From Porphyromonas sp. COT-290 OH3588 (lineage in GTDB: Bacteria > Bacteroidota > Bacteroidia > Bacteroidales > Porphyromonadaceae): a stretch of 64,000 nt of DNA. A program made the translations under genes and the position numbers. Position 1 is the first letter of the stretch, and each line of letters starts with the position of its first letter. The notes under the pieces are model-generated. The model worked only from the letters and a program-made list of their open reading frames with translations, was not told where the DNA came from and did no database searches. Positions 1-64,000 of this stretch are shown piece by piece. The stretch lies in assembly GCF_000769075.1 (NCBI RefSeq), contig NZ_JRFC01000003.1:124001-188000 (forward strand), in the 5' to 3' direction.

Positions 1-963
1 ACCATTATATATAAGGACGGAGCGGAGCAGTACTACGAGCTAGCGGTATTTACTCCAACGATCGAGAAACAAGACCTCATGGGAGCCATCCTCTTTTGGG
101 TCGTCTTCCTGTATCTATCCCTACTGGTAGTGGTGATGGTGGTTACTACGATCATCTACGAACGCAACAATAAGCCACTCTATCGGCTACTCAAATGGCT
201 TGACCAATACCAAGTGGGGCAGAGCAACGTGCCTCTTGATACGGATACCGATATCGTCGAGTTCCAGAAGCTCAACGATGCAGCTCTGCGGCAAGTCAAG
301 CGATCGGAGGAAGTCTTCGAGGAGCAGAAGCAATTCATCGGCAACGCCTCTCACGAGATACAGACACCAGTGGCTGTAAGTATGAACCGCATCGAGACAC
401 TGATGCAAGACGAAACCCTCACAGAGGAGCAGCTGAGCGAATTGGCCAAGACACATCAAACACTGGAGTATCTGAGCAAGCTCAACAAGTCCCTACTCCT
501 GCTCTTCCGCATCGACAATCATCAGTTTGTGGAGCGCCAACCCATTGAGCTGAACGCACTGCTCTACCGCTCGCTCGAGGACTACAAAGAGGTCTACGAT
601 CATCTACACATATCCGTGAGCGTGCAGGACAGTGGGACACTAAACCTCGTGATGAACGATGTGCTAGCCTCAATCCTAATCAACAATCTACTGAAGAATA
701 GCTTCGTGCACAACGTGCCGCATGGGGCTATCCACATAGAGATCACACCCCAATCCTTGACTATACGCAATTCCTCCGAGAGTGAAGCCCTAGACCCACA
801 AGTCGTATTCGAGCGCTTCTACCAAGGCTATAAGAAGAAAGGGTCTATCGGCCTAGGACTGGCTTTGGTTAAGTCGGTCTGCGATATGGAGCAGCTATCT
901 ATCCGCTACTACTGGCAGGACAATCTACATTGCTTCGAAATCCAAAAAGCAAAAAAAGAATAA
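1..963 (+). CDS. Sensor histidine kinase, 5' end outside the window
   Basis: The reading frame is open from base 1, so the gene starts upstream of the window and only its last 320 codons are present. A hydrophobic segment (about residues 27-50 of the visible part) is followed by a HisKA dimerisation helix with the phospho-acceptor motif NASHEIQTP (His about 118). An N-box (LINNLLKNSFVHN) and a G-box (GSIGLGLALVKSV) of the HATPase domain follow. This is a membrane-bound kinase of a two-component system; by family it would phosphorylate a response regulator, which is probably encoded just upstream. Two secreted PepSY-like proteins follow on the same strand and may be its targets or sensors, but that is inference from position only. 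Confidence 0.93.
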   Translation, partial: TIIYKDGAEQYYELAVFTPTIEKQDLMGAILFWVVFLYLSLLVVVMVVTTIIYERNNKPLYRLLKWLDQYQVGQSNVPLDTDTDIVEFQKLNDAALRQVKRSEEVFEEQKQFIGNASHEIQTPVAVSMNRIETLMQDETLTEEQLSELAKTHQTLEYLSKLNKSLLLLFRIDNHQFVERQPIELNALLYRSLEDYKEVYDHLHISVSVQDSGTLNLVMNDVLASILINNLLKNSFVHNVPHGAIHIEITPQSLTIRNSSESEALDPQVVFERFYQGYKKKGSIGLGLALVKSVCDMEQLSIRYYWQDNLHCFEIQKAKKE

Positions 964-1055
964 AAATTATTATCATTTCAAATTCCTTTCAGAATTGGGT
1001 CCTAATTTTGCCCCTGTAAACTGAATTAAACAACTAAAATAAAAGGAATAAAGAA

Positions 1056-1490
1056 ATGAGAAAGTTTTTAGGTCTAGCACTAGTTGCTATCATCGCTTGC
1101 ACAGTAGCATTCGCTGGTCAAGACAGAATAATCCCCTTCGAGAACCTCCCACAGAAGGCGCAGGTTTTCGTCAAGAAATACTTTGGCGATCAGTCCATCA
1201 GCCTCGTGAAGCAGGAAACCGAAATCCTCTCCAAGACCTACGAGATTATCTTCGCCAGTGGCGATAAAATTGAGTTCGACGGCTCAGGGCTTTGGAAGGA
1301 AGTAGATTGTCGCACAGAACTCCCCAAGGGTATCGTGCCTGCTGGCATCGACAACTACCTAACTAGAAACCACCCAAACTTGCTCGCTCGCAAGATCGAG
1401 AGGCAACGTAGGGACCGCTATGAGGTCAAGCTCACAAACGGGCTAGAGCTGACCCTAACCTCTGGCGGACGAGTAGTCGAGGTAGACTAA
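1056..1490 (+). CDS. Secreted PepSY-like domain protein, 144 aa
   Basis: The protein begins with a clear signal peptide (MRKFLGLALVAIIACTVAFA, cut likely after residue 20). The rest is one module in which a helix (LPQKAQVFVKKYFGD) leads into a strand-rich part ending in GDKIEFDGSGLWKEVD, followed by a second half that repeats the plan (LPKGIVPAGIDNYLTRN to LELTLTSGGRVVEVD). This matches the Bacteroidetes PepSY-like family (formerly DUF2874). The function is unknown; such proteins are periplasmic or surface exposed and often sit beside two-component systems, as here. A -7 element TAATTTTG at 1003-1010 suggests an own promoter. It is a single-module relative of the three-module lipoprotein that follows 46 bases downstream. 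Confidence 0.8.
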   Translation: MRKFLGLALVAIIACTVAFAGQDRIIPFENLPQKAQVFVKKYFGDQSISLVKQETEILSKTYEIIFASGDKIEFDGSGLWKEVDCRTELPKGIVPAGIDNYLTRNHPNLLARKIERQRRDRYEVKLTNGLELTLTSGGRVVEVD

Positions 1491-1536
1491 GACGATAGGA
1501 TAGCAATAATTCAACAACTTAACTTCATATTATCTT

Positions 1537-2943
1537 ATGAAAAAGCAGATTCTAGTGGCTCTGCTAGCCACAGCTACGCTTGCATCCGTTGGATGCACCA
1601 AGGACGATGCAACCAACCTCATCTCAGCCCCAGAGGCTACAGTACAGGGTGAGGCTGGCAAGTTGCCTACTCAAGCACGCCAATTCGTGGCCGAGTACTT
1701 CCGTGGCTACGCAGCTAGCGAAGTAAAAACGAATGCCGTAGAAACGGAGAATGGAACACTATACACTAGTATTCTAGAGAAAACCGACGATCAGCTACGT
1801 GCTACGGTTATCTTGCCTTCACGTGTCAAGATCGAGTTCGACCGCAACGGACAGTGGAGAGAAATTGAGAGCCTCATCGACGGTGTTGCTCTACCCGAAA
1901 ATATTCTCGGTCTACTCCCTGCTCCAATAGTACAATACGTACAGCGCAACTATGCAGGTATCGGCATACACGAGATAGAGCGCAAGTCTTACGGCTACAA
2001 GGTAGAGCTTGTCAATGACAAGGAGCTGCTATTCGACCGCAACGGCGAGGTCCTCAGCGACAACAAGAAGGGTCAGAAGCCACAGCAGCCCCAAAACAAC
2101 CAGCTAGACAACAACGTACAGTACTTCGTGCGTACGCACTTCCCATCCTACAAGGTAGCATACATCAAGAACGATCGCGACAATGGCGTTGAGCGTCGCA
2201 AGGTATACATCCGCAAGAGCTATTGGCAGAGTTTCAAGCTCGTATTTGATATGCAGGGCAACTGGCTAGAAGTAGAGGGCGATGACTATGGCCGCACTCC
2301 AGTACCAGCATCTGTACTAGCTCTTCTACCACAAGGTGTGGCTGATGCACTCTCGAGAAGCTACCCCTCTGTACCAGTAACTTCGGTAGAGAAGAAGCTC
2401 TCTGGCTACAAGATCGAACTCGCTGGTGATATTGAGCTGTACTTCGACCGAGATGGCAGACTCCAAGGTATCGACGACGACTCCAATGTAGACAATCCCG
2501 GCAATGGCAATAACCCCGGTAATGGTAGCAACCCTAGCAATCCCGGTAATGACTACCCCAATGCGGGCAATCTACCACAGCTAGCTAAGAGCTTCCTCGC
2601 CCAGCACTACCCCAATGGTTATGTGAAGAAGGTTGAGCGCAAGGCTCGCCCAGATCGTGACGGCAAGATGTACGAGGTAGATCTAACGAATGGCACGGAG
2701 ATCGATTTCACTGCCGATGGTCAGTGGATCAAGGTTGATGGCGATGAGCGTCCACTCCCACAGTCTGTAGTAGATCTGTTACCAAGCAATGTACGTCAGG
2801 ACCTACAGCACCGCTTCAGAGGGGCAACCGTGTCAAGCATCAAGAAGACACGCTCTGGCTACAAGGTAGAGGTACTCGTACGTGGCGATGATGTAGAAGT
2901 GTACTACGATGCACGTGGCAACTTCCAGCGCATCGACGACTAA
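1537..2943 (+). CDS. Lipoprotein with three PepSY-like modules, 468 aa
   Basis: The N-terminus is a lipoprotein signal with the cysteine at residue 20 (LASVGCTKDD), so the mature protein should be membrane anchored. Three copies of the module seen in the upstream gene follow at about residues 43-175, 190-318 and 345-468. Each has a LPxxAxxFxxxxF helix, a (E/V)xFDxxGxWxEV(E/D) turn and a second half with LLPxxV and SGYKVEL. Modules 2 and 3 are separated by a low-complexity Asn-Gly-Pro linker (about 322-343, NPGNGNNPGNG). The triplication of one domain looks like internal duplication of a gene like the neighbour. A strong terminator lies 60 bases after the stop. Role unknown; binding of a ligand or a partner at the cell envelope is the likely theme. 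Confidence 0.8.
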   Translation: MKKQILVALLATATLASVGCTKDDATNLISAPEATVQGEAGKLPTQARQFVAEYFRGYAASEVKTNAVETENGTLYTSILEKTDDQLRATVILPSRVKIEFDRNGQWREIESLIDGVALPENILGLLPAPIVQYVQRNYAGIGIHEIERKSYGYKVELVNDKELLFDRNGEVLSDNKKGQKPQQPQNNQLDNNVQYFVRTHFPSYKVAYIKNDRDNGVERRKVYIRKSYWQSFKLVFDMQGNWLEVEGDDYGRTPVPASVLALLPQGVADALSRSYPSVPVTSVEKKLSGYKIELAGDIELYFDRDGRLQGIDDDSNVDNPGNGNNPGNGSNPSNPGNDYPNAGNLPQLAKSFLAQHYPNGYVKKVERKARPDRDGKMYEVDLTNGTEIDFTADGQWIKVDGDERPLPQSVVDLLPSNVRQDLQHRFRGATVSSIKKTRSGYKVEVLVRGDDVEVYYDARGNFQRIDD

Positions 2944-3003
2944 AGCAAAAAGGAATTTTACCACCTCCCCAACTAAGACGAAAAGGATTGATTATTTAGG
3001 AGG

Positions 3004-3041
3004 CACGGGCTTGCAACTTCGGTTGCAGGCCCGTGTTTTTT
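3004..3041 (+). terminator. Rho-independent terminator of the PepSY-like genes
   Basis: A 14-bp stem (CACGGGCTTGCAAC with GTTGCAGGCCCGTG, one G-T wobble) closes on a TTCG tetraloop and is followed directly by six T. It lies 60 bases past the three-module lipoprotein gene. Confidence 0.92.
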
Positions 3042-3289
3042 GTCCGAATAATGAAGGATACACAGCACCTAGGTGGAGTGGCTCGGCCACAGTGCCCCAC
3101 GATTTCTACCCCTCCGATGCTCGCCCATTTAAGCTAACGACCTCCGACAGCAATGCTGCCCAGCACCAAACAAAGGTAACTTGTGCGTCTATTCGTCTAC
3201 TTTTTAGTTAAGGAGTGTAAAGAGATTAGTGAGAAACTTAGAGAAATAACACAGAGGTTTATAAAGGGGAGTGAAACCCCTAAAAGAAA

Positions 3290-3545
3290 TTGAAGGGGAG
3301 ATTGACTCCGATTGGTGGACTAATTCCCTATGATGTATCCACCAACTGCCGAAGATTGATGGGAAGAAATGCCCAGAAAAACGGCACAAACACATCAATC
3401 CACCCCGAAAAACACGTTATTTATATGGTTATTAAAAACTTACAAAAAACCATTTTAGGCGATTGTTTTTGTTCATCTGGAGGGTGATGCCCCAAAAGAG
3501 GTAGGACGCAATACAGAGCCCTCCAGAGGCCAAATACAAGGTCCG
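3290..3545 (-). repeat. Intergenic 350-bp repeat family, copy F (diverged)
   Basis: Read on the minus strand, this stretch matches the other copies in the same order: CTTGTATTTGGCCTCT, a CCTCCAG box, an AT-rich centre, CATTTCTTCCCATCAATC, a hairpin of the type AGTTGGTGGA / TCCACCAATC, then CTTCAATTTC. It is the most diverged of six copies. A short frame in the other direction keeps a fragment (RRLMGRNAQK) also seen in two other copies, but there is no sign of translation. Confidence 0.75.
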
Positions 3546-3854
3546 ACCTTTTTTCATCATCGGCAGAGGTAATCCGCACAAGACATACAAACATCATCAG
3601 TATTTGTTAATTTTTGTACTCCCAGATCTTGGTTATTCCCTCCCTTGGGCGCCTCCATATCTTACCCTTGAAAAAACATCTTGAGTCTTCCTACCCAAAA
3701 CAATCATCAGACCAAGTCTATGGCTCAACAGGGCTATATATAAGCTATAAAGGTATGCTCAACTACTACACACCCAAGGCGTCCACATGGCTCTGTGCTG
3801 GAGGGAACTAAATAATCTTCGCCCACCGAGCCGCATAGTTCGGAATTAAGAAGC
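3546..3854. other. Intergenic stretch without recognisable feature
   Basis: No frame here looks like a gene: the longest one has no start context and no family signature. I see no clear hairpin or repeat apart from the flanking repeat copy on the left and the -7 element of the peptidase gene on the right. Confidence 0.5.
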
Positions 3855-3862
3855 TAACTTTG
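3855..3862 (+). promoter_or_regulatory. Probable -7 promoter element (TAACTTTG) of the PepC-like gene
   Basis: TAACTTTG fits the Bacteroidetes -7 consensus TAnnTTTG and lies 75 bases before the ATG at 3938. No good -33 TTG is found at the usual distance, so this is a tentative call. Confidence 0.45.
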
Positions 3863-3937
3863 AGGTCATGCGGATGACACGCAGACGCCTCAAGATACGA
3901 GCAATGTAATTACCCCAAATAAATATCACCAAAGCAA

Positions 3938-5338
3938 ATGAAAAGAATTATCCTAGGTCTGCTAGTTATTCCCCTCGCCTCGGGGCTAGCATCAGCACAA
4001 GTGCAGAGCGGTAAAGGAGGGTTAAGCGCATCAGCCCTGCAAACCATTCGTCAAGGCTATACCAATACACCCAGTGAGCGAGCACTCAAAAACACTATCG
4101 CCCAGCACGGTATGGTCTTCGCCTCTAGCAGTCTGCGTGGACGACCCGACGGCGAGTTTTCGCACCGAGTACCCACACGAGGCATTACCAATCAGCACCA
4201 GAGTGGGCGATGCTGGCTATTCACTGGGCTCAATGTGCTTAGGGCCGACCTTATCAATCAACACAAAACGGGCGACTTCTTCTATTCGCACAACTACTCT
4301 TTCTTCTGGGATCAGTTGGAGAAAGCCAACCTTTTCCTACAAGGGATCATCGACACGCGCAAGAAACCCATCAACGACCGCACCGTAGAGTGGTTATTCT
4401 CCAATCCGATTGGGGACGGAGGACAGTTCACTGGCGTATCGGACAACCTCATTAAGTATGGCGTAGTACCCGCAGAGGTCATGCCAGAGAACGTAAATAG
4501 TAACAACACCAACAAGCTCTCAGGGATACTCGCCCGTGTACTCCGACAGGGAGGTATGCGCTTGCGCCAGTCCGCCCAAACGGGTGCGAGCGAGAAGCAA
4601 CTAGAGGCACAGAAGCTACAGCTCCTACAAGGCGTCTATCGCCTGCTCGTGCTCAACCTTGGCGAACCGCCAACCAAGTTTACCTACACGCTACGGGACG
4701 CCTCGGGCAAAGCTATCTCGACCAAGGAGTACACACCACAGAGCTTCTACCATGAGTTTGTGGGGCGTGACCTGCGTGACGAATACGTGATGCTGATGAA
4801 CGACCCCTCACGTCCCTTCTACCAAACCTATCAGATCGAGTACGACAGACATCTCTACGACGGCAAAAACTGGACGTACATCAACCTCCCCATAGAGGAG
4901 CTCAAAGAGATGGCCATCGCCTCTATCAAGGATAGCACGATGATGTATTACTCCTGCGACGTGGGCAAAGAGCTAGATAGGCAGAGTGGCATCTTGAGCC
5001 TAGACAACAATGACTACGAAGCCGTTTTGGGCTTCCCTCTAGATATGGACAAAAAAGAGCGCATCGAGAGCAAAGCCAGTGGCTCTACCCACGCCATGAC
5101 GCTCGTCGCCGTAAACCTCGATGAGCAAGGTAAGCCAACCAAGTGGCTCGTAGAGAATAGCTGGGGAGCCAACTCGGGACACAAGGGGCATCTGATCATC
5201 ACAGACGAATGGTTCGATGCCTATACCTTCCGTATTGTAGTAGAGAAGAAGTACATCACCGACAAGGTACGTACCCTACTAGACCAAAAGCCCACGATGC
5301 TCCCACCTTGGGATCCAATGTTCCGTACGGAAGAGTAG
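3938..5338 (+). CDS. pepC: Exported PepC / bleomycin hydrolase family cysteine aminopeptidase, 466 aa
   Basis: This is a C1B papain-fold peptidase. The triad is visible: Cys92 in QSGRCWLFTGLNVLR, His385 in STHAMTLV and Asn407 in ENSWG. The length fits bleomycin hydrolase / aminopeptidase C, which removes N-terminal residues from peptides and in classic forms works as a hexamer with the active sites inside. Unlike the cytosolic enzyme of lactic acid bacteria, this one starts with a signal peptide (MKRIILGLLVIPLASGLASA), so it should act in the periplasm or on the surface; this exported type is usual in Bacteroidetes. It is a single-gene unit with its own terminator, fitting a proteolytic lifestyle based on peptides. 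The gene name is by family and does not imply identical substrate range. Confidence 0.92.
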   Translation: MKRIILGLLVIPLASGLASAQVQSGKGGLSASALQTIRQGYTNTPSERALKNTIAQHGMVFASSSLRGRPDGEFSHRVPTRGITNQHQSGRCWLFTGLNVLRADLINQHKTGDFFYSHNYSFFWDQLEKANLFLQGIIDTRKKPINDRTVEWLFSNPIGDGGQFTGVSDNLIKYGVVPAEVMPENVNSNNTNKLSGILARVLRQGGMRLRQSAQTGASEKQLEAQKLQLLQGVYRLLVLNLGEPPTKFTYTLRDASGKAISTKEYTPQSFYHEFVGRDLRDEYVMLMNDPSRPFYQTYQIEYDRHLYDGKNWTYINLPIEELKEMAIASIKDSTMMYYSCDVGKELDRQSGILSLDNNDYEAVLGFPLDMDKKERIESKASGSTHAMTLVAVNLDEQGKPTKWLVENSWGANSGHKGHLIITDEWFDAYTFRIVVEKKYITDKVRTLLDQKPTMLPPWDPMFRTEE

Positions 5339-5522
5339 CGAGGGTGGCCATAGGACTAAATACGCAGTTAAGAGCGCGAGTACTAGAATACGTCAACGGC
5401 TGTATTCTTAGCAACATTAGTGCCTCCCGGACTTCTGCTTCGGCTTAGGTCGTCTACTTGGCAAGCTCCCCTTAGTCCTCAGGCCTAGCCCTTACATTTT
5501 ATGCATTCCGATGCACCTAAAT

Positions 5523-5565
5523 GAGGCTGTGGCAAGATTTTGTTTTGTCCACAGCCTCGTTTTTT
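5523..5565 (+). terminator. Terminator after the PepC-like gene
   Basis: A perfect 10-bp stem GAGGCTGTGG / CCACAGCCTC (5523-5532 with 5549-5558) with a T-rich loop is followed by G and six T. The 180 bases between the stop codon and this hairpin hold no recognisable gene. Confidence 0.85.
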
Positions 5566-5687
5566 GTATGACCACAATCCGACAGATAGGCCTTAGTCAT
5601 CTACGATCAAAAGCCTAAAAGGCTCTCATTAAACCTCTAATATCATTGACATTCGGACTAAACGAAAAGATTTTCGGTGAAATTGAG

Positions 5688-5717
5688 TTGGTTATTTGGA
5701 ATAAGTTAATACCTTTG
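5688..5717 (+). promoter_or_regulatory. Bacteroidetes promoter of the ABC-GntR operon
   Basis: TTG at 5688-5690, a 19-base spacer and TACCTTTG at 5710-5717 match the Bacteroidetes sigma factor consensus (TTTG-N19-TAnnTTTG) almost ideally. The last base of the -7 box directly touches the inverted repeat at 5718-5743. Confidence 0.8.
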
Positions 5718-5743
5718 TGGTGTATTAGATTGGTAATACACCA
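5718..5743. promoter_or_regulatory. Perfect inverted repeat, probable operator of the GntR regulator
   Basis: TGGTGTATTA and TAATACACCA form a perfect 10-bp inverted repeat with a 6-base spacer. It starts right after the -7 box, so it covers the expected transcription start. The last but one gene of the operon codes for a YtrA-type GntR regulator, a family that binds palindromic sites at its own promoter. I infer autorepression of the whole operon through this site. Confidence 0.75.
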
Positions 5744-5841
5744 AACGAGGGCTAGAATGAATGCTACGAAGTATCCCTTAGTACGTGTAAATCAGTCAGT
5801 CTGTACGAGAACAAGAAATACTAACGAATTAGGAATAAACT

Positions 5842-6705
5842 ATGATTAAGGTTACCCAAGTCGATTTTGGCTATAAAAGAAGCCATTTGCTATTCAAGTC
5901 TATTGGTCTAGACCTACCTGCTGGTAGCATCGTTGGCTTGCTTGGGCGCAATGGCGAGGGGAAGAGTACACTCATGAAGCTCATCTCCGGCGTTCTTCGC
6001 CCACGCTCTGGTTCTATTGAGGTGCTAGGCTACAAGGCTGCCGAGCGCCCCGTCAAGCTCCTCCAACAGATCTACCTACTACCAGAGGATCTCTCCCTGC
6101 CCAGCATGACCATTAGGGAGTATTTCTCGGTCTATGCACCTTTCTACCCAAGCTACGATGCCTCGATAGGAGAGGAGCTTGTCAAGGAGTTTAATCTACA
6201 ATGGGATATGAAGCTCGACAAGATATCGCTCGGGCAGCGCAAGAAGGCCGCCATTGCTCTAGCCCTCTCGCTGCGCACGCCTCTGCTCTTGATGGACGAG
6301 CCAACCAACGGTCTAGATATTCCCTCCAAATCCGTTTTTCGCCGTATGCTGGCACGCTACTCTAGCCCTGAGCAAAGCATCATCATCAGTACCCATCAGG
6401 TCCGAGATCTGGAGCAGCTCATCGACCGCATTCTCCTGCTCGACGGCAATCAGATCACCTGCAACGAAAGCATCGCCACGCTCGGTGCGTGCTTTGGCTT
6501 CGGCATCGTGGAGCCCAGCATGAGCCAGCCAATCCTCTACAGAGAGCCAGCCGTTATGGGCGAGTATGCTGTCTATGGTCTAGACGGAGAGGAAGAGGAG
6601 GCCACTACCTTCTCCATGGAGCTATTCTTCAACGCCATGGTTGGACAGAGAGAGCTGATGCAGGGGCATCTAGCTAAGTACAAAATGTCGCACCCTAATG
6701 CCTGA
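5842..6705 (+). CDS. ABC transporter ATP-binding protein (YtrB-like), 287 aa
   Basis: An ABC ATPase domain spans about residues 1-220: Walker A GRNGEGKST (about 37-45), signature SLGQRKKAA, Walker B LLLMDEPTNGLD and His-switch STHQVRD. The last 60 residues have no recognised domain. It is the first gene of an operon with two integral membrane proteins and a GntR regulator, the layout of YtrABCD-like export systems that respond to envelope stress or antibiotics in Gram-positives. In Bacteroidetes the substrate of such systems is unknown. The leader is about 100 bases long from the predicted start of transcription and contains the inverted repeat. Confidence 0.92.
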   Translation: MIKVTQVDFGYKRSHLLFKSIGLDLPAGSIVGLLGRNGEGKSTLMKLISGVLRPRSGSIEVLGYKAAERPVKLLQQIYLLPEDLSLPSMTIREYFSVYAPFYPSYDASIGEELVKEFNLQWDMKLDKISLGQRKKAAIALALSLRTPLLLMDEPTNGLDIPSKSVFRRMLARYSSPEQSIIISTHQVRDLEQLIDRILLLDGNQITCNESIATLGACFGFGIVEPSMSQPILYREPAVMGEYAVYGLDGEEEEATTFSMELFFNAMVGQRELMQGHLAKYKMSHPNA

Positions 6706-6712
6706 TTGAGCT

Positions 6713-7546
6713 ATGAATACGCTACAACTCAACAATGCCACTTGGTGGGGACGTGTACTCCTGCTAATTCGAGCCGACCTGTATGAGCAGAGGCGTAATA
6801 TGATGATTTTGGGTGGACTTATCTTGCTCATCATCTTTGTATTGCCTCGTATCCCTCTGCTTTTCGGAATACCCTACTCCGAATGGGCAAGCGACTATGT
6901 CGCCGAAGTGGCGTATACGATAAAATATGGTATCTCAACCTTTTCTGGACTGATCTATACGCTCTACTATTACAATCGCAAGGTTCAGCACTCCAAACCA
7001 ATGGCCTTCGCTCACTATCCAGCTACGGTTTTGGAGAAGATACTCGCTGGCGTTGGCTTTAGTCTATTGGTCTGGCTAATGTGCTGGGGTTTAGTTCTAC
7101 TAAGCCAGATCATCACTTGCCTGACTATCCCCGGAGATATCAAGATATATTGGAGCCCTTGGTTCTATGATAGCCCCTACGTACAGCTCAATGAGCTTGC
7201 GTGGGATAGGCTCCCGCTGATAATCTATGTTCTTCCGTTCGTCCTATACCTGATAGGTTTAACCCATACACTGATCTCTACGCTTGGAGTGATTACCTTC
7301 AAGAACTTCCTCAAGGGCTTTTTGCTCTCGCAATGCGCTTTCGTAGTAGGGCTATGGCTTATGGTAGGGCTTGGTCTATTTAGAACTGTAGATTGGTTCA
7401 ATGTCGCTCGACTAGCCAATCGAGGGCTATTACCTTATAGCAGCCTAGACTACAAGATGACCATCAGTACGCTAGTAGTGCTCTTCGGGGTTATTGGACT
7501 ACTCTTCTGGCTCATCTATCGTAAACTAAAAACCGTAGAGAAATGA
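6713..7546 (+). CDS. ABC transporter membrane protein, 277 aa
   Basis: This is a hydrophobic protein with about six membrane segments (for example residues 32-52, 119-141, 175-197, 211-231 and 247-268). It begins 7 bases after the ATPase gene and overlaps the next gene by ATGA. It shares with its neighbour the pattern RIPLLFG near residue 50, YNRKVQHSKPMAFAHYPA near 90 and IYRKLKT at the C-terminus, so the two are paralogues from a tandem duplication. It is probably one half of the membrane channel of the transporter. No motif reveals the substrate. Confidence 0.8.
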   Translation: MNTLQLNNATWWGRVLLLIRADLYEQRRNMMILGGLILLIIFVLPRIPLLFGIPYSEWASDYVAEVAYTIKYGISTFSGLIYTLYYYNRKVQHSKPMAFAHYPATVLEKILAGVGFSLLVWLMCWGLVLLSQIITCLTIPGDIKIYWSPWFYDSPYVQLNELAWDRLPLIIYVLPFVLYLIGLTHTLISTLGVITFKNFLKGFLLSQCAFVVGLWLMVGLGLFRTVDWFNVARLANRGLLPYSSLDYKMTISTLVVLFGVIGLLFWLIYRKLKTVEK

Positions 7547-8397
7547 CGACTTCGGCACCGCTATATGCTAGTACCCTTGGGCGTATCTGGCTGATGATAC
7601 GCCTAGACTATGCCCTCTATCGCTGGCAAGTACTCAGGGCCATCGGGCTATTTGCCCTAGCCGCTTTCGTTGTGCCTCGCATACCGCTCTTTTTCGGCGA
7701 AGACCTAGTAAACTTCTCCGAGACCTACGTGCGAGCCAATATGTACGATGTACATCTAGCTTTCGGCTATGTTGCGGTCTTTTTCGGTTGGCTCGCCTAC
7801 TGCAATCGCCGCACCCAGCACGCCAAATCAATCGCCTTCGCTCACACGCCAGCGAGGCTAGGCGAGCAGATTGTCTGTAGCTTCGTCTTTGGCCTTGTGC
7901 TATGCGTGCTGATGTGGCTTGCCGTACAGCTCAATCAATTCGTATCGTGGCTAACTCTACCCATAGATCTGCCCTTGAGGTTTGACTGGCTGCCCGACAC
8001 TGATAGCCAGTTTATCATCTACAGCGGCTATGTAGTGCATAATCCTATCGTGCTAACGCTAATCAACCTAGGCTATATTGGGCTCGGATTCTTCACTCTC
8101 GTATTGGGAAGTATCTCGTTTCGCAATATCATCAAAGGCTGGTTCATCGCTCTCGCTGCCTTAGCAGCAGGTAGCTTCATCGTATTCTCTCCGCAGATAT
8201 ACCTCTCCAAGCTCCTCTTGGATAGCCTAGTTCATCAAGAGTCGGCCACAGGCGAGATCACGTATGTCCAGACCAATACACTAGGGTACGAGCGCATGGA
8301 AGTCATCTTCACCACCTACCTAAGCATCTTACTACCGACCCTCGCCCTAGTGCTGGGCTGGTTGGTCTATCGCAAACTAAAAACAATCAAGAAATGA
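7543..8397 (+). CDS. ABC transporter membrane protein, paralogue of the preceding gene, 284 aa
   Basis: The start overlaps the previous stop as ATGA and the end overlaps the next start the same way, showing translational coupling. The protein has about six membrane segments and repeats the landmarks of its neighbour: RIPLFFG, CNRRTQHAKSIAFAHTPA and a C-terminal VYRKLKTIKK. The most natural reading is a heterodimeric membrane part served by one ATPase, which could also work as a homodimer. Substrate unknown. Confidence 0.8.
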   Translation: MTTSAPLYASTLGRIWLMIRLDYALYRWQVLRAIGLFALAAFVVPRIPLFFGEDLVNFSETYVRANMYDVHLAFGYVAVFFGWLAYCNRRTQHAKSIAFAHTPARLGEQIVCSFVFGLVLCVLMWLAVQLNQFVSWLTLPIDLPLRFDWLPDTDSQFIIYSGYVVHNPIVLTLINLGYIGLGFFTLVLGSISFRNIIKGWFIALAALAAGSFIVFSPQIYLSKLLLDSLVHQESATGEITYVQTNTLGYERMEVIFTTYLSILLPTLALVLGWLVYRKLKTIKK

Positions 8398-8750
8398 TAC
8401 AAGCACCTCAGACCTACCTAGGCTTCATACAGATCGCCGATCTGGTGAGCGAGCGCATACTGAGGGGGGAATACAAAGCAAACGAACGCATACCCTCGGT
8501 AAGGGAAATGGCCGAACACGCAGAGGTCAATCCTAATACCGTGGTGCGTGCCTACGAACGACTCACTCGTGCAGGCCTAATCTACACCCAGCGTGGGCTT
8601 GGGTATTTTGCCTCAGCCGAGGCGGCCGATCTGATTAGAGCTGAGCGTATCAAGAAGTTCTACGCAGAGATGCTACCAACCTTCAGGCGAGAGATGGAGC
8701 TGCTCGAGATCAAATATGAAGATCTAAGGCAGCATCTATCGGAGCAGTAA
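8394..8750 (+). CDS. GntR family regulator, YtrA subfamily, 118 aa
   Basis: A winged helix-turn-helix occupies about residues 8-78 (ERIPSVREMAEHAEVNPNTVVRAYERL, here described as the GntR recognition helix around residues 34-58). Only a short helical tail of about 40 residues follows, which is the YtrA subfamily architecture: no large effector domain. The gene is coupled by ATGA to the upstream membrane protein gene. YtrA-like repressors control the ABC operons that contain them, and a perfect inverted repeat sits on the promoter of this operon (5718-5743), so autoregulation is likely. The inducer is unknown. Confidence 0.92.
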   Translation: MIQAPQTYLGFIQIADLVSERILRGEYKANERIPSVREMAEHAEVNPNTVVRAYERLTRAGLIYTQRGLGYFASAEAADLIRAERIKKFYAEMLPTFRREMELLEIKYEDLRQHLSEQ

Positions 8751-8790
8751 AAGAAAACAGTCAAATTGTTTCACTCAAATCTATACAACT

Positions 8791-9642
8791 ATGATCAAGA
8801 AGTATGTAATAGGGCTGGTACTAGCCCTCACAACGGTGCTGACAGTAGGGGCATGCAAGTTTCAGTTTCAGAATGGTGTGAGCGTACAAGGCTCCGCTCG
8901 AGAGGCTCACGGCAAGAAAGTCTTTGAGCAGGAGCACCCGATCGCTATGATTCAGGAGCTCAAGACAGCCTACTCTCTAGATATCAAGATCATTCGAGCC
9001 GATCGTCCTCGCCTTGTGGTGATGAGCACAGACTCGACGCGTCTAGCAGACTTTAGGATCAAAACCCTAGAGGCAGGGGAACTATCCATCTACGATGCGG
9101 CTCTGGCTGGCGAAACCTCTAGGAAACACTACGAAGAAGTAGAGATGCTAGCTGTAGACATCTACCTACCTTCGCTAGCAAGTCTAGACGCATCGGGAGC
9201 TACAAGTGTGGTATTCGAGGGGGCATTTGAGATGCCCTCACTCTCGATCGATGGCTCTGGAGCCACCAAGATCTCGGGGCTGGAGCTCAAGGCAGGCACA
9301 CTATCCATAGATCTCTCTGGAGCAAGCAAGCTCAATATATCCACCTTGCAGGCTCACAAGTTCTCTCTCGAGCTATCGGGAGCAAGCAAGGTAGATGCTG
9401 AGGGCGAGGTCAAGGTCTTCGACTGTGACCTCTCTGGAGCAAGCAAGTGCACCCTATCTTCGCTCAACTGCACGGAGGCCAACATACAATCCTCGGGAGC
9501 GAGCAAAGTACTCCTAGGCGAGGTCGATGAGCTTAGCTACTCACTCAGCGGAGCATCTAAGCTAGAAGTCAAGGGAAGCCCTCGTGTAAGATCCGCCGAG
9601 AGTAGCGGAGCCTCGTCGGTCAATATCGTCCCCAAGGCTTAG
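8791..9642 (+). CDS. GIN-domain (DUF2807) adhesin-like lipoprotein with SGASK repeats, 283 aa
   Basis: A lipoprotein signal with Cys22 (TVGACKF) leads into a domain of the putative auto-transporter adhesin head GIN family, a right-handed beta-helix. From about residue 134 to the end there are eight turns, each carrying SGAT or SGAS followed by a Lys or Ser and a short strand (SGATSVVFEG, SGATKISG, SGASKLNIS, SGASKVDAEG and so on), about 17-21 residues apart. The regularity is stricter than in many family members. It lies 40 bases after the GntR gene with no terminator between, so it is probably the last gene of the ABC operon, which hints that the transporter and this envelope protein serve one response. 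The function of the family is not known. Confidence 0.85.
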   Translation: MIKKYVIGLVLALTTVLTVGACKFQFQNGVSVQGSAREAHGKKVFEQEHPIAMIQELKTAYSLDIKIIRADRPRLVVMSTDSTRLADFRIKTLEAGELSIYDAALAGETSRKHYEEVEMLAVDIYLPSLASLDASGATSVVFEGAFEMPSLSIDGSGATKISGLELKAGTLSIDLSGASKLNISTLQAHKFSLELSGASKVDAEGEVKVFDCDLSGASKCTLSSLNCTEANIQSSGASKVLLGEVDELSYSLSGASKLEVKGSPRVRSAESSGASSVNIVPKA

Positions 9643-9665
9643 TTCTCCCTATCCTCTCTTATAGG

Positions 9666-9709
9666 TTCGCCCCTGCGCAAGGTCGTACTAGTCCTTGCGC
9701 AGGGGCGAA
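9666..9709. terminator. Perfect 17-bp hairpin after the GIN-domain gene
   Basis: TTCGCCCCTGCGCAAGG pairs without a mismatch with CCTTGCGCAGGGGCGAA around a 10-base loop. It lies 24 bases past the stop. The run of T after it is weak (TAGTTTCTG), so it may stop transcription from the left only in part, or protect the 3' end of the operon mRNA. Confidence 0.65.
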
Positions 9710-10188
9710 GTAGTTTCTGTATTGTTGGTATCTCTGGGACAAGCAATCTATCTATTCAAGCAGGCAAGACACAGAGTATTCTACAAATACATCGAGTAAA
9801 TCCGGCGATAAAATGAGATTTTGGGGTCATCAAACAAGACTTGCTCTGTTTTTGCTCGCAAAGATGCTATATAACATATTTTTCTGTTTGGCAGATATAA
9901 ATATATCCTAGAACTTTGCGGATGAAATAGGCATTAGGATTCTTTGGAATAGAAATACAATCCTTTTCGTTAATTTCTTAGTTAGAAAAACAATCCACAC
10001 AACAGAGCAACCCCTCGAGCGCTACTATGGTAGCCCTTGAGGGGTTGTTCGTTGATATAACTGAGGCAATGAGCAGATTGGAGTGCCACCCAAAGCAATG
10101 GGAGATACAGACGACTAAGTCCATATCTCCCACCAACATTATTTTCACAAGGGCGATACACCAAGGGCTCACCCGTATAATACACTCG
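9710..10188. other. Convergent intergenic region, no gene seen
   Basis: This stretch separates the GIN-domain gene (plus) from corA (minus). Apart from a 21-bp hairpin at 10005-10050 and a 9-bp one (TGGGAGATA / TATCTCCCA, 10099-10132) it holds nothing I can name. The short frames here have no family signature. Confidence 0.5.
10005..10050 (-). terminator. Long hairpin, possible corA terminator
   Basis: A 21-bp stem with one mismatch closes on a TATG loop (10005-10025 with 10030-10050). On the minus strand it is followed after some 10 bases by a T-rich stretch (GTTTTTC). It lies about 140 bases after the corA stop, farther than usual, so the assignment is uncertain. Confidence 0.5.
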
Positions 10189-11112
10189 CTAGAACCAGCG
10201 GATCTTTCTGAATAGATAGAAAGCCAAGCTCGAGATCAGGATAGAAACCCCGACGATCGTGACGAAAGCCCATTTCCAGTCCCCGAGATAGACATCGACA
10301 TTCATACCGTAGAAACTGGCGATCATGGTCGGTATCGTCAAAACAATGGAGAAGCTCGTCATGCGCTTCATGATCGTATTGACGTTGTTGGAGATAATGC
10401 TACCGAGGGCGTCCATCGTGCTGGTACAAATATCCGTGTAGATATTTACCGTGTTGTAGGCCTGTCTAAGCTCGATCCCAACGTCCTCGACCAAGTCGTG
10501 GTCTATCTCGGCAGATCGGGAGGCCGTTTTGAGGCGGCCAAGCATGGCTTCGTTGCCTCGTATGGAGGTACTGAAGTAGACAAGTGACTTCTGCAGGCGC
10601 ATGATGCGCATCAGATCTTCGTTTTTGATGCTCTGCTCCAGCTCTTTCTCCGCTCGGTTGAGCTCCAGATAGATCAGTTTAAGATATTTGAGGAACCACA
10701 CCGCAGAGGAATAAATGATACGCACGATGAAGTCTGCCTGAGAAACAATTTTGATATTCTTGCGTCTGAGGTGGTTGATGAAGTCGGGGATAAGCTGGGT
10801 CTTGCGGTAGCAGACAGATATTGTCGTTTCGGCTCCAGTGATGATGCCTATCGGTACGGTCATATATGGTAGTCCGGGGATATTGCTCTCTAGAGGGATA
10901 CGGAGCAATGTGAGCTGCCAGTCGTCCTCTCGCTCGGTACGAGGGCGCTCATCGACGTCGGCAATGTCGGAGAGGAACTCCGCAGGCACTCCGAGCTTCT
11001 CGGTGAGGAAGTAGAAGTCGTCCTCATCGGGGCTCTCGACATTGATCCAACACTTCGGATCGAAAGTGGTTAGCTGAGGCAAACCTGCGCTCATGCTGAT
11101 ATAAGTTCTCAT
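10189..11112 (-). CDS. corA: CorA-type magnesium/cobalt transporter, 307 aa
   Basis: The family signature GMN (FYGMNVDVYLGDWKW) sits after the first of two C-terminal membrane helices (about residues 247-265 and 278-298), and the protein ends with the usual short basic tail (FRKIRWF). The first 240 residues form the cytosolic funnel with long helices. CorA proteins assemble as pentamers in the inner membrane and bring in Mg2+; some members carry other divalent metals. The length is normal. The gene stands alone, with long non-coding stretches on both sides. Confidence 0.95.
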   Translation of the reverse strand: MRTYISMSAGLPQLTTFDPKCWINVESPDEDDFYFLTEKLGVPAEFLSDIADVDERPRTEREDDWQLTLLRIPLESNIPGLPYMTVPIGIITGAETTISVCYRKTQLIPDFINHLRRKNIKIVSQADFIVRIIYSSAVWFLKYLKLIYLELNRAEKELEQSIKNEDLMRIMRLQKSLVYFSTSIRGNEAMLGRLKTASRSAEIDHDLVEDVGIELRQAYNTVNIYTDICTSTMDALGSIISNNVNTIMKRMTSFSIVLTIPTMIASFYGMNVDVYLGDWKWAFVTIVGVSILISSLAFYLFRKIRWF

Positions 11113-11313
11113 TCTATTCGTAATAGTCTACTAGCCATGCAACGATAACCGGAGCTAGTACCTACGAATACGATTAGGGATTGATCCGTGCACTAGCTCA
11201 TTCTCTCTTACGATTACTCGGAGGGATTGAGTCGTCCATATCTATGAATAATATGATTTTGAAAATGAAATTCGGTTGCGAAGGTACAGAAAATATAGAG
11301 GAAGCCCAAATCA

Positions 11314-12240
11314 CTAAATCGAGCTCTGCCCGGGCTGTAACTTATGCATACGCTCTGGGACAGCCTCTCTGATGATTGAGGCGATAGCATCTCTTAGGTG
11401 CATGCGTGCGAAGTCTTTACGAACGGATAAGTTCACCAAGCGAGTTGGGCGAGGGATCGCAAACGGCTTGACCAAATCCCGATGCCCTGCGTTGATAGTA
11501 TCTAGGCTTAGCTCAGGTATGAAGGTCATACCATTACCCTGCTCGACCATGTTCATGAAGGTCGTTAGGCTACCACGTACATATCTATTCTTATACGAGC
11601 CGTTACGCCTCAACTGGCAGAAGCGCATCAGCTGATCTCTGAAGCAGTGCCCCTCATCCAGCAGCCACAAACGGCTAGCATCGACCTCGCTACTACGGAT
11701 ACTCTTGTCATGATATTGCCCTTCTTTGCGAGATACGTAGCCGAAAAACTCTTCGTAATAGAGGGGGTGCGAAACCAAATCCTCCTGACCAACCTCTGTG
11801 GCCATGATAGCCAAGTCGATCTGTCCACGGCCGAGCTGCTCTAGGCATTCGCTTGTCATCAACTCGACAAAAGTAATGTTCAAATCGGGGAGATCTCGAT
11901 CAAGGACTGGGACTATACGTGGCAGCAAATACGGAGCAATGGTCGGCAAGACCGCCAGCGTGATGCTCCCTCCGAGGCTATCCTCCTCATCTTTGATGAT
12001 CTCACCTAGGACGGAAGTCTGTCGCAGGATAATAGCAGCCTGCTCAAGGACCTTGACACCAATAGCAGTAGGCTTGATGGGCTGATGGCCACGATCGAAC
12101 AGCTTGACCCCTAGCTCATCTTCTAGTTTCTGTATCATCGTGCTGAGCGTAGGTTGAGATACCTCACAGTGATCGGCTGCCTTACCAAAATGACGATATT
12201 TATTGAGAGCAATAATGTACTCGAGTTGCTGCAGATTCAT
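11314..12240 (-). CDS. oxyR: OxyR, hydrogen peroxide-sensing LysR-type regulator, 308 aa
   Basis: An N-terminal helix-turn-helix (KAADHCEVSQPTLSTMIQKL, about residues 20-39) is followed by a LysR substrate domain. The two redox cysteines of OxyR are present as Cys199 (EGHCFRDQ) and Cys208 (MRFC), exactly the spacing and even the numbering known from E. coli. This supports a peroxide switch rather than a generic LysR factor. In Porphyromonas OxyR controls peroxide and oxygen defence genes such as ahpCF and dps; none of these lies next to it here. A TATCTTTG -7 box (minus strand) is found 54 bases upstream of the ATG. Confidence 0.95.
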   Translation of the reverse strand: MNLQQLEYIIALNKYRHFGKAADHCEVSQPTLSTMIQKLEDELGVKLFDRGHQPIKPTAIGVKVLEQAAIILRQTSVLGEIIKDEEDSLGGSITLAVLPTIAPYLLPRIVPVLDRDLPDLNITFVELMTSECLEQLGRGQIDLAIMATEVGQEDLVSHPLYYEEFFGYVSRKEGQYHDKSIRSSEVDASRLWLLDEGHCFRDQLMRFCQLRRNGSYKNRYVRGSLTTFMNMVEQGNGMTFIPELSLDTINAGHRDLVKPFAIPRPTRLVNLSVRKDFARMHLRDAIASIIREAVPERMHKLQPGQSSI

Positions 12241-12293
12241 AGTTCGCTTAGTTCTTAATAAATGACTACTCTATCCTAGATATTTATTCCTTG

Positions 12294-12301
12294 CAAAGAT
12301 A
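12294..12301 (-). promoter_or_regulatory. Probable -7 element (TATCTTTG) of oxyR
   Basis: The minus strand reads TATCTTTG 54 bases before the oxyR ATG, matching TAnnTTTG. A -33 TTG at the expected distance is not seen, so the site is tentative; an activator-dependent promoter could lack it. Confidence 0.4.
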
Positions 12302-12373
12302 CGATATTTGGCACGAGCCACGAAGGCCTGACCAAGGCAAGAGCCTGCATGTGCAGAGTCCGCTCCCTACCTC

Positions 12374-13750
12374 CTACTCTACTTTGGCGACGATACTCTC
12401 TACCGTCCCAGAGCCTAACCTAATACGCAGGCGATCCCCCTCACTGAGTGCGGAAGCCTCTGTTACGATAACGCCCGAGCGCTCTATGACGGCAAAGCCT
12501 CGCTTAAGGATACTATCGGGGTGTGCCAAGCGTAGGGCTTGCTCATACTGGTCTAGCCTACCGATCCAACGTGCCTGATGAGCCTTGAGAGGAGAAGCCA
12601 TACGCTGGCCAATTTGTCCTAGAGCGAGGCGCTGCATCTGTAGATAGCTACGAGAGAGGTAGGGCAGCAGGCGTGTATGCTGAGCCAAAGTCTGGCTATG
12701 CCTATGGAGCATTTGGCGACTGACATCGCTCAGCCTGCCACGGAGCTCGGCTTGCTGCCTATGTGCTTGTTGCAGAGCTTGACCAGCCACCGAGGGCAAC
12801 CTGCCAAGTACTGCACCGAGCCAATGATGACGCCCCAAGGAGAGCATCGAGAGACTTTGGCGGAGCCTCTGAGCAAGCAACTCAACCTCCTCTAGCTCCT
12901 CAACCAGTCTGCCAACGACGAAGTCGGCTACTGCCGTCGGAGTCTTCTGGCTCGTATGGGCCACGAGGTCGAGAACCGTTTCATCTCGCTCATGGCCAAT
13001 GCCCACGATCACGGGAAGAGGATACTGAGCACAGACGGCACACAGCTCATAGCAGTCGAAAGCCCTTAGATCACTGACGGCTCCACCACCTCTGATAATG
13101 ACGACGGCATCGAATAAATCCTGATACTCCAAGATACGCTCGAGCGCTGCTAGGACGCTATCGGTCGTCTGCTCGCCCTGCATCTGTGCAGGGAATAGAG
13201 CCGTATAGACGACGACACCATACTTATTCTCCCGCAAATGATTCATAAAGTCGCCATAACCAGCTGCCGAGGGCGAGGAGATAATGGCTAAGCGCTGGAG
13301 AGGCTGAGGCAGGGCAAGCTCTTTGTTGGCAGTGAATATGCCGTCCTGTTTGAGCCGAGCGATGGTCTGCATACGTAGCCTAGCGATCTCGCCTAGCGAA
13401 TAGCTTGGGTCGATGTCGTGAATAATCAGACTAAGCCCAAACTGCTCGTGGTAGCTGACCTGTACGAGCGCCAAAATCATCACCCCCGAGCTCAAGGCAG
13501 GTAGCCCTGCCCGGGCGAAGCGCTTAGATATATCCTCGTAGCTCCCGGCCCAGATATTCGCACGCACCCGAGCTACGACAGCACCACGCTCCCCCTTCTC
13601 TAGTAGCTCTAGGTAGCAGTGACCCGCTGCACCCGAGCGACGCAGGTCACTCGTCTCGGCACGCACCCAGTATCTACCGACAAAGCCAGCCTCTAGGCAC
13701 CTGCGGACAGAACCTAGGAGCTGGCTTAGGCTGTAGCCAGTAGTAGACAT
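12374..13750 (-). CDS. xseA: Exodeoxyribonuclease VII large subunit, 458 aa
   Basis: The protein has the N-terminal OB-fold (about residues 1-100, ending at the GVMILALVQVSYHEQFG region), then the catalytic domain with the conserved LAIISSPSAAGYGDF and IIRGGGAVSDLRAFD motifs, VGIGHERDETVLD and APTAVADF-like KTPTAVADFV, and a long coiled coil before a short C-terminal domain (SILKRGFAVIERSG). XseA with several XseB subunits degrades single-stranded DNA into oligonucleotides from both ends. The small subunit gene, often next door, is not in this window. The ATG follows directly on the stop of the Lrp-type gene, so the two are co-transcribed. Confidence 0.96.
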   Translation of the reverse strand: MSTTGYSLSQLLGSVRRCLEAGFVGRYWVRAETSDLRRSGAAGHCYLELLEKGERGAVVARVRANIWAGSYEDISKRFARAGLPALSSGVMILALVQVSYHEQFGLSLIIHDIDPSYSLGEIARLRMQTIARLKQDGIFTANKELALPQPLQRLAIISSPSAAGYGDFMNHLRENKYGVVVYTALFPAQMQGEQTTDSVLAALERILEYQDLFDAVVIIRGGGAVSDLRAFDCYELCAVCAQYPLPVIVGIGHERDETVLDLVAHTSQKTPTAVADFVVGRLVEELEEVELLAQRLRQSLSMLSLGRHHWLGAVLGRLPSVAGQALQQAHRQQAELRGRLSDVSRQMLHRHSQTLAQHTRLLPYLSRSYLQMQRLALGQIGQRMASPLKAHQARWIGRLDQYEQALRLAHPDSILKRGFAVIERSGVIVTEASALSEGDRLRIRLGSGTVESIVAKVE

Positions 13751-14221
13751 CTACTCGATTGATTTGGGGATATGAATGCTACGCTCGAAGCTAAGATCCA
13801 GAGAAATGAGCGTTTCCGTCCCCGTCACACCGGGTATCTCTTGGATAATCCCATTGAGGATACGCATCAAATCTCGGTTGTCTAGAGCGTACAGCTTAAC
13901 GAGGATTGAGTACTGCCCCGTCGTGTAGTGGCACTCCACGATCTCCTCGATCTCTTGCAAGAGAGGTACTACGTCCTTGTAGAGTGACCCTCGCTCTAGG
14001 CGTATGCCGACATAGGTACAAGTATTGTATCCGATAGCTCTAGGATTGACTGCATAGCCCGGATCTTTGACTACCCCCGAGGCCATCAGGCGTTGTAGCC
14101 GTTGATTGACAGCCGATCGAGATGATCCGCACTCCTCTGCAATATCCTTGATAGACATACGAGCATTGCGAGAAACGATGCGCAGGATCTGCAGATCCAA
14201 CTTATTCAACTTTTCCATCAT
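13751..14221 (-). CDS. Lrp/AsnC family transcriptional regulator, 156 aa
   Basis: An AsnC-type helix-turn-helix (residues about 5-55, with IKDIAEECGSSRSAVNQRLQ) is followed by the RAM ligand-binding domain (GIRLERGSLYKDVVPLLQEI to GVTGTETLISLDLSFE). Lrp-like factors bind DNA as octamers and sense amino acids; this fits an amino-acid fermenter, but the ligand is not visible in the sequence. The stop codon abuts the xseA start. A minus-strand TAACTTTG at 14248-14255 gives a possible -7 box 27 bases from the ATG. Confidence 0.93.
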   Translation of the reverse strand: MMEKLNKLDLQILRIVSRNARMSIKDIAEECGSSRSAVNQRLQRLMASGVVKDPGYAVNPRAIGYNTCTYVGIRLERGSLYKDVVPLLQEIEEIVECHYTTGQYSILVKLYALDNRDLMRILNGIIQEIPGVTGTETLISLDLSFERSIHIPKSIE

Positions 14222-14394
14222 TTTGACAATATTAGGCTTCCTAAACGCAAAGTTAGCTCAATATTTTGTATTGTCTGTGCTCAAAAACGACAAGATACAG
14301 GTATTTACCAAATAGTATGCTAGGCATTTGTCGCAATCCTTGGCAATGGATGTGCACCATGCTCGCACCAATGGGGCAGTCGTAGGGTAGCCAG

Positions 14395-14735
14395 TTTTTA
14401 GATTTTAGACCACATTTCGGCATATTAGTGGGAAGATGCCTTGCGACTAAGGGAGCCAACAGCTCAACCTCGTATTTGGCCCCTCAGAGGCTCTAGGTTG
14501 CGTTCGACCTCGCTTAGGGGCTTCGGTCTAGGCACGTGAAAATCTGCGCACACAACGCCCCAAACACAACAGTCTATAAACCAGAAATATAAAAATGAAT
14601 TATTGAGCTATTTTGCGCACTTGCCCACACTTCTAGATATTTCTTCCCATCAATCTCCTCGTATTAGTGGACACATCGCCGAGGATTAGCCCACCAATCC
14701 GAATAAATCTTCCCATCAATTTCTGCGGGAATGCG
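14395..14735 (+). repeat. Intergenic 350-bp repeat family, copy E (diverged)
   Basis: The landmarks of the family occur in order: TTTTTAGATTTTAG, ACCTCGTATTTGGCCCCT, TTCGACCTCGCTTAGG, an AT-rich centre, TTTCTTCCCATCAATC, the hairpin ATTAGTGGA / CCCACCAAT around ACATCGCCGAGGATTAG, then TCTTCCCATCAATTT. The part right of this motif is missing. The remaining 280 bases up to the LolC-like gene contain only short palindromes (for example CTCACC / GGTGAG near 14855). Confidence 0.82.
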
Positions 14736-15017
14736 CCTCCATGCCACAGCATCGGGCCTTCGTTGTACTCAATTTAAGGGAAATGCGTTTGCGTATTTTA
14801 ACAGAAATAGCATAGTAGCTATTAGCTTATTGGTATTGGCATTTAGGTTACCTCACCCAATAGGTGAGCACCCTCCGAGAGCCTTTGCGAGGCAGTAGGC
14901 TATGGCGCACGCTACTATCACAAGGCTAGGTATCATCTAGTATTTTCCCAAATACACATCTCAGACCCCAGAGCTACCCCAAGCTCTAGCGTGCACCTCC
15001 TAGATAAGGCTAGAGGG

Positions 15018-16271
15018 TTAGTCGAAGCGCATCACAGCGGAGGGGCTAATGCTGGCTATGATTTTGGTAGGGGCGAGCAACATCAGCAAGATAAGCAGTG
15101 CCGTACCCACATTGACACCGATCCACAGACCGAGATCAAAAACCACTGGCACGGCGTCCATGAAGTAGTTGCGTGGATCTAGTTTAATCGGGGCTAGCGT
15201 CGCCTGCAAGATGCAGAAAGCACCAGCGAGCACATTACCCCACAGAAGCGCCCTAAGCATCAGCCTCAAGGACATCAATGTGAATATCGATCTAATCTGC
15301 CGATTGCTTGCGCCGAGAGCTTTGAGTAGCCCAATCTGTCGGGTCTTGTCCAAGACTATGATGATCAGCCCCGTAATCATCGTGAAGCCACCGACAAGAA
15401 TCATCAGCGAGAGCAGTAGATAGACATTGGAGTCGAGCAGAGCAAGCCAATTAAAGAGGTCTGGCATCAGCTCCTCGGCACTATTCAGACCTAAAGACTG
15501 CCCCTGCAATAAGGAAGGGCTCTGCCCAAGCTCTTCGCTCAAGCTAGCCATAACCTCATCGGTCCGCTCGCCTTGCTCTAGCACAATCATCAAGCGACTG
15601 TATTCGTCTGCCCCTAGCCTATCAAGCCGTCTTAGGCTACTGCCCGCCGTAATAGCAGGCAGCTTATCCAACCCCGACGACTCATAGATGCCCACCAGCT
15701 GGTAGGCACGCACACGGATCTGCTCACCCCAAAAGTATAGGCGGAGCTTATCGCCTACACGGCACTGCATACGTTCGGCCAGCTTGCTAGGCAAAACAAT
15801 GGGGTTATCCACACTATCCAGCGCAGAGAACGTAGGCCACACCCCCGAGGTGATGCGGCTAGAGAAATATGAGTGAGTGAAAGCGGAGTCTACCCCGTAG
15901 AGCATCAGCCCCTCGTAGTTGTCTTCTGTCTTGAGCAGTGCGATCCTCTGCAAGAGAGGATAGACCTGCCGAATGTCTGGCCGCTGCTCCAGAAAGCTAC
16001 GCAGACCCTCCCCTAGGCGTAGGTGCTGGCTCGTACCAAGCCAATCGCTCCCCCAAGCATACAGACTAACATGACCCGTCTGACCATAGGCGAACGAGCT
16101 TACCTGACGCTTGAAACCTAGAATAATCGCCACGGAGATCAGCATTACTCCTAAGCTAAGGGCCACGCCAATAGTGCTCAGACGCAATAGAGGCGAAGTA
16201 GAGGCCTCACCCTGCAAATGACGATGTCCACGTGACATGCGCCGGGCAACAAAGAACGGGAATGCAATCAT
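15018..16271 (-). CDS. LolC/LolE-like FtsX-family permease, 417 aa
   Basis: One membrane segment near the N-terminus (SLGVMLISVAIILGFKRQV), a large periplasmic domain (about residues 65-280) and three membrane segments at the C-terminus (YLLLSLMILVGGFTMITG; the region LMLRALLWGNVLAGAFCI; GVNVGTALLILLMLLAP) give the FtsX / MacB-like permease plan. LolC and LolE work with the ATPase LolD to release lipoproteins from the inner membrane for transfer to the outer membrane. The ATPase is not in the window. I start the gene at the internal ATG 16271 (MIAFPFFVARRMSR, typical family start) rather than 14 codons upstream. It follows fabD and a hairpin. Confidence 0.88.
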   Translation of the reverse strand: MIAFPFFVARRMSRGHRHLQGEASTSPLLRLSTIGVALSLGVMLISVAIILGFKRQVSSFAYGQTGHVSLYAWGSDWLGTSQHLRLGEGLRSFLEQRPDIRQVYPLLQRIALLKTEDNYEGLMLYGVDSAFTHSYFSSRITSGVWPTFSALDSVDNPIVLPSKLAERMQCRVGDKLRLYFWGEQIRVRAYQLVGIYESSGLDKLPAITAGSSLRRLDRLGADEYSRLMIVLEQGERTDEVMASLSEELGQSPSLLQGQSLGLNSAEELMPDLFNWLALLDSNVYLLLSLMILVGGFTMITGLIIIVLDKTRQIGLLKALGASNRQIRSIFTLMSLRLMLRALLWGNVLAGAFCILQATLAPIKLDPRNYFMDAVPVVFDLGLWIGVNVGTALLILLMLLAPTKIIASISPSAVMRFD

Positions 16272-16300
16272 ACACCTAGAGGACTCACAATACGACAATA

Positions 16301-16348
16301 ATAGCCCGAGCATACTCCTGCATTTACGACTGGAGAGGCTCGGGCTAT
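16301..16348 (-). terminator. Hairpin after fabD
   Basis: ATAGCCCGAGC and GCTCGGGCTAT form a perfect 11-bp stem with a 26-base loop. On the minus strand it is followed by TATTGTCG, a poor T run. It lies between fabD and the LolC-like gene and may only partly separate them. Confidence 0.6.
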
Positions 16349-16368
16349 CTATTCTTGGGGGCTAATAA

Positions 16369-17256
16369 CTATGCGATGCTCTCGGCTTCTACAGAGGGAG
16401 CGATCTTCTTAACCAATCCTTGTAGCACTGTACCGGGGCCAACCTCTACAAATCGCTCGGCTCCGTCTGCTACCATTGCTTGCACGCACTCGGTCCAGCG
16501 TACGGGAGCAGTGAGCTGTGCGATGAGGTTGCGCTTGATTTCCTCAGGCTCGCTCACAGCCTTTGCTACCACGTTCTGGTAGATTGGGCAGCGTGGAGCG
16601 GCAAACTTGGTTTCTTCAATGGCCTTAGCAAGTTCCTCACGAGCAGGCTCCATCAGAGGCGAATGGAAAGCGCCGCCAACCTTGAGCGGAAGAGCACGCT
16701 TAGCTCCAGCTGCTTTGAGTGCTTCGCAAGCACGCTCTACACCAGCCATAGAGCCAGAGATCACGAGCTGTCCGGGGCAGTTGAAGTTGGCTGCTACCAC
16801 GACTTCGTCTTTGATCTCGGAGAGGATCTCTACTACCTTGGCGTCGTCTAGCCCAAGCACAGCAGCCATCGTGGAGGGCTGTAGCTCACAAGCGGCCTGC
16901 ATCGCCATAGCACGCTTAGATACGAGTCGTAGTCCGTCCTCGAAACTCAGTGCTCCAGAGGCTACGAGAGCCGAAAATTCGCCAAGAGAGTGACCTGCCA
17001 CCATGCTGGGCTGGAAGTCTTCTCCTAGACATAGAGCCCTGATCACCGAGTGGAGGAAGACCGCAGGCTGAGTAACCTTAGTCTGCTTGAGCTCCTCGTC
17101 TGTACCAGAGAATAGAATATCCGTGATGCGAAATCCGAGGATCTCGTTCGCCTGCTCAAAAAGTGCCTTAGCCTCAGCGTGGGTGTCGTAGAGTTCTTTT
17201 CCCATACCGACGAACTGAGCGCCTTGTCCGGGGAATACATAAGCCGTCTTGCTCAT
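16369..17256 (-). CDS. fabD: Malonyl-CoA:ACP transacylase, 295 aa
   Basis: The nucleophile elbow GHSLGEFSAL (Ser90) and the catalytic His in GGAFHSPLM are both present, together with the N-terminal FPGQGAQFVGMG. FabD loads malonyl groups onto acyl carrier protein for fatty acid synthesis. The start at 17256 (MSKTAYVFPGQG) is preferred: the possible extension upstream runs into pepD and is not conserved in kind. No other fab genes are nearby. The 52-base gap to pepD carries no terminator, so pepD-fabD co-transcription is likely. Confidence 0.96.
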   Translation of the reverse strand: MSKTAYVFPGQGAQFVGMGKELYDTHAEAKALFEQANEILGFRITDILFSGTDEELKQTKVTQPAVFLHSVIRALCLGEDFQPSMVAGHSLGEFSALVASGALSFEDGLRLVSKRAMAMQAACELQPSTMAAVLGLDDAKVVEILSEIKDEVVVAANFNCPGQLVISGSMAGVERACEALKAAGAKRALPLKVGGAFHSPLMEPAREELAKAIEETKFAAPRCPIYQNVVAKAVSEPEEIKRNLIAQLTAPVRWTECVQAMVADGAERFVEVGPGTVLQGLVKKIAPSVEAESIA

Positions 17257-17308
17257 AATTTTGATTTTAGTGTTATGATTTTGAAGTTTTGAATGCTTGT
17301 TGTGGAGC

Positions 17309-18763
17309 CTAAACCAGCTCCAAGGCCTTGCATAGTACACGCCAAGTCTTCTCTACCGAGGCGATCTCTACCTTTTCGTCTGGCGAATGTGGGTGGCGGA
17401 TGTTGGGGCCGATAGAGATCATATCCATCTCTGGCATAGCTCCCTGTATGATACCACACTCCAAACCTGCGTGGATTACCTTAATCTCTGGAGTAATACC
17501 CAACACCTGTTCGTAGGCTAGGCGCATAGTCTTGAGGATAGACGAGTCGGCGTTGGGAGCCCAACCATTGTAGGCTCCATCGAAGCGCACCTTCGCACCA
17601 CAGAGCGACATCACGCTCTCGATGGAGGAAGCTACCTGATACTTGCGGCTCTCGAGCGAACTTCTGACGAGGAAGTATGCCTCAAACTTACCGTCCTTGA
17701 GCATTACGCGAGCCATATTGGTCGAGCTCTCCACAATCTCGGGGAAACTCGTGAGCATGGACATCACACCATTGACGCAACCCTCTACGGCATTGATCAC
17801 ACCGTCCTGTATCTCTTCGGGGACAACCGTCTTGGGTAGCTCTACTCGCTCTAGGACGAAGTTAATATTCGCCTCTATATCCTTGTACTCGGTCTGGAGT
17901 GTATCAATATAATCCGAGGCCAACTCCCATAGTCCATCGGCCTCCTCCTCTGGGATTGTGATCACAGCGAAAGCCTCACGAGGGATAGCGTTGCGCAGAG
18001 AACCTCCAACGAAGCTCGAAACACGGGCACCACAGCTCTGTATCGCTTCTTTGAGGAAGCGGTTCATCAGCTTATTGGCGTTACCACGTCCGAGAATGAT
18101 GTCCATACCCGAGTGACCGCCCTTGAGCCCCGTAAGGCTAACCTTGACAGCAATATCGCCTTCGGGGACGGATACTTCGTCCTTATACTCAAGCGTCGCC
18201 TCTACATCGAGGCCGCCAGCACAGCCGATGAATAGCTCACACTCGTCTTCACTGTCTAGGTTGATCAGGATATCGCCTTGGCTAAATCCAGGCTGCAAAC
18301 CATTGGCGCCCACCATACCGACCTCTTCGTCGATGGTGAAGAGCGCCTCGATGGGCCCATGTTTGAGATCTGTGGCGGCTAACACAGCCATGGCGTATGC
18401 AGCGCCAATGCCATTGTCCGCCCCGAGTGTCGTGCCACGAGCCTTCACCCATTCGCCATCGATGTAAGCATCGATAGGATCTGTGGCGAAGTTGTGCGAG
18501 CTATCGCTATTAGCTTGTGGCACCATATCTAGATGTGCTTGCAGCGTCACTACGGGGCGATCCTGCATACCAGAGGTAGCAGGTTTGCGTATGAGCACAT
18601 TGCCCACAGCATCTCGCTTAGTTTCTAAGCCTAGGCGCTTGCCCAATGCGATGACATAGTCTTCGCTGGCACGAGTCTGCCCAGTAGGGCGGGGTATCTG
18701 AGTCAGATCATAGAAGAACTCCCAGACGGAGCTGGGTGCTAGAGATTTGATTTCTGTGGCCAT
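17309..18763 (-). CDS. pepD: Aminoacyl-histidine dipeptidase (cytosol non-specific dipeptidase), 484 aa
   Basis: This is an M20C metallopeptidase. Metal ligands are seen in LQAHLDMVPQ (His, Asp) and LGADNGIG (Asp), followed by TIDEEVGMVG (Glu-Glu) and LNLDSEDE-like ILINLDSEDECE; the dimerisation domain begins around KGGHSGMDI. PepD splits dipeptides such as carnosine-like Xaa-His and many others in the cytosol, feeding amino-acid fermentation. It sits between the membrane protein gene (17-base gap) and fabD. Length is normal. Confidence 0.96.
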   Translation of the reverse strand: MATEIKSLAPSSVWEFFYDLTQIPRPTGQTRASEDYVIALGKRLGLETKRDAVGNVLIRKPATSGMQDRPVVTLQAHLDMVPQANSDSSHNFATDPIDAYIDGEWVKARGTTLGADNGIGAAYAMAVLAATDLKHGPIEALFTIDEEVGMVGANGLQPGFSQGDILINLDSEDECELFIGCAGGLDVEATLEYKDEVSVPEGDIAVKVSLTGLKGGHSGMDIILGRGNANKLMNRFLKEAIQSCGARVSSFVGGSLRNAIPREAFAVITIPEEEADGLWELASDYIDTLQTEYKDIEANINFVLERVELPKTVVPEEIQDGVINAVEGCVNGVMSMLTSFPEIVESSTNMARVMLKDGKFEAYFLVRSSLESRKYQVASSIESVMSLCGAKVRFDGAYNGWAPNADSSILKTMRLAYEQVLGITPEIKVIHAGLECGIIQGAMPEMDMISIGPNIRHPHSPDEKVEIASVEKTWRVLCKALELV

Positions 18764-18780
18764 AGGTCAAAATCTTAGAG

Positions 18781-19881
18781 TTAATGTTGTTTGTCCGATG
18801 TATTGTGTTGTTGTATGCGTACGTAACCTCTGTTCGTAATCGGCAAAATGATGATTGCCACCAGCCCCACGATTGTTACCCAAAGGGTCTGCGTCAGGTG
18901 CACAATCAGAGCAAAACTCTTGGCGTCCGTCTGCAACACACCATATGTGGCGAGCGTCATGACGACTATCCAATGCCAAGCGCCCATACCATTCTGCACA
19001 GGCACTAGCACAGACAGCGCACTCATACCGAAGGCAATCAGCGCTACCCCCACAGACAGCTCTCGAGTGAATGGGAAGGCGAAGAAAGCCGTATAGAAAA
19101 AGCCGAAGTAACCCAGCCAAATGAGCATGCTATATATAATGAATAAGCCTCGATACTTCATCACACGCACGCTCTGTATCCCTGCCCACACTTGGTGTAG
19201 TGCTTGACTGATGCGGTGCTCAGGGTGACGCTTGAGTAGACGCGCCAAAGCATAGAAGCCTAGCAAAGCCAAAACGAAAGCTAGATACAGCCAAGGCGAA
19301 CCCAACAGGTCTGCCAAAAGCCCTTGCCAATCTCTCCCCTGCCCCAGCAAACCTAGGAAAAAGTCGGGATTGGCCAAGGCGACCCCTACGAGGATAAGGC
19401 CAAGACAAATCACATCGGTCAGCCTATCCGTAATGAGCGTACCTAGAAGGCTGGAGAAAGGGATCTGCTCTCGGCGCTTATACTCGGCACATCGCCATAG
19501 CTCCCCCGCACGAGGAATGACCATATTGACCGTATAGGAGCCAAGTATCGTATAGATGGCATTGCGCAGACGTGGGCGAGGTTGCCCCTCGGTAAGCGGA
19601 TCTATGAGTAGCTGCCAGCGCAATCCTCGGACGACGTTAGCCCCCAAGCCAAAGATCAAGCTGAAGGCTAGAACCCCATAGTTAAGTTTGGTCTCTAGAA
19701 TGCTGCGCACTTCACCCCAATCTATATCTCGGTAGAGCCACCACAGCAGCCCGAAACCGAGGACTATGGGCAATACAAGTCGGAGGATTGACTTGAGTCT
19801 TTCGTTCGCTATCAATGTCTTTGCATTTCCTCGACCCCACACTTCTCTCTCGGAGATAGACCCTAGAGGAGTAAAAGTCAA
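18781..19881 (-). CDS. Flippase-like membrane protein (lysylphosphatidylglycerol synthase TM family), 366 aa
   Basis: About eight membrane segments and the family landmarks R-G-L-R-W (NVVRGLRWQLLIDPL), VNMVIPRAGELWRCAEY and LITDRLTDVICLGLI identify the YbhN/UPF0104 group, which shares the fold of the flippase half of MprF but lacks the lysyl-transferase domain. It is presumed to act on lipids in the inner membrane; the substrate is unknown. The N-terminal 25 residues before the first helix are not typical, so the true start may lie later, near residue 27. It is probably the first gene of an operon with pepD and fabD and is transcribed away from rsmA across a 66-base gap. Confidence 0.85.
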   Translation of the reverse strand: MTFTPLGSISEREVWGRGNAKTLIANERLKSILRLVLPIVLGFGLLWWLYRDIDWGEVRSILETKLNYGVLAFSLIFGLGANVVRGLRWQLLIDPLTEGQPRPRLRNAIYTILGSYTVNMVIPRAGELWRCAEYKRREQIPFSSLLGTLITDRLTDVICLGLILVGVALANPDFFLGLLGQGRDWQGLLADLLGSPWLYLAFVLALLGFYALARLLKRHPEHRISQALHQVWAGIQSVRVMKYRGLFIIYSMLIWLGYFGFFYTAFFAFPFTRELSVGVALIAFGMSALSVLVPVQNGMGAWHWIVVMTLATYGVLQTDAKSFALIVHLTQTLWVTIVGLVAIIILPITNRGYVRIQQHNTSDKQH

Positions 19882-19947
19882 GTACCAATAATTGTATTAC
19901 TTTAGTATCTCAATAACAAGACAAATATAATAACATTTATTCAGTCT

Positions 19948-20739
19948 ATGATTCAAGTTAGAGCCAAGAAAGCCCTCGGGCAACACTTCCTCACAGACCT
20001 AGGTATAGCCGAGCGGATCGCCTCTAGCCTCATCGAATACAAGGACCTACCTCTACTAGAGATCGGCCCCGGTATGGGCATGCTCACACAGTTTCTCCTA
20101 GAGCTCGGGTACGATACACGTGTCATCGAGATCGACAAGGAGTCGGTAGCCTATCTGCGAGAGCACTTCCCACAGCTGGAGAGCCGAATCATAGAGGGCG
20201 ACTTCCTGCACATAGACCTAGATGAGTGTATCCCCGATGGGCAGCCCTTCGCCCTAATCGGTAACTATCCATACAATATCTCTAGCCAAATCTTCTTCCG
20301 CCTGCTTGAGCATCGGGAGCGAATCCCCGTATGCTCTGGTATGCTACAACGAGAGGTAGCCAAGCGGCTGGCTTCGCCTCCCGGCAATAAAGACTATGGT
20401 ATCTTGAGTGTTCTGCTACAAGCGTGGTACGATGTCGAGTACCTCTTCACGGTAGACGAACACGTATTTAACCCACCACCCAAAGTCAAAAGTGGCGTCA
20501 TTCGCTTGGTACGCAATGAGCGGACGGACTTAGGCTGCTCGGAGGAGCACTTCAAACGTATGGTCAAGACGGCATTTAATCAGCGCCGCAAAACATTACG
20601 CAATTCGCTCAAGGCTGTCTTCGGGCCAGACTACCCCAGCTATGCCGATCCTATCTTCTCGCTGCGCCCCGAGCAACTCTCTGTAGAACAATTCATTCAC
20701 CTAACCCAGCTAGAGGAAGCTTACAAGCGCAATAACTGA
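19948..20739 (+). CDS. rsmA: 16S rRNA dimethyladenosine transferase, 263 aa
   Basis: RsmA (KsgA) dimethylates two adjacent adenines in the helix 45 loop of 16S rRNA during 30S assembly. The AdoMet-binding motif LEIGPGMGMLTQFLLE, the acidic residue RVIEIDKE, EGDFLHID and the catalytic GNYPYNISSQIFF (in place of the common NLPYNIS) are in the correct order. The C-terminal domain shows the usual FNQRRKTLRNSLK. Length is normal. The gene has its own short upstream region shared with the divergent membrane protein gene. Confidence 0.97.
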   Translation: MIQVRAKKALGQHFLTDLGIAERIASSLIEYKDLPLLEIGPGMGMLTQFLLELGYDTRVIEIDKESVAYLREHFPQLESRIIEGDFLHIDLDECIPDGQPFALIGNYPYNISSQIFFRLLEHRERIPVCSGMLQREVAKRLASPPGNKDYGILSVLLQAWYDVEYLFTVDEHVFNPPPKVKSGVIRLVRNERTDLGCSEEHFKRMVKTAFNQRRKTLRNSLKAVFGPDYPSYADPIFSLRPEQLSVEQFIHLTQLEEAYKRNN

Positions 20740-20902
20740 TAATACGTGTTTTAGCGCCCAAAACGCCTAAAAAGGCGGTGTGTCATAATACGCAAACAGT
20801 TTTGCGACTATGACACTCGGCCTCGGCTAAATACTTCGGTATGCTCCCTCTGTCCCGCACGGACTTCATTGTCAGCCTCCGCCTTGGAGTCTTACATCTT
20901 AC

Positions 20903-20942
20903 GCACTCTGTACCCCCTTCTTGCTAGAGGAGTACAGAGTGC
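20903..20942 (+). terminator. Hairpin downstream of rsmA
   Basis: GCACTCTGTAC and GTACAGAGTGC form a perfect 11-bp stem with a 19-base loop, followed by AATCGTTTTC. It is 160 bases after the rsmA stop, so it may end the rsmA transcript, though the T run is short. Confidence 0.55.
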
Positions 20943-21029
20943 AATCGTTTTCATGACTTTAGAGAAAATTATTCAAGGGAGGGGGGTATAGGGCTTGCCT
21001 CTTGAGGAGGGGGTAGATCTGGGAAGGCA

Positions 21030-21480
21030 AAATTTAGATTTTCGTTCATTTTTCAGAATGTTGTTGGGAAACCACTAGAGCGAGCAGGAGAAAAAGTACA
21101 GACCTCGTATTTGGCCTCTAGCGGGCTCTAGACGGCGTCTGACCTCGTTTGGGCACTCCACCTCCAGCCGTGTAAAATAACCGCCTAAAACAAGCGTTTT
21201 GTAAATAACTAATAACCAAATATATAAAATAAACATCTAGCTAATTTTATGCTTTCGTGTCGCCTTTTGGGGGATTTCTTTCCTTCAATCTACTCGGATT
21301 AGTGGACATATCGCCGAGGATTAGCCCACCAATCCGAAAAGGTCTTCCCATTAATTTACTCAATAGTCGCCTTCGATCGCCCAAAACCTCTCTGCCGTCC
21401 GCCCCAATTTAGGCTCAATTTGTTTACGGTTCTTAACACAAAAGAAGCAAAGTCGCCCCCTAAATCTTTTCGAGTTTGTA
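21030..21480 (+). repeat. Intergenic 350-bp repeat family, copy A
   Basis: This copy carries all parts: AATTTAGATTTTCGTTCATT, ACCTCGTATTTGGCCTCT, GACCTCGTTTGGG, CACCTCCAGCCG, the AT-rich centre, TTTCTTTCCTTCAATC, the CGGATTAGTGG / CCACCAATCCG hairpin, CTTCCCATTAATTT, CTCTGCCGTCCG and TTACGGTTCTTAACAC. Weaker similarity to copy B goes on leftward to about 20985. A one-base difference relative to copy C near 21375 breaks the small reverse frame that other copies keep. The about 300 bases between this repeat and the alcohol dehydrogenase promoter hold nothing else I recognise. Confidence 0.88.
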
Positions 21481-21776
21481 ACTATGTGGGGAGTTATATC
21501 ACCGCCCTCGAGTGGAGCGAGTGTGTATGCCTGAGTGTTTCAAGGCAGAGTAATGGTTGTTTTTCGGTACAGTACGCTGCGTTTAAACTGAGTATGTTGG
21601 AGCAATTGTGGTCACTCTTCTTTATAGGTATTCAGGAGGAAGGGAATCATGTAGCCTAAGACATGGGGATTAAATCTTTATATAGCACGAACCTCGACGG
21701 ATATTACCTTTTCATTTATGGGAGGTTTTATGGGATTGTTTGTAGAGGTAAGGTATTTGGCTTTGACATTTTATAC

Positions 21777-21784
21777 TACCTTTG
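21777..21784 (+). promoter_or_regulatory. Probable -7 element (TACCTTTG) of the alcohol dehydrogenase gene
   Basis: TACCTTTG fits TAnnTTTG and lies 42 bases before the ATG. A TTTG at 21756-21759 gives a spacer of 17, slightly short. Confidence 0.55.
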
Positions 21785-21826
21785 AGAGAACCAAACTATG
21801 ATGTATCAAACTAGGCTAGAATAGAT

Positions 21827-22978
21827 ATGAATCCATTCAAATTTCGTAACCCAACCGAGTTACTTTTCGGCGAGGGAATGATCGAGATGCTCCCTAAGCG
21901 CATTCCTCAGGGGAGCAAAATTCTGCTGACCTTCGGTGGCGGTAGTGTCAAAAGCAACGGAGTCTATGACGATGTTTGTCGTCAGCTCAAGGAATTCGAC
22001 TGTGTGGAGTTCTGGGGTATAGAGCCCAATCCCAAGGTAGAAACCCTGCGTAAAGCCATCGAGCTAGGTAAGCGTGAGGGCGTTAATTTCGTCCTAGCCG
22101 TAGGCGGAGGCTCTGTGCTCGATGCCAGCAAGCTCATTGCTAATGCTATTCCCTCCGAGAGAGATGCTTGGGATCTGGTGCTCAAGGGGGCAGATCGTAG
22201 CGTCGTGACCTTACCTCTAGGTACCGTGCTGACCATACCTGCTACGGGTAGCGAAATGAATCGAGGGGCGGTGATCTCCAGTATCAAAACGCAAGAGAAA
22301 TTCGGTTTTTGGGGCGAGTATCCATTGTTCTCTATCCTCGAGCCACGATACACCTTCTCTCTGCCTGCCTATCAGGTAGCCTGCGGCATTGCAGATAGCT
22401 TTGTTCACGTCATGGAGCAGTACATCTGCCGTGCAGGCGAGAGCCCGCTGATGGATCGTTGGGCAGAGGGCATTATGCTCACACTCATTGAGCAACGTGA
22501 GGCCATACAGCGCGAGCCAGCGGACTATGATGCCCGAGCGAACTTCATGCTCTCGGCGACGATGGCACTCAATGGCTTCATCGCTATGGGCATCACCGAG
22601 GATTGGGCAACGCACCGCATCGGGCACGAACTGACAGCACTTACGGGGCTAACTCATGGGCACACACTTGTCATTGTCCTGCCAGCCCTACTACGTGTTT
22701 TGGGACATGGTAGCAAGCGAGCTAAGCTACTACACTATGCTCAGCGTGTATGGGGGATTACTTCGGGGAGCGAAGATGAGTGTATCGACCAAGCAATAGA
22801 TCGGACGGAGGCATTTTTCCGTAGCCTTGGCCTAGAAACTCGTCTAGGAGAGCGTGGTATTGGCCCAGAGGTAGAGGCCGAGATCGTGCGTCGATTTGCC
22901 GAGCGAGGTACACTTCTAGGCGAGAATCAGGATATCGACTCTGCTGTCGTGGCTCGTATCTTGCAGGTAGCTCGCTAG
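21827..22978 (+). CDS. Iron-containing alcohol dehydrogenase (YqhD/BDH type), 383 aa
   Basis: The nucleotide-binding part has FGGGSVKSNGVYD and AVGGGSVLDASK (about residues 85-95), the latter typical for NADP-linked YqhD / butanol dehydrogenases. The metal site is built from Asp and His residues in CGIADSFVHVMEQY and HRIGHELTALTGLTHGHTL. The enzyme would reduce aldehydes to alcohols with NAD(P)H during fermentation or aldehyde detoxification; the exact substrate cannot be read. The gene is monocistronic with its own promoter. Confidence 0.92.
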   Translation: MNPFKFRNPTELLFGEGMIEMLPKRIPQGSKILLTFGGGSVKSNGVYDDVCRQLKEFDCVEFWGIEPNPKVETLRKAIELGKREGVNFVLAVGGGSVLDASKLIANAIPSERDAWDLVLKGADRSVVTLPLGTVLTIPATGSEMNRGAVISSIKTQEKFGFWGEYPLFSILEPRYTFSLPAYQVACGIADSFVHVMEQYICRAGESPLMDRWAEGIMLTLIEQREAIQREPADYDARANFMLSATMALNGFIAMGITEDWATHRIGHELTALTGLTHGHTLVIVLPALLRVLGHGSKRAKLLHYAQRVWGITSGSEDECIDQAIDRTEAFFRSLGLETRLGERGIGPEVEAEIVRRFAERGTLLGENQDIDSAVVARILQVAR

Positions 22979-23008
22979 ATGGACACGCATCGTTTAGCAA
23001 AAATGCGC

Positions 23009-23016
23009 TATCTTTG
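23009..23016 (+). promoter_or_regulatory. -7 element (TATCTTTG) that fixes the start of the SPOR protein gene
   Basis: TATCTTTG ends 24 bases before the ATG at 23041. It excludes the earlier in-frame ATG at 23014, which lies inside the box. No clear -33 element is visible. Confidence 0.55.
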
Positions 23017-23040
23017 AGGCATATATCAATCATTTGCCCA

Positions 23041-23976
23041 ATGAGTACAAGACTTGCCAAACATATTGAGGCTCTGCTGGTGCAGCATACTTGTGTCGTC
23101 GTGCCAGAGATTGGGGGCTTCGTCCTCGAAGCCATGCCTGCTCGGCTCGACCAAGTAGCACATTTGGCTTATCCGCCTCGGGCTGAGCTACGCTTCAACG
23201 AAGCGCTCAGACACCATGATGGGCTGCTAGAGGGACGATATGCGTCAATCTATGGGATTTCGATGCGTCGCGCACGCATCATGCTAGAGGAGGACGCACG
23301 TAGTCTGCGTAGCGAACTTGTGCGTAAGCGTGAGTATCATCTCCCTTCTCTCGGCGTGCTTAGCCTAAGTGAAGAGGGGTGTCTATCCTTCGTCCCAGAC
23401 TCTGCGGCATCACTTTGCCCTGCTTCCTATGGGCTGATGCCTATCCCGATGCCAGAGATTGCTCAGGCTATGGGGGAGCGGAGGCTTGCTGCGCCCTCTC
23501 GTGCTGGCGATTATCTACAGATACGCCTACCCAAACGTGCGTTGGGTTGGGCTGCCTCTGCAGCTGCTATCCTATTGGCATTTGCTCCATGGGGTGAGCT
23601 TACCGAGTCTAGGGAGATATTTACTGCTAGCTTCGTGCCAAGTGAACTGAGCGTCCGTCAGGTTTGGGGCGATGATGCTCTACAGCCCGTGATAGATCGG
23701 GAGAGTGAACAGGTGGTAGAGGACACATCTGCGTGGATTGAGGCGGAGGCTGGTCGCTACTATGTGATCATAGCCTCGGAGCACAGCGAGGAGCTAGCCC
23801 TAGCACACTACGAGCGAGCGATCAATCAGGGTTTGTCGCATCTGAAGATACTGCGTGGGAGTAAGATGCATCGTGTTTCGGCAGGAGATTTTACTTCCAA
23901 TACCGAGGCCTATACCTATCTCAAGCAAATCAGCCATCTGCATCCTGAGGCTTGGGTCTACACACTGCGACGATAA
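23041..23976 (+). CDS. HU-CCDC81 and SPOR domain membrane protein, 311 aa
   Basis: The N-terminal 115 residues fit the paired HU-CCDC81-type domains of Bacteroidetes (LVQHTCVVVPEIGGFVLE; then LRFNEALRHHDGLL and LPSLGVLSLSEEG). A membrane helix follows at about residues 170-187 (ALGWAASAAAILLAFAPWG). The C-terminal 75 residues look like a SPOR domain (YYVIIASEHSEELALAHYER to HPEAWVYTLRR). SPOR domains bind glycan strands lacking stem peptides at septa, while the HU-like part faces the cytosol, so the protein could link nucleoid or DNA with the dividing wall. That role is inferred, not shown. queG follows 12 bases later. Confidence 0.8.
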   Translation: MSTRLAKHIEALLVQHTCVVVPEIGGFVLEAMPARLDQVAHLAYPPRAELRFNEALRHHDGLLEGRYASIYGISMRRARIMLEEDARSLRSELVRKREYHLPSLGVLSLSEEGCLSFVPDSAASLCPASYGLMPIPMPEIAQAMGERRLAAPSRAGDYLQIRLPKRALGWAASAAAILLAFAPWGELTESREIFTASFVPSELSVRQVWGDDALQPVIDRESEQVVEDTSAWIEAEAGRYYVIIASEHSEELALAHYERAINQGLSHLKILRGSKMHRVSAGDFTSNTEAYTYLKQISHLHPEAWVYTLRR

Positions 23977-23988
23977 AGAACTAGCTGG

Positions 23989-24939
23989 GTGCCGCAGATA
24001 ACCCATATAGAGGAAGCTACACAACGAATCAAAGCCGAGGCCATTCGCCTCGGCTTCTCTGCTTGTGGCATAGCACGTGCTGAGGCGGCACCCAAGGCTC
24101 TCTACGAGGGCTATGAGGCTTGGCTAGCCCAAGGCTTCAATGGCGAGATGAGCTATCTAGAGCGTAATGCCGACCCAAGGCAAGATCCTAGAGTGTTGGT
24201 GCCGGGTACTCGCTCGCTGATTGTTGTGGCGATGAACTATTACCCCCACACCTTTCAGCCTGCACACCTACCACAGTTTGCCTACTATGCCTATGGCCGT
24301 GACTATCACAAGGTGGTCAAGAAGCGGCTCGATCAGCTACTTGCTTTTATCAAACGAGAGATTGCCCTAGAGGTTTCGGGTCGGGCTTTCTCAGATTCGG
24401 CACCCATACTAGAGCGCTATTGGGCACATCAGGCAGGCCTAGGGTGGATTGGCAAGAATGGTCTTCTGATCATTCCCAAAGCAGGGAGCTTCTTTTTCCT
24501 CGGAGAGCTTCTGGTTGATATAGATTTACTTCCCGATGAACCAATGTCGAGCCGCTGTGGAGCTTGTACACGTTGCCTCGATAGCTGTCCTACTAAGGCT
24601 CTACTTGCCCCGGGGGTGATGGATGCCCGTCGTTGTATCAGCTATCTAACCATTGAGCAGCATGGTGAGATTCCGCAGGAGCTGTCCGAACTTATGGGGG
24701 CGAGAATCTACGGGTGTGATGCGTGCCAAACTTGCTGTCCGTGGAATCGCTTTGCACGGCCCTCGGAGGTTGAGGACTTCCGTATTCGTCCGCACCTCTT
24801 GTCGCTCGATGTCGAAAGGCTCGAGCTAATGGAACAAGAGGAGTTCGACATTCAGTTTGCAGGCCAAGCCATTCGCCGTGCAGGGCTCTCTGGGCTCAAG
24901 CGTAGCCTTAGGGCTATTCGTCGCAACCTGCCTCAGTAG
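23989..24939 (+). CDS. queG: Epoxyqueuosine reductase, 316 aa
   Basis: QueG removes the epoxide of epoxyqueuosine in tRNA, the last step of queuosine synthesis, with cobalamin and two [4Fe-4S] clusters. The cluster cysteines are seen as CGACTRCLDSCP (about residue 187) and CDACQTCCPW (about residue 242), the latter with the adjoining Cys of the other cluster. Upstream is the conserved AHQAGLGWIGKNGLLI. The frame starts with GTG at 23989 right after the SPOR gene; the N-terminal IKAEAIRLGFSACGIA is as expected for the family. The two genes probably share one mRNA. Confidence 0.95.
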   Translation: MPQITHIEEATQRIKAEAIRLGFSACGIARAEAAPKALYEGYEAWLAQGFNGEMSYLERNADPRQDPRVLVPGTRSLIVVAMNYYPHTFQPAHLPQFAYYAYGRDYHKVVKKRLDQLLAFIKREIALEVSGRAFSDSAPILERYWAHQAGLGWIGKNGLLIIPKAGSFFFLGELLVDIDLLPDEPMSSRCGACTRCLDSCPTKALLAPGVMDARRCISYLTIEQHGEIPQELSELMGARIYGCDACQTCCPWNRFARPSEVEDFRIRPHLLSLDVERLELMEQEEFDIQFAGQAIRRAGLSGLKRSLRAIRRNLPQ

Positions 24940-25011
24940 TATTAGTAAGTACTGCGCCTCGCCCTTTATAGTAAGGCATAGTGCCGATTTCGCAGTCTAT
25001 CTGTATGTTCG

Positions 25012-25019
25012 TACCTTTG
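25012..25019 (+). promoter_or_regulatory. -7 element (TACCTTTG) that fixes the thioesterase start
   Basis: TACCTTTG matches the Bacteroidetes consensus. Transcription would begin near 25026, which rules out the in-frame ATG at 24981 and points to the ATG at 25053. Confidence 0.6.
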
Positions 25020-25052
25020 TGGGCATATACTTTTATAAATCAAGATATAGAA

Positions 25053-25466
25053 ATGAAGGCTAAAGACTATGTATTCTCGCTGGATATGAAGGTGAGGGAC
25101 TATGAATGTGATCTGCAAGGTGTCGTTAATAATGCCAACTACCAAAGGTATATGGAGCACACACGCCACGAGTTTTGGGAGAGTCTAGGGGCAAACTTTG
25201 GCGATATGCACGATGCTGGGCTAGATGCTTTCGTCTATAAGGTAACCATCACCTACCGTAAATCTCTGCGTAGTGGCGATCGCTTTCGCTCGGCTCTGAG
25301 CTGTCGTATGAAGTCGCCTAAGCTCATCTTTGATCAAGACATTCTATTCGAAGACGGCACTGTGGCGGCACATGGCGAGGTAGAGGTTGTCGCTGTTCAG
25401 GACGGTGTCATCACTCGTGGCGAATACTTCGACAACCTGCTCAAGGATATACTCAAAAAAGACTAA
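25053..25466 (+). CDS. Acyl-CoA thioesterase, hotdog fold, 137 aa
   Basis: The short protein has the 4-hydroxybenzoyl-CoA thioesterase pattern: DYECDLQGVVNNANYQRYMEHTRHEF with the Asp/Asn region and long helix, then FVYKVTITYRKSLRSGD and DQDILFEDG. YbgC/FadM-like enzymes split acyl-CoA or acyl-ACP esters; the acyl group cannot be told. It lies 28 bases before mutS, and the two may be co-transcribed. The chosen start gives the normal family length. Confidence 0.88.
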   Translation: MKAKDYVFSLDMKVRDYECDLQGVVNNANYQRYMEHTRHEFWESLGANFGDMHDAGLDAFVYKVTITYRKSLRSGDRFRSALSCRMKSPKLIFDQDILFEDGTVAAHGEVEVVAVQDGVITRGEYFDNLLKDILKKD

Positions 25467-25493
25467 TCACTCCCTTACTTTCTCCTATAGCTT

Positions 25494-28154
25494 ATGGCCA
25501 AGAAGCACGTTGAGACGCCATTGATGCAGCAGTATTATCGCATCAAGGACCAACATCCTGATGCGATTCTGCTCTTTAGGGTGGGCGACTTCTACGAAAC
25601 ATTCGCAGAGGATGCGGTCGATGCCTCTGAGATACTGGGCATCACGCTCACACGTCGTGCCAATGGTGCGGCTCAGTTCGTCGAGCTTGCGGGCTTCCCA
25701 CATCATGCGCTAGACAACTATCTGCCCAAACTCGTGCGCTCGGGTAGGAGAGTGGCTATATGCGATCAGCTAGAGGATCCCAAGCAGACGAAAAAGCTCG
25801 TCAAGCGAGGCATTACAGAGCTCGTCACGCCCGGCCTAGTTATGGGGGACAATGTACTCAAGCACAAGGAAAATAATTATCTGGCAGCAGTCTATCTCTC
25901 GAGCGATGGCCAAGCAGGTCTGGCGCTGCTAGACATCTCTACGGGCGAGTTCCTCTGTTCGGAGGGGACGATAGACCATATCGACAAGCTTATCGAGAGC
26001 TATCAACCCAAAGAGCTACTCGTCGAGCGCAAACAGCGCAGGCAAGTCAATCAGTGCCTCAACTTCGGCCATCTGATCTTCGAGCTAGACGATTGGTCCT
26101 TCTCCATTGAGAATAATCGTACTCGTCTGCTCACGCACTTTGGCGTACAGAGCCTCAAAGGCTTCGGAGCTGAGCATCTGACCTTGGCGATTGCCTCGGC
26201 AGGGGCTATTTTAAGTTATCTAGAGCTTACTAGCCATCTCAAGACCGGTCATATCACCACGCTCCGCTGTATCGATCGCTCGGGCTTCATGCGTCTAGAC
26301 TCCTTTACACTTAGAAGTCTAGAGATCATTCAGCCGATGAATCAGAGCGAGGGTAAGAGCTTGCTCGACATCATAGATTTTACTCGGACGCCGATGGGAG
26401 GGCGCCTGCTGCGTCGTTGGTTGGCTTTCCCGCTTATTGATAGGCAGAGCATCGAGATGCGTCAGCTCATCGTAGCCGATCTGCTAGAGTCTGCCGAGCT
26501 TCGTGAGCAGGTTATAGGGCTTTTGAGCTCGATCGGCGACCTCGAACGCCTTGTTTCTAAAGCCGCTGTAGGCCGTATTGGTCCGAGAGAAGTCAATCAG
26601 ATGCAGGCTTCGCTCACTTCGCTTGCTCAGGTACGTGAGCTCTGTATGTCTAGCCCATACGATCATCTGCGCAAATTGGCCGAGCGGATAGACCCATGTA
26701 CTGGAGTCTGTGCGATGATTGACCAAACCCTGATGCCAGATGCGCCTATTGCTCTAGGCCGTGGAGCCGTCATTGCCGATGGCGTAGATGCCGAGCTAGA
26801 TGAGCTGCGTAGCCTCTCCTCTGGTGGTAAGGACTACTTGGTCCAGATCCAGCAACGGGAGAGTAAGCGCACCGGGATTCCAAATCTCAAGATCTCATTC
26901 AACAATGTCTTCGGTTACTTCCTTGAGGTGCGCAATACGCACAAGGATCGCGTGCCCGAAGACTGGATACGCAAGCAAACATTGGTCAATGCCGAGCGAT
27001 ACATCATGCCCGAGCTCAAGGAGTATGAGGAGAAGATACTTGGAGCTGAGGGACGCATCGCCATCATTGAGAGCCGAATCTTCGGCGAACTTATCCAAGA
27101 GCTCTCTCGCCATGTGCAGACAATCCAGCTCAATAGTCAGATTGCTGCACGCCTAGACTGCTTGGCTTCGTTTGCCGAGGCCGCTCGTCGCTATGGATAT
27201 GTGCGCCCAGTGCTGGACGATAGTACAGTCATTGACATCAAAAGTGGTCGCCACCCCGTCATCGAGCGGCAGCTACCTCTAGGGCAGAGCTACATTCCCA
27301 ATGATGTTTATCTCGACGACGAAGAAACGCAGATCATCGTCATCACGGGGCCGAATATGAGTGGTAAGAGTGCTCTACTGCGTCAGACGGCCTTAATTAC
27401 GCTCTTGGCCCAAGTGGGAGCTTTCGTACCAGCCGACTCGGCACGCATAGGTATTGTGGACGCAATCTTCACTCGTGTAGGTGCGTCGGACAACATTTCC
27501 CGAGGCGAATCGACCTTCATGGTGGAGATGCAGGAGGCATCGAGCATTTTGAATAACCTCACTCCTCGAAGCCTTGTCCTATTCGATGAGCTAGGACGTG
27601 GGACGAGTACGTACGACGGTATCTCGATCGCATGGAGCATTATCGAGTATCTGCACGAGAATGCCGCAGGCAAGGCCAAAACTCTCTTTGCCACTCATTA
27701 CCATGAGTTGAATGATCTGGAGAGCCGTCTGCTCAGAGTAAAAAACTTCAACGTTTCGGCACGTGAAATAGACGGTAAGATGCTCTTCTTGCGTAAGCTC
27801 GTCCCCGGAGGCAGTGAGCACAGCTTCGGGATACAGGTGGCCAAGCTCGGCGGTATGCCACTCTCTATCGTAGAGCGTGCATCCGATATTCTAACGCAGC
27901 TAGAGAGGGAGCATCAGGGAGTAGGGCAGACAGACACGGAGCAGTTGGCCAAGAATGTTGGTGCCAAGCCTAAGAAAAAGGTTGATGCAGAGCCAACGAA
28001 TTTGACGGGTGTACAGATGAGTTTCTTTCAACTAGACGATCCAGTGCTATCGCAGATCCGAGAGGCTCTGCTCAAGGTGGACATCAATCACCTGACACCG
28101 CTAGAGGCTCTGAATAAACTCAGCGAGATACAGGGCTTGATCAAGATGAAATAG
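25494..28154 (+). CDS. mutS: DNA mismatch repair protein MutS, 886 aa
   Basis: The mismatch-reading Phe-x-Glu motif is present near the N-terminus (VGDFYETFAEDA). The C-terminal ATPase has Walker A GPNMSGKSALLRQTAL (about residues 617-632), Walker B LVLFDELGRGTSTYDG and the TLFATHYHELNDLE switch. The protein finds mismatches and recruits MutL. Length and domain order are normal. Only four CCGG sites occur in the gene, few for its length. It ends with a good terminator. Confidence 0.98.
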   Translation: MAKKHVETPLMQQYYRIKDQHPDAILLFRVGDFYETFAEDAVDASEILGITLTRRANGAAQFVELAGFPHHALDNYLPKLVRSGRRVAICDQLEDPKQTKKLVKRGITELVTPGLVMGDNVLKHKENNYLAAVYLSSDGQAGLALLDISTGEFLCSEGTIDHIDKLIESYQPKELLVERKQRRQVNQCLNFGHLIFELDDWSFSIENNRTRLLTHFGVQSLKGFGAEHLTLAIASAGAILSYLELTSHLKTGHITTLRCIDRSGFMRLDSFTLRSLEIIQPMNQSEGKSLLDIIDFTRTPMGGRLLRRWLAFPLIDRQSIEMRQLIVADLLESAELREQVIGLLSSIGDLERLVSKAAVGRIGPREVNQMQASLTSLAQVRELCMSSPYDHLRKLAERIDPCTGVCAMIDQTLMPDAPIALGRGAVIADGVDAELDELRSLSSGGKDYLVQIQQRESKRTGIPNLKISFNNVFGYFLEVRNTHKDRVPEDWIRKQTLVNAERYIMPELKEYEEKILGAEGRIAIIESRIFGELIQELSRHVQTIQLNSQIAARLDCLASFAEAARRYGYVRPVLDDSTVIDIKSGRHPVIERQLPLGQSYIPNDVYLDDEETQIIVITGPNMSGKSALLRQTALITLLAQVGAFVPADSARIGIVDAIFTRVGASDNISRGESTFMVEMQEASSILNNLTPRSLVLFDELGRGTSTYDGISIAWSIIEYLHENAAGKAKTLFATHYHELNDLESRLLRVKNFNVSAREIDGKMLFLRKLVPGGSEHSFGIQVAKLGGMPLSIVERASDILTQLEREHQGVGQTDTEQLAKNVGAKPKKKVDAEPTNLTGVQMSFFQLDDPVLSQIREALLKVDINHLTPLEALNKLSEIQGLIKMK

Positions 28155-28177
28155 TACTCGCAGGGAGGCAATATCCG

Positions 28178-28221
28178 AGCAGGTATGTCGTCAATTTGAT
28201 TGGCGCATACCTGCTTTTTTG
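28178..28221 (+). terminator. Terminator after mutS
   Basis: AGCAGGTATG (28178-28187) pairs perfectly with CATACCTGCT (28206-28215), followed by a run of T. It lies 24 bases after the mutS stop. Confidence 0.9.
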
Positions 28222-28243
28222 TTCAGAAGCGCAATCTTTTGGA

Positions 28244-28251
28244 TAACTTTG
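28244..28251 (+). promoter_or_regulatory. Probable -7 element (TAACTTTG) of xth
   Basis: TAACTTTG, 65 bases before the xth ATG, with TTTG at 28218-28221 (spacer 22, somewhat long, and inside the mutS terminator T run). Confidence 0.5.
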
Positions 28252-28316
28252 TGCCAATTGGAAAGCCAGTACTTGAAGCCTCCGTGCCCAGTTCCTGCAG
28301 ATAGATATTCAGAATA

Positions 28317-29081
28317 ATGAACATTATCACCTACAACGTCAATGGCCTGCGTGCAGCCATCGCCAAAGGCTTGCTCAATTGGTTTGAGCAAACATCGCCC
28401 GATGTGGTCTGTCTGCAAGAGATCAAGCTACAGCCTGATCAGCTCGACACCGAGCAATTCGCTCGCCTAGGCTACCATGTGATCTTGCATTCGGCGGAGC
28501 GCAAAGGTTATAGCGGGGTGGCACTACTGAGCAAGCGCAAACCCGACTATGTCGTTTGTGGGATAGGGGAGCAGGAGTTCGACTGCGAAGGGCGAGTAAT
28601 CAGGGCTGACTTTGGCGACCTTACCGTCATCTGTGTCTATCACCCTTCAGGCTCGAGTGGCGCAGAGCGTATCGCCTATAAGATGCGCTTCCACAAGGTT
28701 TGGCAACGCTACATACAGCAGCTGGCTCTAGAGCGAGCACAGCTACTGATCTGTGGGGACTTCAATATCGCTCATCAGCCTATCGACATTCACGACCCTG
28801 TACGCAATGCCAAGGTCAGTGGCTTCCTCCCCGAGGAGAGAGCTTGGCTGACGGAGTTCCTCTCCGAGGGCTATACGGATGCGTGGCGATACCTCAACCC
28901 AGACCTACAAGCCTACTCGTGGTGGAGCTACAGAGCCAATGCCAAGGCTAGCAACAAAGGTTGGCGCATCGACTACTGCCTACTATCGGCGAGCCTATTG
29001 CCTCGTCTGTGCTCTGCTCGACTGCTCTCGGAGGTTGCCTATAGCGACCACTGCCCGCTGGAGGTTTTGCTAAAACAATGA
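28317..29081 (+). CDS. xth: Exodeoxyribonuclease III, AP endonuclease, 254 aa
   Basis: All class II AP endonuclease motifs are seen: NVNGLRAA, VVCLQEIKLQ (catalytic Glu), GYSGVALLSK, CGDFNIAH (Asp and Asn), WRIDYCL and YSDHCPLEV (Asp-His). The enzyme cuts DNA at abasic sites and works as a 3' exonuclease in base excision repair. It directly precedes the TPR-SUFU gene with an 18-base gap and no terminator, so both may be on one mRNA. Confidence 0.97.
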   Translation: MNIITYNVNGLRAAIAKGLLNWFEQTSPDVVCLQEIKLQPDQLDTEQFARLGYHVILHSAERKGYSGVALLSKRKPDYVVCGIGEQEFDCEGRVIRADFGDLTVICVYHPSGSSGAERIAYKMRFHKVWQRYIQQLALERAQLLICGDFNIAHQPIDIHDPVRNAKVSGFLPEERAWLTEFLSEGYTDAWRYLNPDLQAYSWWSYRANAKASNKGWRIDYCLLSASLLPRLCSARLLSEVAYSDHCPLEVLLKQ

Positions 29082-29099
29082 CAAGAACAACAATACGAT

Positions 29100-31367
29100 A
29101 TGGAACATCAATCATCTATGTACGAGCGCACCCAAGTCTTTTGGGAGTGGTTCGTCGCCAACGAAGCTACCCTTAGGCGCAACGTCAAGAAACCTCCCAA
29201 GCGAGGCCCGACAGCCGAGCAAAAAATCAATCGGGAGCTATCCAAAATCCATTCGGATCTAAGGGCCTACGTGCGTATCCCCTCGGATTTGCTACTAATC
29301 CAAAATGAATACCCCAGTGGAGCATATCTGCTATCCCTCGAGCTTGGAGAGCATAGGTATCCCTACTACATCGGGGTGCTGATGTTTCTCAGCTTTCCTG
29401 CCTCTAAGCTCGAGAAGTGGCTGATGCTAACCGAGGGTATGCTCGCACACGTGGAGCTACCATCTCTAGATGTTTGGGAACCATCGGGGCTGAAGGCTGC
29501 CTTCAGTCCAGACGATCCTACGGTGCTGTTGATTCGACCAAACGAAGGGTTTGAGGCCAATACCTTGCAGGGTAAGGCTGCCATTAGGGCGACTATCGAC
29601 TATTTCTTCGGCGAAACGCTGCGTGTGCTCTATTTGAGCGATGTACAGGTAGGCGAATTTCCTGAGGTAGAGATGGACTCGATCTTTTCTTTGTTCTCCA
29701 AGTATCACTTCGACAGCGAAGAGAAACTACGTGTCCCTTTCGATCCCTACCACAATCTCTGCCACTACTCGTTTGGCGATGATCTAGCCCTTGAGCGACG
29801 TGATGGCACAACTCCCTATCCAGCCCTGATTGACGAGGCTCTAGGTCAGTCCCCCAAGCACGATACCAATGAGCTGATGCGTGCAGGGATCAAGTTTGTC
29901 AGTCTACGTCTAAGCTACCCCCTCGACCCAGAGGAGGGCGAGCGCCTCTCCTCTCGTCTATTCTACTCTTTGCGAGCACATATATTAGAGTCGCTCTTAC
30001 CCGTGGGTAAATGTGTGGGCGGAGAGCATGGGGATATCTATCATTTGGATCTATTGGTCGCAGATGAGGTTAAATTCATGGAGGCTCTCGCCGAGGTAGC
30101 CCCACAGATCCCCATAGATATTGATTTGATTGACCATACCAAGAAGACCAATCAGCTACGTCGCCTCTATAGCACCGATCGGTTTACCATGGAGCAGCTC
30201 AATGAGCTCAATGCCCCTCCCTCGATCATCATCAGTCGCTACAAGAGCCTGCCCAAGAGTGAGCAGGGGGACTGGCAGATGCGTATGATCTATGGTCGTG
30301 CACTCAACAATGCTCAGGACTTCGATGCGGCTCGCACGGTGCTCGAACGCTGCGTTGAGGAGCAGCCAGACTCAGGCTTGGCCGTCTACCGACTAGGCTA
30401 TACTTACACCTACATTGAGCCAAAGGAACCTGTTTTGAGCGAGCTGATGCAGTATAGAAACCGAGCCATAGAGCTCTTTGAGCGTATGTATCGCCTAGGC
30501 TATCGCCCCAGTGAGGCTGCTGCTTACCTTGCTCAACTACACTTCCGCTACGCACCTAAGGGAGAGCAGAGCTACTTCATTGGGCAGGAATACCTCGCTC
30601 AGGCCAAGGAAGCGCCAGAGATCTACGAGCGCTATGCCGATTGGTTTCTAGATACACCCGAGCCACTCTCTATAGACCAGTACGAGGAGATAGAGAGTAA
30701 GCTAACCCCAATCTTGGGTGAGGTGAAGTTTAAGATGCGCATCTCCCAGCAGGGCGGCCAGTACTATCAGATCCTTTGGTTTGCGCCCTCGCCTACACTG
30801 CCCTGCCACCTTATCATGAGCCTCGGTACATCGACCATGCTGCTGAGCAACTCAGATACTCTCTCGCCTCTGGGAGGGCGTATAGAGTTTTGCATCGCAT
30901 TACCAGCCGATACGGTCGTTACCCCTGAGCTAATCAGAAACACGCCGTGGTACGTACAAGCATTGCTCAAGCTCAATACGTACATCATCAACAACCAAGA
31001 CTGCTCTATCGAGGAGAGTGATTGTATTGATTTCGCACCAGATTCGGTGGACGAAGTTGGGCTATTTACGGGCGTATATTTCAGAGGGCTCAAGGGCATC
31101 ACACGTAGGCATAAGCAGCTTAGCCCGCTAACTCTGTCTACGGGCGAGCAGATCTTTTTCATGTCTGTTACCCCAATCTATGCGGAGGAGTTAGATTTGA
31201 TCGTCACAGGAACCAAAAAGTCGATCAAGGAGGCTGGTATTATGGCTCTGTCGCCTATTTACGATCCTGAGCGAGAGAATCTCTGTCAGCCCAATAGGCA
31301 GTCTACAGATGGCGATGTCTACGACTGGAGCAGCCTGTTCTCTCAAGATGAAATCCTCCCGAGCTAG
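29100..31367 (+). CDS. Large protein with TPR-like repeats and a C-terminal SUFU domain, 755 aa
   Basis: There is no signal peptide or membrane segment, so the protein should be cytosolic. Three parts can be told apart. Residues 1-370 are of a type I do not recognise (starts MYERTQVFWEWFVANEATL). Residues about 374-500 look like tetratricopeptide helices (RMIYGRALNNAQDFDAART, ERCVEEQPDSGLAVYRLGY). Residues about 543-720 resemble Suppressor of fused domains: LIMSLGTSTMLLSN, IEFCIALPAD, ETPWYVQALLKL-like NTPWYVQALLKL and FFMSVTPIYAEELDLIV. Bacterial SUFU proteins are often immunity proteins against polymorphic toxins, but no toxin gene is adjacent. The fusion with a long N-terminal part is unusual; function unknown. 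Confidence 0.78.
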   Translation: MEHQSSMYERTQVFWEWFVANEATLRRNVKKPPKRGPTAEQKINRELSKIHSDLRAYVRIPSDLLLIQNEYPSGAYLLSLELGEHRYPYYIGVLMFLSFPASKLEKWLMLTEGMLAHVELPSLDVWEPSGLKAAFSPDDPTVLLIRPNEGFEANTLQGKAAIRATIDYFFGETLRVLYLSDVQVGEFPEVEMDSIFSLFSKYHFDSEEKLRVPFDPYHNLCHYSFGDDLALERRDGTTPYPALIDEALGQSPKHDTNELMRAGIKFVSLRLSYPLDPEEGERLSSRLFYSLRAHILESLLPVGKCVGGEHGDIYHLDLLVADEVKFMEALAEVAPQIPIDIDLIDHTKKTNQLRRLYSTDRFTMEQLNELNAPPSIIISRYKSLPKSEQGDWQMRMIYGRALNNAQDFDAARTVLERCVEEQPDSGLAVYRLGYTYTYIEPKEPVLSELMQYRNRAIELFERMYRLGYRPSEAAAYLAQLHFRYAPKGEQSYFIGQEYLAQAKEAPEIYERYADWFLDTPEPLSIDQYEEIESKLTPILGEVKFKMRISQQGGQYYQILWFAPSPTLPCHLIMSLGTSTMLLSNSDTLSPLGGRIEFCIALPADTVVTPELIRNTPWYVQALLKLNTYIINNQDCSIEESDCIDFAPDSVDEVGLFTGVYFRGLKGITRRHKQLSPLTLSTGEQIFFMSVTPIYAEELDLIVTGTKKSIKEAGIMALSPIYDPERENLCQPNRQSTDGDVYDWSSLFSQDEILPS

Positions 31368-31489
31368 GGAAATTTGTCATAAATCAATAGGTAGGGTTTG
31401 TGGCAAATTCACCTTTGGCGTAGCCTTTCGTTTTAGGGAATAGGTGTATAGCTCTACCTCTTGTAGAGGGGATAGGTCTTGGCGGGTAG

Positions 31490-31938
31490 AATTTAGATTT
31501 TCGTTCATTTTTCAGAATGTTGTTGGGAAACCACTAGAGCGAGCAGGCGAAAAAGCACAAACCTCGTATTTGGCCTCTAGCGGGCTCTAGATGGAGTCTG
31601 ATCTCGCTTGGGGACCCACCTCCAGCCAAGTGAAAATAACCGCCCTAAACAAGGGGATTGTAATCAGCTAATAGCCAGATGTATAAAACATACATCTGGC
31701 TAATTTTATGCTTTCGTGTCGCCTTTTTGGAGATTTCTTCCCATCAATCTTCTCGGATTAGTAGACACATCGCCGAGGATTAGCCCACCAATCCGAAAAA
31801 GTCTTCCTATTAATTTGCTCAACAGTGGCCTCAATCGCCCAAAACCTCTCTGCCGTCCGTCCCGATTTAGACCCAATTTGTTTACGGTTCTTAACATAAA
31901 AGAAGTAATAGCACCCCTAAACCTTTTTAGCTTGTAGC
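31490..31938 (+). repeat. Intergenic 350-bp repeat family, copy B
   Basis: Copy B is complete and lies between the TPR-SUFU gene and the ICMT-like gene. It holds the clearest internal hairpin of the family, CCAGATGTAT / ATACATCTGG at 31675-31699 with a 5-base loop, and the second one CGGATTAGTAG / CCACCAATCCG flanked by CTTCCCATCAAT and CTTCCTATTAAT. Weaker similarity to copy A continues left to about 31443. A reverse reading frame of about 60 codons is shared with copies C and D, with no start signals. Confidence 0.9.
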
Positions 31939-32033
31939 GACGCTGCGTGCTGTGTCGCCGTGGTTAGTTGGAATTGATCCCACTAGCCTATCGCTCCGAT
32001 TTTGATAGATGTGGCTCGAGTATTCGGCTAGGG

Positions 32034-32065
32034 TTTGTCTAGCCCACACGACTTTTTTACCTTTG
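32034..32065 (+). promoter_or_regulatory. Promoter of the ICMT-like gene
   Basis: TTTG at 32034-32037, a 20-base spacer and TACCTTTG at 32058-32065 give a near-ideal Bacteroidetes promoter. It rules out the in-frame ATG at 32035 and supports the start at 32155 with a leader of about 85 bases. Confidence 0.75.
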
Positions 32066-32154
32066 TCCCCCAATATCGTAGAGGGCTAGTGGCTAGATCA
32101 TCTCCACCAAATCTACCCGTTACAAGCATAGTAACTATCTATTATTATACATTT

Positions 32155-32664
32155 ATGTTTTCCATTTTTGTTGTTTTCGGTGCTTTCTTCGCCGTTAGAC
32201 TGATGACGCTTGCGATTTCTATACGCAACGAAAAGCGCCTCATCTCACTAGGAGCCAAACAGTATGGAGCCAAAAATTCGCTTCTACTAACACTCGCCCA
32301 CACGGCCTACTACATCGCAGCCCTAGTAGAGGCCTATCTCAGAGGTACTGCGCTAGATGGGACTTCGTATGCAGGCATTGGCGTGATGCTATTTGCCTAT
32401 GCGATGCTCTTCTATGTAATCTACTGCCTTAGAGATATCTGGACGGTTAAGGTCTATATCGCTCCTAATCATCGCATCGAGCGTAGCCTGCTCTTCCGTG
32501 TGGTACGCCACCCCAACTACTTCCTCAACATCATCCCCGAGCTCATTGGGGTTGCTCTACTTTGCCACTCATGGTACACACTTGCCATTGGTTTACCTAT
32601 CTACTGTATCATCTTGGCTAAGCGTATTCGCATCGAGTCGGAGGCTATGAAAGCCCTCTGGTAA
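32155..32664 (+). CDS. ICMT-like membrane methyltransferase family protein, 169 aa
   Basis: This small integral membrane protein has about four to five helices and the isoprenylcysteine carboxyl methyltransferase pattern near the C-terminus: RVVRHPNYFLNIIPELIGVA and RIRIESEAM, where RHPxY and the Glu contact AdoMet and substrate. Bacterial members methylate unknown small or lipid substrates in the membrane. I chose the start at 32155 because of the promoter upstream. The gene is a single unit bounded by its own promoter and terminator. Confidence 0.82.
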   Translation: MFSIFVVFGAFFAVRLMTLAISIRNEKRLISLGAKQYGAKNSLLLTLAHTAYYIAALVEAYLRGTALDGTSYAGIGVMLFAYAMLFYVIYCLRDIWTVKVYIAPNHRIERSLLFRVVRHPNYFLNIIPELIGVALLCHSWYTLAIGLPIYCIILAKRIRIESEAMKALW

Positions 32665-32707
32665 GCAAAAAACATCTAGACCAAAAAGCTCTAGATATTA
32701 GAAGATT

Positions 32708-32741
32708 AAATGGCGAACTCATAAGGAGTTCGCCATTTTTG
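32708..32741 (+). terminator. Terminator after the ICMT-like gene
   Basis: AAATGGCGAACTC and GAGTTCGCCATTT form a perfect 13-bp stem with a 5-base loop, followed by TTG. It also screens off the SRP RNA promoter 13 bases downstream. Confidence 0.9.
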
Positions 32742-32753
32742 TCTAGACGGGTA

Positions 32754-32783
32754 TTGCAAATTCGCAGAAAAGTAGTACCTTTG
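32754..32783 (+). promoter_or_regulatory. Promoter of the SRP RNA - tRNA-Thr unit
   Basis: TTG at 32754-32756, a 19-base spacer and TACCTTTG at 32776-32783. The predicted start of transcription, about five bases downstream, coincides with the first base of the SRP RNA stem at 32788. Confidence 0.82.
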
Positions 32784-32787
32784 CATC

Positions 32788-32883
32788 GGGTAAGTCCCAT
32801 ACGACCAGCTCCCTTTGACTCCCCCAGGGTTTGATCGCAGCAAGGGTATTAGGTCGTAGCGGTGCGATATGGATCGCTTACCC
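32788..32883 (+). ncRNA. ffs: Signal recognition particle RNA (small bacterial type)
   Basis: The 96-base stretch folds into a long rod: GGGTAAG at the 5' end pairs with CTTACCC at the 3' end, then TCC with GGA, ACGACC (32801-32806) with GGTCGT (32852-32857), and CCC with GGG next to the tip. The tip has the conserved symmetric loop of domain IV, CAGG opposite AGCA (CCCCCAGG and GCAGCAAGGG), which binds the M domain of Ffh. The apical part is GTTTGATCGC rather than the usual stem with a GGAA loop. A promoter precedes it directly, and tRNA-Thr begins 4 bases after its 3' end. The RNA works with Ffh in targeting membrane and secreted proteins. The call rests on the motif and fold, not on a search. 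Confidence 0.8.
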
Positions 32884-32887
32884 TCCT

Positions 32888-32961
32888 GCCTCTTTAGCTC
32901 AGTTGGCCAGAGCACGTGATTTGTAATCTCGGGGTCGTTGGTTCGAATCCGACAAGAGGCT
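32888..32961 (+). tRNA. tRNA-Thr (anticodon TGT)
   Basis: A complete 74-base cloverleaf: acceptor GCCTCTT / AAGAGGC with discriminator T, D-arm AGCTCAGTTGGCCAGAGC, anticodon loop TTTGTAA (TGT) and T-arm GTTGGTTCGAATCCGAC. CCA is not encoded. It has no promoter of its own: it begins 4 bases after the SRP RNA and ends at a shared terminator, so it must be cut out of a joint transcript. Confidence 0.97.
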
Positions 32962-32969
32962 CAAAAGAA

Positions 32970-33007
32970 AAGACCGTTTACTACTTCAGTAGACGGTCTT
33001 CTTTTTT
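32970..33007. terminator. Bidirectional terminator between tRNA-Thr and rodA
   Basis: A 13-bp stem (AAGACCGTTTACT with AGTAGACGGTCTT, one wobble) has a 5-base loop. T runs follow on both strands (CTTTTTT on plus, TTCTTTT on minus), so it can stop the tRNA unit and the mre-rodA operon, whose last gene ends 32 bases further on. Confidence 0.9.
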
Positions 33008-33038
33008 GTATATCCCCGAGGGCCATCAGCAAGCACTA

Positions 33039-34505
33039 CTACAAGTGCTTATTATGTCGCCGAGCATCTATACCAAGGAAAATGAAAAGCAAAAAGCTGA
33101 AGCCCCACAGAGAAGAGCCTCCATAGCTAAAGAATGGTAGCGGAATGCCGATCACTGGAATTAGGCCAATAACCATACCCACATTGATGAAGAGGTGAAA
33201 GAGCAGAATAGAGGCTACCGAATAGCCATATACACGCCCAAAAGTAGAGGTCTGACGCTCGGCAAGTGCCGCTAGACGTAGAATGAGTGTGCCGTAAAGC
33301 AGAAGCAGGAGTGTTGTCCCGACAAAGCCTTTTTCCTCGCCCACGGTGCAGAGTATGAAGTCCGTATCCTGCTCGGGTACATAGTTGAGCTTAGTTTGTG
33401 TCCCCTCTAGGAAACCTTTGCCCCATAGTCCGCCCGAGCCGATGGCGATCTTAGACTGATCTACGTTGTAGCCTTTGCCTCGTAGGTCGTTCTCTATCCC
33501 GAGGGCAACTTTGATGCGCACCTGCTGGTGTGGCTCAAGGATCTCATCGAAGACATAACTCGTCGAGTAGAAGAAGCCGAGAGAGCCTAGGGCGAAGCCT
33601 GCTATCAGTAAATAACGAGAGAGATATTGGCTGAGTGATAGATAGAGCAGATAGCCGATAAGCGTAGCCAAGAGCCCTAGAGTAAGCCAAGAGAGATCGA
33701 AGGGGTAGAGATAGAGATTTACTAGGAGGCCAACAAGCTGCAGTAGGGCTCCAGCAGCGCCAATCTTTAGTACGAGCGGGAGCATACGTTTGCCATAGAT
33801 AGCAAGCATGCCGAGGGTAAAGAGCTGCACAGCATTACCCACGACGAGCACATCGGCTCGAGTGGTATTGCCAAGCCAAAGGACACCATCAAGTACTAGA
33901 GCCCCGACAAAGTAGACTACGGCAGAGAAGCCTAGACCCATAAACAGCCCCGAGAAACCCTCTCGATAGAGGGCTAAAAAGAGAGCGAAGAAAACCAAGG
34001 CCGAGCCCGTTTCGCTCTGGGCAAGGATCATTAGGATAGGGATAAAAATAATCCCTATTAGCGTGGCGTAGCTACGGAAAGAATTGATCTCGAAACCATA
34101 CTTATTGCATTGCCAAGCGAGGACAAGTGCAGTGGCAACCTTGGCGAACTCTGCTGGCTGTAGACGCAGAGGACCTATGACTAACCATGAGTGCGAGCCT
34201 TTGATGTCGGGGGCGACAAAGATCGTCACCAGCAGAAGCCCCAGCATTAGCAGGTAGAATATGGGAGCTCCCTCCTCAAAGATCCTAGGATTGACCATGA
34301 GTACGGCGAAAGCAATCACCAAACCCAGCCCCATCCATATAAGCTGCATCATCGGGCGGCTACCAGCAGCGACCAGTTCGGTTGCATCGAAGCTATAGGT
34401 TGCACCACAGATTGCAAACCACCCCGCTATGATTAGGATCAAGTAGAGGGCGATAGTAAACCAGTCAATCGACTTCCAGAGAGATTCGTTGCGCTTAGAG
34501 CCCAT
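33039..34505 (-). CDS. rodA: Rod shape-determining protein RodA, 488 aa
   Basis: A SEDS-family peptidoglycan polymerase of the elongation complex. About ten or more membrane helices are visible, with the signatures LQPAEFAKVATALVLA, ILAQSETGSALVF (with the conserved acidic region) and GIPLPFFSYGGSSLW near the C-terminus. RodA makes glycan strands together with the transpeptidase PBP2 encoded by the overlapping upstream gene (11-base overlap). At 488 residues it is longer than the E. coli protein, by an extra membrane region in the middle (about residues 200-300), common in Bacteroidales. It is the last gene of the mre operon. Confidence 0.95.
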   Translation of the reverse strand: MGSKRNESLWKSIDWFTIALYLILIIAGWFAICGATYSFDATELVAAGSRPMMQLIWMGLGLVIAFAVLMVNPRIFEEGAPIFYLLMLGLLLVTIFVAPDIKGSHSWLVIGPLRLQPAEFAKVATALVLAWQCNKYGFEINSFRSYATLIGIIFIPILMILAQSETGSALVFFALFLALYREGFSGLFMGLGFSAVVYFVGALVLDGVLWLGNTTRADVLVVGNAVQLFTLGMLAIYGKRMLPLVLKIGAAGALLQLVGLLVNLYLYPFDLSWLTLGLLATLIGYLLYLSLSQYLSRYLLIAGFALGSLGFFYSTSYVFDEILEPHQQVRIKVALGIENDLRGKGYNVDQSKIAIGSGGLWGKGFLEGTQTKLNYVPEQDTDFILCTVGEEKGFVGTTLLLLLYGTLILRLAALAERQTSTFGRVYGYSVASILLFHLFINVGMVIGLIPVIGIPLPFFSYGGSSLWGFSFLLFIFLGIDARRHNKHL

Positions 34506-36354
34506 TGTAGTACGAGATTGATGTCCGTTTCATTTCGCCTGCTATGGCTAAGGCCGTTTCGGAGAGTTTGCCCTCTCGTAGGTAGTGCTCCATCATCACA
34601 CGGCCGATAGGTACGCCAAATCGGGCTCCAAAGCCTCCATTCTCCACATAAACCCCGATGGCGATGCGTGGATTTTGGCGTGGTGCGAAGCCAATGAAAG
34701 CGGAGTGGTCCTTACCATGCGGATTCTCTGCGGTACCAGTCTTGCCACAAACCTCAATCTCTCCGGGGGCGAAGTTCGCTGCTCGACAAGTACCAGAAGT
34801 TACAGCCATAGCCATACCCTGCACCACATACTCCCACTGCTCAGCAGTGACAGACGAGTGCCTAAGAGCAGTATAAGCGGTGTCTAGAGGCGACCCGGAG
34901 AGGCGCTGTACCACATGGGGCCTACGCCACGACCCACGACCTGCGATGATTGCCGCCAAGTTGGCCATCTGTAGAGGTGTGGAGAGGATCTCACCCTGCC
35001 CGATAGAGATTGAGATGATAGTACTAGAGTTCCAGCCGTTGGGATAAGCCTTGTCGTAGACCTTGTGGTTGGGGATATAGCCACGCTTCTCTCCGCTGAG
35101 GTCTATACCCGTTGGGTAGCCGAAGCCAAGCGATACGATATGATGCTTCCATGCCTCGAAGGCTTCCTGTATATTGGGGTAGCGATCTCTATTGTCTAGC
35201 AAGAAGTGCATACCCCAGCAGTAGTAGCTATTGCAAGAGGTGGCCAATGAGTAGATCAGCGCAGGTGATGGGGCATGTGGGTGACATCGTGGACGACCTC
35301 TGAGGCGAGGATAGCCACCAACACAGCTAAGTGGTGTCTGAGGCATCAGTACTCTCTCGGCGAGAAATATGCCTGCTTGGGCGGGCTTGAAGGTCGAGCC
35401 CGGGGGATAGGTCCCCATAATAGCACGGTTGAATAGAGGCTTCCCCGGCACTTCTTCAAGCAGTCGATGCTGCTCGCCCTTGTCTTTGCCAGCCAGTAGG
35501 GCTGGGTCGAAAGTGGGTGAGGTCACCAGCGCTAGTACCTCGCCAGTTTTGGGTTCGATTGCTACTATGGCACCACGTTTACCCTGCATGAGCTCTTCGC
35601 CCAGAGCCTGCAGATCGCTGTCGATCGAGAGGTAGAGGTCTTGCCCATTGACGGGCTGAGTATCATCTTGGCCAGCATTATGCCGGCCTTTGATGCGGCC
35701 ACGAGAGTCCCTAAGTAGGATTTCTCGCCCCTTGATACCTCTGAGAGCTTTGTCGTAGAAGCGCTCAATGCCACTCTTGCCCACATAGTCGCCAGCGACA
35801 AGTGCACTGTCTCGCTCTAGGTCGTAGGGGCTTGCCTCTCCAAGATAGCCTAGAATGTGTGCAGCATGGTGATAGTCGTACTGGCGTACTGTACGGCTCT
35901 GAATATGAAATCCGGGGAATTTGTAGAGTTGTTCTTGGAAACGCCCGACCTCTTCGGGCTCAAGCTGAGAGATGAGTAGTTGAGCCGTATAGGGCGAGTA
36001 GCCTCGGTTTCGTCGACGATCCTTGACTTGCTCCAGTTTGGCGGCTAGCTCCTCACGAGGCATACCGATTACCTCTGCCAACTTGGTCGTATCGAGCTTA
36101 TGGCGTGCCTCATTCATCGTCACCATCAGGTCGTAAGCAGGACGATTGGCAACGAGGAGCTTGCCACGACGATCGTAGATGACGCCACGGGAGGGGTGAA
36201 TGGATTTGATGTAATAGGCATTGTTTTCTGCACGCTCCTTGTAACCATCGCTTAGGATTTGCAGATAGAAGAGGCGGGCTATATAGATCAGGATAATCGC
36301 TATAGTAATGGCGATGAAAAGAATCCGCCGACTATAAAACTTATCATTGACCAT
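34495..36354 (-). CDS. mrdA: Penicillin-binding protein 2 (elongation transpeptidase), 619 aa
   Basis: A single N-terminal membrane helix (ILFIAITIAIILIYIARLFY) anchors a periplasmic protein with a dimerisation domain and a transpeptidase domain. The three active-site motifs are STFK (PPGSTFKPAQAG), SCN (ATSCNSYYCWG) and KTG (VCGKTGTAENPHG). PBP2 cross-links the glycan made by RodA and is the target of mecillinam in other bacteria. I start at ATG 36354 (MVNDKFYSRRILF), which overlaps the mreD end by 11 bases; the longer frame upstream lies within mreD. Confidence 0.96.
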   Translation of the reverse strand: MVNDKFYSRRILFIAITIAIILIYIARLFYLQILSDGYKERAENNAYYIKSIHPSRGVIYDRRGKLLVANRPAYDLMVTMNEARHKLDTTKLAEVIGMPREELAAKLEQVKDRRRNRGYSPYTAQLLISQLEPEEVGRFQEQLYKFPGFHIQSRTVRQYDYHHAAHILGYLGEASPYDLERDSALVAGDYVGKSGIERFYDKALRGIKGREILLRDSRGRIKGRHNAGQDDTQPVNGQDLYLSIDSDLQALGEELMQGKRGAIVAIEPKTGEVLALVTSPTFDPALLAGKDKGEQHRLLEEVPGKPLFNRAIMGTYPPGSTFKPAQAGIFLAERVLMPQTPLSCVGGYPRLRGRPRCHPHAPSPALIYSLATSCNSYYCWGMHFLLDNRDRYPNIQEAFEAWKHHIVSLGFGYPTGIDLSGEKRGYIPNHKVYDKAYPNGWNSSTIISISIGQGEILSTPLQMANLAAIIAGRGSWRRPHVVQRLSGSPLDTAYTALRHSSVTAEQWEYVVQGMAMAVTSGTCRAANFAPGEIEVCGKTGTAENPHGKDHSAFIGFAPRQNPRIAIGVYVENGGFGARFGVPIGRVMMEHYLREGKLSETALAIAGEMKRTSISYYNGL

Positions 36355-36871
36355 GACCCGGACGTGGTTGGAGACGAATAGAGAAGAAGAAGAGGACGAT
36401 GAGCGCCAGAACCATGGAGTATAGCCAGCCAGCTCCCAAGCGAATGAGCAGGAAAGGCAGGTCGAAGTACTGACCTGCATCTAGCAGATACAGCACCACG
36501 TGGTGTAGGGTCATCAGCTCGACGAGCAAAAGAATAGATCCGCCTTTGAGAGTATCGTACAGAGGGAGTAGATAGTCGGGCATATTCTTGTCTAGCATTG
36601 GCTTGACTAGATAGTAGCGCAGGAAGCCAACGAAGGTCAGAGCCGAGGCATGCAACCCGGGTGTTATACCGAGGATGTCAATCATAGAGCCTAGAGCGAA
36701 GCCAATCAGCGTGAGTGCCGTAGGCTTCAGACGAATAGGCAAAAGTAGCAGCAGGACAGGGTAGACGTATGGTGTAGCTACACGGTAGAGCGCTATGGGA
36801 CTGAGCACCCACACCTGTAGAGCAATGATCAGCAAGCTCATCAAGATGAAGCGAAGCCAAGTACTATTCAT
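36344..36871 (-). CDS. mreD: Rod shape-determining protein MreD, 175 aa
   Basis: A small protein with about five to six membrane helices (for example LRFILMSLLIIALQVWVLS, TPYVYPVLLLLLPIRL, LIRLGAGWLYSMVLALIVLFFF). Sequence conservation in MreD is low, and the call relies on size, topology and position between mreC (8-base overlap) and mrdA. MreD joins MreB, MreC, RodA and PBP2 in the elongation machinery. Confidence 0.9.
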   Translation of the reverse strand: MNSTWLRFILMSLLIIALQVWVLSPIALYRVATPYVYPVLLLLLPIRLKPTALTLIGFALGSMIDILGITPGLHASALTFVGFLRYYLVKPMLDKNMPDYLLPLYDTLKGGSILLLVELMTLHHVVLYLLDAGQYFDLPFLLIRLGAGWLYSMVLALIVLFFFSIRLQPRPGHGQ

Positions 36872-37727
36872 CTGGTAAAGCAGTTTTCTCTAGTTCCTGA
36901 GCCTCGCTCATTGGTGGAACTAGCAGTACATAAACATAGCTCAAACGCTCAAAGTCGGTCGCTAGACGGATGCGGTAAGTGCCGAAAGCTGTTTCTGCTC
37001 CCTCTACGCCCTCGGTATCACTCTGCTCTACGATGCCGACCATAAGTCCCTCGGGATAGACATAGGAGTAGCCACTCGTCTGTACCGTATCGCCAGCCTC
37101 GACCTCGGCATGTAGGGGTAATCCGCCTAGGATAACGGGGGCATTGAGCCCCTGAGCACTGAGCGTCCCCCGATATTCTTTGCCTTTGAGCGAGCAGCTG
37201 AGCTTGAGCTTGGAGTTGATCACTGGGATTACGACTGCATAGTGCTTCGAAGCCTGCATGACAGTACCCATGACGCCGTGTTCGCTCATCACAGCCATGT
37301 CGGCACGTATGCCGTCTTGCTCTCCTCGGTTGATGATGTAGTAGAGATCGCCTGTCCTATTGACCAGATTAACGATACGAGCCGTCACGACCTCTCGACG
37401 GGTCATGCCCTGTAGGTTGTAGAGCAGGCTGTCGGGGAGATTGCCCTCTGCTTGGGCGTCGCTGACGGCACGTTTGAGGGCAATATAGTCATGCTCTAGA
37501 CGAGCCTTCTCCTGCAGGAGCAGTTCGTTCTTGCGTCTAAGGTCTAGGTAGCTCCGCCCCTCGGTCATCCACTCATTGAGGTGTCCAACAGCCATATTGG
37601 TCGCGTAGATCGATACACTGCGACGATACAGCCCATCATTCATCAGTAGCAACAAAGCGATCGCCTGAAGCACGAGCCACAGGAACCAATGTTTGTGCGC
37701 AATGATGAAGTCGATGAGCTTATTCAC
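36864..37727 (-). CDS. mreC: Rod shape-determining protein MreC, 287 aa
   Basis: One membrane helix (HWFLWLVLQAIALLLLMND, about residues 12-30), a coiled coil (about 66-95, RRKNELLLQEKARLEHDY) and two small beta domains (ARIVNLVNRTGDLYYIINRG, then VMSEHGVMGTVMQASKHYAVV). MreC is the periplasmic scaffold that activates PBP2. It overlaps mreD and lies 130 bases after mreB; that gap contains no strong terminator. Confidence 0.95.
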   Translation of the reverse strand: MNKLIDFIIAHKHWFLWLVLQAIALLLLMNDGLYRRSVSIYATNMAVGHLNEWMTEGRSYLDLRRKNELLLQEKARLEHDYIALKRAVSDAQAEGNLPDSLLYNLQGMTRREVVTARIVNLVNRTGDLYYIINRGEQDGIRADMAVMSEHGVMGTVMQASKHYAVVIPVINSKLKLSCSLKGKEYRGTLSAQGLNAPVILGGLPLHAEVEAGDTVQTSGYSYVYPEGLMVGIVEQSDTEGVEGAETAFGTYRIRLATDFERLSYVYVLLVPPMSEAQELEKTALPDE

Positions 37728-37857
37728 TAGCGGACGAATTTAATAGGGCGAGCCTGCGTCATAAATCCAACAGAGGAGATTTACGGCACAGACTCTAGGG
37801 TAACTTGATAGACAGAAAACGCACAACCAGCCTACAAGAGGGGCGAGCCTCTAAGGT

Positions 37858-38877
37858 CTATCGAATGAGGAAGTTGAATGTGTCAATGTTCTTGAGCGCA
37901 ACACCCGTACCGATAGCTACGGCGTGTAGTGGATCTTCTGCGATCTTGAACTCAATGCCGAAGCGATTGGTCAGACGTTTGTCAAGACCTCTAAGCAGTG
38001 CGCCGCCACCTGCCAGTACAACGCCATTGATACAGATGTCGGAGTATAACTCGGGAGGGGTTTCGTCGAGTGTTTTGAGGATTGCGTTCTCGATTTTGAG
38101 GATAGACTTCTCCAGACACTCGCAGATCTCACGATAATTGACCATGATCTCCCGAGGCTTCGTATTCATCATATCGGCACCACGCACTAGATAATCCGAA
38201 GGAGGATTGTCTAGATCCATGTAGACCGCACCAACGTTGATCTTAATCTGCTCGGCTGTGCGCTCCCCAATCTTGACCTTATGCACGTCGCGCATGTGAT
38301 CCATAATGTCACGAGTGAACTCATCGCCAGCCGTACGGATCGACTCATCTTTGACGATACCACCGAGCGAGATAACGGCAATCTCCGTCGTACCGCCACC
38401 TATGTCCACAATCATGTGTCCCTCTGGGGCTAGTACATCAATCCCGACGCCCACGGCTGCAGCCATAGGTTCATAGATCATATATATGTCACGTCCGTCT
38501 GCATGTTCGCTTGAGTCACGTACGGCACGGATCTCCACCTCTGTACTGCCAGAGGGAATGCATACAACCATACGATACGATGGCGTAAACCAGCTACGGC
38601 GACGGCTGATCATGCGGATCATACCACGTATCATTTTCTCCGCAGCGTTGAAGTCGGCAATTACGCCGTCACGGAGCGGGCGAATCGTACGGATATTGGC
38701 ATTACCCTTTTCGTACATCTCACGTGCCTTAGTCCCCACGGCGATCATCTCGCCCGTACGAACGTCGAAGGCAACCACCGAGGGTTCGTCTAGAACGATC
38801 TTGCCGTCTTTGATTATGATAGTATTGGCCGTCCCTAGGTCCATGGCCAACTCTTGTCTGAAGGTGAATAGTCCCAT
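37858..38877 (-). CDS. mreB: Cell shape-determining actin homologue MreB, 339 aa
   Basis: The actin-fold nucleotide site is intact: phosphate 1 loop DLGTANTIII, phosphate 2 loop MIVDIGGGTTEIAV and the adenosine loop VVLAGGGALLRGLD. MreB filaments move with the wall elongation complex and guide it. Length is normal. It is co-transcribed with purH upstream (48-base gap) and the other mre genes downstream. Confidence 0.98.
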   Translation of the reverse strand: MGLFTFRQELAMDLGTANTIIIKDGKIVLDEPSVVAFDVRTGEMIAVGTKAREMYEKGNANIRTIRPLRDGVIADFNAAEKMIRGMIRMISRRRSWFTPSYRMVVCIPSGSTEVEIRAVRDSSEHADGRDIYMIYEPMAAAVGVGIDVLAPEGHMIVDIGGGTTEIAVISLGGIVKDESIRTAGDEFTRDIMDHMRDVHKVKIGERTAEQIKINVGAVYMDLDNPPSDYLVRGADMMNTKPREIMVNYREICECLEKSILKIENAILKTLDETPPELYSDICINGVVLAGGGALLRGLDKRLTNRFGIEFKIAEDPLHAVAIGTGVALKNIDTFNFLIR

Positions 38878-38925
38878 TCTGTCTGTTTGTTTTAGTCTTC
38901 TTGTTAGGCCTGTATGAATGCCTGA

Positions 38926-40443
38926 TTAGTGCTTGAAGTGTCTGACCCCGGTGAACACCATAGCTACACCGAGCTCATCGGCCTTCTTGATGCTATCCTC
39001 GTCACGAACAGATCCACCGGGCTGCACAATGGCGGTAATACCTGCCTCAGCAGCTAGGGTAACGCAGTCGTCGAAGGGGAAGAAGGCATCGCTGGCGAGC
39101 ACTGCGCCCTCGAGCGAGAAACCGAAGCCTCGAGCCTTGTCAATGGCATGGCGTAGGGCATCTACTCTGGAGGTCTGCCCGATGCCAGAGGCTAGGAGCT
39201 GACCGTCCTTGGCTAGTACGATGGCGTTGCTCTTACTATGTTTAACGAGTTTATTGGCGAGTATCATATCCTCAACCTCACGCTCGGTCGCTGTCTTTTG
39301 CGTTACTGGGCGCAGATCCTTGGCTACCTCTATAGCCGTGTCGCACTCCTGCTGGAGCACTCCGCCGAGCATAGAGCGGTAGGTCCACTGGCTCTCGATA
39401 CGTGCCTTCTGCACGAGCAGAATACGATTTTTCTTGCTCTTGAGCACCTCAAGCGCCTCTGGGCTAAACTCTGGAGCGATGAGCACCTCGAGGAATAGCT
39501 GATTGATCGACCCGGCTGTAGCTTGGTCAATCGGACGATTAGCCACCAGTACTCCACCGAAAGCAGAAACTGGGTCGCAGGCCAATGCAGCTTCCCAAGC
39601 CTCTAGGATCGTGGAGCGAGAGGCAAAACCGCAAGCATTGTTGTGCTTGAGAATGGCGAAGCTTGGCTCCTCGAAGTCTTGAATGAGTTGGATAGCGGCA
39701 TCAATATCCTGCAGGTTGTTATAGGATAGTTCCTTGCCGTGTAGCTGCTCAAGGTAGCGGCCGAGATCACCAAAGAAGAAACCTCGCTGATGAGGATTCT
39801 CTCCGTAGCGCAGAGGCTGTGGGTGGTCGGCAGAGGGGCGGAAAGCGGTCTGTGCATCGGCGTCGAAGTAGCGGAAGATCGCGGCATCGTAACCTGAGCT
39901 TACGGCGAAAGCATCGCGAGCGAAGGTTCGACGCTGCTCTAGTGTGGTCTTAGCTCCCTGAGCCTTGAGGATCTTGTATAGAGGTGCGTACTGAGCTTGA
40001 GAGGCAACGATCACGACATCGGCGAAGTTTTTGGCAGCTCCACGAATGAGCGATATGCCTCCCACGTCAATCTTCTCGATGATCTCCTCGGGGCTTGCAC
40101 CAGAGGCCACCGTAGCTTCGAAGGGGTAGAGGTCTACGATGATCAGATCAATCAGCGGGATTTGGTACTTAGCTACCTCCTCTTGGTCGGTCTTGTGGTC
40201 ACGACGTGCTAGGATACCACCAAGAATAGCGGGGTGTAGCGTCTTGACACGTCCACCAAGCATAGAGGGATATTGGGTCAAATCCTCAACAGCCTCACAA
40301 GGGTACCCCAAAGACTCAATGAAGGCACGCGTGCCTCCTGTGGATATAAACTCAACACCTGCTTGATTAAGTTCGGCTAGGATCTCTGCTAAACCCTCTT
40401 TGTGATAGACAGATACCAATGCCCTGCGAATGATCTTCTTCAT
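38926..40443 (-). CDS. purH: Bifunctional AICAR transformylase / IMP cyclohydrolase, 505 aa
   Basis: The N-terminal MGS-like IMP cyclohydrolase domain (about 1-190: RRALVSVYHKEGL, FISTGGTRAF, GGRVKTLHPAILGGIL) is followed by the AICAR transformylase domain with LRYGENPHQRG, LKHNNACGFA, AFGGVLVANRP and DAFFPFDDCV. It carries out the last two steps of IMP synthesis with 10-formyl-tetrahydrofolate. purH as the first gene of the mre operon is a common Bacteroidetes arrangement. A minus-strand TACCTTTG at 40486-40493 is a probable -7 box. Confidence 0.97.
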   Translation of the reverse strand: MKKIIRRALVSVYHKEGLAEILAELNQAGVEFISTGGTRAFIESLGYPCEAVEDLTQYPSMLGGRVKTLHPAILGGILARRDHKTDQEEVAKYQIPLIDLIIVDLYPFEATVASGASPEEIIEKIDVGGISLIRGAAKNFADVVIVASQAQYAPLYKILKAQGAKTTLEQRRTFARDAFAVSSGYDAAIFRYFDADAQTAFRPSADHPQPLRYGENPHQRGFFFGDLGRYLEQLHGKELSYNNLQDIDAAIQLIQDFEEPSFAILKHNNACGFASRSTILEAWEAALACDPVSAFGGVLVANRPIDQATAGSINQLFLEVLIAPEFSPEALEVLKSKKNRILLVQKARIESQWTYRSMLGGVLQQECDTAIEVAKDLRPVTQKTATEREVEDMILANKLVKHSKSNAIVLAKDGQLLASGIGQTSRVDALRHAIDKARGFGFSLEGAVLASDAFFPFDDCVTLAAEAGITAIVQPGGSVRDEDSIKKADELGVAMVFTGVRHFKH

Positions 40444-40640
40444 TGTGATGAATAACTCCTTTACCTAAGTTAATATATTGACACACAAAGGTAATAGTTT
40501 TTATCTATTCGTTCGCACTACAAATTGCACAGCAAGCTCACCATATTTCAAGGTTTCTAGAGCAGTGGTGCATGAGATTATTGTAAAATACTTGAAAATC
40601 AGTTCTTGGTGTTTATCAGGCATGTCGACACATTATGGCA

Positions 40641-40681
40641 AACGAAAAGCGGCGCACCAAATATATTTCTCGATGCACCGC
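40641..40681 (-). terminator. Terminator after the C25-like gene
   Basis: On the minus strand GCGGTGCA pairs with TGCGCCGC (one mismatch) across a 17-base loop and is followed by TTTTCGTTT. It lies 24 bases after the stop of the C25-like gene and about 200 bases upstream of purH. Confidence 0.7.
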
Positions 40682-40704
40682 CTCTTTGTACTCACTCGTC
40701 TATC

Positions 40705-42342
40705 CTAGATCGTGTAGTGGAAGTAAGACCACTCGCTCCATGGACAGAGCATATCGCCAATCTTGGCTCTTACTCGCCAGCGACCACGTGTTGCCCCGAC
40801 GAATATATGGTCGATATAGTTGGTCTTGATACCCTTGTACTTGAGCCACTCCTGATCATTCTCTGGCCCCCATTTAGAAGAGCCTATTGTTGCGTATTCG
40901 GCATCGACCTCTACATGGTACTCGATCTCTGCACCCTCAACCTGTACAGGTTCCCACTCGAAGCGCGTCTGACGTGGATAGTGGCTGAATACCTGACCGG
41001 GCAGGGGCTTGAGCATACGTGGTACAGCGCCATGCCACCAGTTGAGCGTTGGGTCGCCGAGCAAGGTCAATCCATAGAATCGTCCAACTACATAGTCGTT
41101 GTGTACGCCTATCTGGCTCCACCACTTTAGCAGTGACTCGCCGATGCTAGAGCCGACAGCCATAGGTCTGTAGAAGTTCTCGAAGTAGAGCATCGAACCA
41201 CCACTAGTGCTACCGACAAGTGCCATGCCCGGATTGACGCCAAAGCCTTCTTTGTCGAAGATATACCAGCCTCCCATATAGTCGGCTTGCGTATAGCGAG
41301 CACTGTGGCTAGCGAAAAGATTGTAGAAAAAGGACTGAGAGGGATTTTGATCTCGGATATATCTAACAGGTACTATGATCTCTCTAAGCCCCTCTCCCGT
41401 AACTTTCTTAGGTTGATCGAAGGCATGCATCAGTGCATTGGAGTGTACACAGATATGAGCCCAACCCCAAGACTTTGTCAACTCATACTTATAGGTATCT
41501 GCTGAGGTTTTCTCCTTGTCGCTATGTACGGTGATATTGTCGCTGGGGAAGACCTTGTCTAGAGCACAATCCCCAAACTCCTTCCAGTCGTCATCAACAA
41601 GAGCTAGCCCCTTATTGGAGCAGCCGAGGTACCCTGTACGGAAAGCGTGATTACGCTCGAAGTAATCGTTGATTAGGTTAGCGTCATTACCATTCATCGT
41701 TGGTGTCCAGATACGTCCTATCCATATCTCTGGCTTTACGTTGTCTGCGTGTATGTTGAAGTCGCCATCCTTGTCGGGGTCTTTCCACTTACCATTGAGA
41801 TCCATGAAGAATAGGTCGCAAGGGAACTCCTCGGGTTGTCCACGCTTGCCTATCAGTCTATCGGTCCGTTGGAACCAAGCTACTGGTAGAGTCCCTATCA
41901 GAACGGCCCCTCTGATGGAGAAATTAGGTTTCTTAACCCTAAATCTACGGAGGAAGTCACGCAGCTGTGTTGCCGTGCCTCCCTTGTAGCGGTAGGTAAT
42001 TGCGTAGTGACCTGCATATGCTAGGTCACGAACATACTGCGCTATGGAGTCCTTGACGAAAGGGTAGAGGTCATCATTGACAATGACGAGCATACGCCCC
42101 TTGGGGTAGTGCTTGGCCGAATACTTCTCTAGGTGCATCATATCTGGTCCCATACTTGGTCTGGCAACGGGTTTGCGGATCGGTTGCTCACGACGACCTC
42201 GTGTGCGCTTGTACTGGGCGAAGGTGCGCAGTTTGCGCTTGGCTGTATCCTCGAGATCTAGCTGACGGAACTCCTTGACCGAGCCATAGTCAATCTTGAG
42301 AGCCTCGGGGTTGCAAACTGGATTTGAATCTTTTTGAACCAT
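40705..42342 (-). CDS. Gingipain-family (C25-like) protein without signal peptide, 545 aa
   Basis: The fold of clan CD / C25 peptidases is suggested by VIVNDDLYPFVKDSIAQYV (about 87-105), RGAVLIGTLPVAWF, ALVGSTSGGSMLYFENFY and WWSQIGVHNDYVVGRFYGL-LLGDPTL near 380-430. His300 in CVHSNALMH would be the catalytic His. At the spot where these enzymes carry the nucleophile Cys after NLFA, this protein reads SHSARYT (Ser345), so it may be inactive. The C-terminal 100 residues look like a fibronectin-type fold (FEWEPVQVEGAEIEYHVEV). There is no signal peptide and no type IX sorting domain, so it seems to stay in the cell. I start at ATG 42342 (MVQKDSNPVC). Function unknown. Confidence 0.7.
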   Translation of the reverse strand: MVQKDSNPVCNPEALKIDYGSVKEFRQLDLEDTAKRKLRTFAQYKRTRGRREQPIRKPVARPSMGPDMMHLEKYSAKHYPKGRMLVIVNDDLYPFVKDSIAQYVRDLAYAGHYAITYRYKGGTATQLRDFLRRFRVKKPNFSIRGAVLIGTLPVAWFQRTDRLIGKRGQPEEFPCDLFFMDLNGKWKDPDKDGDFNIHADNVKPEIWIGRIWTPTMNGNDANLINDYFERNHAFRTGYLGCSNKGLALVDDDWKEFGDCALDKVFPSDNITVHSDKEKTSADTYKYELTKSWGWAHICVHSNALMHAFDQPKKVTGEGLREIIVPVRYIRDQNPSQSFFYNLFASHSARYTQADYMGGWYIFDKEGFGVNPGMALVGSTSGGSMLYFENFYRPMAVGSSIGESLLKWWSQIGVHNDYVVGRFYGLTLLGDPTLNWWHGAVPRMLKPLPGQVFSHYPRQTRFEWEPVQVEGAEIEYHVEVDAEYATIGSSKWGPENDQEWLKYKGIKTNYIDHIFVGATRGRWRVRAKIGDMLCPWSEWSYFHYTI

Positions 42343-42443
42343 AGTTGTAGTGAAATTTGATTGTGAAACATTGTTTAAGTACTTCCTTTTGCACGTACCA
42401 CTCCTGCAACCTAAGCGGTACAATTTTCTCTTTCTATAAGGGC

Positions 42444-42476
42444 AACCCTAGATCTTGATGCCTAGCATCTAGGGTT
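42444..42476. terminator. Hairpin between the EamA and C25-like genes
   Basis: AACCCTAGAT and ATCTAGGGTT form a perfect 10-bp stem with a 13-base loop. It lies 107 bases past the EamA gene; T runs are weak on the minus strand, so it may be a poor terminator or part of the 5' leader of the C25-like gene. An exact DnaA box (TTATCCACA, 42559-42567) and a near one (TAATCCACA, 42530-42538) lie next to it. Confidence 0.5.
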
Positions 42477-42582
42477 ATCTCCCCTAAAATGACAGTTTTG
42501 TCTAGCAAATTTAATAAGATAATCCACAGGGTAGCAAACTACTAGCTGTAAAAGCATCTTATCCACACTATGGACATTGCCA

Positions 42583-43494
42583 CTAGGCTCCCTCCTCCGT
42601 CCTCGAATACGAGCTGAGTACCAACCCCGCCAGTACAACTAGCCCTCCGTAGATATAGTAGGTATGTAGCTCCTCCTCTAGGATCAGAACGCCTGCAAAT
42701 AGGCCAATGATAGGGCTTAGATTGTTGAATACCCCGATGAGATTAGTCGGTAGGTGCTTGATGCCGTAGTTGGTCAGGAAAGACGTGCAGAGCGTACATA
42801 GTAGACCAAGGTATAGGGTTGCCCCCCAATAACTCGGTGTTAGTTGCTCCCAATAGACCACCCAGCTATCTGTGGCAGTGTGGTTAATCAGCCGAAACGC
42901 ATTGACCGTCAAGCTCGAGTAGAGGAGGATGTAGTAGGTTATGGTCGTAATAGGCGTGCGACGTGTGAGGCTCTTGAGGCAAATGAAGTAGAAAACAATG
43001 GCAATAAGCGAGGCAAAAATGAATAGATAGCCCCAGACGTTGAACGAGAGTTGCTGTAGCGACTGGGCCGTAATGTAGAGCACACCCACAACGGCGAGAT
43101 AAGACCCCACCCTCTGATGTCGCCTCGTTCGCTCGCCAAGTATCAGCCAACTCCCTGCAAGTGTGAAAGCAGGCAATAGGGCATAGATGATCGCAGCCTC
43201 GCTCGCTGGTATTAGTTCCAATCCGAGTGCTTGTAGAGCGAAGAAACCCGTAGGGAAGAGTAGAGAGAAGAGCAGAAGACGCCAGCGGTCTTGCCTCGGC
43301 ACATGCTCCACATCGACCAAGCCTACCAAGCGCAGGAGCAACATACCCATGAAGGCCACAAGCAACCTATCGGCAAGCAAATCTAGTGGCGTAGCCGCAC
43401 ACAGCCCTATCTTGATAAACACGTAGGATAGCCCGATGATCGAGACCCCTAGTAGCGTAGCCAAAATGGCCTTGGTCTGTGTGTTTAGCTGCAT
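42583..43494 (-). CDS. EamA (DMT) family transporter, 303 aa
   Basis: Ten membrane helices in two EamA repeats are visible (for example ILATLLGVSIIGLSYVFIKI at the N-terminus, LYLGLLCTLCTSFLTNYGI and VFNNLSPIIGLFAGVLILEE in the second repeat). Such proteins export amino acids or other metabolites. The substrate is unknown. The gene follows pabC by 9 bases and ends the pepT-pabB-pabC-EamA row. Confidence 0.92.
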   Translation of the reverse strand: MQLNTQTKAILATLLGVSIIGLSYVFIKIGLCAATPLDLLADRLLVAFMGMLLLRLVGLVDVEHVPRQDRWRLLLFSLLFPTGFFALQALGLELIPASEAAIIYALLPAFTLAGSWLILGERTRRHQRVGSYLAVVGVLYITAQSLQQLSFNVWGYLFIFASLIAIVFYFICLKSLTRRTPITTITYYILLYSSLTVNAFRLINHTATDSWVVYWEQLTPSYWGATLYLGLLCTLCTSFLTNYGIKHLPTNLIGVFNNLSPIIGLFAGVLILEEELHTYYIYGGLVVLAGLVLSSYSRTEEGA

Positions 43495-43503
43495 GGCTTA
43501 AGG

Positions 43504-44124
43504 TCAGTGTGGTAGGTTAATCTCGATACATTGCTCTAGAGGCATCATGGCATTGAAGAGCCTAATGGCCTCAGCTCGCTCTAGGTCGTCTAGGGTAAGA
43601 GGTGCTGGGTGTATACGTCCCTGCTCCAGCAGATGGGCACGCATCACGCCGTGTAGCAGAGGCGCCTCAGGTGTACGCCATAGGCCCTCGATGTATAGAG
43701 CCACATTGGTGTAGCTCGTGTCTGTAATTTGCCCACCGAGTATGTAGAGCGGCTCCTCGTCTTGGCCCAAATACGCAGGGCGAATGAGTGCCGACCTATC
43801 AAGCCACTTGTGCCTATAGCTCGCTCTATCGGGCAGGTGTACAGCTCTAATCTGACGAATATCTCTCGCTTGATAGGGTGTAAGTGTCGGAGTCTCTATC
43901 CTATCTGCTCCATAGACGAAGCGCAGCTTGGTCAGATGCTCGGGTAGGTACTTGGGCAGATAGTCCTCGAGTAGGGCAGATAGTCCCCTCTGCTCGAGCG
44001 CTGCCAGTAGTCTACCCTTGGGTGCTAGCTCGCCGAGGCTACGCCGCATACGTGCTTCGTGCAGGGCAAGCAGATGTATCTGCCCCCTCTCAATGCGAAT
44101 ACTCTCTACGAGAGCGACTGACAT
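43504..44124 (-). CDS. Aminotransferase class IV, probable 4-amino-4-deoxychorismate lyase, 206 aa
   Basis: The short class IV fold begins with VESIRIERGQIHLLALHEARM and has the PLP-related region QITDTSYTNVALYIEG and LLHGVMRAHLLEQG, typical of PabC-like lyases that release p-aminobenzoate from aminodeoxychorismate. Its position right after pabB, with a 19-base overlap, supports this role in folate synthesis. I start at ATG 44124; a longer frame would run 45 bases further into pabB. With 206 residues it is shorter than E. coli PabC, which is usual in Bacteroidetes. Confidence 0.85.
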   Translation of the reverse strand: MSVALVESIRIERGQIHLLALHEARMRRSLGELAPKGRLLAALEQRGLSALLEDYLPKYLPEHLTKLRFVYGADRIETPTLTPYQARDIRQIRAVHLPDRASYRHKWLDRSALIRPAYLGQDEEPLYILGGQITDTSYTNVALYIEGLWRTPEAPLLHGVMRAHLLEQGRIHPAPLTLDDLERAEAIRLFNAMMPLEQCIEINLPH

Positions 44125-45128
44125 GGCAGGTAAACTTTTTGGATACACTCGTCGTACTCCTCCGTACATCGGCTGTTGATCGTTACCCCACCGCCAGAGC
44201 GGTAGTAGTATTGCCCTCGCTCGTCCTGCTCAATATAGCGAATCAAGACGCCCGAGTCGAGCTCTCTGCCGTCGTAGTAGCCACAGATCCCCGTGTAGAA
44301 GCCTCTAGGAATCTCTTCCGCCTCACGGATTACCGCATAGGTCTTGGCCTTGGGTGCACCCGAGATCGATCCTGCGGGCAGTAGCTCCAGTAGCAGATCG
44401 CCGATTCGTTCGTGCCAGTTCTCCCCCAGCTCTCCTACTACCTCGCTACTCATCTGCAAGATCTCCCCTCGGCTAGTGGCGATACGGCTTAGGTACTTGA
44501 AGCGCTCGACACGCACCTTGCGTGCAATGCGGTTTAGGTCGTTGCGCATCAAGTCTACTATGGTGTAGTGCTCTGCTCCCTCTTTGTAGTCCGCCAGTAG
44601 GTGCTCTGCAGCCTTGGGCAGGCTGGCGTCTATCGTTCCTTTCATTGGATGTGTAGCGATGGTACGCCCAGAGATGCGGACAAACCGCTCGGGAGAGAAG
44701 CAGACTAGCCGCTCGGGTATCAGTAGCTTATATGGTGCATGGCTATGTGCATAAATAGCCTCTAGGCCTCCCTCTAGCTCGATCGGTGTACGGATTGTTA
44801 GGTTGGCGAGGAAGCTGTCACCACGCTCCAAGGCTTGGTAGATACGGCTAAACCGTTTGGCATACCGCTCCTGCCGCTCAGGTCGTATAGAACGTAGGGT
44901 AGGCAGGGGATAGTTATCCACAAATGGTGTATGATGTCCGTTGATGGCGAACTGGAGCCCTGCCGTATTTGCACCCTCGCCCAGAGGATCGGCTAGGAAA
45001 ATACCCTCTTGTAGCTCGTAGTCTAGGGCAAAAAAGAAAGGTTTACGTGCCTTACCTGCCTTATTCATCTGCTCTAGTGTACTCGCCACACTCGCCCCTA
45101 GAGGTTGGCCTATAGCCGACTCCTTCAT
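44106..45128 (-). CDS. pabB: Aminodeoxychorismate synthase component I (PabB-like), 340 aa
   Basis: A chorismate-binding domain fills the protein, with THPMKGTID (compare PIKGT of PabB), EHYTIVDLMRNDL, LPAGSISGAPK and YTGICGYYDGRELDSGVLIRY. PabB adds ammonia to chorismate, the step before PabC. At 340 residues it lacks the longer N-terminal part of enteric PabB. No pabA-like glutamine amidotransferase gene is adjacent. The ATG at 45128 comes one base after the pepT stop, which decides the start. Confidence 0.9.
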   Translation of the reverse strand: MKESAIGQPLGASVASTLEQMNKAGKARKPFFFALDYELQEGIFLADPLGEGANTAGLQFAINGHHTPFVDNYPLPTLRSIRPERQERYAKRFSRIYQALERGDSFLANLTIRTPIELEGGLEAIYAHSHAPYKLLIPERLVCFSPERFVRISGRTIATHPMKGTIDASLPKAAEHLLADYKEGAEHYTIVDLMRNDLNRIARKVRVERFKYLSRIATSRGEILQMSSEVVGELGENWHERIGDLLLELLPAGSISGAPKAKTYAVIREAEEIPRGFYTGICGYYDGRELDSGVLIRYIEQDERGQYYYRSGGGVTINSRCTEEYDECIQKVYLPCQSLS

Positions 45129-45129
45129 A

Positions 45130-46377
45130 CTACTCACGCCAGAGATTAGCCAAGTGTACGAGTGTAGCCACCGCACGGCACATGGTCGTGAGCGAGGTAT
45201 ACTCGTAGCGTCCGTGAAAGTTCATGCCACCTGCGAAGAGGTTCGGGCACGGTAGCCCCATATACGAGAGTCGGGAGCCGTCTGTGCCACCACGGATCGG
45301 ACGAATTAGTGGGCGTACCCCTGCTCGCTCCATAGCTCGCTCGGCTCGCTCGATGAGCGCCCAGTGTGGGAGTACCTGCTCACGCATATTATAGTATTGG
45401 TCACGTAGCTCCAGTGTGGCTACACGTGTGCCAATTTTAGTATTAACAGTCTGCACAGCTCGTTCTAGAGCTGCTTTTTTCTCCTCAAAGAGGGCTCTGT
45501 CGTGGTCGCGAATGATGTAGCTTGCGTGAGCTTGATCCACAGATCCAGACATACCTATTAGATGATAGAAGCCTTCGTACCCCGAGGTACATTCGGGGCG
45601 CATGGCCTCGGGCAATAGGCTATGAATATCGTGCAGGACTTGTAGGGCGTTGATCATCTTCCCCTTGGCATAGCCGGGGTGTACATTACGCCCCTGTACG
45701 TCGATGCGTGCCGAGGCGGCATTGAAGTTCTCGTACTCCAGCTCCCCCTCTTGGCTCCCATCTACCGTGTAGGCGTATTGAGCACCGAAGCGCTTCACAT
45801 CGAAGTGATCCACCCCACGACCAATCTCTTCATCGGGGGTAAAGCCAATAGATATAGGGCCGTGTGCGACTTCCGGGTGACGCATCAAGTAGGCGACGAA
45901 GGTCATAATCTCCGCTACGCCTGCCTTATCGTCCGCCCCAAGTAGGGTCGTGCCATCGGTGGTAATCAGGTCGTGCCCGAGGTGTAGCTCCAAGTCGGGG
46001 AATTGCTTCGGACTTAGCACATAGTCGGAGGTGCCGAGGCGAATATCCTCGCCTTGATAGTTGTTGATGAGCTGTGGGCGAACGTCTGCCCCCGAGAGGT
46101 CTGGGCTAGTGTCTACATGAGCGATGAAGCCGATTTGTGTTGCCTCCTCGTAGCCGGGTGTGGCAGGCAAGCTCGCCATCACATAGCCGTATTGGTCCAG
46201 ACGGGCGTTGCTTACTCCCAAGACTAGGAGCTCATCCTTGAGCATATTGAGCAGGGTAAGTTGCTTCTCGGTCGAGGGGAAAGTTTCGCTACGCTCATCG
46301 CTTTGGGTGTCGATGGCGACATATCGGAGGAAGCGCTCCAATAGTTCCTCGCGCACCTCTTGGGCTATACTACTCAT
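45130..46377 (-). CDS. pepT: Peptidase T (tripeptidase), 415 aa
   Basis: An M20B metallopeptidase with the zinc ligands in GFIAHVDTSPD (His, Asp), LLGADDKAGVAE (Asp), FTPDEEIGRG (Glu-Glu), AYTVDG (Asp) and GGMNFHGRYEY (His). PepT removes the N-terminal residue of tripeptides, another step in peptide use in this genome along with PepC and PepD. It is the first gene of the pepT-pabB-pabC-EamA row, closely packed. Length is normal. Confidence 0.97.
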   Translation of the reverse strand: MSSIAQEVREELLERFLRYVAIDTQSDERSETFPSTEKQLTLLNMLKDELLVLGVSNARLDQYGYVMASLPATPGYEEATQIGFIAHVDTSPDLSGADVRPQLINNYQGEDIRLGTSDYVLSPKQFPDLELHLGHDLITTDGTTLLGADDKAGVAEIMTFVAYLMRHPEVAHGPISIGFTPDEEIGRGVDHFDVKRFGAQYAYTVDGSQEGELEYENFNAASARIDVQGRNVHPGYAKGKMINALQVLHDIHSLLPEAMRPECTSGYEGFYHLIGMSGSVDQAHASYIIRDHDRALFEEKKAALERAVQTVNTKIGTRVATLELRDQYYNMREQVLPHWALIERAERAMERAGVRPLIRPIRGGTDGSRLSYMGLPCPNLFAGGMNFHGRYEYTSLTTMCRAVATLVHLANLWRE

Positions 46378-46462
46378 TATCAGATCAGCAATTAGGCTAT
46401 TAAACTTTTGATGGCTATCTCAATCGAGGTAATTATTTACCCGAAAACACAAAAGAAGCTAT

Positions 46463-47479
46463 TTACCTCAAAATATCCCATTGGAAACGATCTTGAATCC
46501 ATACAATACCTTGAGCAACTATTAGGGAGGCAAAGAAAACAAGTATAAATCCAACATTTTGATAAAAATCAGAAGTAAACGGCAATACTTTATCAATAAC
46601 TACCCTAAAAATATATATGATGAGAAAGTGGAAATAATAGATATTTCCTGAATATTTCTTTCCAATAGTAGCAAAGATGCTCTCCGCCCCATACTCTTTA
46701 CGAGAAATAGCAAGGCACAAAAAAGCACCAGTTAAGGGCATTGTAAAGAAGAATCTACCCCAATATTGATCTGCTAGACTCCCAAGAAGAGCCATCTCTA
46801 TCCAGTTGAAAATTAGAATTACAGCTGTCAGATCTAGCCAGCTATATTTGAGCAATACACTTTCATACCTATGTATACAAAAACCTAAAGCTACATATGG
46901 AAGACCACAACCTAGAAAATTAAAATCAAGTAGAATTGTTTCTTCCGAACCCAATAAAAAGGAATATTTCCCAAGAAACAGTGTTATAAAGCCGAGTAAA
47001 GGCAAAAAATAAATCGCTTTGTAAGCTTTGATGTTAAATAGCAAGTATATAATTATAAGAGTATTAACCAATGCATATAGATACCAGAGAATACCCTCAT
47101 TTGTCATACCTAAAATAAAAAAAGAACCTACGTCACTCCATGAACTATAGAGGATCTTCCCCATGGCGGTGTGATATAAAAAGTAGACAATATTTGTTAT
47201 AATCCATATTTTGATGGATTTAAATAACATTTTCTTAGTTCTAGGGACTAGGTCTTCTCGTCTATCTGTATACAGAAAATATCCAGTAATTGCGAAAAAT
47301 ACGGGCACTGCTGCCACTGCTATAGGAGACATCAAACTAGAGTTTATGACATGTTCGAGCGGAGGAGTATGGATTGCCACAACAACTAGAGCAAAGATAG
47401 CTTTGAGTATATACAAGGAGCTAACCTCGGGTTTATTTTTAATTTCTGCTGCCATTTTAATATTAATATGAGACTTCAT
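46463..47479 (-). CDS. Acyltransferase family 3 membrane protein, AT-rich, 338 aa
   Basis: Ten or so membrane helices and the family start LYILKAIFALVVVAIHTPP, with the conserved His, followed by PVFFAITGYFLYTDRRED, identify the acyltransferase 3 (OafA/WecH-like) family that adds acetyl or other acyl groups to sugars or lipids in the membrane. The base and codon use (many AAA, AAT, ATA, TTT) is far more AT-rich than in neighbouring genes, and a 500-base AT-rich stretch lies upstream, pointing to recent transfer. The start could also be the ATG at 47455 (MAAEIKNKPE). Target unknown; surface polysaccharide modification is plausible. Confidence 0.88.
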   Translation of the reverse strand: MKSHINIKMAAEIKNKPEVSSLYILKAIFALVVVAIHTPPLEHVINSSLMSPIAVAAVPVFFAITGYFLYTDRREDLVPRTKKMLFKSIKIWIITNIVYFLYHTAMGKILYSSWSDVGSFFILGMTNEGILWYLYALVNTLIIIYLLFNIKAYKAIYFLPLLGFITLFLGKYSFLLGSEETILLDFNFLGCGLPYVALGFCIHRYESVLLKYSWLDLTAVILIFNWIEMALLGSLADQYWGRFFFTMPLTGAFLCLAISRKEYGAESIFATIGKKYSGNIYYFHFLIIYIFRVVIDKVLPFTSDFYQNVGFILVFFASLIVAQGIVWIQDRFQWDILR

Positions 47480-47989
47480 TTAGCATAATATATAACACAA
47501 CGTATATAAACATACTTCATAGCCGCGCAAGCTTGTCTCAGAAAAAATTAATATCATAATATATTGAGATAAGATAGATGTGGCTAGTGGAAACTTCTTA
47601 TTACCGACGTTGGTTTACGTGTTTATACCTTTTCCTACAAGTTGCAAAGGTATGGCATTATCATATAATTTGAATGTTAATGTGTAGATATTGCAGGGTA
47701 ACCGCATAAAATTTTGGCTACACACTTAACATGATGATTCTCAATATAAACTTCGAACTTAACTGCTCTCAATCTCTATTGTCAGAAAAGAAATAGATAT
47801 TGATAATCAGTAGCTTATGTTTTGATGCGGGTACCCTGTAGATATTGAAGAGTCTGGAACGTTGTATTATTTATTTAGTAATTTGATTGTCCCTTTAGAC
47901 GAACGAGCTTCTTTGGAGGTGAAAGAAAAAGAAGTATGGTATGTATTAATGCTTATTACATTCTGTCATTGATTATTTTTCAAACTATT
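47480..47989. other. AT-rich intergenic region upstream of the acyltransferase gene
   Basis: The region is AT-rich and has no reading frame of note. A minus-strand TACCTTTG at 47645-47652 may be the -7 box of the acyltransferase gene, giving a long leader; no -33 box fits. Otherwise I see nothing here. Confidence 0.5.
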
Positions 47990-48340
47990 TTGCCTCTTTT
48001 GTGTTAAGAACCGTAAACAAATTGATCCTAAATCGGGACGGACGGCAGAGAGGTTTTGTACGATTGAGGCCACTGTTGAGCAAATTAATGGGAAGACTTT
48101 TTCGGATTGGTGGGCTAATCCTCGGCGATGTGTCCACTAATCCGAGTAGATTGATGGGAAGAAATTCCCAAAAAGGCGACACGAAATCATAAAATTAGCC
48201 AGATGTATGTTTTATACATCTGTCTATTAGCTGATTACAATCCCCTTGTTTTAGGCGGTTATTTTACACGGCTGGAGGTGGAGTGCCCAAACGAGGCCAG
48301 ACGCCGTCTAGAGCTCGCTAGAGGCCAAATACGAGGTCTA
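47990..48340 (-). repeat. Intergenic 350-bp repeat family, copy C
   Basis: Read on the minus strand this copy is very close to copy B over the core, including both hairpins (CAGATGTATAAAACATACATCTG and CGGATTAGTGG / CCACCAATCCG) written here as their key parts. It lacks the outer flanks on both sides: similarity stops after ACCTCGTATTTGG at one end and after TTCTTAACAC at the other. This shortened form shows the minimal unit of about 345 bases. Confidence 0.9.
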
Positions 48341-48640
48341 ATGTTTTTATCCTCCCCTATTCTATGCCATTACCCTAGACATGAATAGAGTGATCAAACC
48401 TAACAATTTATCGTAAAGAAACAATTATACCCGTTTTTGCGATTAGACAATCCTTGATAACTACGGATAAAACCTTCAATCATCTCGCTATCAAAAAAGA
48501 ATACGACTTCATAGCCTATCAGAGGTAAGACATCAACTATTTTAAGGTCCAAAACAGAGGAGAGGGAGGCGTGAGCTTTCTCTTTCTTTTTGTTATCACC
48601 AAACTACTAACTCCCAAACCTAAACTCTAGACAGTTTACG
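48341..48640. other. Intergenic stretch without recognisable feature
   Basis: No coding frame, hairpin or repeat stands out between repeat copy C and the promoter of the outer-membrane protein gene. Confidence 0.45.
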
Positions 48641-48648
48641 TAATTTTG
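48641..48648 (+). promoter_or_regulatory. -7 element (TAATTTTG) that fixes the outer-membrane protein start
   Basis: TAATTTTG fits TAnnTTTG; the in-frame ATG at 48646 lies inside it, so the ATG at 48682 is the likely start. No -33 TTG is found at the right distance. Confidence 0.5.
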
Positions 48649-48681
48649 CGCTCTAGAATATATCAGCTCAACAGCATCGCT

Positions 48682-49881
48682 ATGTCCACCAAAAGCCTCA
48701 TACTACTGCTGGTACTCCTATTAGGGGTAAGTAAGCTATCGAGCCAAGAGTATTACAGAGCACATGAGCCTGCTCTCAGCTCAGGTATTAGCCGAGAGGA
48801 TCTCCTTGCCCTAAAGCTATCGGCAGAGGGATTCTTCCGCAACAATGAGTATGCCTCCGACTTGGTCGCAGACTATACCCTACCTGGCTATCGCCTGCAA
48901 GCTGATCTTAGCTATACGCCCAAGACCCAAATCCCCATCAGCCTGCGCCTAGGGGCAACCAACATCTACTATTGGGGTAGCTCACTCTATCCTGCAGCCA
49001 TAGCCTACAGCGACCTACCCTATTGGTCTGGCGAAGGAGGTCGCTACACGAGGTTTCGCCTCAAACCATTCTTCCAAGCAGCTATCACTCCTGCCGAGGG
49101 CTTGGCCGTTATTCTAGGTAATCTAGAAGGCGGTGCCAAGCACGAGCTAATCGAGCCGCTCTACAACCCCGAGCTCAACCTCACGGCTGATAGAGAGGCG
49201 GGGCTACAAATCAAGTATATCAACCCAAGAAGCAAGTTCGATATTTGGGTGGACTGGCGTAGCTTCATCTATAAGCACGATACCCACCCTGAGGCTTTCG
49301 TGTTTGGGCTTCACGCACAGCATCGCTTCGCCCCCCTAGACAAACCCTCCCTAGAGCTTAGACTGCAGGCTCTAGCACACCACAGAGGTGGTGTACTCAA
49401 CCAACGACCAGATACAGTACACTCGTGGAGCAATGCTACCCTAGGACTTGTCTATATGCACCCACTCAAGCTAGGCAGACATACAGCCCACTGGTATGCC
49501 TCTCTATATGCGCTCGGATATGCCCAAAGAGGCGGCCACTACCCCGTAGACAAGGGGTGGGGTGGATATATAGAGGCTGGGTTTAGGTGGCATCGCTGGC
49601 ACACACGTCTAGCACTATGGCAGGGTTATAACTTCATCAGTGTGCTGGGGACTCCCTTCGTCCAGTCTATCGGCAGAGCAGGGAGAGAGAAGATTCATAG
49701 CCATACTACTCGCTACCTACAGCTGCTAGGTAGCTACAGTATCCTAGAGCGCAAGCAATACAGCCTAGGCGCCTCGGCAGCTCTATGGTATCACACACAT
49801 TCGGCTCACCCGATCAGCTCACACATCGAGGTGTACCTCAATATATCCCCCTACTTCGGGCTACTCAAATGGAAACCTTAA
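48682..49881 (+). CDS. Putative outer-membrane beta-barrel protein, 399 aa
   Basis: A signal peptide (LILLLVLLLGVSKLSSQ) is followed by a protein rich in alternating aromatic and polar strands (YRLQADLSYTPK, PISLRLGATNIYYWG, FDIWVDWRSFIYKHD, YIEAGFRWHRWHTRLAL) and ending in a strand close to the C-terminus (IEVYLNISPYFGLLKW). This is the look of a Bacteroidetes outer-membrane beta-barrel of about 16-18 strands. I do not recognise the family, and no partner gene is adjacent. It could be a porin or an export channel; no substrate can be named. Confidence 0.7.
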   Translation: MSTKSLILLLVLLLGVSKLSSQEYYRAHEPALSSGISREDLLALKLSAEGFFRNNEYASDLVADYTLPGYRLQADLSYTPKTQIPISLRLGATNIYYWGSSLYPAAIAYSDLPYWSGEGGRYTRFRLKPFFQAAITPAEGLAVILGNLEGGAKHELIEPLYNPELNLTADREAGLQIKYINPRSKFDIWVDWRSFIYKHDTHPEAFVFGLHAQHRFAPLDKPSLELRLQALAHHRGGVLNQRPDTVHSWSNATLGLVYMHPLKLGRHTAHWYASLYALGYAQRGGHYPVDKGWGGYIEAGFRWHRWHTRLALWQGYNFISVLGTPFVQSIGRAGREKIHSHTTRYLQLLGSYSILERKQYSLGASAALWYHTHSAHPISSHIEVYLNISPYFGLLKWKP

Positions 49882-49947
49882 TCTATCTCTAGGGAAAACG
49901 GAGAAGGGGATTTCGCTTCCAGCAGGCAAAAAAAATGCACTACCCTA

Positions 49948-49977
49948 TTGCTCATATAAAAATTATCCTTACCTTTG
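49948..49977 (+). promoter_or_regulatory. Promoter of tRNA-Arg
   Basis: TTG at 49948-49950, a 19-base spacer and TACCTTTG at 49970-49977. The tRNA begins 25 bases downstream. Confidence 0.82.
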
Positions 49978-50002
49978 CAATCGAATTCGGAAACGAAATC
50001 AC

Positions 50003-50076
50003 GGCTCCGTAGCTCAACTGAATAGAGCATCTGACTACGGATCAGAAGGTTACAGGTTTGAATCCTGTCGGGGTCA
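50003..50076 (+). tRNA. tRNA-Arg (anticodon ACG)
   Basis: A full cloverleaf of 74 bases: acceptor GGCTCCG / CGGGGTC with discriminator A, D-arm AGCTCAACTGAATAGAGC, anticodon loop CTACGGA (ACG) and T-arm ACAGGTTTGAATCCTGT. CCA is not encoded. ACG is normally changed to ICG to read CGU, CGC and CGA. Confidence 0.96.
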
Positions 50077-50080
50077 CGAT

Positions 50081-50116
50081 AAGGCTTGAGAGTTTTGAAC
50101 TCTTGAGCCTTTTTCT
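50081..50116 (+). terminator. Terminator after tRNA-Arg
   Basis: AAGGCTTGAGAGTT pairs with AACTCTTGAGCCTT (wobbles in the middle) around a short loop and is followed by TTTTTC. Confidence 0.85.
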
Positions 50117-50156
50117 TTGTACAATCCATTTGCTCAATTTCACTAGCCTTAGAGCT

Positions 50157-50201
50157 AAAAAAGAGAACCTCATCGGCTCTAAATATGGCCAATGAGGTTC
50201 T
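50157..50201 (-). terminator. Terminator after the CAT-anticodon tRNA
   Basis: On the minus strand AGAACCTCAT and ATGAGGTTCT form a perfect 10-bp stem followed by CTTTTTT. It lies 27 bases past the tRNA. Confidence 0.85.
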
Positions 50202-50227
50202 TTATTAAAACAATAAATTATGACTAG

Positions 50228-50301
50228 TGGTCCCACTTGGGCTTGAACCAAGGACTCCCTGATTATGAGTCAGGTGCTCTAACCGACTGAGCTATAGGAC
50301 C
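50228..50301 (-). tRNA. tRNA with anticodon CAT (elongator Met or Ile2)
   Basis: A 74-base cloverleaf on the minus strand: acceptor GGTCCTA / TGGGACC with discriminator A, D-arm AGCTCAGTCGGTTAGAGC, anticodon stem CCTGA with loop CTCATAA, and T-arm CTTGGTTCAAGCCCAAG. CAT can mean elongator Met or, after lysidine change by TilS, Ile for AUA codons; it is not an initiator since it lacks the three G-C pairs of the anticodon stem. I cannot decide between the two by eye. Confidence 0.93.
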
Positions 50302-50343
50302 GAAAGTGGATTAACCCGATAGGTATCGCCCAAATTCAAGGGA

Positions 50344-50373
50344 CAAAGTTAAGCAATTCTTCGTAAAAATCAA
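50344..50373 (-). promoter_or_regulatory. Promoter of the CAT-anticodon tRNA
   Basis: On the minus strand TTG (50371-50373), a 19-base spacer and TAACTTTG (50344-50351) form a near-ideal Bacteroidetes promoter ending 42 bases before the tRNA. Confidence 0.82.
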
Positions 50374-50845
50374 TCTAGAACACAGCACCACAGCAGGATT
50401 CACTTCGTTCATCCACCCACATCACCTATATCTATTCTAGATTTAATTAGGATTTATATAAAAAGAAAGTATAGTAATAGGGTCTGTTGATGATGTGGGT
50501 AAACCAAGTGCATCAGAATAGCCAACAGAAGATCATCGTTTTATCCGCAGAATTATCGCCAATCTACCCACAGCAGTAAGTAATAGTATAATAATTGGAT
50601 AGATGATTTTTAGTCTAAGCTATACACCAAAAGAGACTGAAAAGCTCTGCACATATTCGACAACGTGTAGAATTGGTTTACGGATTTGATCGCTATGCAC
50701 AGGGGTAGGCTAGGGGAGTGATTATGACTATCTTTCTTGTGTAAGATTGTGTATAGCGGTGCATATATTCTGAGATTTATACACGCCAAATCCACCTATA
50801 CATTGTTGCAAAGCATTCATTGCCTAAGGAGAGGTCGCTTTTTAG
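50374..50845. other. Non-coding region with DnaA-box-like sites upstream of metG
   Basis: This AT-rich stretch has no gene. Four sites differ by one base from the DnaA box TTATNCACA: TTATCCGCA (50541-50549), CTATGCACA (50693-50701), CTATACACA on the minus strand (50748-50756) and TTATACACG (50777-50785). An 8-bp inverted repeat TGTGGGTA / TACCCACA (50495-50502 region with 50565-50572 region) frames part of it. Confidence 0.4.
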
Positions 50846-50853
50846 TACCTTTG
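50846..50853 (+). promoter_or_regulatory. Probable -7 element (TACCTTTG) of metG
   Basis: TACCTTTG lies 29 bases before the metG ATG. The nearest TTG (50820-50822) leaves a spacer of 23, longer than usual. Confidence 0.55.
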
Positions 50854-50882
50854 CGAGCAAAAGAATAAAACTTCAATAAGAT

Positions 50883-52922
50883 ATGAGTAAGACATTCAAG
50901 CGAACACTAATTACAACCGCTTTGCCCTACGCTAACGGACCCGTCCATATCGGGCATCTGGCTGGTGTGTATATTCCTGCCGATATCTATGCCCGTTACC
51001 TACGCCTCAAGGGCGAGGAGGTGCTGATGATCGGGGGTAGCGACGAGCATGGTGTACCCATTGCCATCAAGGCGCAGAAAGAGGGCGTAACGCCACAGGA
51101 CGTCGTAGATCGCTACCACAACATTATTAAGAAGTCGTTTGAGGATCTCGGTATTACCTTCGATATATATAGCCGTACGACGAGCCAGACGCATCGAGAG
51201 CTGGCTTCGGATTTCTTCCGCAAGCTCTACGACAGGGGAGAGTTCATTGAGCAGACCTCAATGCAATACTACGATGAGGAGGCTAGGCAGTTCCTCGCCG
51301 ACCGCTACATCACGGGGACTTGTCCACATTGCTCTAGTGAGGGAGCATACGGCGACCAGTGTGAGGCTTGCGGTACTTCGCTTTCGGCTACAGATCTCAA
51401 GAATCCGAAGAGTGCTATTAGCGGCTCGGCTCCTGTACTCAAAGAAACGAAGCACTGGTATCTGCCACTCGACAAGCACGAGGCGGCTCTGCGTGAGTGG
51501 ATTCTAGAGGGTCATAAAGAGTGGAAGAGCAATGTCTATGGTCAGTGCAAGAGTTGGCTTGATATGGGATTGCAGCCTCGTGCTGTGAGCCGTGACCTCG
51601 ACTGGGGTATTCCTGTACCCATAGAGGGTGCAGAGGGCAAAGTGCTCTATGTATGGTTCGATGCACCGATCGGCTATATCTCCAATACCAAGGAGCTACT
51701 CCCCGACACATGGGAAACGTGGTGGAAGGACGACTCAACTAAGCTCGTACACTTCATAGGTAAGGACAATATCGTCTTCCACTGCATTGTCTTTCCTGCT
51801 ATGCTACGTGCTGAGGGTTCGTATATCCTGCCCGAGAATGTACCTGCCAATGAGTTTCTCAACCTTGAGGGGGATAAGATCTCCACAAGCCGCAACTGGG
51901 CTGTTTGGTTGCACGAGTACTTAGAGGAGTTTCCCGGCAAGCAAGACGTACTCCGCTATGTCCTCACGGCTAATGCTCCAGAGACTAAAGACAATGACTT
52001 TACTTGGAAGGATTTCCAAGCCCGTAACAATAATGAGCTTGTGGCCGTGTATGGCAACTTCGTCAATCGTGCCCTCGTGCTTACGCATAAGTATTTCGAC
52101 GGCCGGGTGCCAGCTCGTGGCGAACTGATAGACTATGACCATGCGACTATTGCAGAGTTTGTAGACATCAAGACACGCGTAGAGCGAGAGTTGGAGCATT
52201 ATCACTTTCGCGAGGCACTCAAGGAGGCCATGAACCTTGCGCGTATTGGTAATAAGTACCTAGCCGATACAGAGCCTTGGAAGCTGGCCAAGACGGATAT
52301 GGACCGTGTGGCTACAATACTTAATTTATCCCTACAGATCACGGCCAATTTGGCGATTGTCTTCGAGCCATTCTTGCCCATGAGTTCGGCTAAGCTACTT
52401 GGTATTCTCCAGAGTGAGGCCTTCGGCTGGGAGCAGATCGGCTCAATTGATCTACTACCCGTCGGGCATCAGCTCGCTCAGCCCGAGCTCCTCTTCGACA
52501 AGATCGAGGACGAAGCCATCGAGTATCAAATCAAGAAGCTACAAGACAGCAAGGCTGCCAATGAAGCGGCTAATCGTAAGGCTGTACCTGTGGCAGAAGA
52601 TATTGCTTTCGAGGATTTCCTCAAGCTGGATATTCGTGTAGGAACGGTGCTAGAGTGCACCAAGGTACCTAAGGCTGATAAGCTCCTGCAGTTCCGCATT
52701 GACGATGGTTTGGGCGGACGAACGATTGTTTCGGGCATTGCACAGCACTATGCACCAGAGGAGCTAGTAGGTAAGCAGGTTTGTTTCATTGCCAACTTAC
52801 CTCCTCGTAAGCTCAAGGGTATTGAGAGTCAAGGTATGATTCTCTCGGCTGAAGATGCCGATGGTCGTCTGCGTGTGATCCAACCAGCCGAGGCCGTTGC
52901 CCCCGGTAGCCAAGTCAAGTAA
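50883..52922 (+). CDS. metG: Methionyl-tRNA synthetase, 679 aa
   Basis: Class I synthetase: HIGH-type motif in [14 protein letters not shown] near the N-terminus, a zinc knuckle region [18 protein letters not shown] (about 143-160), the anticodon domain, and a KMSKS-like loop that here reads [10 protein letters not shown]. The last 110 residues are the extra tRNA-binding OB domain ([20 protein letters not shown]) found in dimeric MetRS. It charges initiator and elongator tRNA-Met. It is followed only 4 bases later by a restriction-modification pair, which may be read from the same promoter. Confidence 0.98.
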
Positions 52923-52926
52923 TCAA

Positions 52927-54009
52927 ATGGCACTTCGTCGTAGGAGAGACATCACTATAGACCCTATCAGTGAACTGTTTAGGCAACAGAATAGAGCACA
53001 AAGTATTCCTTTCCCTGCTCCAGAACAGCCTAGGTTCACTTTTATAGATCTCTTTGCTGGAATTGGCGGGTTTAGATTAGCCCTACAATCCCTAGGTGGT
53101 AGATGTGTGTTCTCTAGCGAATGGGATAAATATGCACAAAAGACTTACGAAGCCAATTTTGGAGAAGTTCCACACGGAGATATTACTCTAGAGGAAACGA
53201 AAGCCCAGATCCCCGATGATTTCGATGTACTTTGTGCAGGATTCCCTTGTCAAGCATTCTCTATAGCAGGCCTGAGAAAAGGATTTGATGAGGCACGAGG
53301 TACACTCTTCTTTGATGTAGCAGAGATCATACAACGCAAGCGACCTAAGATCGTTTTTCTGGAGAATGTCAAGGGATTGCTCAGTCATGACAGAGGACAT
53401 ACTATACAGTTGATGTTGAGACTATTGAGGGAGGACCTTGGCTACTATGTACCAGATCCTCAGCTACTCAATGCCAAAGATTTTGGAGTCCCTCAGCATA
53501 GAGAGCGTGTCTTTATAGTGGGCATTCGTACCGATATAGATAATCGGTACGATTTTGAATACCCCCAATGGAGGCTGCCTGAAGTTAGATTTGCAGAGGT
53601 CAAGGAAGCAGAAGTCGTCTCGGTCAAGTACTATCTATCTACAGCTTATTTGAGTACGCTCAGAGCACACAAAGCAAGACATCTGAGTAAAGGTAATGGC
53701 TTTGGGTATGAGATTATCTCGGACGATGGTATCGCCAATGCTGTCGTGTGTGGAGGTATGGGTCGAGAAAGAAATCTCGTGTATGATCCGAGACTTACGG
53801 ACTTTACTCCCGTTACCAAAATCAAAGGCGAAGTCAATAGAGAGGGTATTCGTAAGATGACACCACGAGAGTGGGCTCGTTTGCAGGGCTTCCCAGATCG
53901 GTTCAATATCGTTGTTGCAGATGCCACAGCCTACAAGCAATTTGGCAATTCTGTGGCTGTGCCTGTCGTACAAGCTGTAGCTAGACAGTGGTTAGACATT
54001 ATTTTGTAA
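52927..54009 (+). CDS. DNA (cytosine-5) methyltransferase, probably CCGG-specific, 360 aa
   Basis: The C5 methyltransferase motifs stand in order: I FIDLFAGIGGFRLAL, IV AGFPCQAFSIAG with the catalytic Cys, VI VFLENVKGLL, VIII QHRERVFIVGI, IX RMTPREWARLQGFP-like KMTPREWARLQGFP and X YKQFGNSVAVPVV. The variable region is short, giving a size close to M.HpaII. The endonuclease gene follows after one base and belongs to the HpaII family, so this enzyme should protect CCGG. I start at ATG 52927, four bases after the metG stop. The gene is more AT-rich than metG, pointing to transfer. Confidence 0.92.
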   Translation: MALRRRRDITIDPISELFRQQNRAQSIPFPAPEQPRFTFIDLFAGIGGFRLALQSLGGRCVFSSEWDKYAQKTYEANFGEVPHGDITLEETKAQIPDDFDVLCAGFPCQAFSIAGLRKGFDEARGTLFFDVAEIIQRKRPKIVFLENVKGLLSHDRGHTIQLMLRLLREDLGYYVPDPQLLNAKDFGVPQHRERVFIVGIRTDIDNRYDFEYPQWRLPEVRFAEVKEAEVVSVKYYLSTAYLSTLRAHKARHLSKGNGFGYEIISDDGIANAVVCGGMGRERNLVYDPRLTDFTPVTKIKGEVNREGIRKMTPREWARLQGFPDRFNIVVADATAYKQFGNSVAVPVVQAVARQWLDIIL

Positions 54010-54010
54010 T

Positions 54011-55078
54011 ATGACTTTATCTGGCAATAAAGGAGAGTGGAGCGAAGTTTATGTATTGCTCAAACTCTTATCTGACGGCTGTTTGCATCTTGGAGATGCT
54101 GATTTGAAGCCAATCGAAGATATCGTATATCCCATAGTCACAGTGCTTCGTGAGTATAGCAATGGCTGGGTACATTATATTCCAGACCATCCAGATATTC
54201 ATATTTCTAGAGACTGTGGAGGGGAAGAAGTTATCATATCCGTTGCCCAATTTACAAGATCCGCTTCGCAGCTTTTTGAGTACATCCAGAGACTCAAGGG
54301 CTCATCATCGATGCCAGAGCTAGAGGATTTTCTAAGCAAGATTCATTGTTTGCAACTCAAGGCTAAGTCATCATCCAAAGCAGATATACACATCCAAATT
54401 CACGATCCTCGTATTGGTGTACAGCCTACTCTGGGTTTCAGTATCAAGTCTCGCTTGGGCAATAGTGCAACGCTATTGAACGCCTCAGGTGCTACCAATT
54501 TCGTTTTTACCACAGGTCTTCAATTAACCCAAGATCAGCAAATCCAGATCAACTCAATAGAAGTAAAGAGTAAAATACAAGAACGGATCTTCGAAATCGA
54601 GAAGCTGGGTGGAAATCTAGTTTTTGAGCGTTGTGAGCACTCATGTTTTCAGAGCAATTTGATGATGATTGATACCATGATGCCTCTAGTGATGTCTGAG
54701 GTTTTGAAACTTTATTACTCAGGTAAAGGTAGTCGTCTAGTAGATCTACTAGCAATCATCAATCAAACAAATCCTCTTGATCTTGATTTGTCTACTCATC
54801 ATTTTTACGAGTACAAAATAAAAAAGCTACTTGTAGAGATCGCACTTGGACTGCAACCCAATAAAGTCTGGGATGGAGTTTATGATGCTACTGGAGGCTA
54901 TATCGTAGTCAAAGAAACGGGAGATTTGATTTGTTATCACTTCTACGATCGCAATCTCTTGGAAGACTATCTGCTTCGGAATACTAAGCTTGATACTCCC
55001 AGTTCTAGCCGACATGGCTTTGGTACTATTACGTCAGACAATCGCTTCAAGCTAAATCTTCAGATTAGATTTATTTAG
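54011..55078 (+). CDS. HpaII-family type II restriction endonuclease, 355 aa
   Basis: The N-terminal GNKGEWSEVYVLLKLLSDG and the following DLKPIEDIVYPIV match the HpaII restriction enzyme family, and the length is close to R.HpaII. A possible PD-(D/E)xK-like centre is GFSIKSRLG (about residue 140), preceded by acidic residues. By family the enzyme cuts unmethylated CCGG. The gene begins one base after the methyltransferase stop, so the pair is made from one mRNA with the methyltransferase first. No controller protein gene is seen. Like its partner it is AT-rich. Confidence 0.88.
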   Translation: MTLSGNKGEWSEVYVLLKLLSDGCLHLGDADLKPIEDIVYPIVTVLREYSNGWVHYIPDHPDIHISRDCGGEEVIISVAQFTRSASQLFEYIQRLKGSSSMPELEDFLSKIHCLQLKAKSSSKADIHIQIHDPRIGVQPTLGFSIKSRLGNSATLLNASGATNFVFTTGLQLTQDQQIQINSIEVKSKIQERIFEIEKLGGNLVFERCEHSCFQSNLMMIDTMMPLVMSEVLKLYYSGKGSRLVDLLAIINQTNPLDLDLSTHHFYEYKIKKLLVEIALGLQPNKVWDGVYDATGGYIVVKETGDLICYHFYDRNLLEDYLLRNTKLDTPSSSRHGFGTITSDNRFKLNLQIRFI

Positions 55079-55104
55079 CTTATACATTCAATACTCAAAG
55101 TGTG

Positions 55105-56247
55105 ATGAAGATCCCAATGGCAGACCCTGCACGGCAGTATCAGTTCCTTCAAGGGGAGCTAGATGTTGCCGTGCAGCACGTATTAGGCTCGGGGCAATAT
55201 ATTGGAGGAGCATCTGTATCGGCTTTTGAGCGAGAGCTCGCCGAATACCTTGGTCTCTCGGCCGAATCGGTAATCTCGTGTGCCAATGGAACGGATGCTC
55301 TGGAGCTAGCCTACGAGGCGATCGGGCTTGAGGCGGGCGATGAGGTCATCATCCCTGCGCACAACTATGTCGCAGCTGCCGAGGTTGCCGTACGCCTTGG
55401 GCTAATCCCTGTATGGGCGGATGCTACTGGGGAAGGCGGAGCGCAGTGCTATAATATCGACCCTAACGCACTAGAGGGCTTAATTAGCCCAAAGACCAAA
55501 GCACTGGTGGCTGTCAATCTCTATGGCCTGCCGATTGATGCCCTGCGACTCAAGGCATTCTGTCACGAGCATCATCTCTTTCTGATCGAGGATAATGCTC
55601 AAGGGCTCGGTGGTTTTGCCGATGTTTCTGGGCAATCTGTGCCTATGGGACTACTAAGCGACATCAGCACCACGAGCTTTTTCCCCACTAAGCCTCTAGG
55701 CTGTGCTGGCGATGGTGGTGCGATCGTAACGACCAATCTGCTCTGGGCAGAGCGAGCACGTTGCCTTGCTCGGCACGGACAAGCCGAGAAGTACGACTAT
55801 CGCATGGTTGGGAGGAATAGCCGTCTAGATGCCATTCAAGTAGAAATTTTGAGGATTAAACTCAAACATCTGCCCGAGTTTGTGCAGATGCAGCAGCAGA
55901 CCGCTAAGACTTACACAGAAGCTCTTCGAGGGGATGCACGCCTAACTCTGCCGATGTGCGAAGCAGGAGCCAGCCCCACCTATCATCAATATACGCTATT
56001 GCTGGATGAAGGCTTAGACCGAGAGCGCATTCGCCTTGGTCTGATTGAGCGAGGTGTCGCTAGTGGACTCTATTATCCCAAGCCCTTGCACTGGTATGAG
56101 GTCTATAGCAAGCGAAGCCTCGTGCGCAGTTCGCTCTCTCGAAGCGAAGATATTAGCCGTCGTATGCTCTCGCTCCCAATCTTCCCTCTGATGACGGACG
56201 AAGAAATAAACTACATCATTGACAACCTCAAAGACCTGCTACGATGA
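55105..56247 (+). CDS. DegT/DnrJ/EryC1-family sugar aminotransferase (PorR/WbpE-like), 380 aa
   Basis: A PLP-dependent sugar aminotransferase: the N-terminal FMADLARQY-like PMADPARQYQFLQGEL, GGASVSAFERELAEYLG, SCANGTDALELAYEAIG, and the PLP lysine in TTSFFPTKPLGCAGDGG. The neighbour is a WbpB-like dehydrogenase, a pair that together makes the 3-amino group of UDP-GlcNAc(3N)A on the way to diacetamido-uronic acids. In P. gingivalis the homologue PorR is needed for A-LPS and pigmentation. I start at ATG 55105; a GTG one codon earlier is possible. The next gene follows with 16 bases. Confidence 0.9.
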   Translation: MKIPMADPARQYQFLQGELDVAVQHVLGSGQYIGGASVSAFERELAEYLGLSAESVISCANGTDALELAYEAIGLEAGDEVIIPAHNYVAAAEVAVRLGLIPVWADATGEGGAQCYNIDPNALEGLISPKTKALVAVNLYGLPIDALRLKAFCHEHHLFLIEDNAQGLGGFADVSGQSVPMGLLSDISTTSFFPTKPLGCAGDGGAIVTTNLLWAERARCLARHGQAEKYDYRMVGRNSRLDAIQVEILRIKLKHLPEFVQMQQQTAKTYTEALRGDARLTLPMCEAGASPTYHQYTLLLDEGLDRERIRLGLIERGVASGLYYPKPLHWYEVYSKRSLVRSSLSRSEDISRRMLSLPIFPLMTDEEINYIIDNLKDLLR

Positions 56248-56263
56248 TACAGGTCGGATAGAT

Positions 56264-57289
56264 ATGAAAGAATTGACCAGCCCTATCCGCTTTGCCGTCA
56301 TTGGCTGTGGGCACATCGGGCGTAGACATAGTGAGAAGATTACAGCTGACTCTAGAGCCGAGCTGGTGGCGCAGTGCGACGTTAAGGCTAGGGGACAGGT
56401 TCTTGCCGAAGAGGCTTATGCTTCGGTACCTTATTTTCGTTCGGTTGACGAACTGATTACTTCGGGGATTGAGTTTGATATTGCCTGCGTCTGTGTGCCC
56501 AATGGGCTACACGCCGAGATTGCCGAGGTGGTACTCCGCTCGAGGCATCACGTCTTGATCGAGAAGCCTATCGTGTTAAATCTAGAAGATGGCGAGCGTC
56601 TTAGACTGCTTGCCAAGCAGAATGACTGTCGCATCTATGGTGTGCTACAGAATAGATATACGCCCGTCTTTCGTTGGCTCAAGGAGACTGTGACCTCAGG
56701 CGTACTCGGGCAGATCTACAATGTACAGATGCAGTGCCTGTGGAATAGAGATGAGCGCTACTATACGCCTGATAGCTGGCACGGAGATGCCGAGCTCGAT
56801 GGTGGTACGCTCTACACCCAGTATTCGCATTTCTTGGATCTGCTGACGTGGACGATGGGGCGAATCGAGGTAGAGTCGGCACACTTCGCCAATCACAGCC
56901 ACGAAGGGCTAATAGCCTTTGAGGATACGGGTACCGTACTCTTCCGCACAGAGGGAGGAGCTCGGGGAACGCTCTTCTATTCGACTGCCGTTTATGACCG
57001 CAATCTGGAGGTGTCGATGACCATTCTTGCCGAGCATGGTACGATCAAGATCTCTGGTCCTTACCTCAATCGCTTGGAGCATTGTGCTATTCGTGGTATT
57101 GAGACGCCGCAACTTGAGAAGAGCGCAGCGGGCAATCAATACGGAGGGTATAGCGGTTCGGCGCAGAATCACCACCACGTCATCGCCAACGTAGTGGCTG
57201 ATTTGCTCGGTGAGCCAGCAGAGATTACCACTCTAGACGATGGACTTGCTGTGGTACATTTGATCCAAAATATCTACGAGCACAAGTAA
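56264..57289 (+). CDS. Gfo/Idh/MocA-family sugar dehydrogenase (WbpB-like), 341 aa
   Basis: A Rossmann domain starts with RFAVIGCGHIGRRHSEKI and goes on to CVCVPNGLHAEIAEVVLRS and VLIEKPIVLNLEDGERL (the EKP motif with the catalytic Lys). The rest fits UDP-N-acetyl-2-amino-2-deoxyglucuronate 3-dehydrogenases (LYTQYSHFLDLLTWTMGRI, with the Tyr-His pair). The enzyme would oxidise C3 of UDP-GlcNAcA for the aminotransferase encoded just upstream. I start at ATG 56264, in line with the family N-terminus. A strong terminator follows. Confidence 0.9.
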   Translation: MKELTSPIRFAVIGCGHIGRRHSEKITADSRAELVAQCDVKARGQVLAEEAYASVPYFRSVDELITSGIEFDIACVCVPNGLHAEIAEVVLRSRHHVLIEKPIVLNLEDGERLRLLAKQNDCRIYGVLQNRYTPVFRWLKETVTSGVLGQIYNVQMQCLWNRDERYYTPDSWHGDAELDGGTLYTQYSHFLDLLTWTMGRIEVESAHFANHSHEGLIAFEDTGTVLFRTEGGARGTLFYSTAVYDRNLEVSMTILAEHGTIKISGPYLNRLEHCAIRGIETPQLEKSAAGNQYGGYSGSAQNHHHVIANVVADLLGEPAEITTLDDGLAVVHLIQNIYEHK

Positions 57290-57347
57290 AAAGTTATCCC
57301 CTAGATCCTACAAGTAGAGAGATCTAGGGGATAACTTTTATTTTTTT
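57289..57347. terminator. Bidirectional terminator between the WbpB-like gene and proS
   Basis: A perfect 19-bp stem (57289-57307 with 57321-57339; core AGTTATCCCCTAGATC) has a 13-base loop, with T-rich tracts on both strands. It serves the convergent genes on either side. Confidence 0.93.
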
Positions 57348-57353
57348 GTTGGA

Positions 57354-58832
57354 CTAGTAGGCTCTAGCGAAAACAACTCTCTGTGCGCTAGGCTTGCCCG
57401 TTACCATACATACCCCCGGAGTCTTGTCACCCTCTAGAGGAATACAGCGGATTGTAGCCTTAGTTTCGGCCTTGATACGCTCTTCTGTTTCGGGTGTTCC
57501 GTCCCAATGTGCCAAGATAAAGCCACCGAGCTCAATTTTTTCCTTAAACTCTTCGTAGCTATCTACCGTGATCGTATGTGTCGTGCGGTAGTCGAGTGCC
57601 TTCTGATAGATATTGGACTGAATTTTATCCAGCAGATCCGCCACGTGATCTACTACGCCATCTAGAGCGATTGTTTCTTTGGTAAGTGTATCACGTCTGG
57701 CAACCTCAATAGTGCCTTGCTCTAGATCTCTAGCACCGAGGGCTAGACGAACGGGCACTCCTTTGAGTTCATATTCGGCAAACTTCCAACCGGGCTTCTT
57801 ATTGTCACTATCGTCGTACTTGACACTGATGCCACGAGCCTTGAGCCCTGCGACAATCTCCTCTACACGTGCCGAAACTGCCGCAAGCTGCTCCTCACCC
57901 TTGTAGATAGGTACGATGACGACTTGATATGGAGCGAGCTTAGGAGGTAGCACAAGGCCGTTGTCGTCTGAGTGTGACATGATGAGTGCTCCCATAAGAC
58001 GAGTAGATACGCCCCACGAAGTCGCCCACACATACTCCTGATTACCTTCCTTGCTTGCAAATGTTACATCGAATGCCTTGGCGAAGTTTTGCCCAAGGAA
58101 GTGCGAGGTACCGCTTTGTAGTGCCTTGCCGTCCTGCATCAATGCCTCGATGGTGTAGGTATCTACCGCACCAGCGAAGCGTTCGTTAGCGCTCTTAACC
58201 CCAGTAACTACGGGCATAGCCATATAGTCACGAGCAAATCTCTCGTAGACGTGTAGCATACGTACAGCCTCTTCTTCGGCTTCTTCTCGAGTGGCGTGAG
58301 CGGTGTGCCCCTCCTGCCAGAGGAACTCGGCCGTACGCAAGAATAGGCGTGTACGCATCTCCCAGCGTACGACGTTGGCCCACTGGTTGCAGAGAATGGG
58401 TAGATCTCGGTAGCTCTGGATCCAGTTCTTATAGGTATTCCAGATAATCGTTTCGCTCGTAGGGCGAACGATTAGCTCCTCCTCTAGACGAGCCTCTGGG
58501 TCTACGACTACGCCACCCTCTGGGTTAGTCTTGAGGCGGTAGTGCGTTACGACAGCACATTCTTTGGCAAAGCCCTCTACGTGGTCGGCCTCACGGCTCA
58601 GGAAGCTCTTAGGAATGAAGAGCGGGAAGTAGGCATTGACGTGACCAGTTTCCTTAAACATATCGTCCAGAACACGTTGCATCTTCTCCCAAATCGCATA
58701 GCCATAGGGCTTGATAACCATACAGCCACGCACAGCTGAGCTCTCGGCTAGGTCTGCCTTGAGCACAAGATCCTGATACCACTGCGAGTAGTCTACACTG
58801 CGAGGGGTTAATTCTTTGAGTTCTTTTGCCAT
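57354..58832 (-). CDS. proS: Prolyl-tRNA synthetase, archaeal/eukaryotic-like type, 492 aa
   Basis: Class II synthetase: motif 1 region [16 protein letters not shown], motif 2 [24 protein letters not shown] and motif 3 [19 protein letters not shown]. The protein lacks the large editing insert of the E. coli type and has the zinc-less C-terminal extension ending in a conserved Tyr (VVFARAY), so it is the ProS type 3 common in Bacteroidetes. It charges tRNA-Pro. A minus-strand TACCTTTG at 58876-58883 is a probable -7 box. Confidence 0.97.
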
Positions 58833-58944
58833 TGCAATATATTATGATTGTTATTTACTCTTAATTAAAACCTTGCAAAGGTAATAAGAAACCAAGTGAA
58901 TAGCACCACTTGCTCCGATGATAATGGCTGTAACAGACGAAGAA

Positions 58945-58970
58945 AGCCCCTCGTATCACTACGAAGGGCT
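58945..58970. other. Hairpin between aspA and proS
   Basis: AGCCCCTCGTA pairs with TACGAAGGGCT (one wobble) around TCAC. It lies between the aspA terminator and the proS promoter and may back up termination; no T run follows on either strand. Confidence 0.45.
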
Positions 58971-58990
58971 CACACATAACACAATGATAT

Positions 58991-59030
58991 GAAAAAAAAC
59001 TTAAGAGGCCTCCCACAGGCACGGGGAGGT
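58991..59030 (-). terminator. Terminator after aspA
   Basis: On the minus strand CCTCCC and GGGAGG (plus a few more pairs) form a short hairpin followed by a run of eight T after eight bases. It begins 6 bases after the aspA stop. Confidence 0.6.
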
Positions 59031-59035
59031 TGTCG

Positions 59036-60457
59036 CTAGCCCTTGGGCTGAATGTCTAGACGTACGGGGCGGATCATATTCTCTGGTGAGAGGATTGTAT
59101 CCAGCTCCTCCTTGGTCAAGATGCCATGTTCGAGCACAAGGTCATAGACTCCTCGACCTGTTTCCATTGCTTCTTTGGCAATCTTAGTAGAGTGCTTGTA
59201 CCCGATGATTGGGTTGAGTGCAGTGACGATGCCCACACTATTCTTGATGTAGTTTGTGCAAATCTCTTCATTGGGCTCTATGCCGTCGATACAATGGATG
59301 CGTAGTGTGTCGAAGCCGTTCATCAGTAGCTCGGCCGATTCGAAGCAACACTGTGCCATCACCGGCTCCATAGCATTGAGCTCCATTTGGGCGGCATCAC
59401 CAGCCATGGTTACACATAGGTCGTTGCCCATTACCTTGTAGCACACTTGGCTCATCACTTCGGGGATTACGGGATTGACCTTACCCGGCATAATAGATGA
59501 CCCCGGTTGCTTGGCGGGGATACTTATTTCTCCCAGACCACAGCGAGGGCCGCTCGAGATTAGACGTATATCGTTACAGATTTTATTCACCTTAACGGCT
59601 AGGCGTTTCATTGCAGAGCTGTATCCAATCATTTCGCTGGTGTCGCTCGTTGCGCCTACTAGGTCATCGGCTAGCTTAATGTCCCAACCAGTTATTGAGC
59701 GCATCGCCTCGATGCAGTAGCCCGCATATTCTGGCTCGGCACAGATACCTGTACCGATAGCTGTAGCACCCATATTAACGGTTAGGAACTGCTCGGCTGC
59801 ATAGTCGAGATGATGTAACTCGTGCTCTAGGATAGAGGCGAAACCGCCGAAGGTCTGCCCTAGCGTCATGGGCACTGCGTCTTGGAGCTGTGTGCGTCCC
59901 ATCTTGAGGACGTGCTTCATCTGCTCGCTCTTGACTCTGAGGGAGTCGATGAGCTGCTGCAGGTGTTTCTTGAGGAGCTGATGTGTGGCGTAGAGCCCTA
60001 GGTGTATGGCTGTTGGGTAGGCGTCGTTGGTAGACTGAGAACCATTGACGTGGTCGTTGGGCGAGAGGTACTGAAACTCCCCTGCCTTGTGTCCCATGAT
60101 CTGCAATGCTCTGTTGCAGATCACCTCGTTGGCGTTCATATTAGTTGTCGTACCAGCCCCCCCTTGTATCATATCTACTGGGAAGTCGCTATGCCACTGA
60201 CCGTCTAGGATCTCACGGCAAGCCTGCACAATGCCTTGGTACTGTGCATCGGTCAGACGGCCTAGACGATGGTTCGCCTCTGCTGCTGCTGCCTTAGTCT
60301 GCGCTAAGCCTTGAATAAAAAGTGGGTAGTCGGATAAAAGAAACTTACTGATCTGGAAGTTTTCGATGCCTCTAAGGGTTTGCACTCCATAGAGATGTGC
60401 GTTAGATATTTGGCGTTCGCCGAGCAAATCGCTCTCGATACGGAAAGTTTGTTCCAT
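59036..60457 (-). CDS. aspA: Aspartate ammonia-lyase, 473 aa
   Basis: The fumarase/aspartase signature GSSIMPGKVNPVIPE is present, with the N-terminal ESDLLGERQISNAHLYGVQT and GGAGTTTNMNANEVI typical of aspartase. It converts aspartate to fumarate and ammonia, feeding the fumarate-succinate branch used by Porphyromonas in amino-acid fermentation. Length is normal. A minus-strand TACCTTTG at 60512-60519 gives a probable -7 box. The gene is a single unit. Confidence 0.96.
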   Translation of the reverse strand: MEQTFRIESDLLGERQISNAHLYGVQTLRGIENFQISKFLLSDYPLFIQGLAQTKAAAAEANHRLGRLTDAQYQGIVQACREILDGQWHSDFPVDMIQGGAGTTTNMNANEVICNRALQIMGHKAGEFQYLSPNDHVNGSQSTNDAYPTAIHLGLYATHQLLKKHLQQLIDSLRVKSEQMKHVLKMGRTQLQDAVPMTLGQTFGGFASILEHELHHLDYAAEQFLTVNMGATAIGTGICAEPEYAGYCIEAMRSITGWDIKLADDLVGATSDTSEMIGYSSAMKRLAVKVNKICNDIRLISSGPRCGLGEISIPAKQPGSSIMPGKVNPVIPEVMSQVCYKVMGNDLCVTMAGDAAQMELNAMEPVMAQCCFESAELLMNGFDTLRIHCIDGIEPNEEICTNYIKNSVGIVTALNPIIGYKHSTKIAKEAMETGRGVYDLVLEHGILTKEELDTILSPENMIRPVRLDIQPKG

Positions 60458-60567
60458 GTTGATAATCGAATAATACTAGCTATTACAACTATTTTACGAT
60501 TGATTGCACAGCAAAGGTAGCACTTAAATCGGAATATCCTAATTAACTGCCTTGTTTTTTGCGTGAT

Positions 60568-60603
60568 ATAATAAAACCCGAATTTTTTGTCGGGTTTTAT
60601 TAT
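60568..60603 (-). terminator. Terminator after aguB
   Basis: ATAATAAAACCCGA and TCGGGTTTTATTAT form a perfect 14-bp stem with an 8-base loop; the A/T part serves as T tract on either strand. It separates aguAB from aspA. Confidence 0.85.
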
Positions 60604-60659
60604 AAATAGAAAAGCGTAAATAGTTTTGATTTGAATTTAGAAAAGCTACAATTTGATAC

Positions 60660-61532
60660 TTAAACCAAGAAGCGCTTGGTCAATCCGTCAAATTCATCAA
60701 TTCTACGATCTCTAAAGAACGGCCACCATCTTCTTACTCGCTCGCATCGCTCTAGGTCAATGTCCACCACACGAACTTCCTCTTCGCGCCCCAATTCGGC
60801 CATCAATTCGCCTTGAGGCCCAGCGACGAAGCTACGCCCCCAGAAGCGAATACCATTGGTCTGCCCAGAGGGGTCTTCCTCCACCCCGACACGATTGACC
60901 GTTACGACTGGTAAGCCATTAGCCACAGCGTGCCCACGCTGTACGAGTTGCCATGCATCGCTCTGTCGGCTTTGCTCCTCGGGTACATCGCTACTCTCCC
61001 AGCCAATAGCGGTAGGGTAGATGAGTAGCTCTGCCCCACGCATAGCCATCAGGCGTGCTGCCTCGGGGTACCACTGATCCCAGCAGACCAAAACGCCTAG
61101 ACGCCCCACAGAGGTTTGGATAGGCTCGAAGCCTAAGTCCCCCGGTGTGAAGTAGAACTTCTCGTAGTATGCAGGGTCATCGGGGATATGCATCTTGCGG
61201 TATTTGCCTGCGATAGATCCGTCCCGCTCGAGCACCACCGCTGTATTGTGGTACAGCCCTGCGGCTCTGCGCTCAAAGAGCGACAGCACGATGACTACGC
61301 CTAGCTCACGGGCTAGCTGACCGAATTCCTCCGTGCTAGGTCCGGGGATTGGCTCCGCTTGGTCGAAGATCTGTACATCTTCCGTTTGGCAGAAGTATAG
61401 ACCGTTGTGTAGTTCTTGTAGGACGATGAGCTCTGCCCCTTGGGCGGCAACCTCTCGGATTCGTTCGCCGAGTCGCTTCTTATTGTGTACGTGGTCGGCC
61501 GTATTGGCCTGTTGAATTAGTCCGACTTTCAT
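60660..61532 (-). CDS. aguB: N-carbamoylputrescine amidase, 290 aa
   Basis: A nitrilase-superfamily enzyme with the catalytic Glu (LIVLQELHNGLYF), Lys (KYRKMHIPDDPAYYEKFYF) and Cys (LGVLVCWDQWYPEAAR). The sequence around the Cys and Lys fits AguB, which turns N-carbamoylputrescine into putrescine, CO2 and ammonia. The ATG at 61532 overlaps the aguA stop as ATGA, which decides the start over an ATG three codons earlier. The pair forms a two-step route from agmatine to putrescine. Confidence 0.94.
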   Translation of the reverse strand: MKVGLIQQANTADHVHNKKRLGERIREVAAQGAELIVLQELHNGLYFCQTEDVQIFDQAEPIPGPSTEEFGQLARELGVVIVLSLFERRAAGLYHNTAVVLERDGSIAGKYRKMHIPDDPAYYEKFYFTPGDLGFEPIQTSVGRLGVLVCWDQWYPEAARLMAMRGAELLIYPTAIGWESSDVPEEQSRQSDAWQLVQRGHAVANGLPVVTVNRVGVEEDPSGQTNGIRFWGRSFVAGPQGELMAELGREEEVRVVDIDLERCERVRRWWPFFRDRRIDEFDGLTKRFLV

Positions 61533-62593
61533 AGTTCCCATTTATTTTGATTGATGAAACCCTCTGGTATCTGCATCGTAGCGCAGTGCAGGCTACCGTG
61601 CTGGCGAATAAGCGCTTGGCAGTCTACCCCGACGATTTGGCGGTCTGGTAGCGCCTCGCCTAGAGCTTTGAGTGCCTCGTTATCGTAGTCTTGGCCGTAG
61701 GTAGGCACAAGCAATCCGCCATTGACGAAGAGGAAGTTGGCATACGTTGCGGGCAGGCGATGTCCGTCTTCGTCGTAGATCGCTTTAGGTAAGGGTAGGG
61801 GAATGAGTTTGTATGGCTCTCCCGATGTCGTGCGTAGAGCCAGTAGCTCCTGCTCCATACGCTCGAGTGCATGATAGTGGCCGTCCCGAGGGTCGAGGCA
61901 CTTGACGTAGGCAATCGTATCGGGGGTAACGAAGCGTGCCAGTGTGTCAATATGTCCGTCGGTGTCGTCGCCCTCTAGCTCGCCGTTGCGCAGCATGATG
62001 AGTCGCTCGGCTCCCAGCACCTCGGCTAGCAAGCCAGAGAGCTCCTCCTCGTCGAAGCCTGCATTGCGGTTAGGCTCGTAGATACAGCCATAGGTAGAGA
62101 GGATTGTCCCCTGCCCATCGCTCTCTACACCGCCTCCCTCTAATACGCACATCAGACGATTCATCATCGAGACGTCGTCGGCGAAGACACGAGAGAGGTA
62201 CAAGCAGCGGCTGATCAAGTTGTCCTTGTTGGCGGCAAACTTCATACCCCAGCCGTTGAAAGTAAAGTCTGCAATGGCTTTGAATGTTCCTTCGTCCGAG
62301 CTGACCCTAAAGGCCAGTGGTGCATAGTCGCGGCACCAAGTATCGTTGCTTGGCATCTCTAGGATACGCAGGCGATGCTCGAAGTGCTCGCCCTCGAATA
62401 TCTGCTTGACGTAGTTTTCGTCATGAGCAAGGATCAGCAAATCCTCGAAGCGCAGGATAGCACGTGCCATCTCTCTATAGCACGCCTCTACCTCGTCGAG
62501 CATATCTGCCCAATCGCTCTCGGCGTGCGGCCAAGTGATCAGAACCAAATCCTGTGGTTCCCATTCGGGAATCAAGGTTAGTTTAGCCTCCAT
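61529..62593 (-). CDS. aguA: Agmatine deiminase, 354 aa
   Basis: A guanidino-modifying enzyme of the peptidyl-arginine deiminase fold. Visible are TWPHAESDWADML near the N-terminus, NDTWCRDYAPLAF, DGHIDTLARFV with the catalytic His, and GSLHCATMQIP with the nucleophilic Cys near the end. It hydrolyses agmatine to N-carbamoylputrescine. I start at ATG 62593 (MEAKLTLIPEWEPQ); the longer frame upstream runs across the -7 box at 62624-62631. It is related in fold to the P. gingivalis peptidylarginine deiminase but is the short free-agmatine type. Confidence 0.95.
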   Translation of the reverse strand: MEAKLTLIPEWEPQDLVLITWPHAESDWADMLDEVEACYREMARAILRFEDLLILAHDENYVKQIFEGEHFEHRLRILEMPSNDTWCRDYAPLAFRVSSDEGTFKAIADFTFNGWGMKFAANKDNLISRCLYLSRVFADDVSMMNRLMCVLEGGGVESDGQGTILSTYGCIYEPNRNAGFDEEELSGLLAEVLGAERLIMLRNGELEGDDTDGHIDTLARFVTPDTIAYVKCLDPRDGHYHALERMEQELLALRTTSGEPYKLIPLPLPKAIYDEDGHRLPATYANFLFVNGGLLVPTYGQDYDNEALKALGEALPDRQIVGVDCQALIRQHGSLHCATMQIPEGFINQNKWEL

Positions 62594-62623
62594 ATAGTCT
62601 AATTGTCTTAAAGTTATTAGGAA

Positions 62624-62631
62624 CAAAGATA
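62624..62631 (-). promoter_or_regulatory. Probable -7 element (TATCTTTG) of aguAB
   Basis: Minus-strand TATCTTTG, 31 bases before the chosen aguA ATG, fits TAnnTTTG and supports that start. No -33 box fits. Confidence 0.5.
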
Positions 62632-62898
62632 AGCAAACCAAAGGGTAGGGCGTGTCATCATGTACAAAAGGCCGTGTTGCGTGTGCCATTTGCTCCCTAC
62701 GGATTTCGCCAATGCCCTTACTGATTGGCATAGCTGCCCACCAATTTCTCGACTATTGGGCGTGTCGCGGCCGATCCCGAGGCCAAAAATAGGTTATGCT
62801 ACGTAGCTTATACCGTAGATTGATTGGGCTAGATGATGCACCATCTAGCGCATTGTCGAGGACTCGTACGAAGTTGAGATTACACTATTTAACTATTC

Positions 62899-63350
62899 GT
62901 TTAGATTTTGGGTCACATTTCAGCATGTTGGTGGAGCAAAGCAGTAGCCGTAGCCGAGAAAGCATTAGGCCTCGTATTTGGCCCCTAGCTGGCTCTAGAC
63001 GGCGTTCGACCTCGTTTGGGCACTCCACCTCCAGCCGAGTGAAAATAACCGCCTAAAACGAGGGTTTTGCAAATAATTAATAACCAGATATATAAAACAC
63101 TCATCTGGCTAATTTTGTACTTTCATGTCGCCTTTTTGAGGATTTCTTCCCATCAATTTCTTTGGATTAGTGGACACATTGCTAAGTATTAGCCCACCAA
63201 TCCGAAAAAGTCTTCCCATTAATTTGCTCAAAAGTCGCCTCAGACGCCGAAAAACTCTCTGCCCTTCGCCCCGATTTAAGCCAAATTTGCATACATTTTT
63301 TAACACAAAAGAAGCAAAGTCGCATCCCAAATCTCTCGAGTTTTGTAGTG
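62899..63350 (+). repeat. Intergenic 350-bp repeat family, copy D
   Basis: The family landmarks are complete: GTTTAGATTTTGGG, GCCTCGTATTTGGCCCCT, GACCTCGTTTGGG, CACCTCCAGCCG, a hairpin CCAGATATAT / ACTCATCTGG, TTTCTTCCCATCAATTTC, the second hairpin GGATTAGTGG / CCACCAATCC, CTTCCCATTAATTT and TTTTTAACAC. A further palindrome GTGACG / CGTCAC follows at 63347-63368. It shares the left flank type with copy E. Confidence 0.9.
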
Positions 63351-63492
63351 ACGCTACGGGCTACGTCACCACCCCTTGGACGGAACGAATACGCAAGACC
63401 TATTATTTCAACATACCTCGTAGAGTTGCTATTGGGAGGAGCTGCCGGTGCAAGGTCCTGATCGCTTTGGGATTCATTCGGCAGATTTTCCG

Positions 63493-63500
63493 TACCTTTG
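63493..63500 (+). promoter_or_regulatory. Probable -7 element (TACCTTTG) of the last gene
   Basis: TACCTTTG lies 20 bases before the ATG at 63521; TTTG at 63466-63469 gives a spacer of 23, longer than usual. Confidence 0.5.
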
Positions 63501-63520
63501 GGGCTAGATATTTGATAACT

Positions 63521-64000
63521 ATGTATTTGAGGAATATTTTTACGTTTAGAAAAGTTTTTTTCTTTAGCCTATTGCTCCACTCTGCAAGTTTGCTCTCGGG
63601 GCAAGAAACACAGCTCTATTTCGATCCGTACGTCCCCGAACCACTCCCATCAGGCTCCCCCGAGTGGCTGCGAGAGATCGAGCTCAATCCGTCTGGGGTC
63701 AATTACTTCAAGATGGATTCCCTCTTCAGAGATTGGTGCGCCAAGGACATTGATGCACGTGTCAAGACTCTCGAGCGTAAGCCTGCCGTCAATTTCTACA
63801 GACGGTGGGCTAAGGCATACAGAGATTTTGTTAATGCCGAGGGTCGTATCGTTTTGCCCCAACAAGAGGATTATGCCCAGAAGGTGGAGCTACAGAATAG
63901 GCAAGTTCGTCAGCACCTTAGAGCGATCGCTACCGAAGAACGCCAACAGCCCCTTTGGCGCAACATAGGGCCTAATAGGACGGCCGAGAATAATAGAGGT
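63521..64000 (+). CDS. Start of a secreted protein, cut by the window edge (160 codons)
   Basis: The frame runs open from ATG 63521 to the last base. It begins with a signal peptide (VFFFSLLLHSASLLSGQ, cut likely near residue 27). The mature part (YFDPYVPEPLPSGSPEW, NFYRRWAKAYRDFVNAEGR, LWRNIGPNRT) resembles the N-terminal segment that precedes BNR-type beta-propellers in large secreted Bacteroidetes proteins, many of which leave the cell by the type IX system. The propeller and any sorting domain would lie outside the window, so this is a guess. Repeat copy D lies just upstream of its promoter. Confidence 0.75.
   Translation, partial: MYLRNIFTFRKVFFFSLLLHSASLLSGQETQLYFDPYVPEPLPSGSPEWLREIELNPSGVNYFKMDSLFRDWCAKDIDARVKTLERKPAVNFYRRWAKAYRDFVNAEGRIVLPQQEDYAQKVELQNRQVRQHLRAIATEERQQPLWRNIGPNRTAENNRG

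Follow-up and report, generated by a model that had tools for sequence, protein, structure and literature searches.

A high-copy intergenic repeat with a 22-bp-period core in Porphyromonas, possibly a genome-wide array of protein-binding sites

Several kinds of short site are known to be scattered over bacterial chromosomes. The matS sites of MatP, the SlmA sites, the Noc sites and parS are short dyads, in each case read by one dimeric protein; they are mostly single and their sequence is kept across species. DNA-uptake sequences are known to be evenly spaced and occur singly, at over a thousand per genome, and REP units form stem-loops and are found mostly 3' of genes. REP and BIME elements are described as high-copy intergenic palindromic units of alternating orientation, with protein binding reported (PMC2817692). 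For P. gingivalis, BrickBuilt is described as an intergenic, non-coding MITE with 23-nt repeated units and reported bidirectional promoter activity, present in 19 copies that have a leader, a tail and a variable number of tandem units without spacer, with terminal inverted repeats that resemble those of ISPg1 and ISPg9 most closely (PMC4596501). A literature search that covered few subscription journals found neither the family considered below nor 22-bp phased arrays between genes described for the genus.

The family was met in a window of 64,000 nt (the whole stretch of DNA analysed), for which a preliminary description had listed six dispersed, intergenic, non-coding copies in both orientations, all of which is borne out. 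Searching by blastn with copies C and D returns the same six places, and a profile built from 54 copies gives six matches in the window (268-383 bits) and no seventh. Two copies lie on the minus strand, copy A (3187..3571, 268 bits, profile positions 45-429) and copy E (47985..48358, 341 bits, profile positions 53-427), their matches beginning only at profile positions 45 and 53. On the plus strand are copy B (14396..14813, 286 bits), copy C (21030..21457, 383 bits), which is full length and is the type copy and search query, copy D (31489..31913, 369 bits) and copy F (62900..63323, 365 bits). At about 425 bp the full element is longer than the roughly 350 bases first given. Copies B and C had been taken as very similar and E and F as diverged, which is not so, as C, D and E are the closest (86-92%), F is next, and the blastn comparison makes A and B the most diverged. 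No coding frame runs across the six window copies, where the longest stop-free run within the profile bounds is 70 codons, and they are AT-rich, at 41-46% G+C against 50%.

The core of the element is, in all six window copies, a set of four units with a period of 22 bp. The window holds 16 occurrences of the landmark CTTCCCATCAAT at no more than two mismatches (5.2 expected), a number reached by none of 100 shuffles, and in six of six copies two occurrences lie exactly 66 bp apart. By the unit list and this pair, the four-unit array spans 3283..3370 in copy A (minus strand), 14639..14726 in B, 21274..21361 in C and 31733..31820 in D (all plus), 48078..48165 in E (minus) and 63142..63229 in F (plus). 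A conserved block is also found on the 5' side, in copy C at 21099..21193 on the plus strand (AGACCTCGTATTTGGCC...TAAAAC), where it is the match of model R1 at G000:C23:145099-145193. When the intergenic gaps of the window's own genome (G000, a draft of 48 contigs) were scanned for four-unit clusters, 52 were found at 22 bp against at most seven at each of 12 other periods, and 37 of the 52 fall in elements; the array motif occurs 132 times inside elements and five times outside (2.4 expected outside) in 1.59 Mb. Dyad symmetry of the units is partial and imperfect in G000 and in the sister species (G023, a metagenome assembly of 130 contigs), and clear in two further relatives, G011 and G016. 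A score based on the dyad only is weak in G000, with an excess of 0.98 at 22 bp and a runner-up of 0.81 at 28 bp, and a strict dyad cut-off is reached by no element, the signal there depending on the similarity of unit to unit.

Many more copies exist genome-wide, about 150 being present in the draft genome, a figure composed of 145 matches of model R1 and five places picked by hand that only model R2 finds. Model R2 was scored on the best 150 of 786 candidates in G000 and the best 150 of up to 816 in other genomes; under this limit G023 has 73-75 matches, and two of the 26 genomes of the genus match, the family's own included, presence being called with profiles trained on these same copies. 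Along the contigs one copy follows another at intervals of about 13-15 kb (median spacing 13 kb), and the copies are spread more evenly than by chance: the coefficient of variation of the spacing is 0.53 (101 gaps) against 0.86 for class-weighted intergenic placement, none of 3000 simulations being as low, and two gaps under 4 kb are observed where 17 are expected. Site density is also regular along the chromosome in G023 and in G011, the latter for 13 gaps that were chosen by eye from a blast list and set only against uniform placement. The even spacing of the copies could alternatively have arisen through selection against recombination of copies that lie close together.

With gene calls from a home-made caller, elements occupy 58 of 110 divergent, 42 of 487 codirectional and four of 101 convergent gaps of at least 60 bp (104 of 108 elements placed), with an odds ratio of 13. 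Such context counts leave out copies close to the edge of a locus and copies lacking two neighbours with gene calls; these are 8 of 49 in one set from which copies less than 250 nt from a locus end had already been removed, 3 of 60 in G000, 2 of 21 in G023 and 4 of 108 in the analysis of spacing and position. The TANNTTTG promoter boxes in the flanks face outward, with 3.1 per kb in sense and 0.4 in antisense, and of 224 flanks that face a gene 169 carry a box within 250 nt of the start; inside the element this type of promoter box is found only at background, at 0.43 and 0.53 per kb. A bias towards one replication strand was considered and rejected, as the orientation matches GC skew in only 55 of 109 copies.

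Comparison with the sister species shows where the element changes. Thirteen columns are fixed differently in G000 and G023, of which 12 are within the array and one is eight columns before it, and the 5' conserved block is without any species-fixed column. Letters of their own species predominate in all but 2 of 108 G000 and 1 of 41 G023 copies. Between the two species, 21 of 25 junctions that hold an element show a break in gene order, as do 26 of 240 other junctions, so 26 of the 47 breaks are away from elements, and the excess is smaller against element-free long gaps (at least 300 nt), at 16 of 19 with an element and 8 of 24 without on the G023 side, and 6 of 10 and 4 of 18 on the G000 side. 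Because the one is a metagenome assembly of 130 contigs and the other a draft of 48, some assembly joins may be wrong. A crossover point within the element was looked for, but none could be mapped: the gene-facing end is scarcely closer to the ortholog-facing copy than the rest of the element, its mean percentiles of identity being 0.62 and 0.60 and those of the other windows 0.42-0.60.

The 22-bp period is seen in four genomes, G000, G023, G016 and G011. The repeats of G016 and G011 are unrelated in sequence to the G000 element and have the same 22-bp format, partly upstream of the same genes. Of 16 genes with a G000 element, 6 have the repeat of G016 itself upstream, as do 3 of 79 genes without one, a comparison that involves five distinct gaps and is weaker when long gaps only are taken (p = 0.017). 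In G011 the units are dyads without a loop, and under looser scan thresholds periods of 21 and 24 bp give more clusters than 22 bp, these being counts over the whole sequence with its codon periodicity. When one locus each was taken from 24 relatives, G016 and G011 included, 22 bp was strictly the best period in two, G011 and G013; the in-depth comparison covers three lineages. An empty site was sought at one gene pair, where the divergent neighbour was not detected within 1.5 kb upstream in the 24 other relatives.

The explanation we consider best, with a confidence somewhat short of even, is that the elements form a genome-wide array of putative protein-binding sites, probably organising or insulating the chromosome, with local effects on promoters. 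The repeat would be a cis-acting site at the level of DNA, its essential part being the four dyad-like sites with a second conserved block on the 5' side, and because the sites have a 22-bp period the bound dimers would lie on roughly one side of the helix. Placed every 13-15 kb or so, ahead of promoters that point outward into the neighbouring operons, each array would be loaded with a sequence-specific, putatively dimeric candidate protein that organises or insulates the chromosome, perhaps as a domain border, a tether or in nucleoid occlusion, and the flanking promoters would be affected locally. Between species the letters of the array change at nearly all copies together, with the 22-bp format and some of the gene addresses persisting, and this concerted change is as expected if the specificity of the protein evolves and its sites follow. 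Among 52 syntenic orthologs with less than 85% identity no convincing candidate for the protein was found; a large membrane protein (58% identity), HU-domain-like by our own reading, was considered and is unconvincing. If the explanation is true, chromosomes of this oral Bacteroidota genus are organised at a further level that has gone unrecognised, and its period and spacing are exact enough to test. A DNA-binding specificity would then have shifted between sister species along with its roughly 150 sites, and the places where these plastic genomes rearrange would be explained.

A wider form of this explanation, which we regard as rather doubtful, is a genus-wide address system in which the format is kept and the spelling is not. 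Each lineage would have, over the whole chromosome, evenly spaced arrays of four to five candidate protein sites with a 22-bp period upstream of outward promoters, a fast-evolving protein would be followed by its sites, often at the same genes, and the array junctions would be where sister chromosomes were cut and rejoined. Such a system, if real, would be a bacterial counterpart of chromosomal sites with fast turnover, such as recombination-hotspot motifs and centromeres.

The first alternative is an old non-autonomous, MITE-like mobile family that spread into promoter regions and is now fixed, with a lineage-specific re-expansion in G023, and we think this unlikely, although past spread by transposition may have occurred. 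The MITE-like character suggested at the outset stands for the four features of being short, non-coding, AT-rich and multi-copy, and for dispersal in both orientations, but not for inverted ends, target duplication or spacing. Also in keeping with mobility, copies resemble each other more within G023 (0.67) than within G000 (0.52), orthologously placed copies are no more similar than random ones, the orientation relative to the gene differs in 14 of 42 cases, and the 34 scored copies of G016 have 93-98% identity to the query copy, which would fit a recent spread. Against it, the six window copies have 14 inverted pairs of which none links both ends (the ends of copies outside the window were inspected by eye only), and 97 full copies show no copy-specific target-site duplication. 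The excess 5-mer GATTT at the ends (12 of 97) is conserved family sequence, k-mers common to both ends are at the same level as in permuted copies, and terminal direct repeats were rejected as an insertion scar, the ends being alike (ATTTAYA..TTAAC) no more within than between copies. Nor does G000 have a nearly identical pair (best 0.93), net length is near-constant although random copy pairs agree at only half of their letters, no copy is found in a 68-kb stretch that contains a conjugative element, spacing is even and convergent gaps are seldom occupied, and mobility does not explain why species differences concentrate in the array. An origin from phage or plasmids was rejected, as blastn against 50,697 phage and 72,556 plasmid records gave no match, and viral contigs gave no exact match to the pattern. 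Taken as a mobile family it would still be unusual, with very high copy number and even spacing, and no inverted ends or duplications found.

An operator of a global transcription regulator, giving upstream control to divergent operon pairs with no part in organising the chromosome, is also improbable. It would suit a location ahead of outward promoters, at a median of 272 nt from the start codon, the adjacency of gene and element that is kept in 42 of 55 orthologs whilst the partner gene changes, and the addressing of some of the same genes in G016. About 150 unrelated operons would however be controlled, housekeeping genes included (a PPIase-type gene by our own sequence reading), the gaps themselves are less evenly spaced than the elements, and the upstream distance is variable (quartiles 198-413 nt), unlike that of fixed-distance activator sites.

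Arrays that mark a cell's own DNA for natural transformation are a very unlikely reading. An uptake signal would account for species dialects and even spacing, and the species-fixed motif is present at nearly all copies, with three copies mainly of foreign type as if acquired by gene exchange, but the motif is confined to elements and not enriched singly over the genome, and the elements are located at divergent promoters. The multi-copy structured RNA once suggested is the least credible, and unsupported: single copies do have good local hairpins (13 bp in D and E), as first described, and the G023 copies alone fold better than shuffled columns on either strand (-18.6 against -3.7, and on the minus strand -13.6 where shuffled columns give -4.0, covariation contributing almost nothing), but 54 copies give no consensus fold in RNAalifold, run on both strands (-0.09 kcal/mol, plus strand) and next to no covariation, the promoter box inside is not above background, no Rfam family matches within the copies, and the position is upstream of one or both flanking genes, and on fold, covariation and Rfam this reading was rejected.

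The favoured explanation, protein-binding sites in a genome-wide array, can then be set beside the known systems. Like BrickBuilt (PMC4596501), the element is intergenic and non-coding with short units of nearly equal length (22 against 23), and the view that the two differ holds by the described features, as there are here about 150 copies against 19, four diverged dyad-like units, a near-constant length, no inverted ends found and even spacing. With REP and BIME (PMC2817692) it shares high copy number, intergenic location, varying orientation and, in dyad-like form, palindromic units, and it is unlike them in that convergent gaps are seldom occupied (4 of 101) and the G011 dyads are without a loop. 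DNA-uptake sequences have the species dialects and the even spacing in common with it, though here the motif is confined to arrays. The matS, SlmA, Noc and parS sites offer a functional analogy in being short, dyad-like, scattered over the chromosome and, for this family putatively, read by one dimeric protein, and the family differs from them by its phased arrays of four or five sites, placed at promoters and written in species-specific letters.

All six repeat places named in the preliminary description (copies A to F) were recovered in the window by blastn and by a profile of 54 copies, neither of which found a seventh, although the element measures about 425 bp rather than the 350 or so bases claimed. 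No coding frame spans it. The expectation of more copies elsewhere was borne out in the genome to which the window belongs (G000, a draft of 2.29 Mb in 48 contigs), where blastn gave at least 42 matches (40 of 141 candidates scored) and two sequence-only models, R1 for the 5' block and R2 for the core, gave 145 and at least 150 matches respectively, or about 150 sites when combined. The metagenome assembly of a sister species (G023) has 73 R1 and 75 R2 matches. By R2, with no more than 150 candidates scored per genome, the family is present in 2 of the 26 genomes available for the genus, the window's own being one of them; blastn across 41 genomes found matches in three, own included, with the match in the third (32 bases at E 0.001) probably due to chance. 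An exact 20-letter pattern, present in 24 of the 54 copies, matched 24 stretches in a genome collection from which the window's own genome may be absent, all of them in S17M_Sa_46, which is G023 and whose name we take to denote a saliva sample.

The net length of the element, with ends extrapolated from the profile, is 428-433 bp (5-95%) in 108 G000 and 41 G023 copies, a narrow range despite the fact that random pairs of G000 copies share only 52% of their letters (67% in G023, 53% between species). Conservation is seen at the 5' end, in a block around CGTATTTG..CTAG..GGCTCTA, in the core and at a 3' end of TTTACA..TTAAC. In 6/6 window copies the core is an array of four 22-bp units, which accounts for two CTTCCCATCAAT motifs lying 66 bp apart. 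A GC-rich hairpin module (like GTAGCGACGCTGCGTGCTGCGTCGCC) lies 3' of several copies in both species (window 31930-31960 and 63345-63375; loci L010, L033, L047, L049 and L055), as if a second small repeat tended to adjoin the element. The window also carries a Bacteroidales small SRP RNA with a tRNA directly after it (32781-32961) and two further tRNAs (50003-50301).

The 22-bp period is shared by four genomes. When 15 periods were compared, a four-dyad score exceeded that of shuffled sequence by most at 22 bp in 4/4 sets (0.98 in G000, 2.02 in G023, and 6.11 and 7.64 in the relatives G016 and G011). A second scan combined the dyad score with unit-to-unit similarity, and at a threshold of 1.0 it found 52 clusters at 22 bp in the gaps of G000, where none of 12 other periods gave more than 7; in G023 it found 21 against at most 4. 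G016 and G011 were scanned over the whole sequence, which includes codon structure and so raises periods divisible by three; at the threshold of 1.0 G016 gave 20 clusters at 22 bp against at most 8, and G011 gave 13, fewer than the 17 found both at 21 and at 24 bp. At a threshold of 1.1 the 22-bp counts were 18 against at most 2 in G016 and 13 against at most 1 in G011. Elements contain 37 of the 52 G000 clusters, and about ten of the 15 outside are, by eye, true-looking arrays of other palindromes in low copy. Low-copy 22-bp-period arrays of other palindromes (motifs such as TTGAGACGTCTCAA and CGTATATACG) are at G000 C6:243970, 266510, 283597, 276380 and 324573, C13:53985 and 134875, C17:76530, C23:193779 and C32:120323, several of them within longer gaps between elements.

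Genes were called on seven G000 contigs with a home-made codon-based program, and among gaps of at least 60 bp the element is held by 58/110 divergent, 42/487 codirectional and 4/101 convergent gaps, an odds ratio of 13 for divergent gaps; in the fetched G023 contigs (gaps above 30 bp) the counts are 16/26, 2/113 and 1/23. The Bacteroidota promoter box, TANNTTTG, is enriched in the element flanks only where it points outward (3.09 per kb, against 0.42 for boxes pointing the other way) and is not enriched inside the element (0.43 and 0.53 per kb). In 169 of 224 gene-facing flanks a box lies no more than 250 nt from the start codon. The element therefore sits upstream of the core promoters, on one side or on both.

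Spacing is also unusually even, with a median of 12.9 kb and a CV of 0.52 over 125 gaps between elements in G000. When the same number of elements was placed in real intergenic gaps of seven contigs, keeping the observed class preferences, the simulated CV was 0.86 against 0.53 observed (101 gaps), a value as low being reached in 0/3000 simulations, and spacings below 4 kb numbered 2 against 17.3 expected (0/3000). The effect persists, though less strongly, when only divergent gaps are considered (CV 0.60 against 0.82, p 0.006). The 14 within-contig spacings of G023 run from 6.3 to 24.7 kb. A single 68-kb spacing in G000 (C6:465900-533900, L103-L106) is without any copy; it contains a Bacteroides TraJ/TraM-type conjugative element that encodes a tyrosine integrase, a relaxase and a coupling protein as well as transfer genes.

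Between the sister species, 13 alignment columns are fixed (at least 70%) for different bases. The array, at about columns 246-333, has 12 of these columns, and the remaining one precedes it by eight columns. Allowing one mismatch, the G000 motif has 132 occurrences within elements and 5 elsewhere (2.4 expected); for the G023 motif in G023 the counts are 40 and 3 (0.2 expected). Copies with a majority of the other species' letters number 2/108 in G000 (C6:650718 and C4:26237) and 1/41 in G023 (C117 near 20652), carrying 13, 9 and 12 of the 13 diagnostic letters, which suggests gene exchange between the two species at these loci. Copies in orthologous positions resemble each other no more than random copies do (mean percentiles 0.42-0.62). 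The third units of G023 copies L031, L047 and L051 are exact inversions of those of L033, L054 and L055 (GGATTGTAGGACTAATCC / GGATTAGTCCTACAATCC), and further copies have near-exact versions; it looks as though the dyad interior had been flipped. A membrane protein at G000 C6:86616-88044, possibly HU-domain-like from our impression of its sequence, has 58% identity between the sisters against an ortholog median of 93%.

Gene order was compared over 1.59 Mb of G000 and 0.61 Mb of G023. Among 55 gene ends that face a G023 element and have an ortholog, 42 face an element in G000 too (28 the same end, 14 the opposite), whereas the other 13 face none. Both flanks could be placed in this way for 11 elements, of which 10 correspond to two different G000 elements and one to a single element. 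Order is broken at 21/25 junctions with an element and 26/240 without (Fisher p about 1e-14), a contrast that is weaker against long element-free gaps (16/19 against 8/24; from the G000 side 6/10 against 4/18). We read the elements as marking the places where chromosomes were cut and rejoined, which does not imply that they caused it.

The main rival reading is an origin of the element in a mobile family, put forward earlier as a MITE-like element; target-site duplications were not found, and in the window copies no inverted pair links both element ends. As to the structured RNA also proposed, 54 copies have no fold in common, though hairpins are seen in single copies (13 bp in D and E, for example). 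Dyads without a loop that recur along the same face of the helix, most clearly in G011, suggest a putative DNA-binding dimer rather than an RNA. A function of the array itself is suggested by position, by spacing and by the way in which the species differences cluster there.

Two relatives have arrays in other letters, partly upstream of the same genes. G016, the next relative by a one-protein search (62% against 99% for G023), has its own 110-nt repeat at 34 or more places (34 of 131 candidates scored), with two weak matches outside it, both in G015, among 26 genomes. This repeat lies upstream of 6/16 genes whose G000 ortholog has an element and 3/79 of those without (p 0.0006), the result resting on five distinct gaps and giving p 0.017 among long gaps. 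In G011 (62% G+C), 13 gaps in 100 kb, among them all five divergent gaps, were selected visually in a blast list; their arrays are of two types, based on TGAGGGATATCCCTCA or AAGTTATATAACTT, with a spacing CV of 0.30 against 0.90 under uniform placement. Allowing two mismatches, TGAGGGATATCCCTCA occurs 295 times in G011, its reversed pattern 0 times. None of 40 other genomes has more than 4 occurrences of the palindrome per strand (range 0 to 4). The 42 exact copies in G011 extend along the 2.18-Mb chromosome from 7 kb to 2.14 Mb. A gene that we take, from its sequence, to be of PPIase type has an array upstream in G000, G023, G016 and G011 in three unrelated spellings (in G011 at 147,965 and 148,009, the gene match starting at 148,209). 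As the elements are spaced more evenly than the promoters themselves, the array would more probably have a chromosome-organising or insulating role than be a plain operator.
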